DNA from: Pseudomonas sp. SORT22
GTDB taxonomy: Bacteria; Pseudomonadota; Gammaproteobacteria; Pseudomonadales; Pseudomonadaceae
Length of the DNA stretch: 64,000 bases
Assembly: GCF_018417635.1 (NCBI RefSeq)
Contig: NZ_CP071007.1
Location: 2,852,501 to 2,916,500 of the forward strand
Direction of reading: 5' to 3'
This document shows positions 1 to 64,000 of the stretch, piece after piece. How positions within the stretch are numbered: position 1 is the first letter of the stretch; each line of letters begins with the position of its first letter. A program made the position numbers and the translations under genes. The notes beneath the pieces are model-generated. The model searched no databases and had not been told where the DNA came from. It saw only the letters and a list, made by a program, of their open reading frames with translations.

Positions 1-100
1 GCGTCGATGCAAAGCAGGCGTTGGGTGGCGGGTGGCATGGGTGAGGTAGCGCCGGAAGGATGAGGTGGTGCGTTATAACATAACTAGTATTGTTGCGCTG

Positions 101-146
101 GCCTCATCGCGGGACAAGTCGAGGCGTCGCACCGCCGCTCCTACAG
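101..146. repeat. REP-like element
   Basis: The sequence runs from a 'catcgcggga' start to 'gccgctcctacag'. It closely resembles the left arm of the repeat at 4221-4291, including the shared 'cgcaccgccgctcc' segment. This is the usual Pseudomonas extragenic palindrome family, here present as a single copy. Confidence 0.6.
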
Positions 147-473
147 GTAGCGTAGGCCTTTAGAGGCGCGAGCTGATCCATTGGCGATGCTGCTCACACT
201 TCACCTTTGCGCCTTGTCGGCGAATGGACCGGCGATGCACGAGAAGCGAAAGCAAAGAAGCGCTTTGCTTCTAGATGTACGTAATCGCAGGCGCTACCTA
301 TCGTCCCTTGCAGAAGGCCGAGTGGAACCCTTGCGTAGTGGGGCGACGGCCATGGATGGCCGGCGAGCGCCGCAGGGCCAGGGACGGCCCTTCGGCGCGC
401 CCCCACGGGAGCAAGGGTGGAAGGAGGGAACCCGGAGCGCAGCGCAGGGCCGATGAAGGGACAGGGCGTTTTT

Positions 474-503
474 GGTTACTTTTGCCGCCAAGCAAAAGTG
501 ACC
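474..503. repeat. Hairpin within a dispersed Pseudomonas repeat
   Basis: An 11-base arm at 474-484 (ggttacttttg) pairs with 493-503 (caaaagtgacc), with one G:T wobble and an 8-base loop. The surrounding sequence ('gggacagggcgtttttgg' before, 'cgccgtaagggcgg' after) is, from memory, repeated in many Pseudomonas genomes. No function can be read from it. It could serve as a terminator for whatever lies to the left. Confidence 0.45.
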
Positions 504-620
504 CGCCGTAAGGGCGGAAGGCGCCGGCAGCGCCTCATCATCAAATGGATCAGCTCAAACACAGCCGGGCTGCCCCAATACTTGCAAGCTGCTTAAGACA
601 GTTGCTCCCACAGGTTCGTT

Positions 621-644
621 GTAGGAGCGGGCTTGACCCGCGAT
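621..644. repeat. REP element
   Basis: A single Pseudomonas REP unit of the 'gtaggagcgggcttgacccg' type sits just downstream of the stop codon of the minus-strand ABC ATPase gene. Such elements commonly end transcription units in this genus and may stabilise mRNA 3' ends. Confidence 0.75.
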
Positions 645-671
645 CGAGCGCGCAGCGCTCGTAATCCCAGG

Positions 672-1460
672 TTAGTGCAGTATCTGCGCCAGAAAGCCCT
701 TGGCCCGCGCACTCTGCGGGCTGTTGAAGAACGTCTCGGGCGCTGCGTCTTCAATGATCTGCCCGCCATCGAGAAACAGCACCCGCTCGGCCACCTGGCG
801 GGCGAAGCCCATTTCATGGGTAACGCAGAGCATGGTCATGCCGGTATCGGCCAGTTTCACCAGCACATCCAGCACTTCGGCGACCATCTCCGGGTCCAGC
901 GCCGAGGTCGGCTCGTCGAACAGCATGATCTTCGGCTTCATGCACAGCGCCCGGGCGATCGCCACCCGTTGTTGCTGGCCGCCAGACAACTGGCTGGGGT
1001 ATTTGCCGGCCTGGCTTTCGATCCCGACCTTGTTCAGGTAAAAGCGCGCGCGGTCTTCGGCCTCCTTGCGCGACAGGCCGCGCACGCTCATCGGCGCCAG
1101 GGTGCAGTTGTCGAGCACGCTCATGTGCGGGAACAGGTTGAAATGCTGGAACACCATGCCGATTTCGCTGCGCACCTCGGCGGCCTGGCGGGTGGTCAGG
1201 GCAAGATCGGTGTCGTTGACGCGGATGTTGCCCTGTTCGGCGATTTCCAGGCGGTTGATGCAGCGGATCAACGTCGATTTGCCCGAACCGGAAGGGCCGC
1301 ACAAGACGATACGCTCGCCTTCACGCACCTGCAGGTTGATGTCGCGCAGCACATGGAAGGCGCCGTAGTGCTTGTTCAGGCCCTCGATGGTCACCACGAC
1401 CTTGCGCGGGTCGGCGGCAAGGGCAGGGGTTGGGGTAGCAAGGCTCAGTGAAGCGGTCAT
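672..1460 (-). CDS. Polar amino acid ABC transporter, ATP-binding protein
   Basis: This 262-residue protein is a complete ABC ATPase of the polar amino acid uptake family (GlnQ/HisP/ArtP type). It has the Walker A motif GPSGSGKST at residues 55-63, the signature LSGGQQQR at 158-165, and Walker B IMLFDEP at 178-184 followed by the TSALDP D-loop. The N-terminus is about 20 residues longer than usual, but the ATG at 1460 has a GGGAG site upstream. It is the last gene of a minus-strand set that also holds the binding protein, two permeases and an FAD oxidase. It therefore most likely energises uptake of the amino acid that amaD oxidises, probably D-lysine. The family call is certain; the substrate is inferred from context. 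Confidence 0.93.
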   Translation of the reverse strand: MTASLSLATPTPALAADPRKVVVTIEGLNKHYGAFHVLRDINLQVREGERIVLCGPSGSGKSTLIRCINRLEIAEQGNIRVNDTDLALTTRQAAEVRSEIGMVFQHFNLFPHMSVLDNCTLAPMSVRGLSRKEAEDRARFYLNKVGIESQAGKYPSQLSGGQQQRVAIARALCMKPKIMLFDEPTSALDPEMVAEVLDVLVKLADTGMTMLCVTHEMGFARQVAERVLFLDGGQIIEDAAPETFFNSPQSARAKGFLAQILH

Positions 1461-1478
1461 GTTGTTATTCTCCCGCGA

Positions 1479-2720
1479 TCAGTTGAAGCGGTCCGCGCGG
1501 TACGGCGCAGGGTCGGTAAAGGGTGTTTCGCCGGTGATCATTTGCGCCAGCAGGCGGCCGGTCACCGGGCCCAGGGTCAGGCCGTGGTGGGCATGGCCGA
1601 AGTTGAACCACAGGCCCTTGTGGCGCGCGGCCGGGCCGATCACCGGGCGCATGTCCGGCAGGCACGGGCGGCGGCCCAGCCAGGGTTCGGCATCGATCCG
1701 CTCGCCCAGCGGGAAGACCTTGCGCGCCAACGCTTCGCAGCGCTGCAACTGGATCTGGTTGGCGGCATCGCTGCTGGCGGCGAACTCGATGCCGGTGGTC
1801 AGGCGGATGCCCATGGCCATCGGCGCCAGCACGTAACCGCCCTGGGCATCGCAGATCGAATGCTTGAGCTCGGCGCCGTCACGGGCACGATAGTGCATGT
1901 GGTAGCCGCGCTTGATTTCCAGCGGAATGCGATAACCCAGCGGCTTGAACAGCTCGGCCGACTGCGGACCGAGGGCGATCACCACTTCCGGCGCGCTGAT
2001 CGGCCCCTGGCGGCTGTCGACCTGCCAGTCGCTGCCGATCTGGCGCAGGGTGCGGGCATCGCCGTGGATGAACTGGCCGCCACGCTGGACGAACAGCGCC
2101 GCATAGCCGCGGGTCAGGCCGCCGGGGTTGCTGACGGTCTTGGGGTCGAGCCAGTGAATACCGCCGACCACCTTGTCGCTGAGGTCCACTTCGCGCGCGT
2201 GCAGTTGCTGGCGGTCGAGAATTTCGTACTTCAAGCCATAGGCTTTCAGGGCATGGGCGTCGGCCACGGCTTTGCGGTAGGCCTCTTCATTGCGGTACAC
2301 CTCGATCCAGCCGCTGGCCCTGACCAGCTCGCCGAGGCCTGCGGCATCGATCAGCGCGTCGTGTTCCTCGACACAGCGCTGCACCAGCGGCAGCATGGCC
2401 TGGGTGGCCACGGCAAGGCCGGCGGGCGAGGAGTTCTTCCAGTACTTGAACAGCCATGGGGCGATCCTGGGCAGGTGGGTGAAGCTGTAGCGCACGTCGG
2501 GTTGGCGGTTCAGGCCATAGCGCAACAGGCTCGACAGCTCGTGGGGGAAGGCATAGGGGATGACGCTGGAGCGCTCGATCAGCCCGGCGTTGCCATGGCT
2601 GGTGCCGCTGCCCGGCTCTTCACGGTCGATCAGGATCACCTTGCGCCCGCGTGCCTGCAGGTGCAGGGCCGTGGACACGCCGACGATGCCGGCGCCCAGA
2701 ACGATGGTTTGACAATGCAT
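1479..2720 (-). CDS. amaD: FAD-dependent D-amino acid (D-lysine) oxidase/dehydrogenase
   Basis: This 413-residue flavoprotein of the DAO/DadA family oxidises the alpha-amino group of D-amino acids and passes electrons to FAD. The dinucleotide-binding motif GAGIVG lies at residues 9-14, followed by the acidic strand end 'ILIDREEP' and the 'GTSHGNAG' loop typical of DadA. I chose the ATG at 2720 (MHCQT...) because GAGG lies about 10 bases upstream. A GTG 15 bases earlier would only extend the protein beyond the expected start of the Rossmann fold. It lies within the ABC transporter gene set and near dpkA and amaC. This is the arrangement I remember for the D-lysine pathway of P. putida, where AmaD makes piperideine-2-carboxylate for DpkA. 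Family certain; D-lysine specificity inferred. Confidence 0.85.
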   Translation of the reverse strand: MHCQTIVLGAGIVGVSTALHLQARGRKVILIDREEPGSGTSHGNAGLIERSSVIPYAFPHELSSLLRYGLNRQPDVRYSFTHLPRIAPWLFKYWKNSSPAGLAVATQAMLPLVQRCVEEHDALIDAAGLGELVRASGWIEVYRNEEAYRKAVADAHALKAYGLKYEILDRQQLHAREVDLSDKVVGGIHWLDPKTVSNPGGLTRGYAALFVQRGGQFIHGDARTLRQIGSDWQVDSRQGPISAPEVVIALGPQSAELFKPLGYRIPLEIKRGYHMHYRARDGAELKHSICDAQGGYVLAPMAMGIRLTTGIEFAASSDAANQIQLQRCEALARKVFPLGERIDAEPWLGRRPCLPDMRPVIGPAARHKGLWFNFGHAHHGLTLGPVTGRLLAQMITGETPFTDPAPYRADRFN

Positions 2721-2745
2721 TGGAGCGGTCCTCACAAACAGGCGA

Positions 2746-3456
2746 TCAGCGCAGGTGGCGGCCCAGGCGGGCTTCGATGTGTTTCAGGCTGCGCCGCACG
2801 ATCTCGACGATCAGCAGGTAGAGCACGGCAGCCCACAGGTAGATCTGGAAGTCGAAACTGCGCGAGAACGCAAGCTTGGTCACGCCCATCAGGTCGTAGA
2901 TGGTCACCAGCGAGGCAATCGCGCTGGCCTTGATCATCAGGATCAGTTCGTTGCCCAGCGGGCCGATGGCAACGATCAATGACTGCGGCAGGATCACTTT
3001 GAAGAAGGTGGTCGAGCGCTTCAGGCTCAGGGCCTTGGCGGCTTCGTACTGGCCGGGGGCGACTGCCAGCAGGCTGCCCCGGAAAATCTCCGCCTGGTAG
3101 GCGGCGGTGTTGAGGGTGAAGGCCAGCACCGTGCAGTACCAGGCATCGCGGAAGAACCACCACAGGCCAACCTCCTGCCAGAAGCCCTTGAGCGACCCCA
3201 GGCCGTAGTACAGCAAGAACAGCTGGGCCAGCAGCGGCGAGCCACGGAAGAAGTAGATGTAGCCGGCGCTCAGGCGTTGCAGCACCAGCTTGTCCGACAG
3301 CCGGGCCAGGGCCAGGAGCATGCCGAGCAGGGCGCCGAGGGTAAACGACAGTGCCACCAGCTTGCCGGTGACCAGCAGGCCGTCGATAAAACGCGGGCCG
3401 TAGCGTTCCAGCAGGTCGGGGTCGAGGACCAGCGCCAGCAGTTGTTCGAAGCTCAT
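2746..3456 (-). CDS. Polar amino acid ABC transporter permease (HisM/ArtM type)
   Basis: This 236-residue inner-membrane permease belongs to the HisMQ family of polar amino acid importers. It is strongly hydrophobic. It carries the family's EAA loop, seen as 'YEAAKALSLKRSTTF', which contacts the ATPase. 'ALGMLLALARLSD'-like helices precede it. The start codon overlaps the stop of the upstream permease by four bases (3453-3456), which suggests translational coupling. With the neighbouring permease it should form the heterodimeric channel of the importer for the amino acid handled by this cluster. Confidence 0.92.
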   Translation of the reverse strand: MSFEQLLALVLDPDLLERYGPRFIDGLLVTGKLVALSFTLGALLGMLLALARLSDKLVLQRLSAGYIYFFRGSPLLAQLFLLYYGLGSLKGFWQEVGLWWFFRDAWYCTVLAFTLNTAAYQAEIFRGSLLAVAPGQYEAAKALSLKRSTTFFKVILPQSLIVAIGPLGNELILMIKASAIASLVTIYDLMGVTKLAFSRSFDFQIYLWAAVLYLLIVEIVRRSLKHIEARLGRHLR

Positions 3457-4172
3457 GTCCGTGCCCCCCGCAAATGGCGGCTGAAATACTGTTCGATGAA
3501 GCTGAACACCCGTCCCGACAGCGCCGAGAACAACAGGTAGCCCAGGCAGGCGACGCCGTAGAAGAACATCGGCTCCTTGGTCACGCTGACCGCAAGGTTA
3601 GTCTGGCGCATCAGGTCGACCAGGGAGATGGTCGATACCAGCGAGGTGTCCTTGAGCAGCGACAGCCAGTTGTTCGACAGGCCCGGCAGGGCGATGCGTA
3701 CCAGTTGCGGGAAGACCACCTTGCGAAAGGTCGTGGCCTTGCTCAGGCCCAGCGCCGCCGAGGCTTCGTACTGGCCCTTGGCGACGGTCTTGAACGCAGC
3801 CAGCCAGATCTCGCTGGAGAACGCGGCGAACACCAGGCTGAAGGCGATCATCGCCGCCAGGAAGGTGTTGATCAGCACTTCGCCTTCATAGCCCATGGCC
3901 AGGAGGATTTTCTGCGCGGCAATCTGGCAGCCGTAGTAGATGATCAGCAGCGTGAGCAGTTCCGGCAGGCCACGAAACACAGTAGAGAACACCGTCGCCG
4001 CAGCACGCGGGAAGCGCCTGGAGGAGCGGGCGGCGAGGGCCACTCCCAGGCCCAGCGGCAGGCCGATGGGCAGGCAGGCCAGGGCCAGGGAAATGGTCAC
4101 CAGGGCGCCGGCCAGCAAAGCCTGGCCCCAGCCGCCGCTGGCGAAGGAAAGCAGTGACAGTTGTTCGAGCAT
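3453..4172 (-). CDS. Polar amino acid ABC transporter permease (HisQ/ArtQ type)
   Basis: This 239-residue permease is paralogous to the following gene and carries the same EAA loop ('YEASAALGLSKATTF'). I chose the ATG at 4172 (MLEQLSLLSF...) because GAGAGGG lies about 10 bases upstream. A start 21 bases earlier would add seven residues without a clear ribosome site. A REP pair separates it from the binding-protein gene. That is a common arrangement in which the abundant binding protein is expressed above the membrane components. Confidence 0.92.
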   Translation of the reverse strand: MLEQLSLLSFASGGWGQALLAGALVTISLALACLPIGLPLGLGVALAARSSRRFPRAAATVFSTVFRGLPELLTLLIIYYGCQIAAQKILLAMGYEGEVLINTFLAAMIAFSLVFAAFSSEIWLAAFKTVAKGQYEASAALGLSKATTFRKVVFPQLVRIALPGLSNNWLSLLKDTSLVSTISLVDLMRQTNLAVSVTKEPMFFYGVACLGYLLFSALSGRVFSFIEQYFSRHLRGART

Positions 4173-4220
4173 GGGCGAACCCTCTCGGTTCAAGAGTGAT
4201 AGTGCTTTGGAGGGCCTCTT

Positions 4221-4291
4221 CGCGGGTCCAGTCGGGACGCCGCACCGCCGCTCCCACAGGGTATTTGTGGGAGCGGGATGGACCCGCGATC
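4221..4291. repeat. Inverted REP pair
   Basis: Two REP units in opposite orientation (4221-4259 and 4266-4291) can fold into one long hairpin, with the 'cgcgggtcca' and 'tggacccgcg' ends pairing. The pair lies between the binding-protein stop codon and the first permease start. It could block 3' exonucleases or partly terminate transcription, which would raise the binding protein relative to the permeases. Confidence 0.8.
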
Positions 4292-4293
4292 AG

Positions 4294-5052
4294 TCACTGA
4301 TAGATATCGAAGTCGAAGTAGCGACTGGCGATCTTCTGGTAGGTGCCGTTGGCGACGATTTCGTCCAGGGCCTTGTTCAGGCGTTCGCGCAGCGCTTGGT
4401 CTTCCTTGCGCACGGCAATCGAGGCGTCGGCCTTGGTGCCGTTGACGTCGCCAAGGATCTTGCAGCAGTCCTTGCCGGCCTTGCCCAGCCATTCGGTCAG
4501 CGGGAACTTGTCGGCAATCACCCCGTCCAGGCGCCCGGCGGCGAGGTCGGCGTTGGCTTCATCGAGGGTCGGGTAGAGTTTGACGTCGGCGCCGGCCTTG
4601 CCATAGACGTCTTCGGCGTAGATGGCCTGGGTCGAGGAGGATTGCGCGCCGACCGTGTAGCCTTTGAAGGTGGTCTGTGCGTCGGTGATGTCGCTGTCCT
4701 TGGCCACGGCCACCGACAACGGGGTCTTGTAGTAGTGGTTGGTGAAGGCGATCTTCTTGCGCCGTTCTTCGGTATTGATCATCGACGCCACCACCGCGTC
4801 GTACTTCTTGGCCATCAGGGCCGGGATGATGCCCTCCCAGTCCTGGGCCACCAGGGTGCATTCGACCTTCATCTGTTCGCACAGGGCGTGGCTGATGTCG
4901 ACGTCGAAGCCATGCAGTTTGTTATCCGAATCAACGTAGTTGAACGGTGGGTAAGCGCCTTCGATAGCGATCTTCAGGGTTTCGGCCTGGGCCAGGGTCG
5001 AGCCGGCGAGCAGCAGGGCGCAAGCCCCTGCGAAGCGGATAACAGGTTTCAT
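4294..5052 (-). CDS. Amino acid ABC transporter, periplasmic substrate-binding protein
   Basis: This 252-residue extracellular solute-binding protein (family 3, ArgT/HisJ-like) has a Sec signal peptide of about 23 residues ending in LAQA. Mature features are 'IAIEGAYPPFNY', 'GFDVDISHALCEQM' and 'FTNHYYKTPL', all typical of binders of cationic or polar amino acids. The ATG at 5052 is preferred because it starts exactly at the signal peptide and has GAGGTG upstream. An in-frame extension of 37 residues would bury that signal. The protein delivers its ligand to the two permeases downstream. A cationic amino acid such as D- or L-lysine fits both the family and the catabolic neighbours. Confidence 0.92.
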   Translation of the reverse strand: MKPVIRFAGACALLLAGSTLAQAETLKIAIEGAYPPFNYVDSDNKLHGFDVDISHALCEQMKVECTLVAQDWEGIIPALMAKKYDAVVASMINTEERRKKIAFTNHYYKTPLSVAVAKDSDITDAQTTFKGYTVGAQSSSTQAIYAEDVYGKAGADVKLYPTLDEANADLAAGRLDGVIADKFPLTEWLGKAGKDCCKILGDVNGTKADASIAVRKEDQALRERLNKALDEIVANGTYQKIASRYFDFDIYQ

Positions 5053-5086
5053 GACACACCTCGATCTGTTGTTGTTTGCACTCTTG

Positions 5087-6013
5087 CTATTGTTTGCTCG
5101 TTGACGTGTAGCCAACGAATTCGTTGTGTAGAGCTGCAGTTGCTTCCAAGCGTTTTTCAACATCCGGTCCTAGCTTCTTGCAGACCTCGTTGACCATCAG
5201 GTGTACCCACGACAGCATCGTCGCGGTGGACTCCCAGAACAGATTGAATTCGGTGGGGATGCGAAACACCTCACTGGCGTTGGCATCGGCCCAGTCACAA
5301 AAAGTGTCGGTCACCAGGGTGACGGCAATGCCCGCGGCATGCGCCTTGCGGCACAGGTTCAGGGCATGGCGGGAATAGCGGCGGGCCTCGAACACCACCA
5401 GGGCGCAGTCGGCCGGGTCACTGAGCAGCACTTCGCCAAAATGCCCGGCGCTGCCATCGACCACCTGCACGCCGTCGCGCAGGTATTGCAGCAGGTGCGC
5501 CATGCACTGGGCGATGCCGCGCTCGGTCTGAAAACCGGCGATAAACACCTTGCGCCGCTGCGCCAGGCGCTGGCTGACGGTATTCCAGGCCGGGGTGCGG
5601 CTGTATTCGTAAACCCGCACCAGGGCGCCAACCTCCTGCTCCAGGCTGCGTGCCAGGCCGGCGGCATCCTGGCCATGGCGTTGGCGAAATTCTTGCAGGC
5701 GATCACCGACCAGCCACGGGCCTTCGCCGAGGTCGTCTTTAAGATCGTGTTTGAGGGCCTTGAGGTGCTCGTAACCCAGCGAGCGGCAGAAGCGCCCGAC
5801 ACTCGACTCGCTGACGCCGATTTTCGCCGCCAGGCTTGCGGAGGTTTCGAACGGCAGGTCGGTGAGGTGGGCGAGCATGTAGCTGGCGATCTTGCGCCCC
5901 GACGCCGCTGCGTTGTGCAGGCTGTGTTCCAGGCGCTGTTTGATCGGTTGGCTCACAGGGCGATACTCGAAGGCGGTGGCACGTGGAAACAGAAAATGAA
6001 TGTTTTCTGTCAT
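5087..6013 (-). CDS. RpiR-family transcriptional regulator
   Basis: This 308-residue protein has an N-terminal RpiR-type helix-turn-helix ('LAAKIGVSESSVGRFCRSL') and a C-terminal SIS domain ('RKVFIAGFQTERGIAQCM' onward). SIS domains usually bind phosphosugars, but RpiR members also govern amino acid catabolism in pseudomonads. I chose the ATG at 6013 (MTENIHF...) because the length then fits the family. An in-frame ATG at 6061 is possible and neither has a strong ribosome site. The gene lies between the transporter operon and the divergent dpkA, next to two nested inverted repeats. It is the obvious local regulator of both. Confidence 0.88.
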   Translation of the reverse strand: MTENIHFLFPRATAFEYRPVSQPIKQRLEHSLHNAAASGRKIASYMLAHLTDLPFETSASLAAKIGVSESSVGRFCRSLGYEHLKALKHDLKDDLGEGPWLVGDRLQEFRQRHGQDAAGLARSLEQEVGALVRVYEYSRTPAWNTVSQRLAQRRKVFIAGFQTERGIAQCMAHLLQYLRDGVQVVDGSAGHFGEVLLSDPADCALVVFEARRYSRHALNLCRKAHAAGIAVTLVTDTFCDWADANASEVFRIPTEFNLFWESTATMLSWVHLMVNEVCKKLGPDVEKRLEATAALHNEFVGYTSTSKQ

Positions 6014-6016
6014 CAA

Positions 6017-6041
6017 GTCAACATTTGACAGTTTGCTGTCA
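6017..6041. promoter_or_regulatory. Nested inverted repeats, candidate RpiR operator
   Basis: Two overlapping inverted repeats lie here: GTCAA-CAT-TTGAC at 6017-6029 and TGACAG-TTTG-CTGTCA at 6026-6041. They begin four bases upstream of the regulator's ATG and lie in the divergent gap before dpkA. The position suits a regulator that controls its own gene and dpkA. Binding is an inference from position and symmetry only. Confidence 0.45.
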
Positions 6042-6106
6042 CTGGAGGAAAGTCTGGCCATTGCCCATCGCTGTCGCCCATTCCAAATCCAATAAGGGAG
6101 CTTCAG

Positions 6107-7132
6107 ATGTCCGCACGTCCCGACACTGCTGTCGCGCAGATCGCCTTTGCCGACCTGCAGGCCTTGTTGCAGCGTATTTTCGTCCGTCATGGTTGCAGCG
6201 CAGCGGTCGCCCAGGCCCTGGCCTTCAACTGCGCCAGCGCCCAGCGCGATGGCGCTCACAGCCACGGTGTGTTCCGTATTCCCGGTTATGTCTCGACCCT
6301 GGAAAGTGGTTGGGTCGATGGCCAGGCCGTACCCGCTGTCGAAGACCTCGCCAGCGGTTATGTGCGCGTCGATGCCAAGGGCGGCTTTGCCCAGCCGGCG
6401 CTGGCCGCGGCTCGCGAGCTATTGGTGGCCAAGGCCCGCAGCGCCGGCATCGCCGTGCTGGCGATCCATAATTCGCACCATTTCGCCGCCCTCTGGCCGG
6501 ATGTCGAACCTTTTGCCGATGAAGGCCTGGTGGCCCTGAGCGTGGTCAACAGCATGACCTGCGTGGTGCCCCATGGCGCCCGGCAACCGCTGTTTGGCAC
6601 CAACCCGATTGCCTTTGCCGCGCCGTGCGCCGGCAGCGACCCGATCGTCTTCGACATGGCCACCAGCGCCATGGCCCATGGCGACGTGCAGATCGCCGCG
6701 CGCAAGGGCGAACGGCTGCCCGAAGGCATGGGCGTCGACAATAAAGGCGAACCGACCTGCGACCCGCAGGCGATTCTCGATGGCGGCGCGCTGCTGCCGT
6801 TTGGCGGGCACAAGGGCTCGGCGCTGTCGATGATGGTCGAACTGCTGGCGGCGGCGCTGACCGGCGGCAACTTCTCGTTCGAGTTCGACTGGTCGCAGCA
6901 CCCAGGCGCGAAAACGCCCTGGACCGGGCAGTTGATCATCGTCATCGACCCGGCCCGCTCAGTAGGTAACCGTTTTGCTGAACGCAGCCGCGAGCTGGTG
7001 CGGCAGATGCAGGCGGTGGGCCTGCAGCGCATGCCGGGTGAGCGGCGTTTTCGCGAGCGCGAGCAGTCGGCGAAGGAGGGCGTGACCCTGACAGTGGCGG
7101 AGCTTGAGCAGCTACAGGGCCTGGCGGGGTAG
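6107..7132 (+). CDS. dpkA: Delta1-piperideine-2-carboxylate reductase (Ldh2/malate-lactate dehydrogenase family)
   Basis: This 341-residue NAD(P)H-dependent oxidoreductase belongs to the Ldh2/MDH2 family. In Pseudomonas that family includes DpkA, which reduces piperideine-2-carboxylate to L-pipecolate in D-lysine breakdown. Visible family features are 'DGAHSHGVFR' at residues 48-57, the HNSHHF segment with the catalytic histidine at 121-126, and the late 'GGHKGSAL' nucleotide-binding loop. GGGAG lies eight bases before the ATG. Its neighbours (amaD, amaC, transporter, RpiR) are those I recall around dpkA in P. putida. The protein could instead act on another 2-keto or cyclic imine acid, but the context makes this unlikely. 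Confidence 0.87.
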   Translation: MSARPDTAVAQIAFADLQALLQRIFVRHGCSAAVAQALAFNCASAQRDGAHSHGVFRIPGYVSTLESGWVDGQAVPAVEDLASGYVRVDAKGGFAQPALAAARELLVAKARSAGIAVLAIHNSHHFAALWPDVEPFADEGLVALSVVNSMTCVVPHGARQPLFGTNPIAFAAPCAGSDPIVFDMATSAMAHGDVQIAARKGERLPEGMGVDNKGEPTCDPQAILDGGALLPFGGHKGSALSMMVELLAAALTGGNFSFEFDWSQHPGAKTPWTGQLIIVIDPARSVGNRFAERSRELVRQMQAVGLQRMPGERRFREREQSAKEGVTLTVAELEQLQGLAG

Positions 7133-7150
7133 GGCAGCCAGCCGATTACC

Positions 7151-7164
7151 GTGCATACATGCAC
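7151..7164. promoter_or_regulatory. Short palindrome upstream of amaC
   Basis: GTGCAT and ATGCAC arms separated by two bases lie about 100 bases before the amaC start, in the gap after dpkA. This could be an operator for a dimeric regulator. I see no second copy in the window, so support is weak. Confidence 0.3.
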
Positions 7165-7263
7165 AAATCAGTTGCACCAAGGGTAATGTTCCTCGGCCGC
7201 CAGTACAGGTATCCTCGACACAGCTTTTAGTCCGAACTGTCCTGACCCAAGGAGCTGTGCGCT

Positions 7264-8457
7264 GTGTTCAAACATGTCGATGCCTATGCCGGCGATCCGA
7301 TTCTCTCCCTGATGGAGACCTTCAAGGCCGATCCGCGCGGCGCCAAGGTCAACCTGAGCATCGGCCTGTATTATGATGCCGCAGGCGTGGTGCCACAGCT
7401 GGCCGCGGTGCGCGAAGCCGAGCAGCGCTTTGCCGCCCAGCCTCACGAAGCCTCGATGTACCTGCCGATGGAAGGCCTGAACAGCTACCGCCAGGCGATC
7501 CAGGCGCTGTTGTTCGGTGCCGGCCACCCGGCGGTCGAGGCCGGTCGTGTGGCCACCGTACAGACCGTCGGCGGCTCCGGCGCGCTGAAAGTCGGTGCCG
7601 ACTTCCTCAAGCGCTACTTCCCCGAGTCGCAGGTGTGGGTCAGTGATCCGACCTGGGACAACCACCGGGCGATCTTTGAAGGCGCAGGTTTCAAGGTCAA
7701 CACCTACCCGTACTTCGACCCGGCCAGCCGCGGCGTCGACTTCGACGGCATGCTTGGCAGCCTCAGCGGCCTGCCGGCCAACAGCATCGTCCTGCTCCAC
7801 CCGTGCTGCCACAACCCCACCGGCGTCGACCTGAGCCAGGCGCAGTGGCAGCAAGTGATCGAAGTGCTCAAGGCGCGCAACCTGATCCCGTTCCTCGACA
7901 TCGCCTACCAGGGCTTTGGCGAAGGCCTGGACGCAGACGCCTACGCCATCCGTGAAGTGGCCCGCGCCGGCGTGCCGTGCCTGGTGAGCAACTCGTTCTC
8001 GAAAATCTTCTCGCTGTATGGCGAGCGGGTTGGCGGCCTGTCGGTGGTCTGTGACGACAGCGATACTGCACAAAGCGTGCTCGGCCAGCTCAAGGCCACC
8101 GTGCGCCGCAACTACTCCAGCCCGCCAAGCTTTGGTGCACAGCTGGTGGCCGCGGTGCTCGGTGATGCTGAGCTCAATGCCCAGTGGGAGGCGGAAGTGG
8201 AGAAGATGCGCCTGCGTATCCTCGACATGCGCCAGGCCCTGGTCGATACCCTGGGTGACTTGCTGCCGGGCCAGGACTTCCAGTTCTTCCTGCGCCAGCG
8301 CGGCATGTTCAGCTACACCGGCTTTAGCGTCGAGCAGGTGCGTCGCCTGCGTGACGAGTTCGGTGTGTACCTGATCGACAGCGGCCGGGTGTGCATGGCC
8401 GGCCTGCGTCCGGACAACCTGCAGCAAGTGGCCAAGGCGTTCGCTGCGGTTCAATAA
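7264..8457 (+). CDS. amaC: Aromatic/D-lysine aminotransferase, class I PLP enzyme
   Basis: This 397-residue fold-type I aminotransferase resembles TyrB/AspC. The PLP lysine is K247 in '[14 protein letters not shown]'. The motif '[11 protein letters not shown]' carries the cofactor-contacting asparagine (about 184), and '[14 protein letters not shown]' carries the aspartate (212) that pairs with the pyridine nitrogen. The GTG at 7264 has AAGGAG about nine bases upstream. The position downstream of dpkA matches the gene called amaC in P. putida, which converts D-lysine to a 2-keto acid that cyclises to piperideine-2-carboxylate. Tyrosine/aspartate transaminase activity is equally possible by sequence alone. 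Confidence 0.85.
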
Positions 8458-8466
8458 GTAACTTTA

Positions 8467-8550
8467 ATCGCGGGTCAAGCCCGCTCCCACAGTGACTCAG
8501 CTGATTTCAAGGATGGGGTAGCTCCTGTGGGAGCGGGCTTGACCCGCGAT
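8467..8550. repeat. Inverted REP pair downstream of amaC
   Basis: Two REP units face each other: 'atcgcgggtcaagcccgct' from 8467 and its complement ending at 8550. About 30 bases lie between them. The pair can form a long stem and probably marks the end of the amaC transcript. Confidence 0.85.
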
Positions 8551-8619
8551 GCTTTCAACCCAAGGTGCAACCACTCCTCGGCCAGGGCTTTGCAAGTGCA
8601 ACCAATCGGCGCACAATCG

Positions 8620-8648
8620 CGCCCCTCTTTGTATGGTCAAGAGGGGCG
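8620..8648. promoter_or_regulatory. Perfect 10-bp hairpin in transporter leader
   Basis: CGCCCCTCTT (8620-8629) pairs with AAGAGGGGCG (8639-8648) around a nine-base loop, 60 bases before the transporter ATG. No T-tract follows, so it is not a standard terminator. It may be a protein-binding site or an mRNA leader structure. Confidence 0.4.
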
Positions 8649-8707
8649 AAGCGTCTGTTTAGCCACTCCTGGCCCTGTTGCAGTCTTGCGAGTGGAGTTG
8701 CACCCGG

Positions 8708-9985
8708 ATGAATGAGCAGGCCCCAAGCGTTGAACAACGCTTCGAATCGACCCCCGCCGCCCTCGGCAGCTGGGCCCGTCAGGACACCACCTGGATGCTG
8801 GGCCTGTTTGGCACGGCGATCGGCGCCGGGACCCTGTTCCTGCCGATCAACGCCGGCCTCGGCGGCTTCTGGCCGCTGCTGATCCTGGCGCTGCTGGCGT
8901 TCCCGATGACCTTCTACGCCCACCGCGGCCTGACCCGCTTCGTGCTCTCCGGGCGCGACGGCGCCGACATCACCGACGTGGTCGAAGAGCATTTCGGCCT
9001 GAGTGCCGGTGCCCTGATCACCTTGCTGTACTTTTTCGCCATCTTCCCGATCCTGCTGATCTACAGTGTGGCCCTGACCAACACCGTCGGCAGCTTCATG
9101 GAGCACCAGCTGCACATCGAGCCGCCACCGCGCGCGCTGCTGTCGTTCGTGCTGATCCTCGGCCTGCTGGCCATCGTGCGCTGCGGCGAGCAGGCCACGG
9201 TCAAGGTCATGAGCTGGCTGGTCTATCCGTTCATCGTCGCCCTGGCGTTCCTCGCGGTGTTCCTGATTCCGCACTGGAGTGGCGGTATCCTCAGCACCGC
9301 CACTGAAATGCCTTCGGGCTCGGCGTTCCTGCATACCCTGTGGCTGGCGATTCCGGTGATGGTCTTCTCGTTCAACCATTCGCCGATCATCTCGGCCTTT
9401 GCCGTTGACCAGAAGCGCCGTTATGGCGCGCATGCCGATGAGCGCAGCGGGCAGATCCTGTGCCGCGCCCACCTGCTGATGGTGGCCATGGTGATGTTCT
9501 TCGTGTTCAGTTGCGTACTGACCCTGACCCCGGCGCAACTGGCCGAAGCCAAGGCGCAGAACCTGTCGATCCTGTCGTACCTGGCCAACCATTTCAGCAA
9601 CCCGACCATCGCCTTCGCCGCGCCGCTGATTGCCTTCATCGCCATCGCCAAGTCGTTCCTGGGCCACTACATCGGTGCCAGCGAAGGCCTCAAAGGCCTG
9701 GTGCTGAAGACCGGCAAGCGCCCGGGCGCCAAAGCCCTGGACCGCATGACCGCAGCCTTCATGCTGATCATCTGCTGGATCGTCGCCACCCTCAACCCGA
9801 GCATCCTCGGCATGATCGAGACCCTCGGCGGCCCGGTGATCGCCGCGATCCTGTTCCTGATGCCGATGTACGCCATCCGCAAGGTGCCGGCGATGAGCAA
9901 GTACCGCGGGCAGATGTCCAACGTCTTCGTCGTCGCCGTGGGCCTGGTGGCCATCTCGGCACTGGTGTACTCGCTGCTGAGCTGA
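8708..9985 (+). CDS. HAAAP-family amino acid transporter (SdaC/serine-type)
   Basis: This 425-residue inner-membrane protein has about eleven hydrophobic segments. It begins 'DTTWMLGLFGTAIGAGTLFL', the hallmark first helix of the hydroxy/aromatic amino acid permease family (SdaC, TdcC). These carriers import serine, threonine or aromatic amino acids with protons. I chose the ATG at 8708, with GGAGT about nine bases upstream, over a start 30 bases earlier that lacks support. It lies between amaC and tpx on the same strand but separated from each by palindromes, so it is probably its own transcript. The substrate cannot be read from the sequence. Confidence 0.88.
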   Translation: MNEQAPSVEQRFESTPAALGSWARQDTTWMLGLFGTAIGAGTLFLPINAGLGGFWPLLILALLAFPMTFYAHRGLTRFVLSGRDGADITDVVEEHFGLSAGALITLLYFFAIFPILLIYSVALTNTVGSFMEHQLHIEPPPRALLSFVLILGLLAIVRCGEQATVKVMSWLVYPFIVALAFLAVFLIPHWSGGILSTATEMPSGSAFLHTLWLAIPVMVFSFNHSPIISAFAVDQKRRYGAHADERSGQILCRAHLLMVAMVMFFVFSCVLTLTPAQLAEAKAQNLSILSYLANHFSNPTIAFAAPLIAFIAIAKSFLGHYIGASEGLKGLVLKTGKRPGAKALDRMTAAFMLIICWIVATLNPSILGMIETLGGPVIAAILFLMPMYAIRKVPAMSKYRGQMSNVFVVAVGLVAISALVYSLLS

Positions 9986-9996
9986 AATGCCTGATT

Positions 9997-10019
9997 CGGG
10001 AGCCGGCAATCGGCTCCCG
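9997..10019 (+). terminator. Hairpin after the transporter gene
   Basis: A nine-base-pair GC-rich stem (CGGGAGCCG / CGGCTCCCG) with a five-base loop lies 11 bases after the stop codon. There is no T-run, so termination may be weak or Rho-assisted. Confidence 0.5.
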
Positions 10020-10144
10020 GACAACTAAAGATTGTCCACAAAAGTTGTCTGGCAATTCAACAATTTAACATTCGCCCATAGGTAGACGGGCACTTTCATG
10101 GTTAACTCTGGTCCTTTAATCACCCCCGCATAAGGACTTCGTTC

Positions 10145-10645
10145 ATGGCTCAAGTGACTCTTAAAGGCAACCCGGTTCAGGTCAAAGGCGAACTGCCGAA
10201 AGTCGGCGCCCAGGCACCTGCGTTTTCTCTGGTTGGTGCAGGCCTTGCCGACGTGACCCTGGCTTCCCTGGCCGGCAAGCGCAAAGTGCTGAACATCTTT
10301 CCAAGCGTCGACACCCCGACCTGCGCCACTTCGGTTCGCAAGTTCAACGCCCAGGCCAACGAGCTGAACAACACCGTCGTCCTGTGCATCTCCGCCGACC
10401 TGCCGTTCGCGCAAGCGCGCTTCTGCGGTGCTGAAGGCCTGGAGAACGTGCAGAACCTGTCGCTGCTGCGCGGCCGTGAGTTCTTCGGCAACTACGGTGT
10501 TGAAATCGCCGACGGCCCGCTGGCCGGCCTGACTGCCCGCGCCGTGGTAGTGCTGGACGAGAACGACAAGGTGCTGCACAGCGAGCTGGTTGGCGAAATC
10601 GCCGAAGAGCCGAATTATGAGGCTGCCCTGGCTGTTCTGAAGTAA
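10145..10645 (+). CDS. tpx: Thiol peroxidase Tpx
   Basis: This 166-residue atypical 2-Cys peroxiredoxin reduces hydrogen and alkyl peroxides, using thioredoxin as reductant. The peroxidatic cysteine is C60 in '[16 protein letters not shown]' and the resolving cysteine is C94 in '[10 protein letters not shown]', the same spacing as in E. coli Tpx. Length is standard for the family. AAGGA lies nine bases before the ATG. The gene is monocistronic, flanked by a hairpin upstream and by a REP pair plus an intrinsic terminator downstream. Confidence 0.97.
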
Positions 10646-10656
10646 CAGTGACAGCC

Positions 10657-10713
10657 GATCGCGGGGCAAGCCCGCTCCTACACCATCCCTGTAGGAGCGG
10701 GCTTGCCCCGCGA
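10657..10713. repeat. Inverted REP pair downstream of tpx
   Basis: Two REP units in opposite orientation (10657-10680 and 10691-10713) are separated by about ten bases and can form a near-perfect long hairpin immediately before the tpx terminator. Confidence 0.85.
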
Positions 10714-10732
10714 AGAATTGCGAAGAGATGTA

Positions 10733-10766
10733 ACGGCCTGGCCCTCGTCCAGGCCGTTTTTATTTA
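10733..10766 (+). terminator. Rho-independent terminator of tpx
   Basis: A nine-base-pair stem (ACGGCCTGG / CCAGGCCGT) with a seven-base loop is followed by a T-rich tract (tttttattta). This is a textbook intrinsic terminator for tpx. Confidence 0.85.
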
Positions 10767-10879
10767 TAGTTCATTACGTTAGCTACGTAAGCTCAAGGTA
10801 AAGTGCCGGTAAAGGCGCTTTGCTTATCTGTCTGCAGTGCTTATCGTTCAGCCTCCTGAAAAGAATTCTTTCCCGCACA

Positions 10880-12163
10880 ATGGTCGATCAACCGATGCTT
10901 TCTCGTTCCCGTTCCTCCCGTCGCTGGCTTGTCGGCCTGCTGATCCTGCTGCTGGTCGCCGGCCTGTGCTGGTGGCTGTGGCCGTCGCCGGCGGCGCACA
11001 AGGCAGGTGCCGCGCCGGGCGGCAAGGGCGGGCGGCCGGGTTTTGGCGCGTTCGGCGGGCCAGTACCGGTACGGGTCGAGCCGGCCACGGTTGGCGACTT
11101 CCCGGTATACCTCAAGGCCCTGGGCACGGTGACCGCGACCAACACGGTGAATGTGCGCAGCCGGGTCGGCGGCGAACTGGTCAAGGTCAACTTCCAGGAA
11201 GGCCAGAAGGTCAAGGCCGGCGACCTGCTGGCCGAGATCGACCCGCGCAGCTACCAGATCGCTCTGCAACAGGCCGAAGGCACTCTGGCGCAGAACCAGG
11301 CGCAACTGAAAAACGCCCAGATCGACCTGCAGCGTTATAAAGGCCTGTTCGCCGAAGACAGCATCGCCAAGCAGACCCTCGATACCCAGGAGGCACTGGT
11401 CGGCCAGTACCAGGGCACGATCAAGACCAACCAGGCGGCGGTAGGCGACGCCAAGCTCAACCTCGACTTCACCCGCATCCGCGCGCCGATCAGCGGCCGT
11501 CTGGGCCTGCGCCAGCTGGACGTCGGCAACCTGGTGGCGGCCAACGACACCACCGCGCTGGTGGTCATCACCCAGACCCAGCCAATCACCGTGGCCTTCA
11601 CCTTGCCGGAAACAGAGCTGAACACGGTGCTGGCGCGCTACCGCAGCGGCGCGCAGTTGCCGGTCGAGGCCTGGGACCGCAGCGACAGCAAGCAACAGGC
11701 GGCCGGCGTGCTGCGCAGCCTCGACAACCAGATCGACACCACCACCGGCACCCTGAAGTTCAAGGCCTTCTTCGAAAACCAGGACGAAGCGCTGTTCCCC
11801 AACCAGTTCGTCAACGTGCGCCTGCTCGCCGATACCCTCAAGGGTGTGGTGATGGCGCCGTCGGCGGCGATCCAGTTCGGCACCGACGGCTCGTTCGTCT
11901 ATGTCATGGAAGGCGACAACAAGGTACGCATCCGCAAGCTCACGCTGGGCGCCAGCGATGGTGATCTCACCGTGGTCAACGAAGGCCTGGCCAAGGGCGA
12001 GCGGGTGGTGCTCGAAGGCACCGACCGCTTGCGTGATGGCAGCGAGGTCGAAGTAGTCAACGACAGCGCCGAAGTGCCGGTCACCCCTGGCCAGCACTTG
12101 CAGGGCCAGGACAAGAAAGAAGCCTCCGCCGCTGACGGCGCACAGGGCAAGGCCGGCGCATGA
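10880..12163 (+). CDS. muxA: RND efflux periplasmic adaptor subunit (MdtA/MuxA)
   Basis: This 427-residue membrane-fusion protein starts with a cytoplasmic tip and one membrane helix (about residues 14-32). A biotinyl-lipoyl-like half motif ('[19 protein letters not shown]'), an alpha-helical hairpin and the barrel domain ('[20 protein letters not shown]') follow. It bridges the two RND pumps and the outer-membrane channel encoded next. The ATG at 10880 gives the family's usual length; an ATG 15 bases later is an alternative. The stop codon overlaps the muxB start by four bases. The adaptor plus two RND pumps plus OprM-like channel order is that of MuxABC-OpmB of P. aeruginosa and MdtABC of E. 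coli. Confidence 0.94.
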
Positions 12164-15100
12164 ACCTCTCGCGGCTGTTCATCCTGCGCCCGGTGGCGAC
12201 CACCCTGAGCATGCTGGCCATCGTCCTGGCCGGCCTGATCGCCTACAAGATGCTGCCGGTGGCGGCGCTGCCCCAGGTCGATTACCCGACCATCCGGGTG
12301 ATGACCCTGTACCCCGGCGCCAGCCCCCAGGTGATGACCAGCGCGGTCACTGCGCCGCTTGAGCGCCAGTTCGGGCAGATGCCCGGGCTGACCCAGATGG
12401 CCTCGACCAGCTCCGGTGGCGCCTCGGTGCTGACCCTGCGCTTCAGCCTGGACATGAACATGGACGTTGCCGAGCAACAGGTGCAGGCGGCGATCAACGC
12501 AGCCAGCAACCTGCTGCCCAGCGACCTGCCGGCGCCACCGGTGTACAACAAGGTCAACCCGGCCGACACGCCGGTGCTGACCCTGGCGATTTCGTCGAAA
12601 ACCATGCCGCTGCCCAAGCTCAACGACCTGGTCGACACCCGCGTGGCGCAAAAAATCGCCCAGATCGGCGGCGTCGGCATGGTCAGCATCGCCGGCGGCC
12701 AACGCCAGGCGGTGCGGATCAAGGTCAACCCCGACGCCCTGGCCTCGGCCGGGCTCAACCTGGCCGACGTGCGCACCTTGATCGGCGCTTCCAACGTCAA
12801 CCAGCCCAAAGGCAACTTCGATGGCCCGACGCGGGTGTCGATGCTCGACGCCAACGACCAGCTGCGTTCGCCCGAGGAATACGCCAACCTGATTCTCGCC
12901 TACAACAACGGCGCGCCGCTGCGCCTCAAGGATGTCGCCGAGATCGTCGACGGCGCCGAAAACGAGCGCCTGGCGGCCTGGGCCAACCAGAACCAGGCGG
13001 TGTTGCTGAACATCCAGCGCCAGCCCGGGGCCAACGTCATCGAGGTGGTCGACCGGATCAAGGCGATGCTGCCGTCGATCACCGACAACCTGCCGGCGGG
13101 CCTGGATGTCAGCGTGCTCACCGACCGCACCCAGACCATCCGCGCCTCGGTCAAGGACGTGCAGCACGAGCTGCTGATCGCCATCGCCCTGGTGGTCATG
13201 GTCACCTTCATCTTTTTGCGCCGCTTCAGCGCCACCATCATCCCCTCGGTGGCTGTGCCGCTGTCGCTGATCGGCACCTTTGCGGTCATGCACCTGGCCG
13301 GGTTCTCGATCAACAACCTGACCCTGATGGCCCTGACCATCGCCACCGGCTTTGTGGTCGACGATGCCATCGTCATGCTGGAGAACATCTCGCGGCATAT
13401 CGAAGAGGGCGAGACGCCGATGCAGGCGGCGCTCAAAGGCGCGCGGCAGATCGGCTTCACCCTGGTTTCGCTGACCTTCTCGCTGATTGCGGTACTGATC
13501 CCGCTGCTGTTCATGGCCGATGTGGTCGGCCGGCTGTTTCGCGAATTCGCCATCACCCTGGCGGTGGCGATCCTGATTTCCCTGGTGGTGTCGCTGACCC
13601 TGACGCCGATGATGTGCGCGCGCTTGCTCAAGCGCGAACCGAAGGAGGAAGAGCAGGGGCGTTTCTACCGTGCCAGCGGCGCCTGGATCGACTGGATGAT
13701 CGACTACTACGGCCGTGGCCTGCAGTGGGTGCTCCGCCACCAGCCGCTGACCCTGCTGGTGGCCGTGGCGACCCTGGGCCTGACCGTGCTGCTGTACCTG
13801 GTGGTGCCCAAGGGCTTCTTCCCGGTACAGGACACCGGGGTGATCCAGGGTATTTCCGAGGCGCCGCAGTCGGTGTCGTTCAGCGCCATGAGCCAGCGCC
13901 AGCAGCAGCTCAGCGCGGTGATCCTCAAGGACCCGGCGGTGCAGAGCCTGTCGTCGTACATCGGCGTCGATGGCGACAACGCCACGCTTAACAGTGGTCG
14001 CCTGCTGATCAACCTCAAGCCCCATGGCGAGCGTGACCTCACCGCAGCCCAGGTGATTGCCCGCCTGCAACCGGAGGTCGACAAGCTGGTCGGCATCCGC
14101 CTGTTCATGCAGCCGGTGCAGGATTTGAGCATCGAAGACCGGGTCAGCCGCACTCAGTACCAGTTCAGCCTGTCCTCGCCGGATGCCGAGCTGCTGGCGC
14201 AGTGGAGCGCCAAGCTGGTCGATGCCCTGCAGCAACGCCCGGAACTCACCGATGTCGCCAGCGACCTGCAGGACAAGGGCCTGCAGGTATTCCTGGTGAT
14301 CGACCGCGACGCCGCCAGCCGCCTGGGCATCAACGTCGCCGACATCACCAACGCCCTCTACGATGCCTTCGGTCAGCGGCAGATCTCGACCATCTACACC
14401 CAGGCCAGCCAGTACCGCGTGGTGCTGCAGGCAGAGGCGGCGTCGAGCATCGGCCCGCAGGTGCTCGAGCAGATTCACGTCAAGGCTGCCGACGGCGGCC
14501 AGGTGCGGCTGTCGAGCCTGGCGCGCATCGAGCAGCGCCAGGCGCAGTTGGCAATTGCCCATATCGGCCAGTTCCCGGCGGTGATGATGTCGTTCAACCT
14601 TGGCGACGGCGTGGCCCTCGGCGAGGCGGTCAAGGTCATCGAGCAGGTGCAGCAGGACATCGGCATGCCGGTGGGCGTGCAAACCCGCTTCCAGGGCGCG
14701 GCCGAAGCCTTCCAGGCCTCGCTGTCGAGCACCTTGCTGCTGATCCTGGCGGCGGTGGTGACCATGTACATCGTGCTTGGCGTGCTCTACGAGAGCTACA
14801 TCCACCCGGTGACCATCCTCTCGACCCTGCCGTCGGCGGCGGTGGGCGCCTTGCTGGCGTTGATCCTCTCCGGTAACGACCTGGGCATGATCGCCATCAT
14901 CGGCATCATCCTGCTCATCGGTATCGTCAAGAAGAACGCGATCATGATGATCGACTTCGCCCTGGAGGCCGAGCGCAACCAGGGCATGGCCCCGGAAGCG
15001 GCCATCTACCAGGCCGCGCTGCTGCGCTTCCGGCCGATCCTGATGACCACGTTGGCGGCACTGTTCGGCGCCATCCCGCTGATGCTCGCCAGCGGCTCCG

Positions 15101-15255
15101 GCGCCGAGCTGCGCCAGCCCCTGGGCCTGGTGATGGTTGGCGGGCTGCTGGTCAGCCAGGTGCTGACGCTGTTCACTACGCCTGTCATCTATTTGTACTT
15201 TGATCGGTTGTCGAGGCGCCTTCGCTCCCGTGGCCTGACTGGAGACTTGGTGTGA
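12160..15255 (+). CDS. muxB: RND multidrug efflux pump, inner-membrane subunit (MdtB/MuxB)
   Basis: This 1031-residue RND transporter has the two-fold repeat of six membrane helices plus large periplasmic loop. The proton-relay aspartates are D401-D402 in '[15 protein letters not shown]'. It starts '[18 protein letters not shown]' as MdtB homologues do. MdtB and MdtC work as a heterotrimer, and both are present here, so this pump probably exports bulky amphiphiles in partnership with muxC. The gene is coupled to muxA by a four-base overlap. Confidence 0.95.
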
Positions 15256-15263
15256 TCGGGGCC

Positions 15264-15364
15264 AGCTACAAGCTGCAAGCTACAAGCTGCAAGCGGTCCG
15301 GTGTTCGATCTGTGCATCGAAGGTCACCTCAAGTTGCTTGCAGCTTGCAGCTTGCAGCTTGCAA
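15264..15364. repeat. Inverted arrays of an 'agctgcaag'-type repeat between muxB and muxC
   Basis: The only sizeable gap inside this efflux operon holds tandem 'agctacaagctgcaag' units at 15264-15293. The reverse-complement array lies at 15337-15364 ('cttgcagcttgcagcttg'). The two arrays can pair over about 28 bases to form a long hairpin with a loop of about 43 bases. It lies just upstream of the muxC ribosome site and could modulate expression between the two pump genes. Confidence 0.75.
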
Positions 15365-15376
15365 CTGGAGCCGCCC

Positions 15377-18300
15377 ATGAACCTCTCAGCTCCGTTCATC
15401 GCCCGCCCAGTGGCGACCATGCTGCTGAGCCTGGCGATCATGCTGCTTGGCGGTGTCAGCTTCGGCCTGTTGCCGGTGGCGCCGCTGCCGCAGATCGAGT
15501 TCCCGGTGATCGTGGTCCAGGCCAACCTGCCGGGCGCCAGCCCCGAGGTCATGGCCTCGACCGTGGCCACGCCGCTGGAGCGCTCGATGGGCGCGATCTC
15601 CGGGGTGACCACCCTTACCAGCAGCTCGAGCCAGGGCTCGACGCGGGTGATCCTCGGTTTCGACCAGGGCCGCGACATCGACGCCGCCGCGCGCGAGGTG
15701 CAGGCGGCGATCAATGCCTCGCGCAACTTGCTGCCCAGCGGCATGCGCAGCATGCCCACCTACAAGAAATACAACCCGTCCCAGGCGCCGATCATGGTCC
15801 TGGCGCTGACCTCAAGCGTGCTGCAGAAGGGCCAGTTGTACGACCTGGCCTCGACCATCCTGTCCCAGAGCCTGTCGCAGGTGCCGGGGGTCGGCGAAGT
15901 GCAGATCGGCGGCAGTTCGCTGCCGGCGGTGCGGGTCGAGCTCGAGCCGCACTTGCTCAACCAGTACGGCGTGTCCCTGGACGACGTGCGCCAGACCATC
16001 GCCAACGCCAACCAGCGCCGGCCCAAGGGCTTTGTCGAAGACAGCCAGCGCAACTGGCAGGTGCAGGCCAACGACCAGCTGGAGAAAGCCAAGGACTACG
16101 AGCCGCTGGTGATTCGCTACCAGGATGGCGCGGTGCTGCGCCTGAGCCATGTGGCCAAGGTCAGCGACGCGGTGGAGAACCGCTACAACAGTGGTTTCTT
16201 CAATGACCAGGACGCGGTGCTGCTGGTGATCAACCGCCAGACCGGCGCCAACATCATCGAGACCGTGAACAAAATCAAGGAGCAGTTGCCGGCCCTGGAG
16301 TCGCTGATGCCGGCCAGCGTCAAGCTGGACGTGGCCATGGATCGCTCGCCGGTGATCAAGGCGACCCTCAAGGAAGCCGAGCACACCCTGATCATCGCCG
16401 TGGTGCTGGTGGTGCTGGTGGTGTTCCTGTTTCTCGGCAACCTGCGCGCCTCGCTGATCCCGACCCTGGCGGTGCCGGTGTCGCTGGTCGGCACCTTCGC
16501 GGCCATGTACCTGTGCGGCTTTTCTCTGAACAACCTGTCGCTGATGGCGCTGATTCTTGCCACCGGCCTGGTGGTGGATGACGCCATCGTGGTGCTGGAG
16601 AACATCTCCCGGCATATCGACGAAGGCGTACCGCCGATGCGTGCGGCGTACATGGGTTCCAAGGAGGTGGGCTTCACCTTGCTGTCGATGAACCTGTCGC
16701 TGGTGGTGGTGTTCGTCTCGATCCTGTTCATGGGCGGCATCGTCGGCTCGCTGTTTCGCGAGTTCTCGATCACCCTGGCAGTGGCGATCCTGGTCTCCCT
16801 GCTGGTGTCGCTGACGCTGACGCCGATGCTCTGCGCACGTTGGCTCAAGCCCCACGCCGAGGGGCAACAGACCCGCCTGCAACGCTGGAGCGAGCAGCTC
16901 AACCAGCGCATGATGGCCGGCTACGGGCGCAGCCTTGACTGGGTCATGCGCCACCGGCGCCTGACCCTGTTGAGCCTGCTGGTGACCATCGCGGTCAACA
17001 TCGCCCTGTACGTGGTAGTGCCCAAGACCTTTTTGCCGCAGCAGGACACCGGCCAGCTGATGGGCTTTGTCCGCGGCGACGACGGTCTGTCGTTCCAGGT
17101 CATGCAGCCGAAGATGGAGATCTTCCGCCGCGCCTTGCTGGCCGACCCGGCAGTGGAAAGCGTTGCCGGTTTCATTGGTGGCAACAGCGGCACCAACAAC
17201 GCCATGGTGCTGGTGCGCCTCAAGCCGATCAGCGAGCGCAAGGTCTCGGCGCAGAAGATCATCGAGCGCCTGCGCAAAGAGATGCCCAAGGTGCCCGGCG
17301 GGCGGCTGTTCCTGATGGCCGACCAGGACTTGCAGTTCGGCGGCGGTCGCGACCAGAGCAGCTCGCAGTTCCTCTACACCCTGCAAAGCAGCGAGCTCTC
17401 GGCCCTGCGCGAGTGGTACCCGAAGGTGGTCGCGGCGCTCAAGAGCCTGCCGGAACTGACCGCCATCGACGCCCGCGAAGGCGGCGGTACCCAGCAGATC
17501 ACCCTGGTGGTCGACCGCGAACAGGCCAAGCGCCTGGGCATCGACATGAGCATGGTCACCTCGGTGCTTAACAACGCCTACAGCCAGCGGCAGATCTCGA
17601 CCATCTACGACAGCCTCAACCAGTACCAGGTGGTGATGGAGATCAACCCCAAATATGCCCAGGACCCGCGCACCCTCGAGCAGGTCCAGGTGATCACCGC
17701 CGATGGCGCGCGGGTACCGCTGTCCACCTTCGCCCATTACCAGAACAGCCTGGCCGATGATCGCGTCAGCCACGAAGGCCAGTTTGCCTCCGAGAGCATC
17801 AACTTCGACATTGCCGAAGGCTACAGCCAGGACCAGGCCCTGGCCGCGGTGGAGCGGGCAGTGGCCAAGGTCGGCTTGCCCGAGGACGTGATCGCCAAGC
17901 TCGGCGGTACCGGCGATGCCTTCGCCGAAAGCCAGAAGGGCCAGCCGTTCATGATCCTCGGCGCCTTGCTGGCGGTGTACCTGGTGCTGGGCATTCTCTA
18001 TGAAAGCTACATTCACCCGCTGACCATCCTCTCGACCCTGCCATCGGCCGGGGTAGGGGCCTTGCTGACGCTGTACGTGGTCGGCAGCGAGTTCAGCCTG
18101 ATCTCGCTGCTGGGCCTGTTCCTGCTGATTGGCGTGGTGAAGAAGAACGCCATCATGATGATCGACCTGGCCCTGCAACTGGAGCGCCACGAGCACCTGA
18201 GCCCGGAGGAGTCGATCCGCCGTGCCTGCCTGCTGCGCCTGCGGCCGATCCTGATGACCACCCTGGCGGCCATCCTCGGCGCCTTGCCGCTGCTGCTCAG

Positions 18301-18484
18301 CCACGCCGAAGGCGCCGAGATGCGCCAGCCGCTGGGCCTGACCATCATCGGCGGGCTGGTCTTCAGCCAGATCCTCACGCTTTACACCACCCCGGTGGTC
18401 TACCTCTATCTGGACCGCCTGCGCCATCGCTTCAACCGCTGGCGCGGCGTGCGTACCGACGCTGCTTTGGAAACCCCGCTATGA
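15377..18484 (+). CDS. muxC: RND multidrug efflux pump, inner-membrane subunit (MdtC/MuxC)
   Basis: This 1035-residue RND protein is paralogous to muxB, with the same proton-relay pair D401-D402 in 'TGLVVDDAIVVLENI'. The start 'MNLSAPFIARPVATMLLS' is typical of MdtC. The ATG at 15377 has GGAG six to seven bases upstream. A TTG 39 bases earlier lies inside the repeat array and is rejected. It should assemble with MuxB into the mixed pump trimer. The stop overlaps the opmB start by four bases. Confidence 0.95.
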   Translation: MNLSAPFIARPVATMLLSLAIMLLGGVSFGLLPVAPLPQIEFPVIVVQANLPGASPEVMASTVATPLERSMGAISGVTTLTSSSSQGSTRVILGFDQGRDIDAAAREVQAAINASRNLLPSGMRSMPTYKKYNPSQAPIMVLALTSSVLQKGQLYDLASTILSQSLSQVPGVGEVQIGGSSLPAVRVELEPHLLNQYGVSLDDVRQTIANANQRRPKGFVEDSQRNWQVQANDQLEKAKDYEPLVIRYQDGAVLRLSHVAKVSDAVENRYNSGFFNDQDAVLLVINRQTGANIIETVNKIKEQLPALESLMPASVKLDVAMDRSPVIKATLKEAEHTLIIAVVLVVLVVFLFLGNLRASLIPTLAVPVSLVGTFAAMYLCGFSLNNLSLMALILATGLVVDDAIVVLENISRHIDEGVPPMRAAYMGSKEVGFTLLSMNLSLVVVFVSILFMGGIVGSLFREFSITLAVAILVSLLVSLTLTPMLCARWLKPHAEGQQTRLQRWSEQLNQRMMAGYGRSLDWVMRHRRLTLLSLLVTIAVNIALYVVVPKTFLPQQDTGQLMGFVRGDDGLSFQVMQPKMEIFRRALLADPAVESVAGFIGGNSGTNNAMVLVRLKPISERKVSAQKIIERLRKEMPKVPGGRLFLMADQDLQFGGGRDQSSSQFLYTLQSSELSALREWYPKVVAALKSLPELTAIDAREGGGTQQITLVVDREQAKRLGIDMSMVTSVLNNAYSQRQISTIYDSLNQYQVVMEINPKYAQDPRTLEQVQVITADGARVPLSTFAHYQNSLADDRVSHEGQFASESINFDIAEGYSQDQALAAVERAVAKVGLPEDVIAKLGGTGDAFAESQKGQPFMILGALLAVYLVLGILYESYIHPLTILSTLPSAGVGALLTLYVVGSEFSLISLLGLFLLIGVVKKNAIMMIDLALQLERHEHLSPEESIRRACLLRLRPILMTTLAAILGALPLLLSHAEGAEMRQPLGLTIIGGLVFSQILTLYTTPVVYLYLDRLRHRFNRWRGVRTDAALETPL

Positions 18485-19977
18485 CCCGACGTCCGCTTCT
18501 TTCCGACCGTTCGCTGCAGCCGTTGCTGGCTGCCCGCGGCTCGCGCCTGCTGGCCTCGGCCCTGTGCCTGGGGATGCTCAGCGCCTGTACCCTGAGCCCG
18601 GACTACCACCGGCCCGAAACCCCGGCGCCGGTGGCCTTCAAGCACGCCGAAGGCTGGACCCAGGCCAACCCCTCGGACGCCATCGCCCGCGGCGCCTGGT
18701 GGGAGCTGTACGGCGACGCCCAGCTCAACGGCCTGGTCGAGCAGCTCAACGCCGGCAACCAGACCGTCGCCCAGTACGAAGCCCAGTACCGCCAGGCCCA
18801 GGCTCTGGTGCGAAGCGCCCGCGGCGCACTGTTCCCAAGCCTCGACCTGTCGGCCGGCAAGACCCGCTCAAGCCAGGGCACCGGCAGCTCGAGTTCGAGC
18901 CTGAGCAACAACAGCAGCGGCATCCGCAACACCTACAACACCCAGCTGGGGGTGAGCTGGGAGGCCGACCTGTGGGGCAAACTGCGTGACGGCCTGGCCG
19001 CCAACCAGGCCAGCGCCGAGGCCAGCCTCGCCGACATGGCGGCGATCCGCCTGAGCCTGCAGTCGGAACTGGTGCAGAACTACCTGCAACTGCGGGTGAT
19101 CGACGAACAGAAGCGCCTGCTCGAGGCCACCGTCGAGGCCTATGAGCGTTCGCTGAAAATGACCGAGAACCAGTACCGTGCCGGGGTCTCGGGCAAGGAC
19201 GCCGTGGCCCAGGCGCAGACCCAGCTGAAAAGCACCCAGGCCGACCTGATCGACCTGGTGTGGCAGCGCGCGCAGCTGGAAAACGCCATTGCCGTGCTGC
19301 TCGGCAAGGCCCCGGCCGAGTTCGCCCTGGCCGACAGCAAGGACATCCCGGCCCTGCCGCAAGTGCCGCTGGCCTTGCCTTCGCAACTGCTGGAGCGCCG
19401 CCCGGACATCGCCAAGGCCGAGCGTAACGTGATGTCGGCCAACGCCAGCATCGGCGTGGCCCGCGCCGCCTACTTCCCGGACCTGACCCTGAGCATGAGC
19501 GGCGGCTACAGCAGTAGCAGCTTCAGCGACTGGATCAGCCTGCCGAACCGCTTTTGGTCGGTCGGCCCGCAACTGGCCATGACCCTGTTCGACGCCGGCC
19601 AGCGCGCGGCAGAAGTCGACCGCAGCGAAGCGGTCTACGACCAGACCGTGGCCCAGTACCGGCAGACCGTGCTCGACGGCTTCAAGGAAGTGGAAAACTA
19701 CCTGGTACAGCTCAAGGTCTATGAAGACGAAGCGCGGGTGCGCAGCGAAGCCCTGGCCTCGGCCCGCGAATCCCTGCGCCTGACCAACAACCAGTACAAG
19801 GCCGGGCTGATCGCCTACCTGGACGTGGTCAACGTGCAGACCACCGCCCTGAGCAACGAGCGCAGCGTGCTCAACCTGCTGCAGGGGCGGTTGGTGGCGA
19901 GCGTGCAGTTGATCGCGGCGCTGGGTGGGGGCTGGGAGGCGCAGGCGGTGTTTGCCGAGCAGGATAGTGTTAATTAA
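18481..19977 (+). CDS. opmB: Outer-membrane efflux channel lipoprotein (OpmB/OprM family)
   Basis: This 498-residue TolC-like channel of the NodT/OprM family is the exit duct of the tripartite pump. A lipobox LSAC at residues 33-36 predicts lipidation at C36 after a long N-terminal region. 'YHRPETPAPV' and the two helical repeat halves ('YRAGVSGKDAVAQAQTQL' and 'YKAGLIAYLDVVNVQT') are typical of the family. It closes the four-gene operon through a four-base overlap with muxC. Confidence 0.94.
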   Translation: MTRRPLLSDRSLQPLLAARGSRLLASALCLGMLSACTLSPDYHRPETPAPVAFKHAEGWTQANPSDAIARGAWWELYGDAQLNGLVEQLNAGNQTVAQYEAQYRQAQALVRSARGALFPSLDLSAGKTRSSQGTGSSSSSLSNNSSGIRNTYNTQLGVSWEADLWGKLRDGLAANQASAEASLADMAAIRLSLQSELVQNYLQLRVIDEQKRLLEATVEAYERSLKMTENQYRAGVSGKDAVAQAQTQLKSTQADLIDLVWQRAQLENAIAVLLGKAPAEFALADSKDIPALPQVPLALPSQLLERRPDIAKAERNVMSANASIGVARAAYFPDLTLSMSGGYSSSSFSDWISLPNRFWSVGPQLAMTLFDAGQRAAEVDRSEAVYDQTVAQYRQTVLDGFKEVENYLVQLKVYEDEARVRSEALASARESLRLTNNQYKAGLIAYLDVVNVQTTALSNERSVLNLLQGRLVASVQLIAALGGGWEAQAVFAEQDSVN

Positions 19978-20257
19978 TCAATATAAATCAAAGGTATAAG
20001 TTGATTTATTAATGTTGTTTGTTCGGTAGGTTAGCTTGTGGTGCAAGCTGCACTGTTTTCTTGCTTTTCACATTAATAAAGTTATATATCTTATTGATTT
20101 ATAAAGTATTTTTCTGCTAGAAATCACTTGAGATGGCAGTGATTCGTCATTGCCATCTTCCACCGAAAACTCCGTGCGTTTCGCCAAAGGTTGAGTACAA
20201 TCATCGGCTTTTATCCGGGCCTCGCCAGTGCCCGGTCTACGGGTTGTGGAAGGCCTC
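19978..20257. other. AT-rich intergenic region upstream of the c-di-GMP gene
   Basis: This 280-base gap is clearly poorer in GC than its surroundings up to about 20120. It contains an imperfect hairpin at 20132-20157 (GATGGCA / TGCCATC). It probably holds the promoter of the following gene and the 3' end of the efflux transcript. I see no open frame with a convincing start here. Confidence 0.5.
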
Positions 20258-22342
20258 ATGCTGATCGGTAGTTACTCTTCGTCGCTGGTATTGATTTCGC
20301 TGTGTGTGGCCATCCTTGCTTCGTATACCGCCCTCGACCTCGCCGGCCGGATCAACACCGCCAAGGGCCGTGCGGTGTACCTGTGGATCGGTGGCGGGGC
20401 GCTGGCCATGGGCATCGGGATCTGGTCGATGCACTTTATCGGCATGCTCGCCCTGAACCTGCCGATCGAGCTCGGTTATGACATTACCCTGACCCTGCTG
20501 TCGCTGCTGATCGCCGGGCTGTCGTCGGGTTTCGCCCTGTGGCTGGTCAGCCAGCCGACCTTGCCGTGGCTGCAACTGGGCGCTGGCGCGTTGATCATGG
20601 GCACCGGCATCAGCAGCATGCACTACACCGGCATGGCCGCGCTGCGCATGACCCCGGGCATCGACTACGACCCCGCGCTGTTCAGCGCCTCGCTGCTGAT
20701 CGCTGTCGGCGCCTCGGCAGCGGCGTTGTGGATCGCCTTCCGCCTGCGCCAGCAAACCCTGTACGTGCGCCACTTGCGTGGCGGCGCGGCGATCATCATG
20801 GGCGTGGCGATCGTCGGCATGCATTACACCGGCATGGCCGCGGCGAACTTCCCCGAAGGCAGTTACTGCGGCGCCCTGGGCGGCGGCCTGAGCGGCAACG
20901 GCCTGGATTACCTGGTGCTGATCACCACCCTGGCAGTGCTGGCCGCAGCCTTGCTGACCTCGGTGCTGGATGCGCGCCTGGAAGCGCGCACCGCCGAGCT
21001 TGCCCGCTCGCTGACCCTGGCCAACCAGGAACTGACCCAACTGGCCCTGCACGACACCCTCACCAGCCTGCCCAACCGTACGCTGCTGGCCGACCGTATC
21101 GACCAGGCGATCAGCAAGGTGGCCGAGCAGGGCGGTTGTTTTGCGCTGATGTTCATCGACCTGGACGGCTTCAAGCCGGTCAACGATGCCTTCGGTCACC
21201 ACATGGGCGACCAGTTGCTCAAGGAAGTCGCCCTGCGCCTGCGCGGCCACCTGCACAGCCAGGACACCCTGGCGCGGATCGGCGGCGATGAGTTCGTGCT
21301 GCTGGTCGAGCTGCAGGAAGCCGACGACGCCGTGGGCGTGGCGGCCAAGCAGGTCAACCTGATCTCGCGCAGCTTTCGCGTTGCTGAACAGAACCTGCAG
21401 ATCTCGGCGAGTATCGGCATCGTCCTCTACCCGGGCAATGGTATCGACCAGCACGAACTGCTGCGCAACGCCGATGCGGCCATGTACCACGCCAAGAGCG
21501 CCGGCAAGAACGGCTACAGCTTCTTCGACGTGTCGATGAACAGCAACGCCCGCCTGCAACTGCAACTGCTGCAGGATTTGCGCGTGGCCCTGGAGCAGGG
21601 CCAGTTCCGCCTGTACTACCAGCCCAAGTTCGACGCCCTCGAGTGCCAGCCGATCGGCGCCGAGGCCTTGCTGCGCTGGGAACACCCGCAACATGGCCTG
21701 CTGCTGCCCGACCGGTTCATCATCCAGGCGGAAAAAACCGGCCTGATCATCCCCATCGGCGAGTGGGTGCTGGACGAGGCGTGCCGGCAGATGCGCATCT
21801 GGATCGACCGGGGCCACAGCAACTGGCGCATCGCCGTTAACCTGTCGGCCATCCAGTTCTGCCACACCGGGCTGGTCGAGAGCGTTGCCAGGGTGCTGGC
21901 GCGTCATCAGTTGCCGGCCAACAGCCTGACCCTGGAAATCACCGAAACCACCGCCATGCGCGATGCCGACGCCAGCATGCAGGTGCTGCAGCGGCTTTCG
22001 GACATGGGTGTGGACCTGTCTATCGATGACTTCGGTACCGGCTATTCGAGCCTGATGTACTTGAAGCGCCTGCCGGCCAACGAATTGAAGATTGACCGCG
22101 GCTTCGTGCGAGACCTGGAGCAGGACAGCGACGACGCTGCCATCGTTTCGGCCATCGTCGCGCTGGGCCAGGCCCTGGGCTTGCGGATTGTCGCCGAAGG
22201 GGTCGAGACCGACCGCCAGCAGAGCTTCCTGACCCGCCTGGGATGTGACTCGTTGCAAGGTTATCTGCTCGGCCAGCCACAGCCGGCCGAGCGCTTCATT
22301 GCCGATATCGAGCGCGGGCGCGAGCCCCGGGTTGTCAGCTGA
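20258..22342 (+). CDS. MHYT-GGDEF-EAL cyclic-di-GMP enzyme (MucR/NbdA-like)
   Basis: This 694-residue membrane protein has three domains. The N-terminal MHYT sensor has seven or so helices and motifs near residues 58 (MHFIGM), 121 (MHYTGM) and 188 (MHYTGM), thought to bind copper and sense a diatomic gas. A GGDEF domain has an intact active site at 342-346. A C-terminal EAL domain has E469-A470-L471 and the downstream 'IDDFGTGYSSL' and 'IVAEGVE' motifs. Both catalytic sites look complete, so it may both make and break cyclic-di-GMP. Layout and length match MucR of P. aeruginosa, which is linked to alginate and biofilm. GGAAGG precedes the ATG at 20258. Confidence 0.93.
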   Translation: MLIGSYSSSLVLISLCVAILASYTALDLAGRINTAKGRAVYLWIGGGALAMGIGIWSMHFIGMLALNLPIELGYDITLTLLSLLIAGLSSGFALWLVSQPTLPWLQLGAGALIMGTGISSMHYTGMAALRMTPGIDYDPALFSASLLIAVGASAAALWIAFRLRQQTLYVRHLRGGAAIIMGVAIVGMHYTGMAAANFPEGSYCGALGGGLSGNGLDYLVLITTLAVLAAALLTSVLDARLEARTAELARSLTLANQELTQLALHDTLTSLPNRTLLADRIDQAISKVAEQGGCFALMFIDLDGFKPVNDAFGHHMGDQLLKEVALRLRGHLHSQDTLARIGGDEFVLLVELQEADDAVGVAAKQVNLISRSFRVAEQNLQISASIGIVLYPGNGIDQHELLRNADAAMYHAKSAGKNGYSFFDVSMNSNARLQLQLLQDLRVALEQGQFRLYYQPKFDALECQPIGAEALLRWEHPQHGLLLPDRFIIQAEKTGLIIPIGEWVLDEACRQMRIWIDRGHSNWRIAVNLSAIQFCHTGLVESVARVLARHQLPANSLTLEITETTAMRDADASMQVLQRLSDMGVDLSIDDFGTGYSSLMYLKRLPANELKIDRGFVRDLEQDSDDAAIVSAIVALGQALGLRIVAEGVETDRQQSFLTRLGCDSLQGYLLGQPQPAERFIADIERGREPRVVS

Positions 22343-22603
22343 TCAGCCGACCGCACGCAGGTTGCAGGACGGTTCGAAGGCGTCGAGTTCGGCCTCAACC
22401 GCTTCGATGATGCGCTCGACGTCCGCCGCGTGCATCAGCGTGGCGCAGGGAATGCCGGCAATCGCCAGCAGGGTTTCGCCGGTGGCCCGGTCGAACAGGC
22501 GCGCCACCATGCTGCGCGGGGCGTCCATGCTGGCCTCGAAGCCCAGCGGATGAAAATGCCAGCGCATCATCTGGCAGGCGTTGGGGAACGTCAGCTTGTT
22601 CAT
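22343..22603 (-). CDS. DUF1652 family protein
   Basis: This small 86-residue cytosolic protein of the Pseudomonas-restricted DUF1652 family is recognisable from 'MMRWHFHPLGFEA', 'LFDRATGETLLAIAGIPC' and the acidic C-terminal helix. AAGGAGG lies eight bases before the ATG, so it is certainly translated. Its stop codon abuts the end of the convergent c-di-GMP gene. Function unknown. Confidence 0.85.
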   Translation of the reverse strand: MNKLTFPNACQMMRWHFHPLGFEASMDAPRSMVARLFDRATGETLLAIAGIPCATLMHAADVERIIEAVEAELDAFEPSCNLRAVG

Positions 22604-22911
22604 GCCGGCCTCCTTGTACGGTGAACCTCACGCAAGAATGGGCGGGTCGGTGCGACCCGGCGGGAAACCTAAACATAGCATTGATGGCGCCAGTGTCGGC
22701 CCAGGATGATGACGGTTTGTCGAGAGTTTGACCCAGCTCACGTTCCCCGGCAGGCGCGGCGACCACTTTGGTGTTGGCGGCAAACGTTTGCTGGCAATAT
22801 TTCCCCGCCTGCTATGGCGCCGCTCTGCTATTTTTACCGACAGTCGGCTGGGATGCTTGCCTGGGAGTTTCAGACCAATGGCGCGTCCAGGTTCAGTCAA
22901 GGAGACCGTCA
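22604..22911. other. Divergent promoter region between DUF1652 gene and aruH
   Basis: This 308-base gap separates two outward-facing genes and must hold both promoters. A short frame from 22628 to 22912 on the minus strand has no homology that I recognise and no ribosome site. I see no strong palindrome apart from a GC-rich 'cgggtcggtgcgacccgg' hairpin near 22647. Confidence 0.5.
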
Positions 22912-24168
22912 ATGCGTTATTCCGCGCTCACCCAACGTATCGCCGGTGACGGTGCTGCTGCCTGGAACATCCACTACCGCGCCGTCGAACTGCAAGGCCA
23001 GGGCCGGGATATCATCCTGTTGTCGATTGGCGACCCGGACTTCGACACCCCGCAACCAATAGTCGACGCCGCCATCGACAGCCTGCGCGGTGGCCACACC
23101 CACTATTCCGATGTGCGCGGCAGCGAGGCCCTGCGCCGCGCCATCGCCGCCCATCACACCCGCCACAGCGGCCAGCCGGTCGACCCGCTGGAAGTGGTGG
23201 TGCTGGCCGGGGCGCAATGCGCGTTGTATGGCGTGGCCCAGTGCCTGTTCGACCCGGGCGACGAGGTGATCGTCGCCGAGCCCATGTATGTCACCTACGA
23301 AGCGGTGTTCGGTGCCTGCGCCGCAAGTCTGGTGCCGGTGCCGGTACGCCCCGAGCAGGGCTTCAGGGTCGACCCTGACGACATCGCCCGGCGTATTACC
23401 CCGCGCACCCGCGCCTTGCTGCTCAACAGCCCGCACAACCCCTCTGGCGCCAGCCTGCCCAAGGCTACCTGGCAGCGCCTGGCGCAACTGTGCATCGACC
23501 ACGACCTGTGGCTGATTTCCGATGAGGTCTACAGCGAGTTGTTGTACGAGGGCGAGCATTTCAGCCCGGCCAGCCTGCCGGGCATGGCCGAACGCAGCGC
23601 GACCATCAATAGTCTGTCCAAGTCCCATGCCATGTCGGGCTGGCGGGTCGGCTGGGTGATCGGCCCGCAGCAGTTGACCGAGCACTTGAGCAACCTGGCG
23701 CTGTGCATGCTGTACGGCCTGCCGGATTTTATCCAGGACGCCGCCCAGGTGGCCCTGGAGCAAGACCTGCCCCAGGTGCGGCAGATGCGCGAGCGCTACC
23801 GCGAGCGGCGCGACCGGGTTTGCGCAAGCCTTGACGGCTGCCCGGGCATCCGCGTGCACAAGCCCGATGGCGGCATGTTCGTGATGATCGATATCCGCGA
23901 GACCGGCATTGGCGCCCAGGCCTTTGCCGAGCGTCTGCTGGAGGAGCATGGGGTGTCGGTGCTCGCTGGCGACGCCTTCGGCCCCAGCGCCGCCGGCCAC
24001 CTGCGTTTTGGCCTGGTGCTCGACAGCGACCGTTTGGAGCAGGCCTGCCAGCGCATCGCCCGTTGCGCCATGCAGGTGCTTGAAGGCGTGCCGTCAGTTC
24101 AACAGGCCGGCGGCGATGTTGATGGTAAAGCCCAGAATCGCGGTGTTGAACACGAAACCCACCAATGA
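22912..24168 (+). CDS. aruH: Arginine:pyruvate transaminase AruH
   Basis: This 418-residue fold-type I aminotransferase begins '[18 protein letters not shown]', very close to what I remember of AruH of P. aeruginosa. AruH transfers the alpha-amino group of L-arginine to pyruvate as the first step of the arginine transaminase pathway. The PLP lysine is K237 in '[16 protein letters not shown]', and '[12 protein letters not shown]' and 'ISDEVYSEL' supply cofactor contacts. AAGGAG precedes the ATG at 22912. The C-terminus runs about 25 residues past the usual end and overlaps the convergent DUF1345 gene by 75 bases. The partner gene aruI is not next to it here. Confidence 0.88.
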
Positions 24169-24741
24169 GTGGGCGAGGACGATACGGCGCATCTGCCGGT
24201 CGGCAACGCCCACGTCCGAGGTCTGCACGGCGACGTTGAGGGTGAACGAGAAGTAGTGGAAGTCCCAATAGTCGGGGTTCAGCTCGCCATCGGCAAAGCG
24301 CAGCAAAGGCTCCTTGCTGCCGGCGGTGTAGAACAGCCTGGCGTAGTGCAGGCTGAAGATGGTGCCGATCATCAGCCAGGAGCCGGCAATGGTAAAGCCG
24401 GTGTAGGCGTAGTGCAGCAGTTGCGGGCCACCGCCAAGGCCGCGGCTGGCGGCCAGTTGCAGGGTCACTGCGGCAAGGCTGGCGATCGCTGCGATGCTGA
24501 CGGTGAGCAGCACCAGGCCGGCGTTTTCATCTTCGACACAGGCCACTTCGCGTACCTTCTCGGGGCTGGCGCGCAGGGTCAGCCACAGCACCAGCAGCAG
24601 GTACAGCCAGACGCCGATGTTCCAGCCAGTGAGGATGTGCTGCACCAGATTGTCGGCGGGAATCAGCCAGCCGCCCAGGCAGCCGGCAACGGCAGAAAAA
24701 CTCAGGCGCGGGTGGGTGCGGGTCAGTCGATGGAAAGCCAT
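24094..24741 (-). CDS. DUF1345 integral membrane protein
   Basis: This 215-residue protein has about five to six hydrophobic segments and the DUF1345 signature features 'HYARLFY' and '[12 protein letters not shown]' with 'VQTSDVGV'. I chose the ATG at 24741 (MAFHRLTR) with GAGG upstream. The open frame extends 80 residues further but that part is low-complexity and lacks a start signal. Its 3' end overlaps the 3' end of aruH on the opposite strand. Function unknown. Confidence 0.85.
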
Positions 24742-24856
24742 GGGGCCTCGGGGCAGGGGGTTCCTCGGCAACTGTAGCCCATCGTTGCCGCCTGCGGGCG
24801 CGGAAATGCTTGCTGGCGGGCGCGGCCTTGGGCATTCTTGCGCGCCTCGCTTGCTC

Positions 24857-25663
24857 ATGGATGACGCCCCTTTGTTCGCCCCCTCTTTACGCCTCGCCGC
24901 GTGCGCCCTGGGCGCTGCGCTAGCGCTTGGCGGTTGCAGCCACGGTATCGAGTCGATGCCGCTGGAATTCACCTCGTTCACCTATCATGATGGTTCTTAC
25001 TCCCTGCGCTTTCGCAGCGACGAAGAGATTATCAGCCTGTTCGAACGGCATACCGGCGACGGGCAGATCGGCGAGTGGTTTACCTGCGCCCTGGACGATG
25101 ACCAGGATTTCACCGTTGGCCATGCGATGATCTACAGCCTGGTTGGCGGTGTCGATTTCGAGGGCATCTCCGAAATCAAGGGCTACAACTACGTGGTCAA
25201 CGCGCATTTCTACAAGACCACCCCGGACCGCAGCACGCAGACCGAACTGCTCAAGCCGGCGATCCAGCGCCTGCTGGCGGACAAGGCGCATGTCCCCTGC
25301 AAACTGAGCATTACCGCGTTTCTTTACGATGCCTACTATTCGAAAACCCTGCAGTTGCCGGTCGACCAGGTGCTCACCGAAGTGGCCCGGCACCGCGAGC
25401 GCCTGGTGCAGTGGCAGCCCGAGCCGATTGTCATCGGTCGTTCGCCCCTGGTGCCGCGGATCGAGCCGTTGCCGCTGTACAGCGACCGCCTGCAAATCAT
25501 CGATAACGACACCGGCCGCCCACGCGGCTACGTGGCCTATGTGGTCAAGCGCAGTGACGGCTACCTGGAGCATGGCGAGACGGATTTCAACGGTTTGACC
25601 CATGAAGTCATGTCGCTGACCCGCGAAACCGTGAAGCTGTACCTGGATGACTCGGTGCCATGA
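24857..25663 (+). CDS. Hypothetical lipoprotein
   Basis: This 268-residue protein has a lipoprotein signal peptide ending in LGGC (C27). I do not recognise a family. The mature part is mixed alpha/beta with '[20 protein letters not shown]' near its start and no repeats. The ATG at 24857 places the lipobox at the right distance, although the ribosome site is weak. It is divergent from the DUF1345 gene and upstream of the recombinase gene with a gap of about 100 bases. It may be anchored in the outer membrane, since residue +2 is serine. Confidence 0.72.
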
Positions 25664-25766
25664 AAATGCCCTCAATCGATTCCGGGGGCGACGATGAGGT
25701 ACTATCGGGATTCTTGCCGTGGCTAAAAAGACTTGCCAATCAATGACCTGATTGTGATGCAGGTCA

Positions 25767-26759
25767 GTGGCCACGGTGTTGTCACGAGTCAGACTGGCCC
25801 GTTGCAGGCCCCTGACCTCAGCTGCGCTCTACAGGATTCCCGGTTTGTCCGATTCACTGCAAAACCCCTTGCTGCAATACCTCGCCCGCCTGGCGCCGTC
25901 CAGCCAGCTGACCATGAAGTACATCCTCCAGGATGCTGCCGACCGCCTGGGCTTCGAGGATTGCGACATCGCCGAGGTGCCCTGGCACCAGCTCGAGCCC
26001 GGGCATGTCACCGCCCTGGTGGCGGCCTTGCGCGCCGATGGCTATGCGCCGAACACCTCGTCGCTGTACGTCAACGCGGTACGCGGGGTAATGAACGAGG
26101 CCTGGCGCCTGAGCCTGATCAGCCAGGAGCAGTTGCTCAAGATCCGCACGGTCAAGCCGACCCAGGGCACGCGCCTGCCGGCCGGGCGCAACCTCAAGCG
26201 CAGCCTGATTCGCGAGCTGATGGACGCCTGCGCTGCCGACCCGCGCCCGCAGGGGTTGCGCGATGCGGCGGTGATCGCCTTGCTGTACGGCACCGGCATG
26301 CGCAAGTCCGAGTCGGTCAACCTGACCCTCAGCCAGGTCGACTTCAGCGAACGCAGCCTGCAGGTGCTGGGCAAGGGTAACAAGCAACTGATCAAGTACG
26401 CGCCGCCCTGGGCGTTTGCAAAGCTCAACGCCTGGCTGGCGTTTCGCCGCGAGCAGTTGCCTGAAGGGCAGGCCGACGACGAGTTCCTGTTCAACCGCAT
26501 CCGCCGTGGCAGCCACATCACCCGCGAGCGCATCACCAAGCACGCGATCTACTACATCGCCCGCCAGCGTGGCACTCAAGTAGGGGTAAAGATCATGCCC
26601 CACGATTTTCGCCGCTCGTTCATCACCCGGGTGATCGAAGAGCATGACCTGTCGATCGCGCAAAAGCTGGCCCACCACACCAACATCCAGACCACCGCCA
26701 ACTACGACATGCGCGATGACAACGAGCGGCGGCGGGCGGTGGATCGCTACGATTACTGA
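25767..26759 (+). CDS. Tyrosine recombinase / phage-type integrase
   Basis: This 330-residue site-specific recombinase has all main catalytic residues: R179 in 'GTGMRKSE', H279-x-x-R282 in 'HDFRRSF', a histidine at 303/304 in 'LAHHTN', and the nucleophile Y313 in 'TTANYDMR'. The N-terminal part is a SAM-like core-binding domain. The start is uncertain; the GTG at 25767 gives the longest frame. There are no phage or transposon genes beside it and no visible direct repeats that could be attachment sites. It is either a domesticated recombinase or the remnant of a lost element. Confidence 0.85.
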   Translation: MATVLSRVRLARCRPLTSAALYRIPGLSDSLQNPLLQYLARLAPSSQLTMKYILQDAADRLGFEDCDIAEVPWHQLEPGHVTALVAALRADGYAPNTSSLYVNAVRGVMNEAWRLSLISQEQLLKIRTVKPTQGTRLPAGRNLKRSLIRELMDACAADPRPQGLRDAAVIALLYGTGMRKSESVNLTLSQVDFSERSLQVLGKGNKQLIKYAPPWAFAKLNAWLAFRREQLPEGQADDEFLFNRIRRGSHITRERITKHAIYYIARQRGTQVGVKIMPHDFRRSFITRVIEEHDLSIAQKLAHHTNIQTTANYDMRDDNERRRAVDRYDY

Positions 26760-26778
26760 CCTGTGGAATCTTTAACCC

Positions 26779-27444
26779 TTACTGTCCAGCCGCATCCAGC
26801 CCCATCTGCCAGAAGTCGGCTTCCAGCCGCGAGGCCTGGGCGAAGACCTTGACCAGTTCCTCGAAGCGGCGCTCGGTCATGGTTCGCGCGGCCAGGTCAT
26901 CCAGGTGCGCGCGGGCAGCCGTGGCCACGCCCTGGTAGCCGGCGCCTGCGTATTCGCCAATCCACTCGCGGTAAGGATGATCGCCCAGTGCCTGAACGCC
27001 GTCGGGGGTCAGGTTGCGGCCGATTTCGGCGTAGCCGATCACGCACGGCGCCAGGGCCACGTGCAGGTCCAGCAGGTCGCCGGCGGCGCCGCAGTCCAGC
27101 ACGAAGCGGGTGTAGGCGACAGTGGCCTGGTGCTCCGGTGTCGCCGCGAGGTCGTCGGCCGACAGCCCCCAACGCTCGCACAGGCGCACGTGCAGCTCGG
27201 TTTCGTCGAGAATCGCCGCCAGCCCCGCCTGGGCGGCGCGGATGTCGCTGAGGGTGCGGCTCTTGTAGGCGGCCAGGGCCCAGGAGCGGGCGAACTGGAT
27301 CAAGAACAGGTAGTCCTGCACCAGGTACTTGCGAAACGCCGGTTGCGCCAGGGTGGCGGCGCCCATCTGGCGAACGAAGTCGTGCTCGACGTAGCTGTGC
27401 CAGTCGGCGCTGGCGGCCTGTTTCAGGCGCTCGAAGATATCCAT
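26779..27444 (-). CDS. tenA: TenA family thiaminase II, cysteine class
   Basis: This 221-residue all-helical protein of the TenA family hydrolyses aminopyrimidine breakdown products of thiamine so that they can be salvaged. The catalytic cysteine is C134 in 'LAPCVIGYAEIG', which places it in the TenA_C class. D44 in 'YLVQDYLFL' is the usual pyrimidine contact. It follows a second TenA paralogue by three bases, and both are downstream of a TPP riboswitch on the same strand. This supports a role in thiamine salvage controlled by thiamine pyrophosphate. Confidence 0.92.
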   Translation of the reverse strand: MDIFERLKQAASADWHSYVEHDFVRQMGAATLAQPAFRKYLVQDYLFLIQFARSWALAAYKSRTLSDIRAAQAGLAAILDETELHVRLCERWGLSADDLAATPEHQATVAYTRFVLDCGAAGDLLDLHVALAPCVIGYAEIGRNLTPDGVQALGDHPYREWIGEYAGAGYQGVATAARAHLDDLAARTMTERRFEELVKVFAQASRLEADFWQMGLDAAGQ

Positions 27445-27447
27445 GGC

Positions 27448-28095
27448 TTAGCCCTCAATGTCGTAGGCGGCGTCGAAAAACGCCTGTTCCAGCGCCACGC
27501 TGCGCAGGAAGAAGTCGCGGCTGACCTGTGCGTGTGCAGGCCCGACGCGGTCCAGCTCGGCGCGCAGAAAGGCGACAAAGTCCTGGAACGCCGGGTTGTC
27601 GTGCAGGGTGATCCACTCGGCGTGCTCGAAGCGCGGCGGCAGTTGCTTGTTGGCCCGCAGCGCCCAGTCCAGGTACAGGCCCTCGGCGACGTTGAGCACC
27701 GCCAGGGCGGCGGCGTAGGAGCGGGTGGCCGCGGCTTCGCGCATGATCGCCTTGAAGCCTGCGGTCGGCGCTGAGTCCGGTGCCTCAAGGCGCTGCGCCT
27801 CGCTGACGCCCAGGGCTTCGAAAGCGCGCAGGAAGTAGGTGTTCTCTTCACCGGCGATCACCCCGGTAAAGCGCCCCAGGCGAATCCGCGCCTCGAAGGT
27901 ATCGGCGCTGGCGATGGCGGCGCCGAGCAGGGTCAGGAACGCATCGATGAAACGGTGATCCTGGATCAGGTAGTTGACCAGCACAGGGTCGGCCAGGCTG
28001 CCGTCGAGCAGCTCATTGACGAAGCGGTGTTCGATGCACTGGGTCCAGCTCGGCTCGCTTTGCTGGCGAAGGCTGTCGGTGAAGCGCGCGGTCAT
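27448..28095 (-). CDS. TenA family protein, non-cysteine (TenA_E-like) class
   Basis: This 215-residue TenA-like helical protein keeps the fold markers 'VNYLIQDHRFIDAFL' and 'NVAEGLYLDWA'. It lacks the active-site cysteine; the segment that normally holds it reads 'LAVLNVAEG'. TenA_E enzymes use a glutamate instead and are thought to act with another pyrimidine intermediate. The ATG at 28095 has AAAAAGGA upstream. It is the first gene behind the TPP riboswitch, and the cysteine-class paralogue follows within three bases. Confidence 0.88.
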   Translation of the reverse strand: MTARFTDSLRQQSEPSWTQCIEHRFVNELLDGSLADPVLVNYLIQDHRFIDAFLTLLGAAIASADTFEARIRLGRFTGVIAGEENTYFLRAFEALGVSEAQRLEAPDSAPTAGFKAIMREAAATRSYAAALAVLNVAEGLYLDWALRANKQLPPRFEHAEWITLHDNPAFQDFVAFLRAELDRVGPAHAQVSRDFFLRSVALEQAFFDAAYDIEG

Positions 28096-28192
28096 GCTGT
28101 TGTCCTTTTTATCGTGACGACAGCGGGGCCGGTGATGTCTGGCATGGTCGGCCCCGCAGTGAGGCCGGCAAAAAGGCAGGTGCACAATACCC

Positions 28193-28283
28193 ATCCCTTC
28201 GCCGGCATGATCCGGATCAGGTTCGAAGGGTCACCGCGCTGCACATGCCAGCGGTTTCTCAGCCCGTTGCCGGGCTCCCCTTG
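28193..28283 (-). ncRNA. TPP riboswitch (THI element)
   Basis: Read on the minus strand, the sequence starts 'AAGGGGAGCCCGGCAAC', continues through GGGCTGAGA and GACCC, and ends with 'ACCTGATCCGGATCATGCC' and GGCGAAGGGA. These are the conserved THI-box segments in the right order. It lies about 100 bases upstream of the first tenA-like gene. A GGGGCCG / CGGCCCC hairpin in the remaining leader (about 28118-28153) could act as the expression platform. Confidence 0.95.
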
Positions 28284-28329
28284 GTGGCCGAATCTATACA
28301 GCAAGGGCCCTGGATTGTCACGCGTTGCG

Positions 28330-29517
28330 CTAGTGGATGCTCGAGGCCAACTCGAAGATCGGCATGTACATGAGGATCACGATCAGGCCGATCAGCAGGC
28401 CGATGAAGGTCATCAGCAGCGGCTCGAACAGGCGCACGAACCACTCGATCCAGCGGCTGATCTCCTCGTCGTAGAAGTCGGCGCTGCGCTCCATCATCTG
28501 CCCGAGGTTGCCCGACTGCTCGCCAGCGCGCAGCAGGCGCAACGACACTGGCGTCACCAGGTGCCCGGCCTCCAGCGCCGCCGACAGCGACTGGCCTTCC
28601 TTGACCCGTTCACAGGCCTGCTCCAGCCGCAGGCCACTGGCCGCGCCGAGCAGGCCGCGGGCCATGGCCATGGCGGTGAGAATCGGGATGCCGCCCTGCA
28701 GGAGGATCCCCAGCGAGCGGTAGAACCGCGCCAGCTCATACATCACCAGGCGTTTGTGCAGGGCCGGCAGGCGTTCCAGCTGGCGGTTCAGCCAGCGCCG
28801 CACCCGCGGCTCGCGACGCAGCATGAACAGCAGCGCCATGAGTAGCCCAAAGCTGCTGGCCATGGCCAGCTGATGCGCGTGCAGGAACATCCCGGCCTGC
28901 ATCAGCCAGCGCGACATCCACGGCAGCTCGGTGCCCAGGCCTTCGAACACCAGACTGAAACGCGGTACCACATAGCCGAGCAGAAACAGCACCACGCCGC
29001 CGCCGACCAGCAACAGCAGCAGCGGGTAGATCGAGGCGCTGATGATCTTCTGGCGCACTTCGTCCATGCGCTGGCGGTAGGCAACATAGCGGCCGAGGGC
29101 ATCGCCCAGGGCGCCGGTCTTCTCGCTCGATTGCACCAGCGCCACGTACAGCGGCGGGAACACGCTGGGCAACTGCGCCAGGGCCTGGGAGAACGACTTG
29201 CCTTCATACAGCAGGCGCACCAGTTCGCCGAGGGTCTTGCGTGCCTGGGGCGCGGTCTCTTTTTCGGCCAGGCTCTCGAGGGCGTCGATCAGCGGCAGGC
29301 CAGCATTGAGCAGGGTGGTCAGCTCCTGGCTGAACAGCACCAGGTTGAACACCTCGCCACGCCGCCAGCGCAGACCGGCCAGGCGCTGGCAACTGCGCAC
29401 GCTGACCACCCGCAAGCCTTGCTGCTCGACCTGCTCGCGGGCCTGGCCCGGGTCCTGGGCGTCGACCTGGAGCAAGACCACCCCGGCCTTGCCCAGGGCC
29501 TTGAGTTCATAGCGCAT
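28330..29517 (-). CDS. gspF: Type II secretion inner-membrane platform protein GspF
   Basis: This 395-residue polytopic protein carries the duplicated T2SSF domain, with 'FSQELTTLLNAGLPLIDALE' in the first copy and 'YELARFYRSLGILLQGGIPI' in the second. It has three membrane segments. It is the platform that couples the GspE ATPase to pseudopilus growth. I chose the ATG at 29517 with GGAGGG upstream over a TTG six bases earlier. It sits behind gspG on the minus strand, far from the gspE-gspD operon at 43-51 kb. No other gspF is present in the window, so the two sets probably make one machine. Confidence 0.93.
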   Translation of the reverse strand: MRYELKALGKAGVVLLQVDAQDPGQAREQVEQQGLRVVSVRSCQRLAGLRWRRGEVFNLVLFSQELTTLLNAGLPLIDALESLAEKETAPQARKTLGELVRLLYEGKSFSQALAQLPSVFPPLYVALVQSSEKTGALGDALGRYVAYRQRMDEVRQKIISASIYPLLLLLVGGGVVLFLLGYVVPRFSLVFEGLGTELPWMSRWLMQAGMFLHAHQLAMASSFGLLMALLFMLRREPRVRRWLNRQLERLPALHKRLVMYELARFYRSLGILLQGGIPILTAMAMARGLLGAASGLRLEQACERVKEGQSLSAALEAGHLVTPVSLRLLRAGEQSGNLGQMMERSADFYDEEISRWIEWFVRLFEPLLMTFIGLLIGLIVILMYMPIFELASSIH

Positions 29518-29532
29518 GCGCAAGCCCTCCGG

Positions 29533-29955
29533 TTATTGCCAACTGGTGATCTCGGCATTTTCGCCATCGCCGCCGGGCTGGCCGTCCTTGCCCATCGACA
29601 GCAGGTCGTACTCACCGTTTTCACCGGGCTGGCGGTAGATGTAGTTACGCCCCCAGGGGTCTTGCGGGACCTTTTTCTGCAGGTACGGGCCCGACCAGCG
29701 GGTTTCGTCGCTGGGTGCCGCCACCAGTGCCTGCAGGCCTTGCTCGGAATTGGGGTAATGCCCCACTTCCAGCCGGTACAGGTCCAGGGCCTTGCTCAGG
29801 CCTTCGATCTGCGCCCGGGCGACCTTGGCCTCCGAGCGCCCCAACTGGCTGAAGTACTTGGGGGCAACGATGCCGGCCAAGAGGCCCAGCACTACCAGGA
29901 CTACCAGCAGTTCGAGCAGGGTGAAGCCGCGTTGCGCGCGATGGTTGTTGTTCAT
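29533..29955 (-). CDS. gspG: Major pseudopilin GspG
   Basis: This 140-residue type II secretion pseudopilin has the prepilin peptidase site after G10, followed by FTLLE with the conserved Glu at mature position 5. The C-terminal half has 'YPNSEQGLQALV', 'WSGPYLQKKVPQDPWGRNY' and 'GGDGENAEI', the calcium-binding layout typical of GspG. GGAGGG precedes the ATG at 29955. The frame is open much further upstream, but that part has no signal. It is first in the gspG-gspF unit, divergent from the lytic transglycosylase. Confidence 0.95.
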   Translation of the reverse strand: MNNNHRAQRGFTLLELLVVLVVLGLLAGIVAPKYFSQLGRSEAKVARAQIEGLSKALDLYRLEVGHYPNSEQGLQALVAAPSDETRWSGPYLQKKVPQDPWGRNYIYRQPGENGEYDLLSMGKDGQPGGDGENAEITSWQ

Positions 29956-29990
29956 AGCCAGGCCCTCCACAGGTGCGCTGCAAGGTCTTA

Positions 29991-30006
29991 TGCAATTGCC
30001 GTGCGC
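29991..30006 (-). promoter_or_regulatory. Candidate sigma-54 promoter of gspG-gspF
   Basis: On the minus strand this reads GCGCACGGCAATTGCA. It matches the RpoN consensus in CACG-N4-TTGCA but has CG instead of the near-invariant GG at -24. The -12 GC would give a start about 25 bases upstream of the gspG ATG. The inverted repeats at 30085-30110 would then lie about 100-130 bases upstream, a normal enhancer distance. The imperfect -24 element lowers confidence. Confidence 0.4.
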
Positions 30007-30043
30007 GTCTGCGCCGGGCCTTTGCCGCACGGGCCTGGCAAGG

Positions 30044-30059
30044 CGGCACAGTGCTTGCG
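30044..30059 (+). promoter_or_regulatory. Candidate sigma-54 promoter of the lytic transglycosylase gene
   Basis: The sequence CGGCACAGTGCTTGCG has GG at 30045-30046 and GC at 30057-30058, exactly ten bases apart, with TTGC at -12 and GGCAC at -24. It lies about 75 bases before the ATG of the transglycosylase gene. Confidence 0.55.
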
Positions 30060-30084
30060 TCAGAAGGGTAACGCCCTGGCAATC

Positions 30085-30110
30085 GGGGCATATGCCCCAC
30101 TTTCTGGGGG
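30085..30110. promoter_or_regulatory. GGGGCATATGCCCC palindrome and CCCC-N7-GGGGG inverted repeat
   Basis: A perfect 14-base palindrome (30085-30098) overlaps a second inverted repeat, CCCC-ACTTTCT-GGGGG (30095-30110). The same CCCC-N6/7-GGGG architecture recurs upstream of mnxG and upstream of the response regulator gene, each time near a sigma-54 promoter match. This is a candidate binding site for a common enhancer-binding activator. Confidence 0.5.
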
Positions 30111-30132
30111 ACGCAACGGGGAGGGTGGCACG

Positions 30133-30732
30133 ATGCGCTGGCTCACTGCGGCAATCCTGGCCTGGCTGGCCACAGGCAATCCGGCTCAGGCCGATGTGTA
30201 CATCTCGATCAAGGCCGATGGCAGTTATGTGTTGAGCAACGTCCACCGGCCGGGGCGAACCTACCAGCGGGTCATCAGCGAGGCCGTGAGCCTGGCCAGC
30301 AACGGCCCGCAACTGATCACCGGCATGCCCTACGCCGAAGTGGTGGCGGCAGCGGCGCAGGCCAACGACCTGCCGGCGGCCTTGCTGCACGCAGTGATCC
30401 AGGCCGAATCGCGCTACGACCCCAACGCCCGCTCGACCAGCGGCGCGGCCGGGCTGATGCAGCTGATGCCCGACACCGCCAAGGAAATGGGCGTGAAGAA
30501 TGTCCTCGACCCGGCCGCCAACGTGCAGGGCGGGGCGCGCTACCTCAAGCGCATGCTGACCCTGTTCGACAACGACATCACCCTGGCCGTGGCCGCCTAC
30601 AACGCCGGGCCAGATGCGGTGCTGCGTCGCGGTCGGGTAGTACCGCCGTTTGCCGAAACCCAGCGCTACGTGCCCAAGGTGCTGCGCCAGTACCGGCGGC
30701 TGCAGGGCCTGGCGGTGGATGCGCCGTTGTAG
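30133..30732 (+). CDS. Periplasmic lytic transglycosylase (SLT family)
   Basis: This 199-residue protein has a Sec signal of about 20 residues (cleavage after AQA) and one SLT domain. The catalytic glutamate is E92 in 'IQAESRYDPNARS'. GLMQLMP at 107-113 and AYNAGP at 155-160 complete the family motifs. It cuts peptidoglycan glycan strands. Small enzymes of this type often open the wall for envelope-spanning machines. It is divergent from gspG-gspF and next to mnxG, so a role in assembling the local secretion apparatus is likely. GGAGG precedes the ATG. Confidence 0.92.
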   Translation: MRWLTAAILAWLATGNPAQADVYISIKADGSYVLSNVHRPGRTYQRVISEAVSLASNGPQLITGMPYAEVVAAAAQANDLPAALLHAVIQAESRYDPNARSTSGAAGLMQLMPDTAKEMGVKNVLDPAANVQGGARYLKRMLTLFDNDITLAVAAYNAGPDAVLRRGRVVPPFAETQRYVPKVLRQYRRLQGLAVDAPL

Positions 30733-30740
30733 TCGCAAAA

Positions 30741-30767
30741 CCTGTGGGAGCGGGCTTGCCCCGCGAT
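30741..30767. repeat. REP element
   Basis: A single REP unit ('ctgtgggagcgggcttgccc' onward) lies ten bases after the transglycosylase stop codon and before the mnxG regulatory region. Confidence 0.75.
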
Positions 30768-30774
30768 GAGGCAA

Positions 30775-30810
30775 CCCCCGATTAGTGGGGAATACCGGGG
30801 AATCACCCCC
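30775..30810. promoter_or_regulatory. CCCC/GGGG inverted repeats upstream of mnxG
   Basis: CCCCC-N7-GGGG at 30775-30790 is followed by GGGGAATCACCCCC at 30797-30810. 'GGGGAAT' is repeated directly at 30787 and 30797. The cluster lies about 55-90 bases upstream of the sigma-54 promoter of mnxG, the usual place for an enhancer-binding protein. Confidence 0.5.
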
Positions 30811-30861
30811 AATCAAGATTCATTCAGCTTTATAAGCTACTGAAAAACAACAATAAAAAAT

Positions 30862-30878
30862 TTGGCATGGGCCTTGCT
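30862..30878 (+). promoter_or_regulatory. Sigma-54 promoter of mnxG
   Basis: TTGGCATGGGCCTTGCT matches the RpoN consensus (TGGCAC-N5-TTGCW) at all core positions except one. GG lies at 30864-30865 and GC at 30876-30877, exactly ten bases apart. It is about 41 bases before the mnxG start, leaving a leader of roughly 30 bases. I recall that Mn(II) oxidation genes of P. putida GB-1 depend on the sigma-54 activator MnxR, which fits. Confidence 0.8.
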
Positions 30879-30918
30879 CCGGCCCCTCCAGAGTCCCCTT
30901 GCACCACCGAGGCACGCC

Positions 30919-33900
30919 ATGATGACTCCAATCAAAGGCTCAGTCCTGACTTCACTGCTGCTTGCGGCCGCCAGCCTTGCCTGGCAACCGCTCAGCGAAG
31001 CTGCCGTGCGCTGCGAGCGCAACCTGGTGGCCAATGTGGTGGCGCTCGATCAGCCACTGATGTTCAACCGCCTCGGTGCGCAGAACGCCAACGGCATGAT
31101 GTTCGCCCTGCGCCGCGACGTGGTCGACGAGCACCAGGTGTCGCTGGCCACTGGCGGCGCCGCGGTACCGGGCAAGGTCAGCCTGCGCCCGGACAAACGC
31201 CCGCGGCCGATCGTGCTGCGGGTGGCGGCGGGCGACTGCCTGACCATCAACCTGCAAAACCTGCTGGCCTACCAGGCCAACCCGAACAAGCACGGCATCG
31301 ACCACGAGCAAGAGAACGAGGTCGAAGGCGAGGAAAACGAAGGCGCTGAGAACGAAGCCGGCGAGGGCAACGAGCAGGGCGGCGAGCATTTTGTCGCCGA
31401 CGAGCAGGTCAGCGACCGTCATGTCGGTTTTCAGGTCAACGGCATGCAGGCGGTCAACAGTATCGGTGACATCGCCGCCAATACCGGGCGCAACGGCAAC
31501 TTCCTGATCGCCCCCGGCGCCAGCCGTTCCTACACCCTTTACGCCGAGCGTGAAGGCGCGTTTGCCGCCACCAGCCAGGGCGCGACCTTTGGCGGCGAGG
31601 GCGGTGCCGGCAACGTCGCCAATGGCCTGTTCGGCCAGGTGGTGGTGGTGCCCAAAGGTGGGCGTACCTTCCGTAATACCCTGACCGAAGAAGAGATGCG
31701 CCTGAGCAGCAGCGGCCGCACCCCCACCGGCCAGCCGATCGTCGACTACCAGGCGCGCTACCCGCAGCAGGAGCCGTGGATCCGCGAAGGCAAGGCCGGT
31801 TCGCCGATCATTGCCATGACCGATGGCAACGAGATCATCTCCAGCGAATCCGACGCAATTGTCATGGGCCCCAACGCCGATGGCAGTTTCCCGGCCTCGA
31901 CCTACCCGCTGGAAAGCATCGGCAAACGCAACCCGGCGATCCCCAACCGCCTGGAGCCGTTCCGTGATTTCGCCGCGCAGTTCACCGACGAAGCCGCCTC
32001 GACCCAGGCCTTCCCCGGTTACTGGGCAGACCCGGTAATGGGCCATGTGCTGGAGCCGACCCGCGACTCGTTCATGATCAACTATGGCTCCGGCGGCATG
32101 GGCGCCGAGGTTGTGGCCAACCGCCTGGGCGTGGGGCCGATGCATGACTGCCTGTCATGCGCCTATGAAGAGTTCTTCTTGAGTTCGCACACCGTCGGCG
32201 ACGTGGCGATGCTGGTGGACGTACCGGCTAACGTCGGCCTGGAGAACATCCGCCCGGGCCAGACCCCGAGCGCCGAGCAGGTCGGGGTCAAGGCGACCAT
32301 GGCCCTGTACCCGGCGGAACCGGCCAACGTCAACCACAGCTACATCGGTGACATGGTCAAGTTCCGCAACACCCACAACGGCCACGAGCAGCACATCTTT
32401 CACCTGCACGGCCACCAGTGGCTGTTCAACCCCAATGACGACAACTCCGACTATGTCGACGCCCAGGGCATCGGCCCGGGTGTCGGCTACACCTACGAAA
32501 TCGCCAACGGCGGCTCGGGCAACCGTAACCGCGTGGCCGGCGATGCGATCTATCACTGCCACTTCTACCCGCACTTTGCCCAGGGTATGTGGAGCATGTG
32601 GCGGGTCCACGATGTGTTCGAAGAAGGCACCCGCCTGGAAGTCTCCGGGCAGAGCGAAAACGGCTATCACAGCGTGCCGTTCGCCTTGCGCAGCGGCAAG
32701 CCGGCCGCGGGCGCCCGGGCCTTGCCGGACGGCGAGATCGTCGCCGGTACGCCAATCCCGGCCATCGTGCCGTTGCCCGGCAAGGCCATGGCGCCGATGC
32801 CCGGCAAGGTTGCGGTGATTCCCAAGCTGGCGCAAACCCTGGTTGCCGCAAACCATGACGACGATGAGCAAGAAGAGGGCGATGATGACGCTGGCCATGA
32901 CGACGCCGCGCCGCGCGCAGTCGGCTCGCTGGCCCTGGTCGATCGCAGCGAGGCCAACCGCAACGCCGACGGCAGCCTGAAGAACCCGGGCTTCCCGTTC
33001 TGGATCGGCGGCATGGAAAACACCGTCGGCCAGCGCCCGCCAACCCCGCCGCTGGACATGCTCGACCCGGCCAAGGCGCAACAGTTGAAAAACTCCGGCA
33101 ACGCCCTGTGGGCCAACCTCGACCCGGCCCAGGTCGGTGGCTGGGACGGCGGCCTGCCACGCCATGCCCTGGACGGCCTGTCGGCCGGCGGCGAGGCGCT
33201 GGTGACCACCACTGCGCTGGACTTCACCAAGGCGATCACCAAGGCCAAGGCGGTGTTTTTGCCCGAGGAGGGTACCGACGTCGAACAGGCGGCGATGAGC
33301 TTCCATTCCAAACTGGAGCACCCAAGCTATGCCGTGCTGCCTGGCAAGCAGACCGTGGCGCGCAACTTTCGCACCAACGGCGCCGCACCTACCGCCGGCG
33401 CGCCGTACTACGAGCCGTGCATGGATGATCGCGCCAAGCGCCTGACCCAACTGTCCGGCGCCGGTGAGTTCAACAGCGGCGAGCGCCTGGACGGCATGAG
33501 CTTTACCGGCAGCTCGACTTTCACCGCCGACCGCCCGCGCATCTACAAGGGCGCCAACATCCAGTTCGACGCGGTGTACAACAAGGTCGGCTACCACTTT
33601 CCGCAGGCGCGGATCATCAGCCTCTGGGAAGACGCCTGGGCGGTGATCAACAAGCAGCGCCCGCCGGAGCCGCTGGTGATGCGCATGAACACCTTCGACT
33701 GCGTGATGTACCAGCACACCAACCTGATCCCCTCGTACTATGAAATGGACGACTACCAGGTGCGTACGCCAACCGACGTTATCGGCCAGCACATCCACCT
33801 GCCCAAATGGGACCTGACCGCCGCCGATGGTTCGGCCAACGGCTGGAACTACGAGGACGGTATCCTTTCCCCTGGCACCGTGGTCGAGCGTATCCACGCG

Positions 33901-36798
33901 ATTCGCGAGTTCAACGAGTGCCGCGCCGGCGACCCGCGCGAAGGCACGGCCGAGTGCCCGGTGGCCAAGGCGCACCCGTTCTTCGGCCGCTACGGGCGCG
34001 CCGACTGGCTGGGCGCACGCACGGCCATGCAGCGCTGGTTCGTCGACCCGGTGGTCAACGTGCATAACGTCGACCGTGGCCTGGGCACCATCTTTACCCA
34101 CGACCACCTCGGCCCATCGACCCACCAGCAACTGGGCCTGTACGCCACCGTGCTGGCCGAGCCTGCCGGCTCTACCTGGTACCACGCCGAAACCGGCGAG
34201 CTGCTGTACAACAGTGCCCTGCGCGAAGACGGCGGGCCGACCTCGTGGCAGGCGGTGGTGAAAACCGGCGACCTCGATGGTGACGGGCGCAACGACAGCT
34301 ACCGCGAGTTCTTCCTCGAGTACAGCGACTTCCAGCATGCCTATGAGGCCGGTGTTTACGTGGGTGCCGGCCCGGACGGCATCCCCAATGCCCAGGCTTA
34401 CCCGGCCAGCGCCGACAGCTTCCGCTATGCGATCAACCCGCCGGTGCGGCAGAAGGCTTCGAACCTGCTGGAATCGGTGGTCGAGTCGCGCGGCGGGCTC
34501 AACCCGGGCTGCCCGAGCCGGCCTTGCCCGCAGGCAATCTCGGTGGATGACCCGGGGATGTTCGTCGTCAACTACCGCAACGAGCCGCTGGCCCTGCGTG
34601 TCTACGACCCCAACAAGGTCGCCCCCGACGGCAAGCGCGGCATGCAGGCCGACGGCCTGGCCGGCGATCTCGCCTATGCCATGCAGAGCCGCACCGACCG
34701 CGCCATCCCGGCGATGAACCTGTCGCCGGCGGCTGTTACCTCGGCTGTGGGGCCAACCGGTGGCACCACCTTGTTCCCGCCGCACATCAACGCCGCCGGG
34801 GCCGAGCCGGGCGACCCGTTCACGCCGATGCTGCGCACCTACTCTGGCGACAACGTGCGCCTGCGCATGCATGCCGGTGGCCATGAAGAGGAACACAACG
34901 TGACCCTGCATGGCGTCAAATGGCTGCAGAACGGCTCGGGCTTCGGCAACAGCTCGAACTCCGGCTGGAAGGCCTCGCAGATGGTCGGGATCTCCGAGCA
35001 ACTGGGCTTCATGGCACCGGTGTCGATGATCTCCAGCGCGTCGGCGCCCAACGGTGACTACCTGTATTCGCTGGACGCCGCCCACGAAGGCTACTGGAAT
35101 GGCATCTGGGGCGTTATGCGCAACTACAGCAACAGCCGCAACGACCTGTTTGCCCTGCCCAACAACCCGTTGCCGATGGCGGCGCGCAATACCGTGGCGT
35201 TTGACGGCATCTGCCCGCGCTTTACCGCCAACACCAATGGCATCGGCACCCGGCCAACGGTGCAGCGCAGCTATGAAGTCGTCGCCGCCCTGGCCAACGA
35301 TATCCTCGGCAACTCGCTGGGTGTGAGCATCACCGACCCGGCCGGCGCCGGCCAGCACGTCGGCGGCCCGCTCAAGGCCAACGGCGGCACTCTGGTGTAC
35401 AACAGCCGACGCACCAGCATCCCGCAGGTGACGGTGACCGACCCCGAAGATGGCGAGACCTTCACCATCGGCGGCCACAGCGGCCCGCTGCACGACCCGA
35501 CGGCAATCCTCTATGTGCGCAAGGCCGACCTCGACCCGGGCACCGGCAAGCTCAAGCCCGGTGTGCCGATCGAGCCGCTGGTGCTGCGCGCCGCTGCCGG
35601 TGAGTGCCTGAAGGTCACCCTGGAAAACCGCCTGCCGCAGGTAATGCCCGACCTGCCGAGTACCGCCGTGATGCAGAACGTGGTCAAGCGCGACCGCAAT
35701 GGCAGTGAAGGCTCCACCGCCTTCAACAACAACCTCATGCGGCCCTCCAGCCATGTCGGCCTGCATGCCCAGTTGCTGGCCTACGACATCACCAAGTCGG
35801 ACGGCGCCAACGTCGGCCAGAACCCGGTGCAGACCGTGCCGCCACGGGCCGGCAACAGCGGCGCCTACCCGAGCAAGGTCTACCAGTACTACGCCGGACA
35901 CCTGGAGCGTGAAGGCAAGCCGGTGCTGCAGATGGGCCGTGCGGTGGACAACATCAACACCACCGCTATCGAGTTCGGCGGCCTGAACATTACCCCGGCC
36001 GATGTCATCAAGCAGGGGCAAAAGGGCCTGATCGGCGCCATGAGCATCCTGCCGCTGGGCGCTACCTGGAGTGAAGACAGCGCCAGCCGCGCCTCGGCCA
36101 CGGTACAGGTGCCGGGGCAAACCGCGTTCCGCGACTTCGTCACTTTGTGGCAGCGCTCGCTGAACATGCGTTGGGCCGATGGCCGGCCGGTGGAGGGCAT
36201 TGCCACTGAAGGCAATGGCGTGCCGGGCGATCCGAAGGACAACTCGAACATGGCCATCAACTACAAGACCGAGCCGTTGTGGTTCCGCTTCGGCCTGGCC
36301 CCGGATGCGCCGTTCGGCCATGCCGATGGCAATGGCTGGGCCGACGTGCCCAACGCCCACATGGCCTACAGCAACGCCCTGGTCGGCGGCGATCCGCAAA
36401 CCCCGGTGCTCTGGGCCAAGCCTGGCCAGCCGCTGCGTAACCACGTGCTGATGCCCACCGGCGGCAGCCGCGGCATTACCTACCAGCTCGACGGGCACTT
36501 GTGGCCTCTGCACGCCTACCAGCCGGAGAAGGCCGACCCCGGTGGCTACCCGATGTACCAGCCCGGTATCGGTTCGGTGCGCTTTGGCTACAACCCGCAG
36601 GCCATGTACATCGGCGCCCAGGAGAGCGTGCTGCCGGCCGCGCACTTCAGCTTCATGCTGCCCAGCGCCGGCGGCAGCAACGCGGTGCCGGGTGACTACC
36701 TGTTCCGCGACTACGCCGCCTACGGCAACGCCTCCGGGTTGTGGGGCATCCTGCGGGTGACCAACGAAACACCACCGGCCACGCCGCCAGCACAGTGA
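30919..36798 (+). CDS. mnxG: Giant multicopper oxidase, MnxG-type Mn(II) oxidase
   Basis: This 1959-residue exported multicopper oxidase has a Sec signal of about 28 residues. Copper motifs are spread along the chain: HLHGH at 495-499, HCHFYPHFAQGM at 546-557 (the classic type 1/type 3 ligand run), HDH at 1061-1063, and histidines at 1318, 1322, 1326 and 1331. Its length is that of MnxG of P. putida GB-1, which oxidises Mn(II) to Mn(IV) oxide. Ordinary laccases are 500-700 residues. Two very acidic, His-containing inserts at about 125-163 and 646-667 may bind Mn or Ca. I chose the first of two adjacent ATGs. It heads an operon of likely maturation proteins. Substrate is inferred from size and motif layout. 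Confidence 0.88.
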   Translation: MMTPIKGSVLTSLLLAAASLAWQPLSEAAVRCERNLVANVVALDQPLMFNRLGAQNANGMMFALRRDVVDEHQVSLATGGAAVPGKVSLRPDKRPRPIVLRVAAGDCLTINLQNLLAYQANPNKHGIDHEQENEVEGEENEGAENEAGEGNEQGGEHFVADEQVSDRHVGFQVNGMQAVNSIGDIAANTGRNGNFLIAPGASRSYTLYAEREGAFAATSQGATFGGEGGAGNVANGLFGQVVVVPKGGRTFRNTLTEEEMRLSSSGRTPTGQPIVDYQARYPQQEPWIREGKAGSPIIAMTDGNEIISSESDAIVMGPNADGSFPASTYPLESIGKRNPAIPNRLEPFRDFAAQFTDEAASTQAFPGYWADPVMGHVLEPTRDSFMINYGSGGMGAEVVANRLGVGPMHDCLSCAYEEFFLSSHTVGDVAMLVDVPANVGLENIRPGQTPSAEQVGVKATMALYPAEPANVNHSYIGDMVKFRNTHNGHEQHIFHLHGHQWLFNPNDDNSDYVDAQGIGPGVGYTYEIANGGSGNRNRVAGDAIYHCHFYPHFAQGMWSMWRVHDVFEEGTRLEVSGQSENGYHSVPFALRSGKPAAGARALPDGEIVAGTPIPAIVPLPGKAMAPMPGKVAVIPKLAQTLVAANHDDDEQEEGDDDAGHDDAAPRAVGSLALVDRSEANRNADGSLKNPGFPFWIGGMENTVGQRPPTPPLDMLDPAKAQQLKNSGNALWANLDPAQVGGWDGGLPRHALDGLSAGGEALVTTTALDFTKAITKAKAVFLPEEGTDVEQAAMSFHSKLEHPSYAVLPGKQTVARNFRTNGAAPTAGAPYYEPCMDDRAKRLTQLSGAGEFNSGERLDGMSFTGSSTFTADRPRIYKGANIQFDAVYNKVGYHFPQARIISLWEDAWAVINKQRPPEPLVMRMNTFDCVMYQHTNLIPSYYEMDDYQVRTPTDVIGQHIHLPKWDLTAADGSANGWNYEDGILSPGTVVERIHAIREFNECRAGDPREGTAECPVAKAHPFFGRYGRADWLGARTAMQRWFVDPVVNVHNVDRGLGTIFTHDHLGPSTHQQLGLYATVLAEPAGSTWYHAETGELLYNSALREDGGPTSWQAVVKTGDLDGDGRNDSYREFFLEYSDFQHAYEAGVYVGAGPDGIPNAQAYPASADSFRYAINPPVRQKASNLLESVVESRGGLNPGCPSRPCPQAISVDDPGMFVVNYRNEPLALRVYDPNKVAPDGKRGMQADGLAGDLAYAMQSRTDRAIPAMNLSPAAVTSAVGPTGGTTLFPPHINAAGAEPGDPFTPMLRTYSGDNVRLRMHAGGHEEEHNVTLHGVKWLQNGSGFGNSSNSGWKASQMVGISEQLGFMAPVSMISSASAPNGDYLYSLDAAHEGYWNGIWGVMRNYSNSRNDLFALPNNPLPMAARNTVAFDGICPRFTANTNGIGTRPTVQRSYEVVAALANDILGNSLGVSITDPAGAGQHVGGPLKANGGTLVYNSRRTSIPQVTVTDPEDGETFTIGGHSGPLHDPTAILYVRKADLDPGTGKLKPGVPIEPLVLRAAAGECLKVTLENRLPQVMPDLPSTAVMQNVVKRDRNGSEGSTAFNNNLMRPSSHVGLHAQLLAYDITKSDGANVGQNPVQTVPPRAGNSGAYPSKVYQYYAGHLEREGKPVLQMGRAVDNINTTAIEFGGLNITPADVIKQGQKGLIGAMSILPLGATWSEDSASRASATVQVPGQTAFRDFVTLWQRSLNMRWADGRPVEGIATEGNGVPGDPKDNSNMAINYKTEPLWFRFGLAPDAPFGHADGNGWADVPNAHMAYSNALVGGDPQTPVLWAKPGQPLRNHVLMPTGGSRGITYQLDGHLWPLHAYQPEKADPGGYPMYQPGIGSVRFGYNPQAMYIGAQESVLPAAHFSFMLPSAGGSNAVPGDYLFRDYAAYGNASGLWGILRVTNETPPATPPAQ

Positions 36799-36812
36799 GT
36801 GAGGGGAAGGTC

Positions 36813-38792
36813 ATGAACAATAAGAATCGACCGCTGTACCTGGGCCTGCTGGTGGGCCTGACCCTGATCGGCCTGGGGGTGAGTTACGAAAGCCTGTGGT
36901 GCGACCCGCGCAGCGAGCAGGTCGAAGGTGACCCCCAGGGCCTGCATAGCTTCAGCCGCGACGGCGTCAGCGTCGAGTTCGAGGCGCGGCCGCTGGGCAG
37001 CGGCGGGACCTTGACCGAAGGCAGCTTCGCCAATGTGCGCTTCAAGATCACCGACCAGAACAGCGGCCAGCCATTGTCGGGGGTATCCCCCGGCGCCTGG
37101 CTGGACCCGGCGCTGACCGGCGAAGCGGCCAAGGACCGCAGCACCAGTTGCAAGGCACGGGTGGCGCTGTTTCTCAAAAGCAGCATCGGCGCACGGCCCT
37201 TGCTCGATTTGAACAGCTACTTCCTGCTGGTGCTGAACAAGGACGCCAGCCTCACGGTGATTGATCCGTCGGTGTCGGTGGGCGGGGTCACCAGCACCCT
37301 GGCACGCATCGAACTGCCGGGAACGCCGATGGACTGGGTGGCGAGCAAGGATGACAAACAGGTCTACGTGTCGATGCCGGAGCGCGGTGAAGTGGCGCTG
37401 ATCGACACCGAGACCTTCCAGCGCGTCGCCAACCTGCCGGCCGGCAAGCAGCCGCTGCGCCTGGCCATGCAGCCCGACCAGCGCCTGCTGTGGGTCGGCA
37501 ACAATGCCCGCGACGCCGAGAGCAGCGGGGTGACAGTGATCGACGTGCCCAGCCGCAAGACCCTGAAGTTCTTCGCCACCGGCGCCGGCCACCACGAAAT
37601 CGCCTTCAGCAGCGATTCGCGCTACGCCTTTGTCAGCAACCGCGACAGCGGCACCCTGAGCGTGATCGATGCCAGCGAGATGCGCCTGGTAAAAACCCTC
37701 AAGGTCGGCTCGCACCCCTTGTCGGTGGCTTATTCGCCGCTGTCCCAGGCGGTGTATGTGGCCGATGGGCGCGACGGCAGCATCATCGTCATCGATGCCC
37801 GCAGCCACACCCAGCGCCATCTGATCGAAGGCAAGCAGGGCCTGGGGCCGATGCGCTTCAGCAATGACGGGCGCTTTGGCATCGTCCTCAACACCCTGCA
37901 AAGCCAGGCCATGGTCATCGATGCCAGCAGCGACCGGCTGATCCACAGCCTGCCGGTGGCCGCCGAACCCTACCAGCTGACCTTCACCCAGGCCTATGCC
38001 TATGTCCGCGGCCTGGCCTCGCCCAAGGTCAGCATGATCAACCTCAGCAGCCTCGGCGAAGGCCGCCAGCCGATCGTCCAGGGCTTCGAAGCCGGGCCCG
38101 CGGCGCCGCGTCAGGCCGGCGACCTGCCGCTGGCCCAGGGCCTGACCGTGGCCCGCGACGAGAACTCGGTGTTTGTGGTCAACCCGGTGGACAACACCAC
38201 CTACTTCTACGCCGAAGGCATGAACGCGCCGATGTCCGGCTACGCCAACCGTGGCCACAGCGCTCGCGCCGCACTGGTCATCGACCGCAGCCTGCGCGAG
38301 GTGGCGCCGGGGGTGTACAGCTCGACCATCAAGCTGCCGGCCGCCGGTACCTTCGATGTCGCCTTTTTGCTCAACCAGCCGCAGATCATTCACTGCTTCA
38401 GCACCGAAGTGGCGGCCTCCAGCAGCGCCCCGCACCGGCAAACGCCACGGGTGGAGTTTCTTATCGGCCCCTCGGTGGTCGACCAGGGCCGGCCGCTGGT
38501 TGCGCGCTTTCGCATCAGCGAGGGCAACGGCACGCCGCGCACCGGGATCAAGGACCTGAGCCTGCGCTACTTCCTTGCGCCCACCTCGCGGGCCCGGACC
38601 AGCGTGGTCCGCGAAGTGGGCGAGGGCATCTACGAGGCGCCGCTGGAACAACTTGAAGCCGGCGCCTGGTACCTGCATGTGCAGGCGCCGTCGCTGGGCA
38701 AGCGCTTTGCCGAGAACAACTACACCAGCCTGCGGGTAATGCCCGCCGGCGCACAGCAAGCATCCGACGCCGGACCAAGGAGTGTGCAATGA
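36813..38792 (+). CDS. Membrane-anchored YncE/YVTN-like beta-propeller protein
   Basis: This 659-residue protein has one N-terminal membrane helix (about residues 8-25) and a periplasmic body. The middle holds at least six blade repeats of the YVTN/YncE type, such as 'VYVSMPERGEVALIDTETF' and 'YAFVSNRDSGTLSVIDASEM'. Beta-sandwich-like regions lie before and after. The start at 36813 has GGGGAAGG upstream and follows mnxG by only 14 bases. Propellers of this class can be redox enzymes or docking platforms. Here one is co-transcribed with a copper oxidase and SCO chaperones, so a partner or electron-transfer role is plausible. No catalytic residues can be assigned. Confidence 0.8.
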   Translation: MNNKNRPLYLGLLVGLTLIGLGVSYESLWCDPRSEQVEGDPQGLHSFSRDGVSVEFEARPLGSGGTLTEGSFANVRFKITDQNSGQPLSGVSPGAWLDPALTGEAAKDRSTSCKARVALFLKSSIGARPLLDLNSYFLLVLNKDASLTVIDPSVSVGGVTSTLARIELPGTPMDWVASKDDKQVYVSMPERGEVALIDTETFQRVANLPAGKQPLRLAMQPDQRLLWVGNNARDAESSGVTVIDVPSRKTLKFFATGAGHHEIAFSSDSRYAFVSNRDSGTLSVIDASEMRLVKTLKVGSHPLSVAYSPLSQAVYVADGRDGSIIVIDARSHTQRHLIEGKQGLGPMRFSNDGRFGIVLNTLQSQAMVIDASSDRLIHSLPVAAEPYQLTFTQAYAYVRGLASPKVSMINLSSLGEGRQPIVQGFEAGPAAPRQAGDLPLAQGLTVARDENSVFVVNPVDNTTYFYAEGMNAPMSGYANRGHSARAALVIDRSLREVAPGVYSSTIKLPAAGTFDVAFLLNQPQIIHCFSTEVAASSSAPHRQTPRVEFLIGPSVVDQGRPLVARFRISEGNGTPRTGIKDLSLRYFLAPTSRARTSVVREVGEGIYEAPLEQLEAGAWYLHVQAPSLGKRFAENNYTSLRVMPAGAQQASDAGPRSVQ

Positions 38793-39436
38793 AACTGCTC
38801 GATCGCTGCAGACTGTTCAGCCTCTGCCTGCTCGCCGCCAGTTGCGGTATCGCCCAGGCCCACAACGGTGTCGACCACAGCGGCCATGGCGCGCCCGCCG
38901 CCCACCAGGAAAAGACCTCGGTGCGCTTTGCCGATGTCTCGTTGCTCGACCAGAACGGCATGCCGGTGCGCCTGGAAAAGGACCTGGTGGCCGATCACCT
39001 GGTGGTCATGGGCTTTATCTACACCAGTTGCACCACGGTGTGCCCGGTGGTTTCCTCGATCATGGCCAAGGTGCAGAAGCAGCTGGGCGGCCGGGTCGGC
39101 ACCGAGGTACAACTGGTGTCGATCAGCGTCGACCCGCAGCGCGATGATCCCAAGCGCCTGCTCGGCTATGCCCAGGCGTTCCAGAATGGTCCGGGCTGGA
39201 GCTGGCTGACCGGCACCCCGTATGCCATCAACGAAACCCTCAAGGGCCTGGGCAGCTTCAGCGCCGACCTCGGCCAGCACCCGCCGCTGATCCTCGTCGG
39301 TGACGGCCACAGCGGCCACTGGACGCGTTACTACGGCTTTACCGACCCACAGCTGCTGATCAGCGAGATCGACCGCCTCAGCGCCCGCCGGGTGCACGCC
39401 AAGCACACCGCCATCGCCCAGGAGGTGCAACCATGA
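38789..39436 (+). CDS. SCO1/SenC copper chaperone (first of two)
   Basis: This 215-residue thioredoxin-fold protein of the SCO family has a signal peptide (about 1-24) and the copper-binding pair C81-x3-C85 in 'FIYTSCTTVCPVVSS'. A His-rich segment ('HNGVDHSGHGAPAAHQ') follows the signal and may help capture copper. SCO proteins deliver copper to cuproenzymes in the periplasm, classically the CuA site of cytochrome oxidase. No oxidase genes are present here, so the likely client is MnxG. It overlaps the propeller gene and the second SCO gene by four bases each. Confidence 0.92.
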   Translation: MKLLDRCRLFSLCLLAASCGIAQAHNGVDHSGHGAPAAHQEKTSVRFADVSLLDQNGMPVRLEKDLVADHLVVMGFIYTSCTTVCPVVSSIMAKVQKQLGGRVGTEVQLVSISVDPQRDDPKRLLGYAQAFQNGPGWSWLTGTPYAINETLKGLGSFSADLGQHPPLILVGDGHSGHWTRYYGFTDPQLLISEIDRLSARRVHAKHTAIAQEVQP

Positions 39437-40077
39437 GCGCCGTCAGCCGTGGCATGCGCAGCACCGACTGGCTGGCCCTGGCGCTGTGCCTGTGGATCCT
39501 CAGCGCAGTGGCCCTGGCCCATGAAGGCCATGGCGCACCACCGCCCAACGCCACCCCGGCGACGGCCGAGGGCGGGACCCGCGACGCCCGCACGTACTTC
39601 ACCGACACCGTGCTGCAGGACCAGAACGGTCGCAACCTGCGCTTTTACCAAGACGTCCTGAAAGACCGCGTGGTGCTGCTCAATGTGATCTTCACCCACT
39701 GCAATGACGCCTGCCCGCTGATTACCCGCAAGTTGCGCGAGGTGCGCGAAGCCCTGGGCGAAGACGCAGCCAGCAAGGTCACCTTCATTTCCCTGAGCAG
39801 CGACCCGCAGAACGACACCCCGGCGGTGCTCAAGGCCTTTGCTGAAAAACAGGGGGTGGACAGCGCCAACTGGCTGTTCCTCACCGGTGACAAGGCGCAG
39901 ATGGACCTAGTCTTGGCGCGCCTGGGCCACCTGATTCCAAGCCCCGAGCAGCATTCGACCCAGTTGATTGCCGGCGACGTGGCCAACAAGCGCTGGAGCA
40001 AGATCCGCCCGGACGCGCCGGCGCAAGCCATCGCCCAGCGTCTGCAACTGCTGTCGCAACCCTTGGCGGGGCGCTGA
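39433..40077 (+). CDS. SCO1/SenC copper chaperone (second of two)
   Basis: This 214-residue SCO-family protein has an N-terminal hydrophobic segment (about 12-29), then 'HEGHGAPPPN', and the metal/redox pair C90-x3-C94 in 'VIFTHCNDACPLITRK'. It is clearly diverged from the preceding SCO, not a recent duplicate. The pair may divide labour, one loading copper and the other reducing thiols. Translation is coupled to the first SCO by a four-base overlap. Confidence 0.9.
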   Translation: MSAVSRGMRSTDWLALALCLWILSAVALAHEGHGAPPPNATPATAEGGTRDARTYFTDTVLQDQNGRNLRFYQDVLKDRVVLLNVIFTHCNDACPLITRKLREVREALGEDAASKVTFISLSSDPQNDTPAVLKAFAEKQGVDSANWLFLTGDKAQMDLVLARLGHLIPSPEQHSTQLIAGDVANKRWSKIRPDAPAQAIAQRLQLLSQPLAGR

Positions 40078-40080
40078 GCC

Positions 40081-41616
40081 ATGGCCGCGCGCCTGGCTAT
40101 CGGCCTGCTGCTGAGCGTGCTGCTGGTCAGCCCGCTGGCCAGCGCCCTCGAGCTCAGCCCGCAGGAGCAGGCCGGTAAGCGCCTGTACCGCGAAGGCCTG
40201 TCGAGCAGCGATGCCCAGGTGTCGGCGCGGGTCGGCGCCGCCGACATGCTGGTGCCGGCCAGCGTCGTACCCTGTGCCAGTTGCCACGGCAACGATGGCC
40301 TGGGCCGGGCCGAGGGCGGAGTGCGTCCGCCGTCGTTGAACTGGCAGCGCCTGGCCGGCGGGCAGGGCATGCGCGAGGTCAATGGCCGCCGCTATCCGGT
40401 CTACACCGAGGCGAGCCTGGACCGCGCCATTCAGGAGGGCCGCGACCCGGCCGGCAACCGCCTGGACCCGGCGATGCCGCGCTTTGTCCTGAGCATGGCC
40501 GACCAGCGCGACCTCAGTGCCTACCTCAAGCGCCTGGCCGATGACCGCGATCCTGGGCTGGAGGAACAGACCCTGCGCCTGGGCACCTTGCTGCCGACCC
40601 AGGGCGCTCTGGCCCAGCCTGCGCGGGTGGTGGCGGCGGTGTTGGCCGACCGTATCGAGCAGATCAACCGCCAGGGCGGCATTCATGGCCGCAGCTTGCA
40701 GCTGGTCAACCTCGATCCCGGCCCCGACCAGGCCAGTGCCGAGCAGGCGCTGGCGCAACTGATCGACCAGCAGCGGGTATTCGCCCTGGTCGCGCCGATG
40801 GCGCCAGCCCTTGATGCCACGCTGGGCGAGCGCCTGGAGCAGGCGCGCCTGCCGTTGATCGGCGCCGCCCCGCAGCTGGCCGGCAGTCGTCAGGTGTTCG
40901 ACCCCTTGCCCGGGCTGCGTGAGCAGCTGCTGAGCCTGGCCGACTACGCCCAGGGCAGCCTGTCGTTGCAGCAGGCCCAGGTGACTATCGTTTATGCCGA
41001 GGCCAACCAGACCGCGCTGGCGGCCAGTTTGCGCGAGGCCTTGCTGGCGCGCGGCTGGAGCCAGGTCAAGGTCGAGGCCTTCGAGCAGCAGGCGCCGACC
41101 GGGCAGGCGCTGTTCTATCTCGGCAAGGCCTCGGGTTTCAGCCGCCTGACCGACGCCTTGCAGCAGGCCGGGCGCACGCCTTACCTGTTCGCCGCCTCAA
41201 GCCAGGTCGCCAGCGAGCTGCTGCTGGTACCACAGGCGTGGTCGCGGCGGGTGTTCCTGGCCTATCCGTTCATCCCCAGCGACTGGACCGCCCAGGGCCG
41301 CGAGGCGCTCACCGCGCTGCGCCAGCGCCAGGGCCTGGATGGCCGCCAAGGCTTGTTGCAGGTCAGTACCTGGTGCGCCATGCAATTGCTTGAAGAAGCG
41401 CTCAAGCGCGCCGGGCGTGATGCCAGCCGCGAGAAACTCACCCAGGCCCTCGAAGGCCTGCACGACGTGCACACCGGCCTGACCCCGGCCCTGGGCTTTG
41501 GCCCGGGCCGGCGCCAGGGCCTGAACGGTGCGCATGTGGTCACCGTTGAAATGCCCGGCCCGGTGTTCTATCCGGTTGCCGCCTATCAGAGTGTCCTTGA
41601 GACGAGGTCGCCATGA
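40081..41616 (+). CDS. Cytochrome c domain fused to a periplasmic-binding-protein domain
   Basis: This 511-residue exported protein has a signal peptide of about 22 residues. A class I cytochrome c domain follows, with the haem motif C65-A-S-C68-H69 and a later 'DPAMPRF' methionine as likely sixth ligand. From about residue 160 the rest looks like a type 6 periplasmic binding protein (LivJ/branched-chain amino acid type): 'RIEQINRQGGIHGRSLQLV' and 'VFALVAPMAPALDATL'. The fusion suggests a ligand-sensing or electron-accepting partner. In this operon it may carry electrons away from the copper oxidase. It is followed by a four-base overlap with the next gene. Confidence 0.82.
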   Translation: MAARLAIGLLLSVLLVSPLASALELSPQEQAGKRLYREGLSSSDAQVSARVGAADMLVPASVVPCASCHGNDGLGRAEGGVRPPSLNWQRLAGGQGMREVNGRRYPVYTEASLDRAIQEGRDPAGNRLDPAMPRFVLSMADQRDLSAYLKRLADDRDPGLEEQTLRLGTLLPTQGALAQPARVVAAVLADRIEQINRQGGIHGRSLQLVNLDPGPDQASAEQALAQLIDQQRVFALVAPMAPALDATLGERLEQARLPLIGAAPQLAGSRQVFDPLPGLREQLLSLADYAQGSLSLQQAQVTIVYAEANQTALAASLREALLARGWSQVKVEAFEQQAPTGQALFYLGKASGFSRLTDALQQAGRTPYLFAASSQVASELLLVPQAWSRRVFLAYPFIPSDWTAQGREALTALRQRQGLDGRQGLLQVSTWCAMQLLEEALKRAGRDASREKLTQALEGLHDVHTGLTPALGFGPGRRQGLNGAHVVTVEMPGPVFYPVAAYQSVLETRSP

Positions 41617-42260
41617 ACCGCCTGATGCCGTTGCTGCTGTGCCTGTTGGCTGTATCGCTGCACGCCGCGGACGGGCCGCCGGCGGCGCGGGTCAACGGCG
41701 TGGAGATCAGCCAGATGCGCCTGGAGCGCTATTTTGCCGAGTATCTTGAGGACCAGGGCAGGGCGCTGACCAGTATCCGCAACCCCAGCGTGTACAAGCG
41801 CCTGCGTGAACAGGCGCTGAACGACCTGATCGACCGCGAGCTGCTGTGGCAGGAGGCCCAGCGCCAGGGCGTGGCGGTCAGTGATGCCGAGGTCGAGGCG
41901 CGCATCGGCCACCTGCGCCAGGCGTTCGGCAGCAATGAAGTGTTCGAGCGGCGCCTGGCCGATGCCGGTTTCGACCCCCAGAGCTTTGCCGCTTACACCC
42001 GTCAGGAGATGGCCGCGCAGCAGGTGTTCGTGGCTGCCAGCCGCGTGCCGGAGCCAAGCGCGGCGCAGGTGTCGGCGTTCTATCAAGCCAACGCGAAAAC
42101 CTTTGCGGGTGGGCAGAACCAAAGCCAGGGCGACCCTGTCCAACGGGAGCAAGGACTTGCAATGGCTAAAACCCTTCTTATCGATCAACTGCAGACGCAG
42201 GCGCGTCAGGCGTTGTTGCAACGCTTGCGCGACAGCGGTCAACTGCAGCGTATCGACTGA
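41613..42260 (+). CDS. SurA-N-like periplasmic chaperone, parvulin domain absent
   Basis: This 215-residue protein has a short signal peptide (about 19 residues) and then the helical N-domain fold of SurA/PpiD: 'RVNGVEISQMRLERYFAEY', 'LREQALNDLIDRELLWQEA', 'GVAVSDAEVEARI'. The C-terminal half is too short for a peptidyl-prolyl isomerase domain and I see none of its motifs. It is probably a dedicated holdase for an exported client, most simply MnxG. It is the last gene of the mnxG operon. Confidence 0.78.
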   Translation: MNRLMPLLLCLLAVSLHAADGPPAARVNGVEISQMRLERYFAEYLEDQGRALTSIRNPSVYKRLREQALNDLIDRELLWQEAQRQGVAVSDAEVEARIGHLRQAFGSNEVFERRLADAGFDPQSFAAYTRQEMAAQQVFVAASRVPEPSAAQVSAFYQANAKTFAGGQNQSQGDPVQREQGLAMAKTLLIDQLQTQARQALLQRLRDSGQLQRID

Positions 42261-42270
42261 GCGCAGCGCC

Positions 42271-42336
42271 GCCCCCACTATTGGGGGCAGCACTAGGGGC
42301 AAAACGCCATCTGTCCCCCGGGATTGGGGAAGGGGC
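42271..42336. promoter_or_regulatory. CCCC/GGGG inverted repeats upstream of the secretion operon
   Basis: A perfect inverted repeat GCCCCCA-CTAT-TGGGGGC lies at 42271-42288. A second, TCCCC-N7-GGGGA, lies at 42314-42330, with a further AGGGGC just after. The spacing and composition match the boxes upstream of mnxG and gspG. They are about 75-135 bases upstream of the promoter match. Confidence 0.5.
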
Positions 42337-42404
42337 TAGCACCCGTTTGCGTCTATGCTTACAGAATCAACGACATAGCACATTGATTTGCGCCGTATCA
42401 CGTC

Positions 42405-42420
42405 TGGCACGAAGCATGCG
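42405..42420 (+). promoter_or_regulatory. Candidate sigma-54 promoter of the response-regulator/gsp/csg operon
   Basis: TGGCACGAAGCATGCG carries a perfect TGGCACG -24 element. GC follows at 42418-42419, ten bases after the GG pair. The -12 element reads ATGC instead of TTGC. It lies about 70 bases before the response regulator start. Confidence 0.65.
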
Positions 42421-42492
42421 TAAGCCTCTACAAGGCCGCACTCGTGCCGGGCCGGGAAACCGGGCCAGCGATGCTTCAGGGAGTGGACCTTG

Positions 42493-43026
42493 GTGAACAG
42501 AGTATTGGTAGTCGATGACGAACAGACCCTTGCCGGCAATATCCAGGATTACCTGGTTCTGCAAGGCCTCGACGTCCATGTTGCCCACGACGGAGCCAGT
42601 GCCATCGGCGCTGCCGAACGCACCCGGCCCGAAGTGGTAGTGCTGGATTATCGCTTGCCCGATATGGAGGGGTTTCAGGTTCTTGAGACTGTGCGCCAAC
42701 AAGGTACGCGCTGTCATTTCGTGCTGATCACCGCCCACCCGACCGCCGAGGTCCGTGAGCGGGCCAGCCAACTGGGTGTCAGCCATATCCTGTTCAAGCC
42801 TTTTCCCCTGGCGGAACTGGCCCGCGCAGTCCTCGACCTGATGGGCATCAAGCGAGAAAGCCGGCGCGCAGCCGACAAGGACACAGGGTTCGTCGAACGA
42901 CGCCAGAGCAGGAGTGAGAGTTTCCCCCTGCAGTTGTTCGACGGTAGCTGGGTCCTGGCCGATCGCCGACGTAATGGCGCACGGCCGCCGGGGCCCGACG
43001 ACGACCAGCTGCTCACCGGGGAATAA
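42493..43026 (+). CDS. Receiver-domain response regulator with short C-terminal tail
   Basis: This 177-residue protein has a complete CheY-like receiver domain: acidic pair in 'VLVVDDEQ', phospho-acceptor aspartate D52 in 'VLDYRLPDM', and the conserved lysine in 'ILFKPFP'. A basic and then acidic tail of about 55 residues follows, with no recognisable DNA-binding or enzymatic output. No histidine kinase is encoded in the window. I prefer the GTG at 42493 (nine bases after AGGGAG) over the TTG three bases earlier. It is first in the secretion operon, 53 bases before gspE, so it may tune the machine by protein contact. Confidence 0.85.
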   Translation: MNRVLVVDDEQTLAGNIQDYLVLQGLDVHVAHDGASAIGAAERTRPEVVVLDYRLPDMEGFQVLETVRQQGTRCHFVLITAHPTAEVRERASQLGVSHILFKPFPLAELARAVLDLMGIKRESRRAADKDTGFVERRQSRSESFPLQLFDGSWVLADRRRNGARPPGPDDDQLLTGE

Positions 43027-43079
43027 CGCGCGAGCAGGGCTGAACCAGGCTCTCCGCGCCCCGCGTCGGAGAGCATGCC

Positions 43080-44780
43080 ATGGAACCGTTGTCGCTCGTT
43101 CCTCCCGTTCTAGCCAGCACCCCGGCGCCCCTTGGCCGCGCGCTGCTGGCCCAGGCCAGGGCCAGTGCCGAACTCAGCGGCGAGCGCCTGCTCGATACCC
43201 TGCAATCGCTCAGCGGCCTTGAGCCGGCAGCGTTTGTCCAGTGCCTGGGCGCCACCCTGCATTACCCGCTGCTCGACGGCCCGGCGCTGTTCGCCGCCAC
43301 GCCGCTGTTCGAGCGGGTCAGCCTGGCCCAGTGCCTGAAACGCGAATTCATCCTCCTCCAGCATGACGGCCAGACCCTCGGGGTGTTCGCCGACCCCTTC
43401 GACGACGCCCGCCTGGCCTGGATCGACGACTGCCTGCAAGGCGCACCGCTGTACCTGGTGCAAGCCGCCGAGCTCACGGGCTTTCTGGCCCGCCACGAAG
43501 AGAGCTTCCACGCGGTCGATTCGCTGGACACCGAAAGCGAAACCGCCAACGAGCTCGACAGCCTGCAGAGCCTGTCGCTGGCGAGCATCAGCGAAGACCA
43601 GAGCCGGGTGGTCAAGCTGGTCAACTCGACCCTCTACGATGCCCTGAAGATGCACGCCAGCGACATTCACCTGGGCGTGACCGGCAGCGGCCTGGTGATC
43701 AAGTACCGCATCGACGGCGTACTCAACAGCATCAGCAAGGTCAGTGGCAGCGAGTTCGCCGACCAGGTGATCTCGCGGATCAAGGTCATGGCTGAGCTTG
43801 ACATCGGCGAGAAACGCGTACCCCAGGACGGCCGCTTCAAGATCGGCATCAGCGCCCGGCAGATCGATTTCCGAGTCTCGATCATGCCGAGCATTTTCGG
43901 CGAAGACGCGGTGCTGCGGGTGCTCGACAAACAGGACCTGGCCGATCGCGTCAGCGGCGTGCAGTTGCAGGCCCTGGGCTTTGAACAGCAGACCCTGCGC
44001 AGCCTGCGCCGGCTGGCCAGCGAACCCTACGGGATGATCCTGGTCACCGGCCCCACCGGCAGCGGCAAGACCACCACCCTTTACGCCATGATCAGCGAGA
44101 TCAACCACGGCGTAGACAAGATCATCACCATCGAAGACCCGGTCGAGTACCAGTTGCCGGGGGTGCTGCAGATCCCGGTCAATGAAAAGAAAGGCCTGAC
44201 CTTCGCCCGCGGCCTGCGCTCGATCCTGCGCCACGACCCGGACAAGATCATGGTCGGCGAAATCCGCGACCCGGACACCGCGCAAATCGCCGTGCAGTCG
44301 GCACTCACCGGGCACCTGGTGTTCACCACCATCCACGCCAACAACGTCTTCGATGTGATCGGCCGCTTCAGCCAGATGCAGGTCGACCCCTACAGCTTTG
44401 TCTCGGCGCTCAACGCCGTGCTGGCCCAGCGCCTGATTCGCCTGGTTTGCCCGCACTGCGCCGCTGCCCAGCAACCCAGTGATGAAGAACTCGTCGCCTC
44501 GGGCCTGGAGCCCGGCCAGGTCGGCCATTACCGCTTCGTTCACGGCAGTGGCTGCGGCCAGTGCCGGGGCAGCGGTTATCGCGGACGCACGGCGATTGCC
44601 GAGCTGCTGCACCTGGATGACGACCTGCGCCAGATGATCGTCGAGCGCAAGCCCCTGGCGCAAATCAAGACCCTGGCCTGCCAACGCGGCCTGCGCCTGC
44701 TGCGCAGCTCGGCGCTGGAGCTGGTGCGTGATGGCCGGACCACCCTGGAGGAGATCAATCGTGTCACTTTTATCGCCTGA
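43080..44780 (+). CDS. gspE: Type II secretion/type IV pilus assembly ATPase GspE
   Basis: This 566-residue hexameric traffic ATPase powers pseudopilus assembly. Walker A GPTGSGKTT starts at residue 324 (K330). The Asp box 'ITIEDPVEYQLPG', Walker B 'IMVGEIRDPDTAQ' and His box 'GHLVFTTIHANN' follow. A zinc tetracysteine element is present as C457-x2-C460 and C492-x2-C495. The N-terminal domain that docks to the GspL/PilM-type partner is also present. It overlaps the next gene by 20 bases. Sequence is between GspE and MshE types. Confidence 0.94.
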   Translation: MEPLSLVPPVLASTPAPLGRALLAQARASAELSGERLLDTLQSLSGLEPAAFVQCLGATLHYPLLDGPALFAATPLFERVSLAQCLKREFILLQHDGQTLGVFADPFDDARLAWIDDCLQGAPLYLVQAAELTGFLARHEESFHAVDSLDTESETANELDSLQSLSLASISEDQSRVVKLVNSTLYDALKMHASDIHLGVTGSGLVIKYRIDGVLNSISKVSGSEFADQVISRIKVMAELDIGEKRVPQDGRFKIGISARQIDFRVSIMPSIFGEDAVLRVLDKQDLADRVSGVQLQALGFEQQTLRSLRRLASEPYGMILVTGPTGSGKTTTLYAMISEINHGVDKIITIEDPVEYQLPGVLQIPVNEKKGLTFARGLRSILRHDPDKIMVGEIRDPDTAQIAVQSALTGHLVFTTIHANNVFDVIGRFSQMQVDPYSFVSALNAVLAQRLIRLVCPHCAAAQQPSDEELVASGLEPGQVGHYRFVHGSGCGQCRGSGYRGRTAIAELLHLDDDLRQMIVERKPLAQIKTLACQRGLRLLRSSALELVRDGRTTLEEINRVTFIA

Positions 44781-45558
44781 TCGCTTTATCGCCGTGCTCG
44801 GCGCCCAGGGTGTGGGCCTGTGCCAACGCCAGGGTCAACAGCAACGCTGGCTCTCAAGCTTGGACTTTATCGCCGAGCGCAGCCTGGCCTGGGCCGTGGC
44901 CCTGGAGTCGCTGCAGCACCTGCTGGTTGAACATGCCGGCAAGGGTGCGCAGTTGCAGGTGTTGCTCTCGGCCCAGTACAGCCGCTTCTGCCTGGTGCCC
45001 TGGAGCGCCGCCATCAGCCGCCCGGACGAGTTGCAGCAGTACGCCCGCGCCTGTTTCGAGGCGCATTACGGGCAGAGCCTGGAAGGCTGGCGCATTGTCG
45101 TATCCCCCGAAGCCGGCGGTTGCCCGCGCATCGCCAGCGCCACGCCGCAGGCCTTGCTCGATCAGCTTGAGGCCCTGTGCCGCAACCTCGGGCTACGCCT
45201 GCGCTCGACGCGGCCTTACCTGATGGCGGCCTACAACCACTTTGCCGAGCAACTGGGGCAGGGCGACTTTCTCTTCGTCCTGGCCGAGCCGCAACGCAGC
45301 GTCTGCCTGCTGGCGCAAAACGGCGCCTGGCAGCACGTCAGTGCCCAGGGCTGCAGCGACAGTGACCAGGCCCTGCAAGCCTTGATCGCCCGCCACAGCG
45401 AGTTGCACCAGGGCGAGGGGCAACTGCCGGTGTACCTGCATGCGCCCGGGCGCCTTGAGCCAGTACCGGCGCTGGCGGGCGTGCAACTGTGCGAGCTGGC
45501 GCCAGCGCCGCTGGCGGTACGCGACGTGCTGTGCAGCATGTCACGGGCGGTGGCCTGA
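44761..45558 (+). CDS. PilM/MshI/GspL-like cytoplasmic assembly protein
   Basis: This 265-residue protein starts at a GTG with GGAGGAG seven bases upstream, inside the end of gspE. It lacks a membrane helix. It resembles the actin-like domain of MshI/PilM/GspL: 'LSPDRFIAVLGAQGVGL', 'LEALCRNLGLRLRSTRPY' and 'DFLFVLAEPQRSVCLLAQ'. Identity rests mainly on its place between the ATPase and the PilN-like gene, where such a docking protein is expected. The membrane helix normally fused in GspL is supplied by the next gene. Confidence 0.72.
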   Translation: MSLLSPDRFIAVLGAQGVGLCQRQGQQQRWLSSLDFIAERSLAWAVALESLQHLLVEHAGKGAQLQVLLSAQYSRFCLVPWSAAISRPDELQQYARACFEAHYGQSLEGWRIVVSPEAGGCPRIASATPQALLDQLEALCRNLGLRLRSTRPYLMAAYNHFAEQLGQGDFLFVLAEPQRSVCLLAQNGAWQHVSAQGCSDSDQALQALIARHSELHQGEGQLPVYLHAPGRLEPVPALAGVQLCELAPAPLAVRDVLCSMSRAVA

Positions 45559-45559
45559 A

Positions 45560-46102
45560 ATGCGCCGCCTGATGCTGGACCTGCAGCCCGCCCGCACAGG
45601 TTGGACCGCCTGGGCGCTGCTGGCATGCGCACTGAGCCTGCTGCTCGGCACTGCGCTGCTGCAGCAGGGCTTCGATCAACAACAGGCCGGGCTTGAACAG
45701 CAACTTGAACAGCTCGACCGGCAACTGGGCAAACGGCCCCAGGCCGAGCCAGCGCTCAATGCCGCGCAAAGCCGCGAGCAGGCCGAAAAACTGGCACAGA
45801 TGCGCAGCGTCTCGCAGCAACTGCAACGGCCGTGGGAGCGCCTGTTCAACATGCTTGAAGGGCTGCCGCAAGACGACGTTGCCTTGCTCACCCTGACCCC
45901 CGATGCGCGCAAGGGCCAACTGCGCATCAGCGCCGAGGCCCGCGACCTGGAGGCCATGCTGGCCTTCCACAAGCGTCTGGAAGCCAGCGACGAGCTGCGC
46001 GATGTGTCGCTGCTCAACCACGAAATCATCGCCAAGCAGGCCGAGCATCCGGTGCAGTTCAACCTGTCGGCCACCTGGGAGAACGGCAATGCGCATCCCT
46101 AG
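45560..46102 (+). CDS. PilN-like inner-membrane assembly protein
   Basis: This 180-residue bitopic protein has a short cytoplasmic start ('MRRLMLDLQPARTGW'), one membrane helix (about 15-35), a coiled-coil rich in Gln/Glu (about 37-90), and a ferredoxin-like periplasmic domain. This is the PilN or GspL C-terminal layout. It begins one base after the preceding stop and overlaps the next gene by 14 bases. Confidence 0.75.
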   Translation: MRRLMLDLQPARTGWTAWALLACALSLLLGTALLQQGFDQQQAGLEQQLEQLDRQLGKRPQAEPALNAAQSREQAEKLAQMRSVSQQLQRPWERLFNMLEGLPQDDVALLTLTPDARKGQLRISAEARDLEAMLAFHKRLEASDELRDVSLLNHEIIAKQAEHPVQFNLSATWENGNAHP

Positions 46103-46637
46103 CCTGATCCTCCATGAACGCGCCCGCCAGCTCGGCGTAGTGGGCCTGGCCGGTGCCGGGTTGCTGGCCCTGGCCCTGCTGTATGGCGTTACTGCCTTGC
46201 TCGGCCAATGGCAGCAGTTGCAACAGCTGGAGCAGCAGCGTGATCAGGCGCTGTTGCAGGTCGCGCAGTTCAAGCAGGGCACGCTGAAGCTGGCGCAGGT
46301 GCCCAGGCACGAGCTGGAAGACTTTCACAAACAGCTGCCGGCCCAGCCTCAGGCCACTGTGGCCATCGACCGCATCTATGCCCTGGCCAAGGCCGAGCAG
46401 ATCACCCTGGCCCGCGGCGAGTACGCCCTGGGGGTCGATCCCAAGACTCAGCTGGCGCGTTACCAGATCCTCCTGCCGGTGCGCGGCAGCTACCCGCAAA
46501 TCCGCCGCTACGTGCATGCCTTGCTCGGCCAGTTGCCGGCACTGGTGCTCGAAGACATTGACCTGCAGCGCAAGAAGATCGGCGACCGCGAGCTGACCGG
46601 GCGCATCCGTATGACCCTTTACCTGTCGAGGTCATGA
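46089..46637 (+). CDS. PilO/GspM-like inner-membrane assembly protein
   Basis: This 182-residue protein has a short cytoplasmic N-terminus, one membrane helix (about 16-38), a coiled coil and a small periplasmic alpha/beta domain, as in PilO/MshJ. 'LPVRGSYPQIRRYVHALLGQLPALVLEDIDL' spans its most recognisable part; the sub-motif 'YPQIRRYVHALL' is typical of PilO-like domains. It should pair with the preceding PilN-like protein as the alignment subcomplex. Confidence 0.78.
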   Translation: MRIPSLILHERARQLGVVGLAGAGLLALALLYGVTALLGQWQQLQQLEQQRDQALLQVAQFKQGTLKLAQVPRHELEDFHKQLPAQPQATVAIDRIYALAKAEQITLARGEYALGVDPKTQLARYQILLPVRGSYPQIRRYVHALLGQLPALVLEDIDLQRKKIGDRELTGRIRMTLYLSRS

Positions 46638-47137
46638 TGAACACTCAACGCAGCCTGGCCTGGCTGGCTTTTCTCGGCACCGCCGCGGTGCTGGCCTGGG
46701 CGCCGGGGTATTTCTTCGACGACGTAGCTGAAGACGCCGAGGCGGCTGTTGAGGTCGCCGGCAAGGCTTCTGCACCGCTGACGCCGACTGCGCAGATGGC
46801 GGCAAGGCCGGCAGCCCTGCAGCCGCGCGACCTGTTCCCGAGCAAGAGCTGGAAGCCTGCGGTGCAGGTCACCACCGTCACCGAACAACCGGTGGTCATC
46901 GCTCCGGTGGCCGTGGCGCCTGTCGCCCCGGCACTGCCATTCCAGTTCGTTGGCCGCCTGGATGATCGCGACGACCAGCAGGTGTTCCTGCAAAGCGGCG
47001 AAAAACTCTACGTCGTGCGCCGCGGCGACGTGATCGATGACACCTACCGGATCGAGCAGATCTCCGCTACGGAGCTGAGCCTGGTCTACCTGCCATTGCA
47101 CCTGTCCCAGACCTTGTCTGTAGGGAGCGCACCATGA
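46634..47137 (+). CDS. PilP/GspC-like secretin-linking protein
   Basis: This 167-residue protein has one N-terminal membrane helix, a proline/alanine-rich linker and a compact beta domain beginning 'LPFQFVGRLDDRDDQQVF'. That domain matches the HR/PilP domain which connects the inner-membrane ring to the secretin. Start and stop codons overlap both neighbours by four bases. It precedes the secretin gene, as mshK and gspC do. Confidence 0.76.
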   Translation: MMNTQRSLAWLAFLGTAAVLAWAPGYFFDDVAEDAEAAVEVAGKASAPLTPTAQMAARPAALQPRDLFPSKSWKPAVQVTTVTEQPVVIAPVAVAPVAPALPFQFVGRLDDRDDQQVFLQSGEKLYVVRRGDVIDDTYRIEQISATELSLVYLPLHLSQTLSVGSAP

Positions 47138-48957
47138 ATTCGCCAAGGCTCAGCCACAAAGCGCCGTACCTGATGCTTGCCCTGTGTGTCGCCCTGGCCG
47201 GATGCGGCACTTCGGGTGTGCGCAAGGACGCCCAGGCCCTGATCGGTGAGGGCCAGTACGAGGCCGGAATCGCCCAGCTTGAAGACGCGCTCAAGGAACA
47301 CCCGCGCGACACCGAACTGAACATCGCCTTGATCCAGGGCCGGCGCCAGGCGGTGGAGGCGCTGCTGACCCAGGCCGACAGCGACCGCAGCCGCCATGAC
47401 TTCGGCGGTGCGCGCACAGGTTACGGGCGGGTGCTGACCCTGGAGCCGAACAACCGCCGGGCCCTGGATGCGGTGCGCCAGATCGAGCAGATGCGCAACC
47501 TCGGCGAGCGCATTGCCCTGGGCCAGGCGGCGCTGCGCAGCGGCGACCTGTTCGGCGCCGAGCGGCACATGCGCGAAGTGCTGCTGCTCGACCCGCAGAA
47601 CGAAGGCGGCCTGGCCCTGCGCAAGGACATCGAGCTGGTGCAAAGCCGCACCGCCCAGCCCAACCCGCAACTGCGCAGCAAGCTCGAACGGCCGGTGACC
47701 CTGGAGTTTCGCGACGCCAACCTGAAGACCATCTTCGAGGTGCTGTCGCAGGTGGCGGGGCTGAACTTTATCTTCGACAAAGACCTGCGCCCGGACATGA
47801 AGGCGACCATCTTCGTGCGTGACGTGCGCATCGAAGACGCCGTGGCCCTGCTGCTGGAACAGAACCAGCTGCACCAGAAGGTGGTGAACGACAACACGCT
47901 GCTGATTTACCCGGACTCGCCGCAGAAGATCAAGGATTACCAGGAGCTGGTGATGCGCACCTTCTACCTGACCAGCATCGACGCCAACACTGCGCTGAAC
48001 ATGGTCAAGACCATGCTCAAGACCCGCGACGTGTTCGTCGACGAGCGCCTCAACACCCTGACCATGCGCGACACCCCCGACGCCGTGCGCATGGCCGAGA
48101 AACTGCTGCAATCCCAGGACCAGTCCAACCCGGAAGTGGTGCTGGAGGTGGAAGTGATGGAGGTTGCCCGTTCGCGGATCCTCGAACTCGGCCTGCAGTG
48201 GCCCAACACCTTTGGCATCCTCAACGCCGATGGCAACCCGGTGGGCACCCTCGACCAACTGCGCGGCATCAACTCCTCGCGCATCAGCATCGCCCCGGCA
48301 CCGCAAGCCAAGATCAACGCCCAGGACAACGACATCAACACCCTGGCAAGCCCGGTGATCCGCGTCAGCAACCGTGAACAGGCGCGCATCCACATTGGCC
48401 AGCGGGTGCCGATCATCAGCGCCACCTCGGTGCCCTCGACCCAGGGCCCGGTGATCACCGAAAGCGTCACCTATCTGGACGTCGGCCTCAAGCTCGAAGT
48501 GACCCCGGTGGTGCACCTGAACAACGAGGTGGCGATCAAGGTGGCCCTGGAAGTCAGCAACGCCAAGCCGCTGGAGCCGACCCGCCAGGGCACCATCCCG
48601 GTTCAGGTCGACACCCGCAACGCCCAGACCAGCCTGCGCCTGCACGACGGCGAAACCCAGGTGCTGGCCGGGTTGATGCGCAACGACCAGGGTGGCAGCG
48701 GCAACAAGATCCCGGGGCTTGGCGACATTCCCGGCCTGGGCCGGCTGTTCGGCAGCAACCGCAGCGACAACAGCCAGTCGGAGCTGGTGCTGTCGATCAC
48801 CCCGCGGATCATCCGCAACCTGCCGTACCAGAGCCCGTCGGACATGGAGTTTGCCACCGGCACTGAAACCAGCATGCAGATCCGCAACCTCAACCGCAGC
48901 ATCGAGGTCGACGACGAACAACCGATTGCGGCGGTACCGACCGCGGTGAGGCCGTAA
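47134..48957 (+). CDS. gspD: Secretin lipoprotein GspD/MshL-like
   Basis: This 607-residue outer-membrane secretin has a lipobox LAGC at residues 21-24. TPR-like helices follow (about 30-170), then an STN-like domain ('LEFRDANLKTIFEVLSQVAG'), an N-domain, and the C-terminal secretin barrel with 'VPIISATSVPS' and 'GLKLEVTPVVHLNNEVAIK'. The built-in TPR region resembles MshL/PilQ-type secretins of MSHA-like systems more than classical GspD. A self-lipidated form may need no separate pilotin. It forms the exit channel for the pseudopilus-driven export. Confidence 0.92.
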   Translation: MNSPRLSHKAPYLMLALCVALAGCGTSGVRKDAQALIGEGQYEAGIAQLEDALKEHPRDTELNIALIQGRRQAVEALLTQADSDRSRHDFGGARTGYGRVLTLEPNNRRALDAVRQIEQMRNLGERIALGQAALRSGDLFGAERHMREVLLLDPQNEGGLALRKDIELVQSRTAQPNPQLRSKLERPVTLEFRDANLKTIFEVLSQVAGLNFIFDKDLRPDMKATIFVRDVRIEDAVALLLEQNQLHQKVVNDNTLLIYPDSPQKIKDYQELVMRTFYLTSIDANTALNMVKTMLKTRDVFVDERLNTLTMRDTPDAVRMAEKLLQSQDQSNPEVVLEVEVMEVARSRILELGLQWPNTFGILNADGNPVGTLDQLRGINSSRISIAPAPQAKINAQDNDINTLASPVIRVSNREQARIHIGQRVPIISATSVPSTQGPVITESVTYLDVGLKLEVTPVVHLNNEVAIKVALEVSNAKPLEPTRQGTIPVQVDTRNAQTSLRLHDGETQVLAGLMRNDQGGSGNKIPGLGDIPGLGRLFGSNRSDNSQSELVLSITPRIIRNLPYQSPSDMEFATGTETSMQIRNLNRSIEVDDEQPIAAVPTAVRP

Positions 48958-48960
48958 ATC

Positions 48961-49437
48961 ATGAAACGCCCGATGGCAGGTTTCAGCCTGATCGAAGTGA
49001 TGCTGACCCTGGCACTGCTCGGGTTGCTCGCCTCGATTGCTGCGCCGCTGACCGAAACCCTGGTGCGGCGCAACAAGGAGCAGGAGCTGCGCACCGCGCT
49101 GTACCAACTGCGCGATGCCATCGACGCCTACAAGCGCGCCTTCGACGCCGGCTATATCGAGAAGTCCCTCGACGCCAGCGGCTACCCGCCGAACCTGCAG
49201 GTGCTGGTCGATGGCGTGCGCGATGTGCGCAGTGCCAAGGGCGCCAAGTTCTACTTTCTGCGGCGCATTCCCCAGGACCCGCTGCTGGCCGCGCGCAAGG
49301 ACGACGAGCAGGGCGGGTGGGGCCTGCGCGCCTACGACAGCCCGGCGCAGAGCCCGCGTGATGGTGAAGACGTTTTTGATGTGTACTCCCGGGCCCGCGG
49401 CAAGGGCCTCAACGGCATCGCCTACGGGCAGTGGTGA
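48961..49437 (+). CDS. Pseudopilin (prepilin-type, GspG/H-like)
   Basis: This 158-residue protein has a prepilin peptidase site after G7, followed by FSLIE with the conserved Glu5 and a long hydrophobic helix. The C-terminal domain has 'YPPNLQVLVDGVRDVRSAKG' and 'FYFLRRIPQDPLL', related to GspG but with a longer insert. It is the first of three consecutive pseudopilin-like genes behind the secretin. Confidence 0.88.
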   Translation: MKRPMAGFSLIEVMLTLALLGLLASIAAPLTETLVRRNKEQELRTALYQLRDAIDAYKRAFDAGYIEKSLDASGYPPNLQVLVDGVRDVRSAKGAKFYFLRRIPQDPLLAARKDDEQGGWGLRAYDSPAQSPRDGEDVFDVYSRARGKGLNGIAYGQW

Positions 49438-49442
49438 GCAGC

Positions 49443-49817
49443 ATGAAACGCAACCAGGGCTTTACCTTGATCGAATTGCTGGTGGTGATGGCGATCATCG
49501 CCACGCTGATGACCATCGCCATGCCGCGCTACTTCAACAGCCTCGAGACCTCGCGCGAGGCCACCCTGCGCCAGAGCCTGGCGGTGATGCGCGAGGCGCT
49601 GGACCACTACTACGGCGACACCGGTCGCTACCCCGAGTCGCTGGAACAGTTGGTCGAGCAGCGCTACCTGCGCGGCGCGCCGCTGGACCCGATCACCGAA
49701 CGCCGTGACGGCTGGCTGCTGGTGGCACCGCCTGAAGGCGTCGCCGGCGCCGTTGCCGACATCAAAAGCGGTTCAACCGGGAGGGCCCGTGATGGCAGCC
49801 TTTATGCCGAGTGGTAA
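49443..49817 (+). CDS. GspG-like pseudopilin (second copy)
   Basis: This 124-residue pseudopilin has a cleavage site after G6, then FTLIE. 'YYGDTGRYPESLEQLVEQRY' and 'PLDPITERRDGW' show a GspG-like C-domain that is shorter than the major pseudopilin at 29.5-30.0 kb. I prefer the ATG at 49443 over upstream GTG codons that overlap the previous stop. It overlaps the next gene by 26 bases. Confidence 0.88.
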   Translation: MKRNQGFTLIELLVVMAIIATLMTIAMPRYFNSLETSREATLRQSLAVMREALDHYYGDTGRYPESLEQLVEQRYLRGAPLDPITERRDGWLLVAPPEGVAGAVADIKSGSTGRARDGSLYAEW

Positions 49818-50322
49818 TGCCGGGCAGGCAGGCTTCACCTACCTGGGCGTGCTGTTGCTGATCGCCGTCACCGGCATGGCCCTGGCGGCCACCGGCACGC
49901 TGTGGTCGACCGTCGCCCAGCGCGAGCGCGAACGCGAGCTGCTGTGGGTCGGCGGCCAGTATGCCCAGGCCCTGCGCAGCTACTTTCGCGCCTCACCTGG
50001 CCTGGCCCAATACCCGCAGAGCCTTGAGGAGCTGCTGGAGGATAGCCGTTACCCCAACCCCAAGCGGCACCTGCGCAAGTTGTACCCGGACCCGATCACC
50101 GCCAGCGATGACTGGGGCCTGCTGCGCTCGATCGACGGGCGCATCACCGGCGTCTACAGCCGCTCCCAGGCCCTGCCGCTCAAACGCACCGGCTTTGCCG
50201 GGCAATGGTCGGAGTTCGACGGCCTTGAGCACTACAGCGACTGGCAGTTCGTCGCCGAAAAGGCCTTCAACGAAAGCGCCGCCGGCGCACGCAAGGGCCT
50301 GGCCCAGGGAGCCGGGCAATGA
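49792..50322 (+). CDS. Minor pseudopilin lacking Glu5
   Basis: This 176-residue protein has a prepilin-like leader of 14 residues ending in G, then FTYLGVLLLIAV. Mature position 5 is Gly instead of the usual Glu, a trait known from GspK-type tip pseudopilins. The body includes 'QYPQSLEELLEDSRYPNPKR' and 'PITASDDWGLLRSIDGRI', a GspG/H-like domain. GGGAGGG precedes the ATG. It may cap the pseudopilus. Its stop overlaps the csgE start by four bases. Confidence 0.82.
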   Translation: MAAFMPSGNAGQAGFTYLGVLLLIAVTGMALAATGTLWSTVAQRERERELLWVGGQYAQALRSYFRASPGLAQYPQSLEELLEDSRYPNPKRHLRKLYPDPITASDDWGLLRSIDGRITGVYSRSQALPLKRTGFAGQWSEFDGLEHYSDWQFVAEKAFNESAAGARKGLAQGAGQ

Positions 50323-50714
50323 ACCGCCGCCTCAGTGCCCTGGCCCTGGCCCTGGTGCTGCTGGCCGGCACCGCCCGGGGCGGCGCCGAGGACGAGATGA
50401 TGGGCTTTATCGTCGACAACACCATCTCGCACATCGGCCACGACTTCTATTACAGCTTTGCCGAGCGGCTGCGTGCCACCAGCCGCCTGGATTTCAACCT
50501 GGTGGTACGTGAACGACCCGACCCGCGCTGGGGTAGCCTGGTGACGGTCGAGTACGAGCAACGCGTGCTGTACCGGCGTTTTCTGCCACCCAACACCACC
50601 GAGCTTAAGGACGCCGCCTACGAGGCTGCGGACCTGGTCAAGGCGCAGATCATCCAGCGCAAGCTGCAGATGCTGCTGCAGGACACCACTGATCTGGAGA
50701 GGGACGAGCTATGA
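50319..50714 (+). CDS. csgE: Curli export accessory protein CsgE
   Basis: This 131-residue periplasmic protein has a signal peptide of about 20 residues. Its central part 'VDNTISHIGHDFYYSFAERL' and 'VVRERPDPRWGSLVTVEY' closely match CsgE of E. coli. CsgE caps the CsgG pore as a nonamer and gates which substrate enters. It is translationally coupled to the pseudopilin gene before it and to csgF after it (four-base overlaps), so it clearly belongs to the secretion operon. Confidence 0.93.
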   Translation: MNRRLSALALALVLLAGTARGGAEDEMMGFIVDNTISHIGHDFYYSFAERLRATSRLDFNLVVRERPDPRWGSLVTVEYEQRVLYRRFLPPNTTELKDAAYEAADLVKAQIIQRKLQMLLQDTTDLERDEL

Positions 50715-51130
50715 ACAACAACAAAACCTGCAGCCTGGCCTCGCTGGTATTGCTGGCGAGCCTCGCCAGTGCAGCCAGCGCCACGGAACTGGTCTACACC
50801 CCGGTCAACCCGGCGTTTGGCGGCAACCCGCTGAACGGCACCTGGCTGCTCAACAACGCCCAGGCGCAGAACGATCACGAAGACCCGGCCATCAAGGACC
50901 GCACCTCGGCCTTTGCCAGCACCTCGGCACTGGAGCGTTTCACCAGCCAGCTGGAGTCGCGCCTGCTCTCGCAACTGCTGACCAACATCAACAACGGCAA
51001 CACCGGCAGCCTGCAGACCGACGCCTTCATCATCAACGTCATCGACGACTCGGGGGCCCTGAGCATTCAGGTGACCGACCGGGTAACCGGGGAAATCTCG
51101 GAAATTCAGGTCAACGGCCTGAACCCTTGA
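50711..51130 (+). CDS. csgF: Curli assembly factor CsgF
   Basis: This 139-residue exported protein has a signal peptide ending near ASA, then 'TELVYTPVNPAFGGNPLNG', the diagnostic CsgF N-terminal segment that inserts into the CsgG channel. A helix and a C-terminal beta domain follow. In curli systems CsgF holds the nucleator CsgB at the cell surface. Here no csgB or csgA is present, so its surface client is unknown. Confidence 0.94.
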   Translation: MNNNKTCSLASLVLLASLASAASATELVYTPVNPAFGGNPLNGTWLLNNAQAQNDHEDPAIKDRTSAFASTSALERFTSQLESRLLSQLLTNINNGNTGSLQTDAFIINVIDDSGALSIQVTDRVTGEISEIQVNGLNP

Positions 51131-51158
51131 AGGGCCAGGACAACGGGGAGAGACAGCC

Positions 51159-52004
51159 ATGAAACGATTTCTGAGCACACTGCTGATCCTGGCCGCCTTG
51201 CAAGGCTGCAGCCTGCGCGAACCGATGCCGGCCGAACAGGACAGCGAAAGCCCGACCCTGACGCCACGGGCCTCGACCTACTACGACCTGCTCAACATGC
51301 CGCGGCCCAAGGGCCGGCTGATGGCGGTGGTGTATGGTTTTCGCGACCAGACCGGGCAATACAAGCCGACCCCGGCCAGCTCGTTTTCCACCAGCGTCAC
51401 CCAGGGTGCGGCGAGCATGCTGATGGATGCCCTGCAGGCCAGCGGCTGGTTCGTGGTGCTTGAGCGCGAAGGGCTGCAGAACCTGCTGACCGAACGCAAG
51501 ATCATTCGCGCCTCGCAGAAAAAGCCCGACACCCCGGTGAATATCCAGGGCGAGCTGCCGCCGCTGCAGGCGGCCAACCTGATGCTCGAAGGCGGCATCA
51601 TCGCCTACGACACCAACGTGCGCAGCGGCGGCGAGGGCGCGCGCTACCTGGGTATCGACCTGTCGCGCGAGTACCGGGTCGACCAGGTCTCGGTCAACCT
51701 GCGGGCGGTGGACGTGCGCAGCGGCCAGGTGCTGGCCAACGTCATGACCAGCAAGACCATCTACTCGGTCGGGCGCAGCGCCGGGGTGTTCAAGTTCATC
51801 GAATTCAAGAAGCTCCTGGAAGCCGAGGTCGGCTACACCACCAACGAACCGGCGCAGCTGTGCGTGCTGTCGGCGATCGAGGCGGCGGTGGGGCACTTGC
51901 TGGCCCAGGGCATTGAACGGCGCCTGTGGCAGGTGGCGGGGGATGGCAGCGGCGACAAGGCGGTACTGGACAAATACCTGAGCCAGTACCAGAGCCCTGA
52001 GTGA
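51159..52004 (+). CDS. csgG: Curli export pore lipoprotein CsgG
   Basis: This 281-residue outer-membrane lipoprotein (lipobox LQGC, C17) is a full-length CsgG. Recognisable parts are 'VVYGFRDQTGQYKP', 'VVLEREGLQNLLTERKIIR', 'GGIIAYDTNVRSGGEGARYL' and 'YTTNEPAQLCVLSAIEAAV'. CsgG forms a nonameric barrel that lets unfolded protein pass the outer membrane. It ends the operon that starts with the response regulator and gspE. The next gene is convergent. Confidence 0.95.
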   Translation: MKRFLSTLLILAALQGCSLREPMPAEQDSESPTLTPRASTYYDLLNMPRPKGRLMAVVYGFRDQTGQYKPTPASSFSTSVTQGAASMLMDALQASGWFVVLEREGLQNLLTERKIIRASQKKPDTPVNIQGELPPLQAANLMLEGGIIAYDTNVRSGGEGARYLGIDLSREYRVDQVSVNLRAVDVRSGQVLANVMTSKTIYSVGRSAGVFKFIEFKKLLEAEVGYTTNEPAQLCVLSAIEAAVGHLLAQGIERRLWQVAGDGSGDKAVLDKYLSQYQSPE

Positions 52005-52009
52005 GTGTG

Positions 52010-52255
52010 TCAGTGGCTGGGGCAGCCCTGTTCCTTGACGATCCGCTGGGTCGAGGCCGGGTTGTTGACCAGCTTGGCCGCCGAGCGCGCCGGGCGTTTG
52101 ACCAGCTCACCGCCGCAATTGGGGCACTGGCCCTTGAGCTGACGTTCGTTGCAGTCACGGCAAAAGGTGCATTCGAACGAGCAGATCAACGCATCCGCGC
52201 TATCTCCGGGCAGGTCGCTGCCACAGCATTCACAGTTGGGGCGCAATTCGAGCAT
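52010..52255 (-). CDS. DUF1272 zinc-ribbon protein
   Basis: This 81-residue cytosolic protein is rich in paired cysteines: 'CECCGSDLP', 'CSFECTFCRDC' and 'CPNCGG'. This is the DUF1272 pattern, expected to bind two zinc ions. Function unknown. It ends five bases from the csgG stop on the opposite strand and may be the last gene of the cobalamin operon upstream. Confidence 0.9.
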   Translation of the reverse strand: MLELRPNCECCGSDLPGDSADALICSFECTFCRDCNERQLKGQCPNCGGELVKRPARSAAKLVNNPASTQRIVKEQGCPSH

Positions 52256-52298
52256 GGTCAGGTCCTCGCAGGCGGAACGGAATCGTCAGTGTATACGC

Positions 52299-53045
52299 TC
52301 AGGGCCGAAACAGGTGGGCGTGGCCAGCGCGGTACAGCGCCGACTCGCTGAAGCTGTCGTTGCCCAGCACCCGGCCTACCAGAATCAGCGCGGTACGGCG
52401 AAAATCCTTCGCTGCCGCCAGCTCGACAATCGTCTCCAGGGTGCCCAGCACCCAGTCCTGGTCCGGCCAGGTTGCGCGGTGCACCACGGCAATCGGGCAG
52501 TCGCCGCCATAGTGCGGGCGCAGCTCTTCGACGATTTTAGCCAGGTGCTTGACCCCCAGGTACACTGCCAGGGTGGTCTGGTGGCGGGCCAGGTCGGCCA
52601 GTTGCTCGCCAGCCGGCATGGGTGATTTGTCGGCGTAGCGGGTGAGGATCACACTTTGGGCGATGTCCGGCAGGGTCAGCTCGCAGCCGAGCAGGGCGGC
52701 GCTGGCGGCCACGGCGGTGACGCCGGGGACGATCTCGTAGGGGATGCCCAGCTCGCGCAGGTAGCGGATCTGCTCGCCGATGGCGCCATACAGGCTGGGG
52801 TCGCCACTGTGCACCCGGGCGACGTCCTGGCCATTGTCGTGGGCGCTTTTGATGGCTTCGATGATCTGCGCCAGGTGCAGTTCGGCGCTGTTGATCAGGA
52901 TTTCGGCGCGGTGACCTTCCAGCACTGCGGGCGGCACCAGGGAGCCGGCGTAGATGATCACCGGGCAGCGCTGGATCAGGCGCTGGCCCTTGACGGTGAT
53001 CAGCTGCGGATCGCCGGGGCCGGCGCCGATGAAATAGACGGTCAT
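52299..53045 (-). CDS. cobM: Precorrin-4 C11-methyltransferase CobM
   Basis: This 248-residue SAM-dependent tetrapyrrole methylase starts 'MTVYFIGAGPGDPQLITVKG' with the GAGPGDP loop at residues 7-13. It also has 'VHSGDPSLYGAIGEQIRYL' and 'RYADKSPMPAGEQLADL', which identify CobM/CbiF. It methylates C-11 of precorrin-4 to give precorrin-5 in the aerobic cobalamin pathway. It is on the minus strand behind cobE and the cbt genes, under the first cobalamin riboswitch. Confidence 0.95.
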   Translation of the reverse strand: MTVYFIGAGPGDPQLITVKGQRLIQRCPVIIYAGSLVPPAVLEGHRAEILINSAELHLAQIIEAIKSAHDNGQDVARVHSGDPSLYGAIGEQIRYLRELGIPYEIVPGVTAVAASAALLGCELTLPDIAQSVILTRYADKSPMPAGEQLADLARHQTTLAVYLGVKHLAKIVEELRPHYGGDCPIAVVHRATWPDQDWVLGTLETIVELAAAKDFRRTALILVGRVLGNDSFSESALYRAGHAHLFRP

Positions 53046-53075
53046 GGGGTGTCCTTGCGGGTAAAGGGCTGATTA

Positions 53076-53474
53076 TCAGCGAAAACCGCTGGTGCAGGCC
53101 AATGCCAGGCTGGCGTCGGCCTGCAAGGTGCGAGTGACCAGCAGCCGGGCCGGGCCGCCGAGCTGCTCGGCCAGGGCCAGGGCGGCGCTCTCGGCCACGC
53201 CATAACAGCCGCTGTGCTGGAAGGCTACCGCAGAGCGATGGCTCAGCTGTGATTCGAAAGCGGCCAGCTGCGCCGCACTGTAGAACCGCAGCGGCACGCC
53301 CAGGCGCCGGGCCAGTTCATGCAGGCCGGTTTCGTCGTGCTTGAGGTCGATGCTGGCAAGGCCCATGACCGCGCCGGGCGGCAGGTCATGGGCGAGCAGG
53401 GTGCGGGTGAGCAGCTCGCTCAGGGCATCGGCCGGGCAGCCGCGACGGCAACCCAGGCCGAGGTACAGCTGCAT
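53076..53474 (-). CDS. cobE: Cobalamin biosynthesis protein CobE (CbiG C-terminal type)
   Basis: This 132-residue protein begins 'MQLYLGLGCRRGCPADAL', the typical glycine/cysteine-rich start of CobE and of the C-terminal domain of CbiG. 'MGLASIDLKHDETGLHELA' and 'ESAALALAEQL' are also conserved. Its exact step is poorly defined in aerobic producers. It lies between cbtA and cobM with short gaps in one operon. Confidence 0.92.
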   Translation of the reverse strand: MQLYLGLGCRRGCPADALSELLTRTLLAHDLPPGAVMGLASIDLKHDETGLHELARRLGVPLRFYSAAQLAAFESQLSHRSAVAFQHSGCYGVAESAALALAEQLGGPARLLVTRTLQADASLALACTSGFR

Positions 53475-53477
53475 AGT

Positions 53478-54170
53478 TCAGGCCTGGCTCGAACGGCGGT
53501 ACAGCCAGGCGCTGATCAGCCCCAGGGCCAGCCAGAATGCGGCGTTGGTCAGCAGCGAGGCGACCTTGAACTCGGCTTCCAGGGCTTCTGGCGCAAGCAT
53601 CTGGTGCACCTCCGGCTGTGGCGCGCCAATCACATGCGGCACTACCAGCAAGACTGCGCCGACTATCTTCAGCAGCCAGTTGTGGGCAAACACGATCAAG
53701 GCCAGGCCCACGGCGGTGGCGGCAGCGGTGCCAACCCACCAGGCCTGGCGCTGGGCCAGGTCGGCGGCAGCGGTACCCGGCAGTTCCGGTGGCAGGCCCA
53801 GGGTCGGCGCCAGGCAGAACACGGCAAAGCCGCCCAGGCCCCAGAGCGCGCCGCTGATCACGGTTTTCGGTGCGCGCAGGGTGTAGAGCGCGGCGAGGAT
53901 CAGGGCGAAACCGACCGCCACCACCAGATTGCCACCGGTGGTCGACAGCACACGCTGCCAGCCGTCTTGCGGCGACCAGGCTTCGCTGTCGTGATGATGC
54001 TCGGCGGTGCCGGCGGCATGTTCATGGGGCGCTTCGAGCGCAGGCGCGGCGCTTTCATAGGTTTCCGCCTGGAGAATCAGCGGCGCGACCCAGAAGCTTT
54101 GCAGCAGGGTCAGTAGCAGGGCGGCCAGCAGGCCGGTAAAGCCTGCGGTACTGGCAATACGCTTGATCAT
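53478..54170 (-). CDS. cbtA: Cobalt transporter subunit CbtA
   Basis: This 230-residue inner-membrane protein has five or six helices and a periplasmic His-rich loop ('HEHAAGTAEHHHDSE') after the first helix, which could bind cobalt. 'MIKRIASTAGFTGLLAALLL' and 'GALWGLGGFAVFCLAPTLGL' are typical of CbtA. CbtAB is a predicted cobalt uptake system regulated by B12. The ATG at 54170 is preferred; upstream sequence overlaps cbtB out of frame. Confidence 0.92.
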   Translation of the reverse strand: MIKRIASTAGFTGLLAALLLTLLQSFWVAPLILQAETYESAAPALEAPHEHAAGTAEHHHDSEAWSPQDGWQRVLSTTGGNLVVAVGFALILAALYTLRAPKTVISGALWGLGGFAVFCLAPTLGLPPELPGTAAADLAQRQAWWVGTAAATAVGLALIVFAHNWLLKIVGAVLLVVPHVIGAPQPEVHQMLAPEALEAEFKVASLLTNAAFWLALGLISAWLYRRSSQA

Positions 54171-54181
54171 CGGGGCAGCAC

Positions 54182-54367
54182 TCAGTGGCAAGGGAAGGCG
54201 GCGCTGTGGCGGGTATCGTGGGCAGCGTTGTGCACCGCTTCGATGTGCGAGAAACCGGCGAAGTACACCAGGCACAGGCCCAGCAGCGAGGCGCCGACAG
54301 CAACCAGCAGGCGCTGGCTGAGGCTTGACGGGGTAACGGCTTGGTTAATGGCGGTACTGGTACGCAT
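54182..54367 (-). CDS. cbtB: Cobalt transporter subunit CbtB
   Basis: This 61-residue protein has one membrane helix ('RLLVAVGASLLGLCLVYFA') and a His-rich C-terminus ('HIEAVHNAAHDTRH', ending PCH), the CbtB layout for cobalt capture. The ATG at 54367 has GAGGAAAG upstream. It is the first gene behind the minus-strand cobalamin riboswitch and lies 11 bases before cbtA. Confidence 0.92.
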   Translation of the reverse strand: MRTSTAINQAVTPSSLSQRLLVAVGASLLGLCLVYFAGFSHIEAVHNAAHDTRHSAAFPCH

Positions 54368-54480
54368 GGCGCTTTCCTCTTGGTGTTGTCGGCAACAGGC
54401 AAGCGCAGCAAACCCCTGCGCGGCGTTCGCCCAGGGGTTGTAACAGCGCCCGCCCACCGCGGGTTTGTTCGGTCAAGCGT

Positions 54481-54672
54481 TGGGCCGGTCTCCGGGCTGG
54501 TGAGGGTTGGCCGCAGGCCACACCACAGGCGTCACCTTCCCATGCCAGACAGCGGGCACAGTGGCTCTGACGCTTTTCTCACTTACCGTTGCGGGGGCAG
54601 CACCGGACTTGCCATACACCCTATAAAGAGCGTACGACGCACCGGTTTCCCAGTTTCACCCTCAAGGGGCAC
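54481..54672 (-). ncRNA. Cobalamin riboswitch upstream of cbtB
   Basis: Read on the minus strand, the sequence carries 'GGGAAACCGGTGCG', 'GGCAAGTCCGGTGCTGCCC', CCGCAACGGTAAG, the P6-like segment with 'GGCATGGGAAGGTGACGCC', and a closing 'CAGCCCGGAGACCGGCC'. These are the conserved B12-box blocks in order. It lies about 115 bases before cbtB and should lower expression of the cobalt transporter and cobE-cobM when B12 is plentiful. Confidence 0.94.
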
Positions 54673-54764
54673 CCAAACGAATGGCGTTAGCAAATCACGG
54701 GCGCGGGCAGGCGTCAATCGTGACAGCAGTTGACCGCTCACCGGGCACTGCGTAGCCTAGCCGC

Positions 54765-54936
54765 TTCGAGGTTCTTCGGCGCTGGCCGAAGCTAAGACGG
54801 GAACGCGGTTCAAGCCGCGGCTGCCCCCGCAACTGTAAGCATTGAAGGGTTCGACACAGCCACTGCAGCACGTGCGGGAAGGCGTCGTTCGACTGGCCAC
54901 TGCGCCGGTGCAATGCAAGCCAGGAGACCTGCCTCG
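54765..54936 (+). ncRNA. Cobalamin riboswitch upstream of cobW
   Basis: The plus strand shows 'GAGGTTCTTCGGCGCTGG', 'GACGGGAACGCGG', the core 'GCTGCCCCCGCAACTGTAAG', a variable arm with GCCACTG and 'GCGGGAAGGCG', and closing 'GCCAGGAGACCTGCC'. These are the conserved cobalamin-riboswitch elements. It lies about 110 bases before cobW and only about 90 bases from the oppositely oriented riboswitch. Confidence 0.95.
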
Positions 54937-55046
54937 AACAGTTTCCGACATTCAACCGGGCGGGGTGATCCGGTGGCGAACAGGCCAGGTGCACAACACC
55001 TTTGGCGCTCGTCCCGCATGCCCGCCATCCTGCCAAGGGCATCGAA

Positions 55047-56114
55047 ATGAAAACACTGGCCAAACTCCCCGTCACCATCGTTACCGGCTTCCTCGGCTCG
55101 GGCAAGACCACGCTGCTGCGGCACATGCTCGACAACGCCCAGGGGCGGCGCATCGCGGTGATCGTCAACGAGTTTGGCGAGCTGGGCATCGACGGCGAAA
55201 TCCTCAAGCAATGCAGCATCGGCTGCACTGAAGAAGAGGCCAGCGGCCGCGTCTATGAGCTGGCCAACGGCTGCCTGTGCTGCACCGTGCAGGAAGAGTT
55301 CTTCCCGGTGATGCGCGAGCTGGTGGCGCGTCGCGGCGACCTCGACCACATCCTCATCGAAACCAGCGGCCTGGCCCTGCCCAAGCCCCTGGTACAAGCC
55401 TTTCAGTGGCCAGAAATCCGTAACGCCTGCACCGTTGATGCAGTGATCACCGTGGTCGACAGCCCGGCTGTTGCCGCCGGCACCTTTGCCGCCTACCCGG
55501 AGCAGGTCGATGCGCAGCGCAAGCTCGACCCCAACCTTGACCACGAATCGCCACTGCACGAGCTGTTCGCCGACCAGCTGGCCAGCGCCGACCTGGTGGT
55601 GCTGAACAAGGCCGACCTGATCGCCGCCGACGACCTGGCCAAGGTTCGCGCCGAAGTCGAAGAAGAGCTGCCGCCGGCGGTCAAGGTGATCGAAGCCAGC
55701 AGCGGCCGCCTGCCGCTGGAAGTGTTGCTGGGCCTGGGTGCCGAATCCGAGGCGCACATCGATGGCCGCCGCACCCACCACGACTCGCACCACGACGGTG
55801 ACGATCACGACGACCATGACCACGACGCCTTCGACTCGATCTCCATCGAGCTGCCGCAAGCCGACGAAAGCCTGCTGCTCGACGCCCTGACCCAACTGGT
55901 GGTGCAACACGGCATCCTGCGGGTCAAAGGTTTTGCGGCGATCCCGGGCAAGCCGATGCGCCTGCTGATCCAGGGCGTAGGCACCCGTTTCGACAAGCAC
56001 TTCGACCGCGCCTGGCGCAGCGAAGAGCCGCGCACCACGCGCCTGGTGCTGATCGGCCAGGAGCTGGATGCGCCGCAGCTGCAAGCGAGCCTGCGCGCCG
56101 CCCTGGGCGCCTGA
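55047..56114 (+). CDS. cobW: CobW GTPase, metal chaperone for cobalamin synthesis
   Basis: This 355-residue G3E GTPase has Walker A GFLGSGKTT at residues 14-22, the metal-binding GCLCC motif at 75-79 and the 'LNKADLI' guanine-specificity motif. A His/Asp-rich loop before the C-terminal domain (about 245-270, 'HHDSHHDGDDHDDHDHD') is typical of CobW. It is thought to deliver Co(II) to the CobNST chelatase. The ATG at 55047 matches the family start. It is the first gene after the riboswitch and is followed by cobN after three bases. Confidence 0.95.
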   Translation: MKTLAKLPVTIVTGFLGSGKTTLLRHMLDNAQGRRIAVIVNEFGELGIDGEILKQCSIGCTEEEASGRVYELANGCLCCTVQEEFFPVMRELVARRGDLDHILIETSGLALPKPLVQAFQWPEIRNACTVDAVITVVDSPAVAAGTFAAYPEQVDAQRKLDPNLDHESPLHELFADQLASADLVVLNKADLIAADDLAKVRAEVEEELPPAVKVIEASSGRLPLEVLLGLGAESEAHIDGRRTHHDSHHDGDDHDDHDHDAFDSISIELPQADESLLLDALTQLVVQHGILRVKGFAAIPGKPMRLLIQGVGTRFDKHFDRAWRSEEPRTTRLVLIGQELDAPQLQASLRAALGA

Positions 56115-56117
56115 CCC

Positions 56118-59100
56118 ATGCACCTGCTGCGGACCCAGCCCGGTGGTTTTGTACCGGACGACAGCATTGCCGACCTCGGCCAGACCCCGGCCGAGCTGGT
56201 AATCCTCTGCAGCGGTGACTCGCACCTGGCGCTGCTGGCCGAAACCGCCCAGCAGCTGCCCGAGGATTTCCCCAGCCTGCGTCTGGCCAACCCCATGCAG
56301 GTACAGAATCATGCCTCGGTCGACCTGTATGTCGACCAGGTGCTGCGCCATGCCAAGGTTATCCTGGTGTCGCTGCACGGCGGCGTCGGTTACTGGCGCT
56401 ATGGTGTGGAGCAACTGCTGGAACTGGCCGCCCGTGGCGTGCAGTTGATCCTGGTGCCCGGCGACGACCGCCCTGACCCGGAACTGACCGGCCTGAGCAC
56501 GGTGCCGGCCGAGCAGGCCGAACGGCTCTGGCACTTCTTGCGCCAGGGCGGCAAGGCCAATGCCCTTAACCTGTTCAACTGCCTGGCCAGCCAGTACCTG
56601 CAGCGCGACTACCCGTGGAGCGCGCCGCAGCAACTGCCGCGCACCGCGGTGTACCACCCGCGCAAGGCCGCTGCGGCGCTGCAGGACTGGTTCGGTGAGT
56701 GGCAGGTCGAGCAGCCAGTGGTGCCGATCCTGTTCTACCGCTCGCACCTGCAGGCGGCCAACACGGCCTTTATCGACACCTTTTGCCAGCGTTTGCAACT
56801 GGCCGGGCTCAACCCCTTGCCGATTGCCGTGGCCAGCCTCAAGGAGGTTGCGTGCCTGCAGCAGGTCGAAGACTGGCTGGACCAGGTCGACGCTGCGCTG
56901 ATCATCAACACCACAGGCTTTGCCCAGTCCAGCCCCGAGCAGCCGCACCTGCGCCCGTTTCGCCGCGACATCCCGGTGTTGCAGGCGATCTGCGCCCAGG
57001 ACAACGAACCGGCCTGGCAGGCCAGCGAGCAGGGCCTGGGTGCCCGTGACCTGGCCATGCACATCGCCTTGCCGGAGCTGGACGGGCGCATCATCACCCG
57101 CCCGGTCAGCTTCAAGGACCTGGCCTGGCGCAGCGAGCGCAGCCAGTCCGATGTGGTCTGCTACCGCGCCCAGGCCGAACGCATGGACTTTGTCGCCGAG
57201 CTGGCGCGGCGCTGGTGTGCGCTGGCGCAGATACCCAACGGGCAGAAGCGCGTGGCGCTGATCCTCGCCAACTACCCGACCCGCGATGGTCGCATCGGCA
57301 ATGGCGTGGGCCTCGATACGCCGGCAGCGGCGCTGAACATCCTGCGCACCCTGCAGGCCCAGGGCTATCCGCTGGCGCCCTTGCCCGACAGCGGCACGGC
57401 GCTGATCCAGGCTTTGCTCGGTGGCGTCAGCAACGACCTGGACAGCCTCGACCTGCGCCCGTGCATGCAGAGCATGGCCCTGGAGGACTACCTGGCGGCC
57501 TTTGCTACCTTGCCCGAGGCCAATCAGCTCGCTGTGCGCGAGCGCTGGGGCGAACCGAGCCAGGACCCGATGTGGCGCAGCGGGCGGATGATGATCGCCG
57601 GCCTGCGCTACGGCCTGACTTTTGTCGGCATCCAGCCGGCACGGGGTTACCAGCTGGACCAGAGCGCGGTCTATCACGACCCGGACCTGGTGCCGCCGCA
57701 TGGCTACCTGGCGTTCTACTTCTGGCTGCGCCATGGCTTTGCCGCCGATGCGCTGATCCATGTCGGCAAGCACGGCAACCTCGAATGGCTGCCGGGCAAG
57801 GGTGTCGGGCTGTCCGATAGCTGCTGGCCGGACGCCTTGCTCGGGCCGCTGCCGAACATTTATCCGTTTATCGTCAACGACCCGGGCGAGGGCGCCCAGG
57901 CCAAGCGCCGCACCCAGGCGGTGATCATCGACCACCTGATGCCGCCGCTGACCCGCGCCGAAACCTACGGGCCGTTGCGCCACCTGGAGCTGCTCGCCGA
58001 CGAGTACTACGAGGCGCAGTTGCTCGATCCGCGCCGGGCCCGCGAGCTGCAGCGCGACATCCTGGCGCTGGTGCGCGACAACCATATCGATCGCGAACTG
58101 CAGATCGAAGGCGCCCTGGACGATGCCGCGATCTGGCTGCCACGCCTGGACACCTACCTGTGCGACCTCAAGGAATCGCAGATCCGCGATGGCCTGCACG
58201 TGTTCGGCGAGTCGCCGGCCGGGCGCCTGCGTATCGACACCTTGCTGGCGCTATTGCGGGTGGAACGCGGTGATGGGCGCGGGGCCAACGGCAGTTTGTT
58301 GCGGGCCCTGGCCAAGGCGCTGAACCTGGGCTTCGACCCGCTCGATTGCGACCTCGGCCAGCCCTGGCAAGGCCCTCGGCCCGCACTCTTGGCGACATTG
58401 GACGAAGCCTGGCGCACCGCCGGCGATACCCGCGAGCGCCTTGAGCTGTACGCCAGCCAACTGATCGAGCAGACCCTCGATGGCAGCGTGCAGCTGGTCG
58501 GCGGCCCTGAATGGGCACAGGTACAGGCGATTCTCGACGCGCTGGCGCAGCAGGTCGCGCCGCAACTGGACAACTGCGGCCCGGCAGAAATGCACGGCTT
58601 GCTGGCTGCCCTCGACGGTCGCTTCGTGCCTGCCGGCCCCAGTGGCGCGCCAAGCCGCGGGCGCCTGGACGTACTGCCGACCGGGCGCAACTTCTATACC
58701 GTCGATGTGCGCAACCTGCCGACCACCACCGCCTGGCGCATCGGTTTTGCCTCGGCCAACCTGATCCTCGAACGCCATTTGCAAGACCATGGCGATCACC
58801 TGCGCCAGCTCGGCCTGTCGGTGTGGGGCACGGCGACCATGCGCACCGGCGGCGACGATATCGCCCAGGCCATGGCCCTGCTTGGCGTGCGGCCGGTGTG
58901 GGCCAGCGGCAGCCAGCGCGTCGACGACTTCGAAATCCTGCCCTTGAGCCTGCTCGACCGGCCACGGGTGGATGTCACCTTGCGCGTCTCGGGGTTCTTC
59001 CGCGATGCTTTTGGCAACCTGATCAAGCTGTTCGATGCGGCGGTGCAAGCGGTGGCGGCGCTGGATGAGCCGGATGAGCTCAATCCGCTGGCGGCCAAGG

Positions 59101-59876
59101 TCCGTAGCGAGCGCGCAGAACTGCTGGCCCAGGGCCTGGACGCCGAACAGGCCGCTCGCCAGGCCGGCTGGCGGGTGTTCGGGGCCAAACCGGGCGCTTA
59201 TGGCGCCGGCGTGCAGAATGCTATCGACGAACGGTTGTGGAATGACCGCCAGGACCTCGCCGAGGTCTACTTGAATCACGGTGGCTATGCCTATGGCACC
59301 GCCGATGACGGCACGCCGGCGCGCGCCGATTTTGCCCGGCGCCTGAGCCAGGTGCAGGCGGTGGTGCAAAATCAGGACAACCACGAGCACGACCTGCTCG
59401 ATTCCAATGACTACTACCAGTTCCAGGGCGGCATGCTCGCCGCCGTGGAGAGCCTGGGCGGCAGCAGTGTGGCCAGTTACCACGGCGACCACAGCCAGCC
59501 GGACCGGCCGCGCATCCGCACCCTGAAAGAAGAGCTGAACCGGGTGATCCGCGCCCGGGCGCTGAACCCCAAGTGGATCGACGGGGTCAAGCGTCACGGC
59601 TATAAAGGTGCCTTCGAGCTGGCTGCCACCGTCGATAACCTGTTCGCTTTCGATGCCACCACGCAGTTGATCGACGACCACCATTACCAGTCGCTGGCCG
59701 ACGCCTATGTGCTCGACGATGCGACCCGCGACTTTATCCGCCAGCACAACCCCGAGGCCTTGCGCGACATCACCGAGCGCCTGCTCGAAGCCCAGCAGCG
59801 CGGGCTCTGGCAGGAGCCGGGCGACTACCGTGAAGCGTTGGAAGAACAGCTGCTGGCCGGCGAAGAAGAGAATTGA
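56118..59876 (+). CDS. cobN: Cobaltochelatase subunit CobN
   Basis: This 1252-residue large chelatase subunit inserts cobalt into hydrogenobyrinate a,c-diamide. Length and motifs are standard for CobN/ChlH-like proteins: 'LHGGVGYWRYGVEQLLELA', 'YPTRDGRIGNGVGLDTPAA', 'HVGKHGNLEWLPGKGVGLS' (with a metal-site histidine) and 'RVSGFFRDAFGNLIKLFDAA'. It is encoded between cobW and a ChlI-type AAA+ gene. The usual CobS/CobT partners are not in the window, so the downstream ChlI/VWA pair may act in their place. Confidence 0.96.
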   Translation: MHLLRTQPGGFVPDDSIADLGQTPAELVILCSGDSHLALLAETAQQLPEDFPSLRLANPMQVQNHASVDLYVDQVLRHAKVILVSLHGGVGYWRYGVEQLLELAARGVQLILVPGDDRPDPELTGLSTVPAEQAERLWHFLRQGGKANALNLFNCLASQYLQRDYPWSAPQQLPRTAVYHPRKAAAALQDWFGEWQVEQPVVPILFYRSHLQAANTAFIDTFCQRLQLAGLNPLPIAVASLKEVACLQQVEDWLDQVDAALIINTTGFAQSSPEQPHLRPFRRDIPVLQAICAQDNEPAWQASEQGLGARDLAMHIALPELDGRIITRPVSFKDLAWRSERSQSDVVCYRAQAERMDFVAELARRWCALAQIPNGQKRVALILANYPTRDGRIGNGVGLDTPAAALNILRTLQAQGYPLAPLPDSGTALIQALLGGVSNDLDSLDLRPCMQSMALEDYLAAFATLPEANQLAVRERWGEPSQDPMWRSGRMMIAGLRYGLTFVGIQPARGYQLDQSAVYHDPDLVPPHGYLAFYFWLRHGFAADALIHVGKHGNLEWLPGKGVGLSDSCWPDALLGPLPNIYPFIVNDPGEGAQAKRRTQAVIIDHLMPPLTRAETYGPLRHLELLADEYYEAQLLDPRRARELQRDILALVRDNHIDRELQIEGALDDAAIWLPRLDTYLCDLKESQIRDGLHVFGESPAGRLRIDTLLALLRVERGDGRGANGSLLRALAKALNLGFDPLDCDLGQPWQGPRPALLATLDEAWRTAGDTRERLELYASQLIEQTLDGSVQLVGGPEWAQVQAILDALAQQVAPQLDNCGPAEMHGLLAALDGRFVPAGPSGAPSRGRLDVLPTGRNFYTVDVRNLPTTTAWRIGFASANLILERHLQDHGDHLRQLGLSVWGTATMRTGGDDIAQAMALLGVRPVWASGSQRVDDFEILPLSLLDRPRVDVTLRVSGFFRDAFGNLIKLFDAAVQAVAALDEPDELNPLAAKVRSERAELLAQGLDAEQAARQAGWRVFGAKPGAYGAGVQNAIDERLWNDRQDLAEVYLNHGGYAYGTADDGTPARADFARRLSQVQAVVQNQDNHEHDLLDSNDYYQFQGGMLAAVESLGGSSVASYHGDHSQPDRPRIRTLKEELNRVIRARALNPKWIDGVKRHGYKGAFELAATVDNLFAFDATTQLIDDHHYQSLADAYVLDDATRDFIRQHNPEALRDITERLLEAQQRGLWQEPGDYREALEEQLLAGEEEN

Positions 59877-59877
59877 G

Positions 59878-60879
59878 ATGAGCGAACCTGCACATTTTCC
59901 CCTGGCCGCCGTGGTCGGCGCCGATGAGCTGAAACTGGCGCTGTGCCTGACCGCCATCGACCCGAAGATCGGCGGCGTGCTGATCGAAGGCCCGCGCGGC
60001 ATGGCCAAAAGCACCCTGGCCCGGGGCCTGGCTGATTTGCTCGGCGAAGGGCCGTTCGTGACCCTGCCGCTGGGTGCCAGTGAAGAGCGCCTGGTCGGTA
60101 CCCTCGACCTGGATGCGGCGCTGGGCCAGGGCAAGGCGCAGTTTTCCCCCGGAGTGCTGGCCAAGGCCGACGGCGGCGTGCTCTATGTGGATGAAGTCAA
60201 TCTTCTGGCGGATCATCTGGTCGACCTGTTGCTGGACGTCGCCGCCAGTGGCACCAACCGGGTCGAGCGCGACGGCATTTCCCACCGCCACAGTGCCCGT
60301 TTCGTGCTGATTGGCACCATGAACCCGGAAGAGGGCGAGTTGCGCCCGCAATTGCTCGACCGCTTCGGCCTCAATGTGCTGCTCGAGGGCCAGCCGTTGC
60401 CCGAAGCCCGTGGCCAGATCATTCGCAGGCGCCTGGATTTCGACAGTGATCCCGAGGCGTTCTGTGCCCAGTGGGCACCCGCTCAGGCGGCCCTGCGCGA
60501 GCGTTGCCATGGCGCTCGCGAGTGCTTGGCGCAGATTGCCCTGGACGACCTGGCCCTGGCGCAGATTACCGAGCGCTGCTTTGCCGCTGGCGTCGATGGC
60601 CTGCGTGCCGACCTGGTCTGGCTGCGTGCGGCCCGGGCCCACGCGGCCTGGCGCGGAGCGCTGGCGATCGAAGCTGAGGATATCGATGCCGTGGCCGAAT
60701 TCGCCTTGCGCCATCGCCGCCGTGAAGCCCCGGCGCCACAATCGCAAGCGCCAGACAACGGTGCGGCGATGCCGCCATCGGCCGGCCAGCAAGGCCAGGG
60801 TCAATGGGGCGAACTGCCGCCACAAGCCACCCCGAGCGGCGCCCGGCGCGAGGTACCGAGCTGGGCAAAAAAGCCCTGA
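59878..60879 (+). CDS. Magnesium-chelatase-type AAA+ ATPase (ChlI/BchI-like)
   Basis: This 333-residue AAA+ protein has Walker A GPRGMAKST at 38-46, Walker B 'VLYVDEVNLL' at about 101-110, and the ChlI-specific 'GTMNPEEGELRPQLLDRFGL'. The last 50 residues are a Gln/Pro-rich tail. It starts two bases after the cobN stop. ChlI-type ATPases drive class I chelatases, so with the VWA protein that follows it probably forms the motor for CobN in place of CobS-CobT. Confidence 0.92.
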   Translation: MSEPAHFPLAAVVGADELKLALCLTAIDPKIGGVLIEGPRGMAKSTLARGLADLLGEGPFVTLPLGASEERLVGTLDLDAALGQGKAQFSPGVLAKADGGVLYVDEVNLLADHLVDLLLDVAASGTNRVERDGISHRHSARFVLIGTMNPEEGELRPQLLDRFGLNVLLEGQPLPEARGQIIRRRLDFDSDPEAFCAQWAPAQAALRERCHGARECLAQIALDDLALAQITERCFAAGVDGLRADLVWLRAARAHAAWRGALAIEAEDIDAVAEFALRHRRREAPAPQSQAPDNGAAMPPSAGQQGQGQWGELPPQATPSGARREVPSWAKKP

Positions 60880-61544
60880 GCATCCGCCGGCACACCAGCG
60901 CGGATGCCAGACCCCGACCCGGTGCACTGACTGCGGGCCCGCGTGGGCGTGGCAAGCAGGCTGCATCCGGCGCGGTGGCCTGGCCGGCGACCTTGCTCAA
61001 GGGCCGCCCGCGCACGCGCAACGACCTGCGCTGGCAGCAGCGCACGGCCAGCGCCCAAGAGCTGTGGCTGGTGATTGTCGATGCTTCGGCGTCAACCCGC
61101 CGTCACCAGGCCCTGAGCCGGGCCAAGGGCATGCTGGCGGGGTTTTTCGATCAGGCCTACCGCAACCGCGCGCGACTGACCCTTCTCACCGCCAGCGGCA
61201 ATGCGCCGCGCTGGCAACGTCACGGGCTAAAAGCCTCGGCGAGCTTGCAGCCGTGGCTGGAGGCGTTGGGGGCGGGGGGCGGTACGCCATTGCTGGCGGC
61301 ACTGGAGCAGGCACGGAGTTGGCTGCAGGAGCGTCAACGACGCTATCCGGCAGAACTGCAGCGATGCCTGATCGTGACCGATGGCCGGCTCAAGGCTTGG
61401 CAGGCGCTGCAGCCGCTGCCTTGCCAATCGCTGTTGGTGGATATCGAAAGTTCGCCGGTCAAGCTGGGAAGGGCACAGTTACTTGCGCAACAACTGCATG
61501 CCGATTACCAGCACCTGGAGACACTGGCACTGCTCGGCGGATAA
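60804..61544 (+). CDS. VWA-domain protein (ChlD/CobT-like chelatase partner)
   Basis: This 246-residue protein has a basic, disordered N-terminus and a von Willebrand A domain with an intact MIDAS start, D93-A-S95-A-S97, in 'LWLVIVDASASTRRHQ'. 'GGGTPLLAALEQA' and 'LIVTDGRLK' supply the remaining MIDAS residues. It overlaps the ChlI-like gene by 76 bases. The exact start is uncertain, though no better one is visible. Such proteins pair with the AAA+ ring in chelatases. Confidence 0.82.
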   Translation: MGRTAATSHPERRPARGTELGKKALSIRRHTSADARPRPGALTAGPRGRGKQAASGAVAWPATLLKGRPRTRNDLRWQQRTASAQELWLVIVDASASTRRHQALSRAKGMLAGFFDQAYRNRARLTLLTASGNAPRWQRHGLKASASLQPWLEALGAGGGTPLLAALEQARSWLQERQRRYPAELQRCLIVTDGRLKAWQALQPLPCQSLLVDIESSPVKLGRAQLLAQQLHADYQHLETLALLGG

Positions 61545-61553
61545 CCTGGTATC

Positions 61554-61585
61554 AATAAAAACAACTGCGGCCAAGTGTCGCAGTT
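61554..61585 (-). terminator. Intrinsic terminator for the minus-strand small gene
   Basis: On the minus strand a seven-base-pair stem (AACTGCG / CGCAGTT) with a nine-base loop is followed by GTTTTTATTG. This reads as a normal Rho-independent terminator for the gene at 61655-61921. Confidence 0.65.
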
Positions 61586-61607
61586 TGTCCAGCGAGTTAT
61601 AGCAAAG

Positions 61608-61644
61608 TTGCCAAAGGCGTGCGCGAATACAGCGCCTTTGGCAA
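61608..61644. terminator. Perfect 12-bp hairpin between convergent genes
   Basis: TTGCCAAAGGCG pairs perfectly with CGCCTTTGGCAA across a 13-base loop. It lies between the chelatase operon and the convergent small gene. It probably works as a bidirectional terminator or 3'-end stabiliser, although T-runs are short on both sides. Confidence 0.6.
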
Positions 61645-61654
61645 TTAACCGCTA

Positions 61655-61921
61655 TTACTTGGGCATCGACCAAGGCTGCAACGCATAACCTTTCTCGCTC
61701 AACTCGGCGCGAACTTCTTCAATCAAATTAGCCAGTTGCGCAGGGTCGGAGTAGGTGCTGCAAGGGACTTGCTTGCTGCCAATTCGGGTGCTGGTCCGGT
61801 CGATGACTGCCAGGCTCAACTCACCGGTACCGTTGGGTACATCCCAGGCAACACACTGGAAAGGTTCAAAGGCGTGGTCGGCAATCAGCAGGGCATCGTT
61901 GATACGCAGCGGGGCGTTCAT
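61655..61921 (-). CDS. Hypothetical protein of 88 residues
   Basis: This small soluble protein has no family that I recognise. It starts 'MNAPLRINDALLIADHAFEP', has a predicted beta-rich first half and an amphipathic helix near 'QLANLIEEVRAELSEKGYAL'. The ribosome site (GAGAGA) is modest. A terminator lies downstream, which supports a real single-gene transcript. Confidence 0.65.
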   Translation of the reverse strand: MNAPLRINDALLIADHAFEPFQCVAWDVPNGTGELSLAVIDRTSTRIGSKQVPCSTYSDPAQLANLIEEVRAELSEKGYALQPWSMPK

Positions 61922-62162
61922 GGGTTCGGTCTCTCTGTGGGCCCAAACATGGAATAAACCCGCGCGCCTGTTTGCGCAGCGGTGAGTTACTTGTACTGAT
62001 GCACCCGACCGGGGGGTAAGTCACACTTCTTTTAAAAATAGTTGAATACCGCTCATCGGTTGATGACGGGGCACCTGGCATTTTTGTCAGTAGCGGCCAT
62101 GTCAGGAGCGGCGTTGAATAGGGCCAGCCACAGCGCTTATGCGCCAATGACGGGAGGATGGG
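61922..62162. other. Divergent intergenic region
   Basis: This region of about 240 bases between two outward-facing genes must contain both promoters. It is richer in A/T around 62020-62050. I see no palindrome or riboswitch. Confidence 0.5.
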
Positions 62163-64000
62163 ATGCGCCAAGGTGTAGTAACCCAGCAACTTTTGCCGGC
62201 GCCGGTCGTACTTGAAGCCGTTGGCAACAACCTCGTCGATACCCTTGAGCGTGCGACGGTACAAATCCCGGTGTATGCGCAAATGGCCGCCAACCAGCTG
62301 GTGCGAATGATCTGGGATGGGCGGCGGGAAAACAATCAGCACTATTTGCATACCGAGGATCGGATCGTTGACGCCGACAGGGTGGGAGAGCCTATCGATT
62401 TCCTCGTGCTGGCCGAACATATCGCCCCGCTCAACAAGGGCCTATTGATGGTGCGGTATCGTGTATTTGATTTTGAAACCGACTGGCACGAATCTGACCA
62501 GCTGGATCTGGAAGTCGGGCGCACAGACCTGGTGCTGTCTCCCCCTTTGGTAGACGAAGCCAAGGAGGGCAGGCTGGATCCAATCGGTCTGACAACCGCT
62601 ACTGTGCGCGTGGTTGTCTACGATGGCATGTTAGTTGGACAAAGGGTTTATCTGGAGTGCCTTCGAACAGGTGGCGGGGGCAGCTATCTGAGGGACAAGG
62701 AGGTGACCGCCTTAACGGACCTGACCTTTGACCTGCCTGTCGAATTCATTATTCCGACCATCGGCCAAAATATCTTGTTCCGATACTGGGTGGTGGAGCC
62801 AGGTGTACGGACCCGGCACTCGCAGTTACTGTCGTTATGGATCAGGCTCCAGACCCTGGAACTGCAGCAGCCCTGCGTTACTCAGGCCACGGCGGGACAG
62901 CTTGATCCTTTGCAAGCGTTATCCGGGGTAAACATCAAGGTTGGTTACCCGCACATGACCGTGCAGGAAAACATTACCTTGAACTGGACCGGCTCGGCCA
63001 TTGGATCGACCATTAGCGAACCGCTCAGGGGAGATCCTCGCGGTGAAGTCGAATTTACCCTTGCCCCTGAGCTTGTGGGCGCAAACATCGGGCCCAGCTT
63101 GCGCACGGTACAGGTCCGCTATGACGTCGAGCGCGTGGGCGGCGGGGCACAGCGGTCGCCGCTGTTGAGTCTGGGCATACGGCCCCTGGCAGGGCTGGCG
63201 CAGCCCGCCGTCGCCGGTGTGATTGGAACGACACTGGACCTTGATCGAGTAACCGACAATCCCCTGGTATCGATAATGCGGTGGAGTTTCGCCCACGCAG
63301 GGCAACGCGTGTGGCTGCGTTGTCATGGCACCAAGCTCAACGGTGATGCCGATGTCATCGAGTTGGGCAGCGCCGCCGAGGTGAATGAAGGCGAAGCCGC
63401 AAATGGCCTGAGCAGGGCGATCGCGCGCAACCGTCTGGTGCTTCTGCGGGATAACTCCGAACTACGGGTGGAATTCAAAGTCAGCTTCGCGCGCACGCAA
63501 CAAGAAGCCGACGCGGTTACCTTCCCCTTGCTCCGCCTGACGCTGCGTACGGGTCTTAGCATTGCCCCAGAGCTCCTGGTGTTGAATGGTCCGGCAGTCC
63601 GGGTGACGAAAAACTGGCAACAGACCAGGGACTTTTCTGGCAACACTTCGCAGCGCCAGCCTACGGGTGGCCAACCGCCGTATACCTATGTCGCCGGTAA
63701 CCCCGAGATAGCCGCTGTGGATCAACAGGGGAAAGTCACCGGCATGGGCAACGGGACAACCACCATCACGGTTCGCGATGCTAACCAGCGCAGCGTTGCC
63801 TACACGGTGCAGGTGTCGAACATACGCTGGCTCAATGTCGACGAGCTCTCCACGTCCTATGCGACCGGCTTGCAATTGATGCAGAGTCGGGGCGGCAGCC
63901 CGGTGCAGGCGAGTGATGAAGCGTTGTTGCTGGGCCACTATGCGCAGCCGTTTCCATCGCTGATGCGGCGCTACTTCTTCATGTTTACCAACGGTCAATG
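62163..64000 (+). CDS. Large Ig-like (BIg2) domain protein, 5' part only
   Basis: An open frame starts at the ATG at 62163, with GGGAGG six bases upstream and an in-frame stop just before it. It continues to the window end without a stop, so at least 612 residues are present. There is no signal peptide. The protein is a chain of beta-sandwich-like units. Near residues 515-545 'PEIAAVDQQGKVTGMGNGTT' followed by 'TITVRDANQR' is a clear bacterial Ig-like group 2 (BIg2) repeat. Such proteins are often adhesins or phage/tail-related surface proteins. The codon use (many TTG, CGA, ATA, GTA) is less GC-biased than its neighbours, hinting at a different origin. Function cannot be assigned. Confidence 0.8.
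   Translation, partial: MRQGVVTQQLLPAPVVLEAVGNNLVDTLERATVQIPVYAQMAANQLVRMIWDGRRENNQHYLHTEDRIVDADRVGEPIDFLVLAEHIAPLNKGLLMVRYRVFDFETDWHESDQLDLEVGRTDLVLSPPLVDEAKEGRLDPIGLTTATVRVVVYDGMLVGQRVYLECLRTGGGGSYLRDKEVTALTDLTFDLPVEFIIPTIGQNILFRYWVVEPGVRTRHSQLLSLWIRLQTLELQQPCVTQATAGQLDPLQALSGVNIKVGYPHMTVQENITLNWTGSAIGSTISEPLRGDPRGEVEFTLAPELVGANIGPSLRTVQVRYDVERVGGGAQRSPLLSLGIRPLAGLAQPAVAGVIGTTLDLDRVTDNPLVSIMRWSFAHAGQRVWLRCHGTKLNGDADVIELGSAAEVNEGEAANGLSRAIARNRLVLLRDNSELRVEFKVSFARTQQEADAVTFPLLRLTLRTGLSIAPELLVLNGPAVRVTKNWQQTRDFSGNTSQRQPTGGQPPYTYVAGNPEIAAVDQQGKVTGMGNGTTTITVRDANQRSVAYTVQVSNIRWLNVDELSTSYATGLQLMQSRGGSPVQASDEALLLGHYAQPFPSLMRRYFFMFTNGQ

Follow-up and report, generated by a model that had tools for sequence, protein, structure and literature searches.

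Genes for a manganese oxidase, a type II-like export machine and curli seem to share inheritance, activation and loss in Pseudomonas

Why should a manganese oxidase be encoded beside a pseudopilus machine and the secretion genes of curli? This arrangement occupies positions 28330..52004 of a 64-kb stretch of DNA from Pseudomonas sp. SORT22, the whole of which is referred to here as the window. All of the genes that a preliminary description had named within the locus were recovered in place, most by Pfam and NCBIfam profile matches and three by position and size, as follows.

28330..29523, minus strand: GspF-type inner-membrane protein (PF00482, 192.6 bits; TIGR02120 GspF, 289.9 bits, below the cut-off of 424)
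29533..29955, minus strand: GspG-type major pseudopilin, start MNNNHRAQRGFTLLEL (PF08334, 145.1 bits, plus N_methyl)
30085..30110, no strand: GGGG-N6-CCCC and CCCC-N7/8-GGGG palindromes, candidate activator site in the gap separating gspG from the lytic transglycosylase gene
30133..30732, plus strand: SLT lytic transglycosylase (PF01464, 96.1 bits)
30775..30810, plus strand: palindromes CCCCCGATTAGTGGGG and GGGGAATCACCCCC, candidate activator sites 5' of mnxG
30862..30878, plus strand: sigma54-type -24/-12 element TTGGCATGGGCCTTGCT of the mnxG operon
30919..36798, plus strand: MnxG manganese-oxidizing multicopper oxidase (NF041487, 3900.8 bits; Sec-type signal peptide by eye)
36813..38792, plus strand: YncE-like beta-propeller protein (PF21783 and PF02239, above cut-off)
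38789..39436, plus strand: SCO1/SenC protein 1 (PF02630, 69.5 bits)
39433..40077, plus strand: SCO1/SenC protein 2 (PF02630, 64.4 bits)
40081..41616, plus strand: fusion of cytochrome c and periplasmic binding protein (PF13458, 94.9 bits; PF00034, 22.1 bits)
41613..42260, plus strand: SurA_N-domain protein (PF13624, 69.8 bits)
42272..42329, plus strand: two palindromes, candidate activator sites 5' of the secretion-curli operon
42404..42420, plus strand: sigma54-type element CTGGCACGAAGCATGCG of the secretion-curli operon
42490..43026, plus strand: receiver-domain response regulator, gene 1 of the secretion-curli operon (PF00072, 82.6 bits)
43080..44780, plus strand: GspE/MshE-type ATPase (PF00437, 412.7 bits)
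44755..45558, plus strand: PilM/GspL-like protein (by gene order only, no Pfam match; present in 80/80 named loci)
45557..46102, plus strand: PilN-like protein (PF05137, 22.8 bits, at cut-off)
46095..46637, plus strand: PilO/GspM-like protein (PF04350, 24.8 bits)
46634..47137, plus strand: PilP/GspC-like protein (by gene order only, no Pfam match)
47134..48957, plus strand: TPR-secretin (PF00263, 139.2 bits; STN, TPR; lipobox by eye)
48961..49437, plus strand: pseudopilin 1 (N_methyl, 28.1 bits)
49446..49817, plus strand: pseudopilin 2 (N_methyl, 40.3 bits; GspG model, 50.5 bits, below the cut-off of 88.85)
49771..50322, plus strand: pseudopilin-like protein 3 (no family match)
50319..50714, plus strand: CsgE (PF10627, 128.9 bits; NF007701, 168.3 bits, above the cut-off of 137)
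50711..51130, plus strand: CsgF (PF10614, 119.2 bits)
51159..52004, plus strand: CsgG outer-membrane lipoprotein pore (PF03783, 271.4 bits; PDB 3x2r, 279.3 bits)

The oxidase is an MnxG-type manganese oxidase by the curated model, exceeding the NF041487 cut-off of 3100 and covering profile positions 1-1894 (full length), and is predicted to oxidize Mn(II). Because the TTG start in the ORF call (30862) sits at the beginning of the sigma54-type element, the true start is likely the ATG at 30919 or 30922. The proposed metallation set was likewise recovered, as the two SCO1/SenC proteins, the cytochrome c/periplasmic-binding fusion, the SurA_N protein and the beta-propeller.

Downstream, 13 packed genes form the secretion-curli operon: the regulator, GspE, the PilM-, PilN-, PilO- and PilP-like proteins, the TPR-secretin, three pseudopilin-like proteins, CsgE, CsgF and CsgG. 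Core type II parts (assembly ATPase, GspF, major pseudopilin, secretin) are present by Pfam; we label the machine type II-like rather than T2SS because GspE (TIGR02533, 486.6 against 630.25) and GspD (TIGR02517, 154.4 against 351.35) miss the curated equivalog cut-offs. The secretin also falls below the MshL cut-off (TIGR02519, 102.6 against 250.2). The PilM-like, PilP-like and third pseudopilin-like proteins, which match no Pfam family, are named from position and size, and no prepilin peptidase or GspK family was matched among the ORFs scanned. A Gsp-related pathway of P. putida GB-1 is reportedly needed to secrete its Mn-oxidizing factor (de Vrind 2003, cited in PMC3056050); this pathway, presumably the one named Xcm, may or may not be the machine encoded here.

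CsgE, CsgF and CsgG are open frames above their Pfam cut-offs, and the genome has no second CsgG match; by NCBIfam, CsgE is above its cut-off, with CsgF (109.5 against 171) and CsgG (297.5 against 505) below theirs. The four-base overlap between the last pseudopilin-like gene (ending at 50322) and csgE (starting at 50319) is real, and csgE and csgF overlap in the same manner. Because the first overlap (ATGA/GTGA, in the csgE frame) is kept in 72 of the 73 named loci having csgE, it is not due to chance. Its conservation might be thought to favor the earlier suggestion that the oxidase, or a scaffold for it, is passed on between the two outer-membrane pores. We consider such a hand-over highly improbable: the three Csg proteins match their own Pfam families, the CsgG loop that we take to be the pore constriction is nearly identical to that of classic Pseudomonas curli, and CsgG passes unfolded polypeptide, whereas MnxG is a very large copper enzyme. 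Curlins, moreover, are present as the obvious CsgG cargo in all 81 Pseudomonas genomes with MnxG. Of the three MnxG relatives from beyond the genus, those in G281 and G402 also adjoin type II gene sets without a curlin. None of these three genomes contains a curlin above cut-off, and in G276 the 19 kb read include no homologue of the secretion genes in the window.

The idea of an unknown scaffold came closer, in that curlin subunits are encoded elsewhere in the SORT22 genome (L076:9059-9529 and 9546-10991), in an operon of cu454, cu755, CsgB-like and CsgA-like genes that lies ~420 kb from the locus and adjoins an McoA-type oxidase and a kinase. The curlin operon of G225 is placed between csgEFG and a kinase-McoA-SCO-kinase-sigma54-regulator locus; in G049, MnxG and csgEFG are present and the curlin operon is broken.

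All co-occurrence counts refer to the same 249 genomes of the genus. MnxG is found in 81 (80 above the curated cut-off and one, G235, as two open frames), the secretin ortholog in 86, and CsgE in 88 (the match in G137 being partial), with curlin in a set of 88 genomes identical to that of CsgE. Secretin, CsgE and curlin each accompany MnxG in 81/81 cases, with secretin and CsgE ~1.4-2.3 kb apart on one contig in all 81 and mnxG <20 kb from csgE in 73. Likewise, all 81 genomes with both secretin and CsgE carry mnxG, which bears out the claim that oxidase, pseudopilus machine and csgEFG form one unit; the pattern set beforehand as counting against it, csgEFG beside the gsp set mostly in genomes without mnxG, is the opposite of what was found. 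Fisher p values for co-occurrence run from 1e-50 to 1e-60, values that ignore shared ancestry. Most genomes hold one ancestral arrangement and the counts are non-independent, as might be expected of genes that are neighbors through common descent alone. That explanation is extremely improbable given the company kept by unlinked genes: mnxG alone is relocated in G102 and G200, where the remaining genes are still together, and the SORT22 curlin operon is remote from the locus. The promoter elements shared at unlinked sites and the joint losses described below also oppose it.

Among the five secretin genomes without MnxG, neither CsgE nor curlin was detected (0/5). Three separate lineages have lost both csgEFG and mnxG, the latter from its usual site, and have retained the machine between them, the three changes being forced by well-supported branches of the GspE tree; G163 still carries remnants of csgE and csgG at their original position, and L297 bears an mnxG scar. 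Seven genomes do contain curli without MnxG, so that curli in itself does not depend on MnxG, and GB-1 mnxG and mcoA are stationary-phase genes (PMC11930936). Both observations are compatible with shared timing only, in which curli would be an ordinary stationary-phase biofilm matrix under the same sigma54 activator with no part in Mn oxidation, and the oxidases would function in its absence. This appears quite unlikely when curlin and CsgE are present in all 81 MnxG genomes, when the losses are separate lesions flanking a retained machine, when mnx-type kinases are neighbors of the cu454 operon in 18 of the 27 genomes read (none was seen beside it in the other nine), and when G087 has a second mnxG beside a different, classic csgEFG set.

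McoA and cu755 have a C-terminal module in common, which is found in 85/86 secretin genomes and 0/163 others. It is absent from MnxG and from the SORT22 McoA-type oxidase, and thus cannot be what directs the export of these two proteins. G021, G163, G232 and G246, which have lost MnxG, still possess the machine and both kinds of module protein. Together with the near-complete tracking of the machine by the module, this would suit a machine that exports only module-bearing proteins (some McoA, and cu755), with MnxG leaving through another type II system or remaining anchored. We hold this to be a rather unlikely alternative: among the 249 genomes, every one with MnxG also has the secretin, and the type II sets that neighbor MnxG-related genes in G281 and G402 suggest repeated pairing of MnxG with type II machines.

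A sigma54-type promoter is common to the mnxG, machine-csgEFG, curlin and mcoA units, in many cases with a CCCC-N6-GGGG palindrome. With the threshold at 0.862 (the 95th percentile of random stretches, many scores lying exactly at it), the best upstream score was >=0.862 at 24/24 readable mnxG, 23/23 machine-csgEFG, 19/22 curlin and 19/20 mcoA regions, the last taken regardless of motif. Palindromes precede 19/24, 23/23, 19/22 and 9/20 of these, respectively, compared with 6.9% of random stretches; the strict form is absent from 5/24 mnxG, 3/22 curlin and 11/20 mcoA promoters. Palindrome and sigma54 element together occur at four distinct places in the entire 5.8-Mb genome, three of which are promoters of these units (reversed control, 0). 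The palindrome is also found in six of eight other readable gspG upstream regions (16 loci tried, 7 unreadable), and two of six off-locus motif sites read precede unrelated genes. Because the scan of the window returned two sigma54 matches against 1.4 expected in shuffled sequence, these argue by place and not by number. Taking a sigma54-type element with a shared upstream palindrome at operon promoters as the mark of a regulon, the units possess both, less strongly at mcoA. Three scanned regulators near the cu454 operon (L067, L177, L184) contain a sigma54-activation domain. The proposed activator is of NtrC type and most likely MnxR, with binding predicted at the palindromes. In published work, MnxR is predicted to depend on sigma54 and strain MS-1 stops oxidizing Mn when rpoN carries an insertion (PMC11409713), sigma54 promoters are predicted at mnxG and mcoA (PMC11930936), and the mnxG and mcoA homologues of P. 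resinovorans MOB-513 are unresponsive to Mn (PMC9765421).

In inheritance, activation and loss, the Mn oxidase, export machine, and curli pore and fiber genes therefore seem to behave as one system. At a probability of roughly two in three, we interpret the locus as the export half of a dedicated extracellular Mn-mineralization system, a single regulon with type II-like and CsgG exporters; the grounds for this are genomic, namely co-occurrence, linkage, shared promoter elements, joint loss, the conserved overlap and the shared module. An NtrC-type activator (most likely MnxR) would switch on mnxG, machine-csgEFG, the curlin operon and mcoA from sigma54 promoters. MnxG and McoA would reach the periplasm via Sec, receive copper from the SCO proteins, and be exported in the folded state by the type II/MSHA-like machine; a candidate export or docking signal for this machine is the C-terminal module that cu755 shares with some McoA-type oxidases. 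Curlins exported by CsgEFG would assemble into an amyloid coat, where the oxidases would act and Mn oxide would be deposited. We infer which protein uses which exporter, and that curli serves as the scaffold; these data suggest that Mn minerals are laid on an amyloid coat by these bacteria. That the curli of these Pseudomonas is a Mn-induced mineral scaffold within a genetically encoded, two-exporter biomineralization organelle rather than a general biofilm amyloid, with the module as export tag or curli-docking domain, is advanced tentatively, as a possibility falling slightly short of even odds.

For extracellular Mn oxide formation, the locus points to a candidate exporter and a candidate export tag, together with a probable scaffold and a promoter signature. 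Pseudomonas csg operons, P. stutzeri excepted, have no nearby csgD, and other regulators have been suspected (PMC3521004); for such curli, MnxR-sigma54 is a candidate regulator and Mn mineralization a candidate job. In strains MS-1 and DSV-1, mcoA-SCO lies between mnxS1 and mnxS2 (PMC11409713, PMC11930936, PMC8218464); the words "secretion" and "curli" are absent from the main text of all three. According to the gene numbers in Table 4 of PMC11409713, SurA is separated from mnxS1 by 17 genes in each of the two strains. Because these numbers are consecutive, we infer a match to the count of the response regulator, gspE, PilM/N/O/P-like, secretin, three pseudopilin-like, csgEFG, csgA, csgB, cu755 and cu454 genes.

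Compared with known systems, the mnxG operon resembles that of GB-1 in its six genes (MnxG, beta-propeller, SCO, SCO, cytochrome c/ABC binding protein and SurA; PMC11409713, Table 4), a likeness taken from published gene lists. The machine is similar to type II/MSHA-like type IV filament machines in its GspE, GspF, GspG, PilN-/PilO-type, secretin and pseudopilin families (Pfam), but differs from them in a secretin fused to TPR and in GspE, GspF and secretin scores under the NCBIfam type II cut-offs. The curli genes share with E. coli curli (type VIII secretion, CsgEFG plus CsgBA) the CsgE, CsgF and CsgG families and CsgB-/CsgA-like subunits with curlin repeats. Unlike in E. coli, the CsgA-like subunit here has 481 aa, the curlin operon begins with cu454 and cu755, and csgEFG ends a type II-like operon whose sigma54-type promoter is held in common with the Mn oxidases.

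Within the 5.8 Mb genome of SORT22, which is a single contig, the manganese-oxidation genes and most of the adjoining export genes are arranged as two operons:

30919-42260, plus strand: six-gene mnxG operon, encoding MnxG, a beta-propeller protein, two SCO1/SenC proteins, a cytochrome c/periplasmic-binding fusion, and a SurA_N protein
42490-52004, plus strand: regulator-to-csgG operon of 13 tightly packed genes, encoding in order a receiver-domain regulator, a GspE-type ATPase, PilM/N/O/P-like proteins, a TPR-secretin, three pseudopilin-like proteins, CsgE, CsgF, and CsgG

The six-gene operon is an already known arrangement; its MnxG scores 3900.8 bits against the curated NF041487 profile, and the closest solved structure (9bxa, 1227 aa) matches it in five partial stretches. 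The genes for GspF and GspG, which belong to the same pseudopilus export set (the machine), lie on the minus strand, across mnxG from the 13-gene operon. Because the machine scored below the curated T2SS and MSHA cut-offs, it is not classed as a T2SS or an MSHA pilus; judged by gene content, it is predicted to work like a T2SS/MSHA-type system. Searches with Pfam and NCBIfam profiles gave no useful match for the PilM-, PilP-, and third pseudopilin-like proteins, and CsgG gave a single match in its own genome. By eye, a tyrosine-recombinase-like gene and two TenA/PqqC-like genes (25767-28194) flank the mnx locus; according to Table 4 of PMC11409713, the mcoA operon of P. putida GB-1 includes a phage-integrase-family gene.

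The preliminary description had treated the two export systems as one unit built into a manganese-oxidase locus, and co-occurrence of mnxG, the gsp set, and csgE bears this out. A single sample of 249 Pseudomonas genomes, including that of SORT22, was searched for MnxG (found in 81, split into two frames in G235), CsgE (88, partial in G137), curlin repeats (88), and a strong ortholog of the secretin (86, at a cut of 467 bits chosen by us; the next match scored 333 bits). CsgE, curlin, and secretin are all present in every MnxG genome (81/81), and the CsgE and curlin genomes are an identical set. Fisher p values for co-occurrence range from 1e-50 to 1e-60, though these ignore shared ancestry. 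Seven genomes contain CsgE and curlin without MnxG or secretin; the two that were read have csg clusters with a CsgG ~49% identical to that of the window and no adjoining secretin. Ten genomes, all lacking MnxG, have secretin matches of 281-333 bits, and a paralogous gspF-gspE-PilM-secretin cluster (28-52% identical) was read in G037 and G171 (L074, L075), with no csg match within the stretch.

Physical linkage is similarly consistent. Secretin and CsgE genes lie about 1.4-2.3 kb apart in all 81 MnxG genomes, and csgE lies <20 kb from mnxG in 73; among the remaining eight, the two genes are on different contigs in six, which may reflect assembly breaks, and 179 and 222 kb apart in two. In G102 and G200, mnxG alone has relocated, and the accessory genes, machine, and csgEFG remain together (G174, a contig end, was left out of these cases). 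The four-base overlap between the last pseudopilin gene and csgE, reported in the preliminary description, is real: among 80 named loci found via the secretin, all from Pseudomonas and overlapping the 249 genomes (hence not independent of them), csgE lies downstream in 73, and the ATGA/GTGA junction is kept in 72 of these.

The curlin genes themselves are encoded elsewhere, in an operon about 420 kb from the window locus (L076). This consists of cu454 (no family), cu755 (Big_9/cadherin domains), a CsgB-like gene (156 aa), and a CsgA-like gene (481 aa) with 12 matched curlin stretches; matches to all four genes were found in each of the 22 curlin loci examined (L076-L079, L120-L137). The closest species-named relatives of the cu454 protein, among the matches listed, are from P. 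tructae, P. vranovensis, and P. alkylphenolica. In six genomes (G042, G060, G087, G100, G225, G244), the curlin operon and csgEFG converge, with 0.2-0.8 kb between them; in other genomes the gap ranges from several to hundreds of kb. In G049 (L122), the curlin operon is broken into fragments, and mnxG, the machine, and csgEFG are present. A histidine kinase gene and an McoA-type multicopper oxidase gene adjoin cu454 divergently in SORT22; kinases of this kind lie beside cu454 in 18 of 27 genomes, including three without csgBA, and none was seen within the stretch read in the other nine. Directly after the SORT22 curlin operon (L076:11123-15634) lie, by eye, genes resembling those for an ECF sigma factor, a FecR-type regulator, and a 974-aa TonB-dependent receptor.

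Two further csg arrangements were observed. G087 (L073:5222-16894) carries a second mnxG (74.7% identical) that, together with its propeller gene, is oriented divergently from a classic csgEFG-curlin cluster whose CsgG is 48% identical; this is an independent pairing of oxidase and curli. G060 contains, besides the mnx-linked set, a compact second-site csgEFG-csgB-csgA set (L138, on contig C4; CsgG 79% identical), at which neither cu454 nor cu755 has a match.

Losses from the locus reinforce the association. The secretin persists without MnxG in five genomes: G021, G163, G223 (73% complete), G232, and G246. None contains CsgE or curlin, the latter searched down to E 1. In G163, the gspE-to-pseudopilin set is intact, csgE and csgG are reduced to short fragments in their proper place, and the cytochrome fusion gene is gone; G021, G232, and G246 have mnxG deleted from its site and lack csgBA and csgEFG, but retain cu454 and cu755. 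Among the seven named loci without csgE, one is a contig end (L269), and six lack csgEFG although the sequence runs on. In five of these six, the transglycosylase gene almost abuts sco1, indicating deletion of mnxG and the propeller gene, and one of the five (L297) retains a 55-residue mnxG scar; in the sixth (L287), the 1.8 kb preceding the propeller gene contain no mnxG. Loss of mnxG in the named loci was judged at the locus rather than across whole genomes. A transglycosylase gene is found inside the flank in none of the 73 csgE-bearing loci. As two lesions flank a retained machine, one deletion cannot explain the joint loss. A GspE gene tree inferred with a quick method places ten loss rows in three places, with well-supported branches forcing three changes; three changes are also needed in a 31-row tree of the searched genomes in which the incomplete G223 is counted.

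The three operons also share promoter elements. A scan of the window for sigma54 -24/-12 elements returned two matches, against 1.4 in shuffled sequence: one precedes mnxG and the other the regulator-gspE operon. A scan of L076 returned one, before cu454. Across loci, the threshold score (0.862, the 95th percentile of random stretches) is reached upstream of mnxG in 24/24 readable cases (the L073 mnxG upstream region was left out), of the regulator operon in 23/23, and of the curlin operon in 19/22; the best elements lie 53-129 bases upstream of mnxG, 78-97 bases upstream of the regulator operon, and, where the threshold is reached, 52-78 bases before cu454. Alignment of upstream regions additionally revealed a palindrome, CCCC-N5-8-GGGG or GGGG-N4-7-CCCC, before mnxG (19/24), the regulator operon (23/23, mostly in two copies), and the curlin operon (19/22), compared with 6.9% of random stretches. 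Where mnxG has moved out of its operon, a sigma54 element precedes the propeller gene itself in 2/2 cases, and a palindrome in 1/2. Elements before the gspG-SLT genes are weak (0.74-0.90) and are not claimed as promoters.

A composite motif, in which 62-92 bases separate the palindrome from the sigma54 element, was first derived from these loci; the genome-wide scans accordingly test its specificity rather than its discovery. In SORT22 it occurs at four distinct places, the promoters of the three operons and one nitrite-reductase-type gene, and the reversed pattern at none; the fourth site (L140, G000:C1:1599108) precedes, by eye, a gene resembling that for an NAD(P)H nitrite reductase large subunit, possibly by chance or for another activator. 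Composite sites, counted wherever they fall in a genome, are present in 100 of 249 genomes (81/81 with MnxG, 5/5 secretin-only, 14/163 others), the reversed control in 11/249, and a composite lies upstream of the regulator operon in 67/79 named loci. Of six hand-picked off-locus sites, four precede McoA-type oxidase genes; by eye, an SCO-like gene follows three of these, and the fourth is truncated at the end of the stretch. The remaining two sites (L208, L209) precede other genes. Twenty further mcoA promoters, chosen irrespective of the motif, contain the sigma54 element in 19 cases and the palindrome in nine. PmnxG and PmcoA are reported to have predicted IHF and sigma54 sites and to be active only with Mn (PMC11930936); sigma54 dependence is predicted for the regulator MnxR, and strain MS-1 no longer oxidizes Mn when rpoN carries an insertion (PMC11409713).

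The McoA-type oxidases of two loci (L205, L206) and cu755 have in common a C-terminal stretch of ~200 residues (47-50% identity). A search with the C-terminal 147 residues of the L205 protein, scoring 15 candidates per genome, gave a match at E 1e-10 in 85/249 genomes; these comprise every secretin genome except the incomplete G223, and none of the 163 genomes without secretin is among them. Both cu755-type and McoA-type module matches persist in G021, G163, G232, and G246. The module is absent from MnxG and from the McoA-type oxidase of SORT22 (927 aa). We read it as a putative tag for, or partner of, the machine rather than a feature of Mn oxidases in general.

Outside the genus, six of 274 genomes spread over the class (SORT22 included) match the MnxG model, with SORT22 alone exceeding its cut-off. 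Long relatives occur in G281 (52% identity), G402 (37-47%), and G276 (33%); G270 and G497 contain just a weak single-domain match. A type II gene set adjoins the oxidase in G281 (ATPase, GspG, GspK, GspL-type, and GspD by Pfam) and G402 (GspF, GspK, and GspD by Pfam), the remaining genes in each being assigned by order or similarity to those of the window; the oxidase-type II pairing is therefore wider than the genus. Since none of G281, G402, and G276 has curlin over the cut-off, the curli part belongs, in this sample, to Pseudomonas; CsgG was found among the three in G402 alone, as a distant homolog on another contig.

Taken together, the sequences argue strongly for a single system that is inherited and regulated as a unit. 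The simplest fit to these data would have Mn oxidases leaving through the type II-like machine and curlins through CsgG, with mineral laid on the curlin coat. The earlier suggestion that the oxidase is handed between the two outer-membrane pores found no support. Specialization of the CsgG pore for Mn was also considered and rejected: its loop departs from the E. coli version (TGQYKPTPASSFS vs TGQFKPYPASNFS), yet an almost identical loop occurs in three classic Pseudomonas sets (TGQYKPSPDSSFS), making it uninformative on Mn. Among the open-licence PMC papers listed by literature searches, no title or abstract opening connects curli with MnxG.

Several elements of this system have counterparts in described strains. 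The machine may be the published Gsp-related pathway of P. putida GB-1, in which case existing mutants would already show that the Mn-oxidizing factor depends on it for secretion. The csgEFG and csgAB genes are reported to form two clusters in P. putida strains, and the GB-1 Mn-oxidation genes to have homologs in KT2440, W619, and F1, with one missing in W619 (PMC3056050). In G225, the genes divergent from cu454 encode, in order, a kinase, an oxidase, an SCO protein, a second kinase, and a response regulator with receiver, sigma54-activation, and Fis-type domains; McoA-, MnxS-, and MnxR-type labels here reflect domains and gene order rather than comparison with GB-1 sequences. This order is that of mnxS1, mcoA, SCO, mnxS2, and mnxR in strains MS-1 and DSV-1 (PMC11409713). 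In the same two strains, the gene numbers in Table 4 of that study leave 17 genes between SurA and mnxS1, an interval the size of the block described here.
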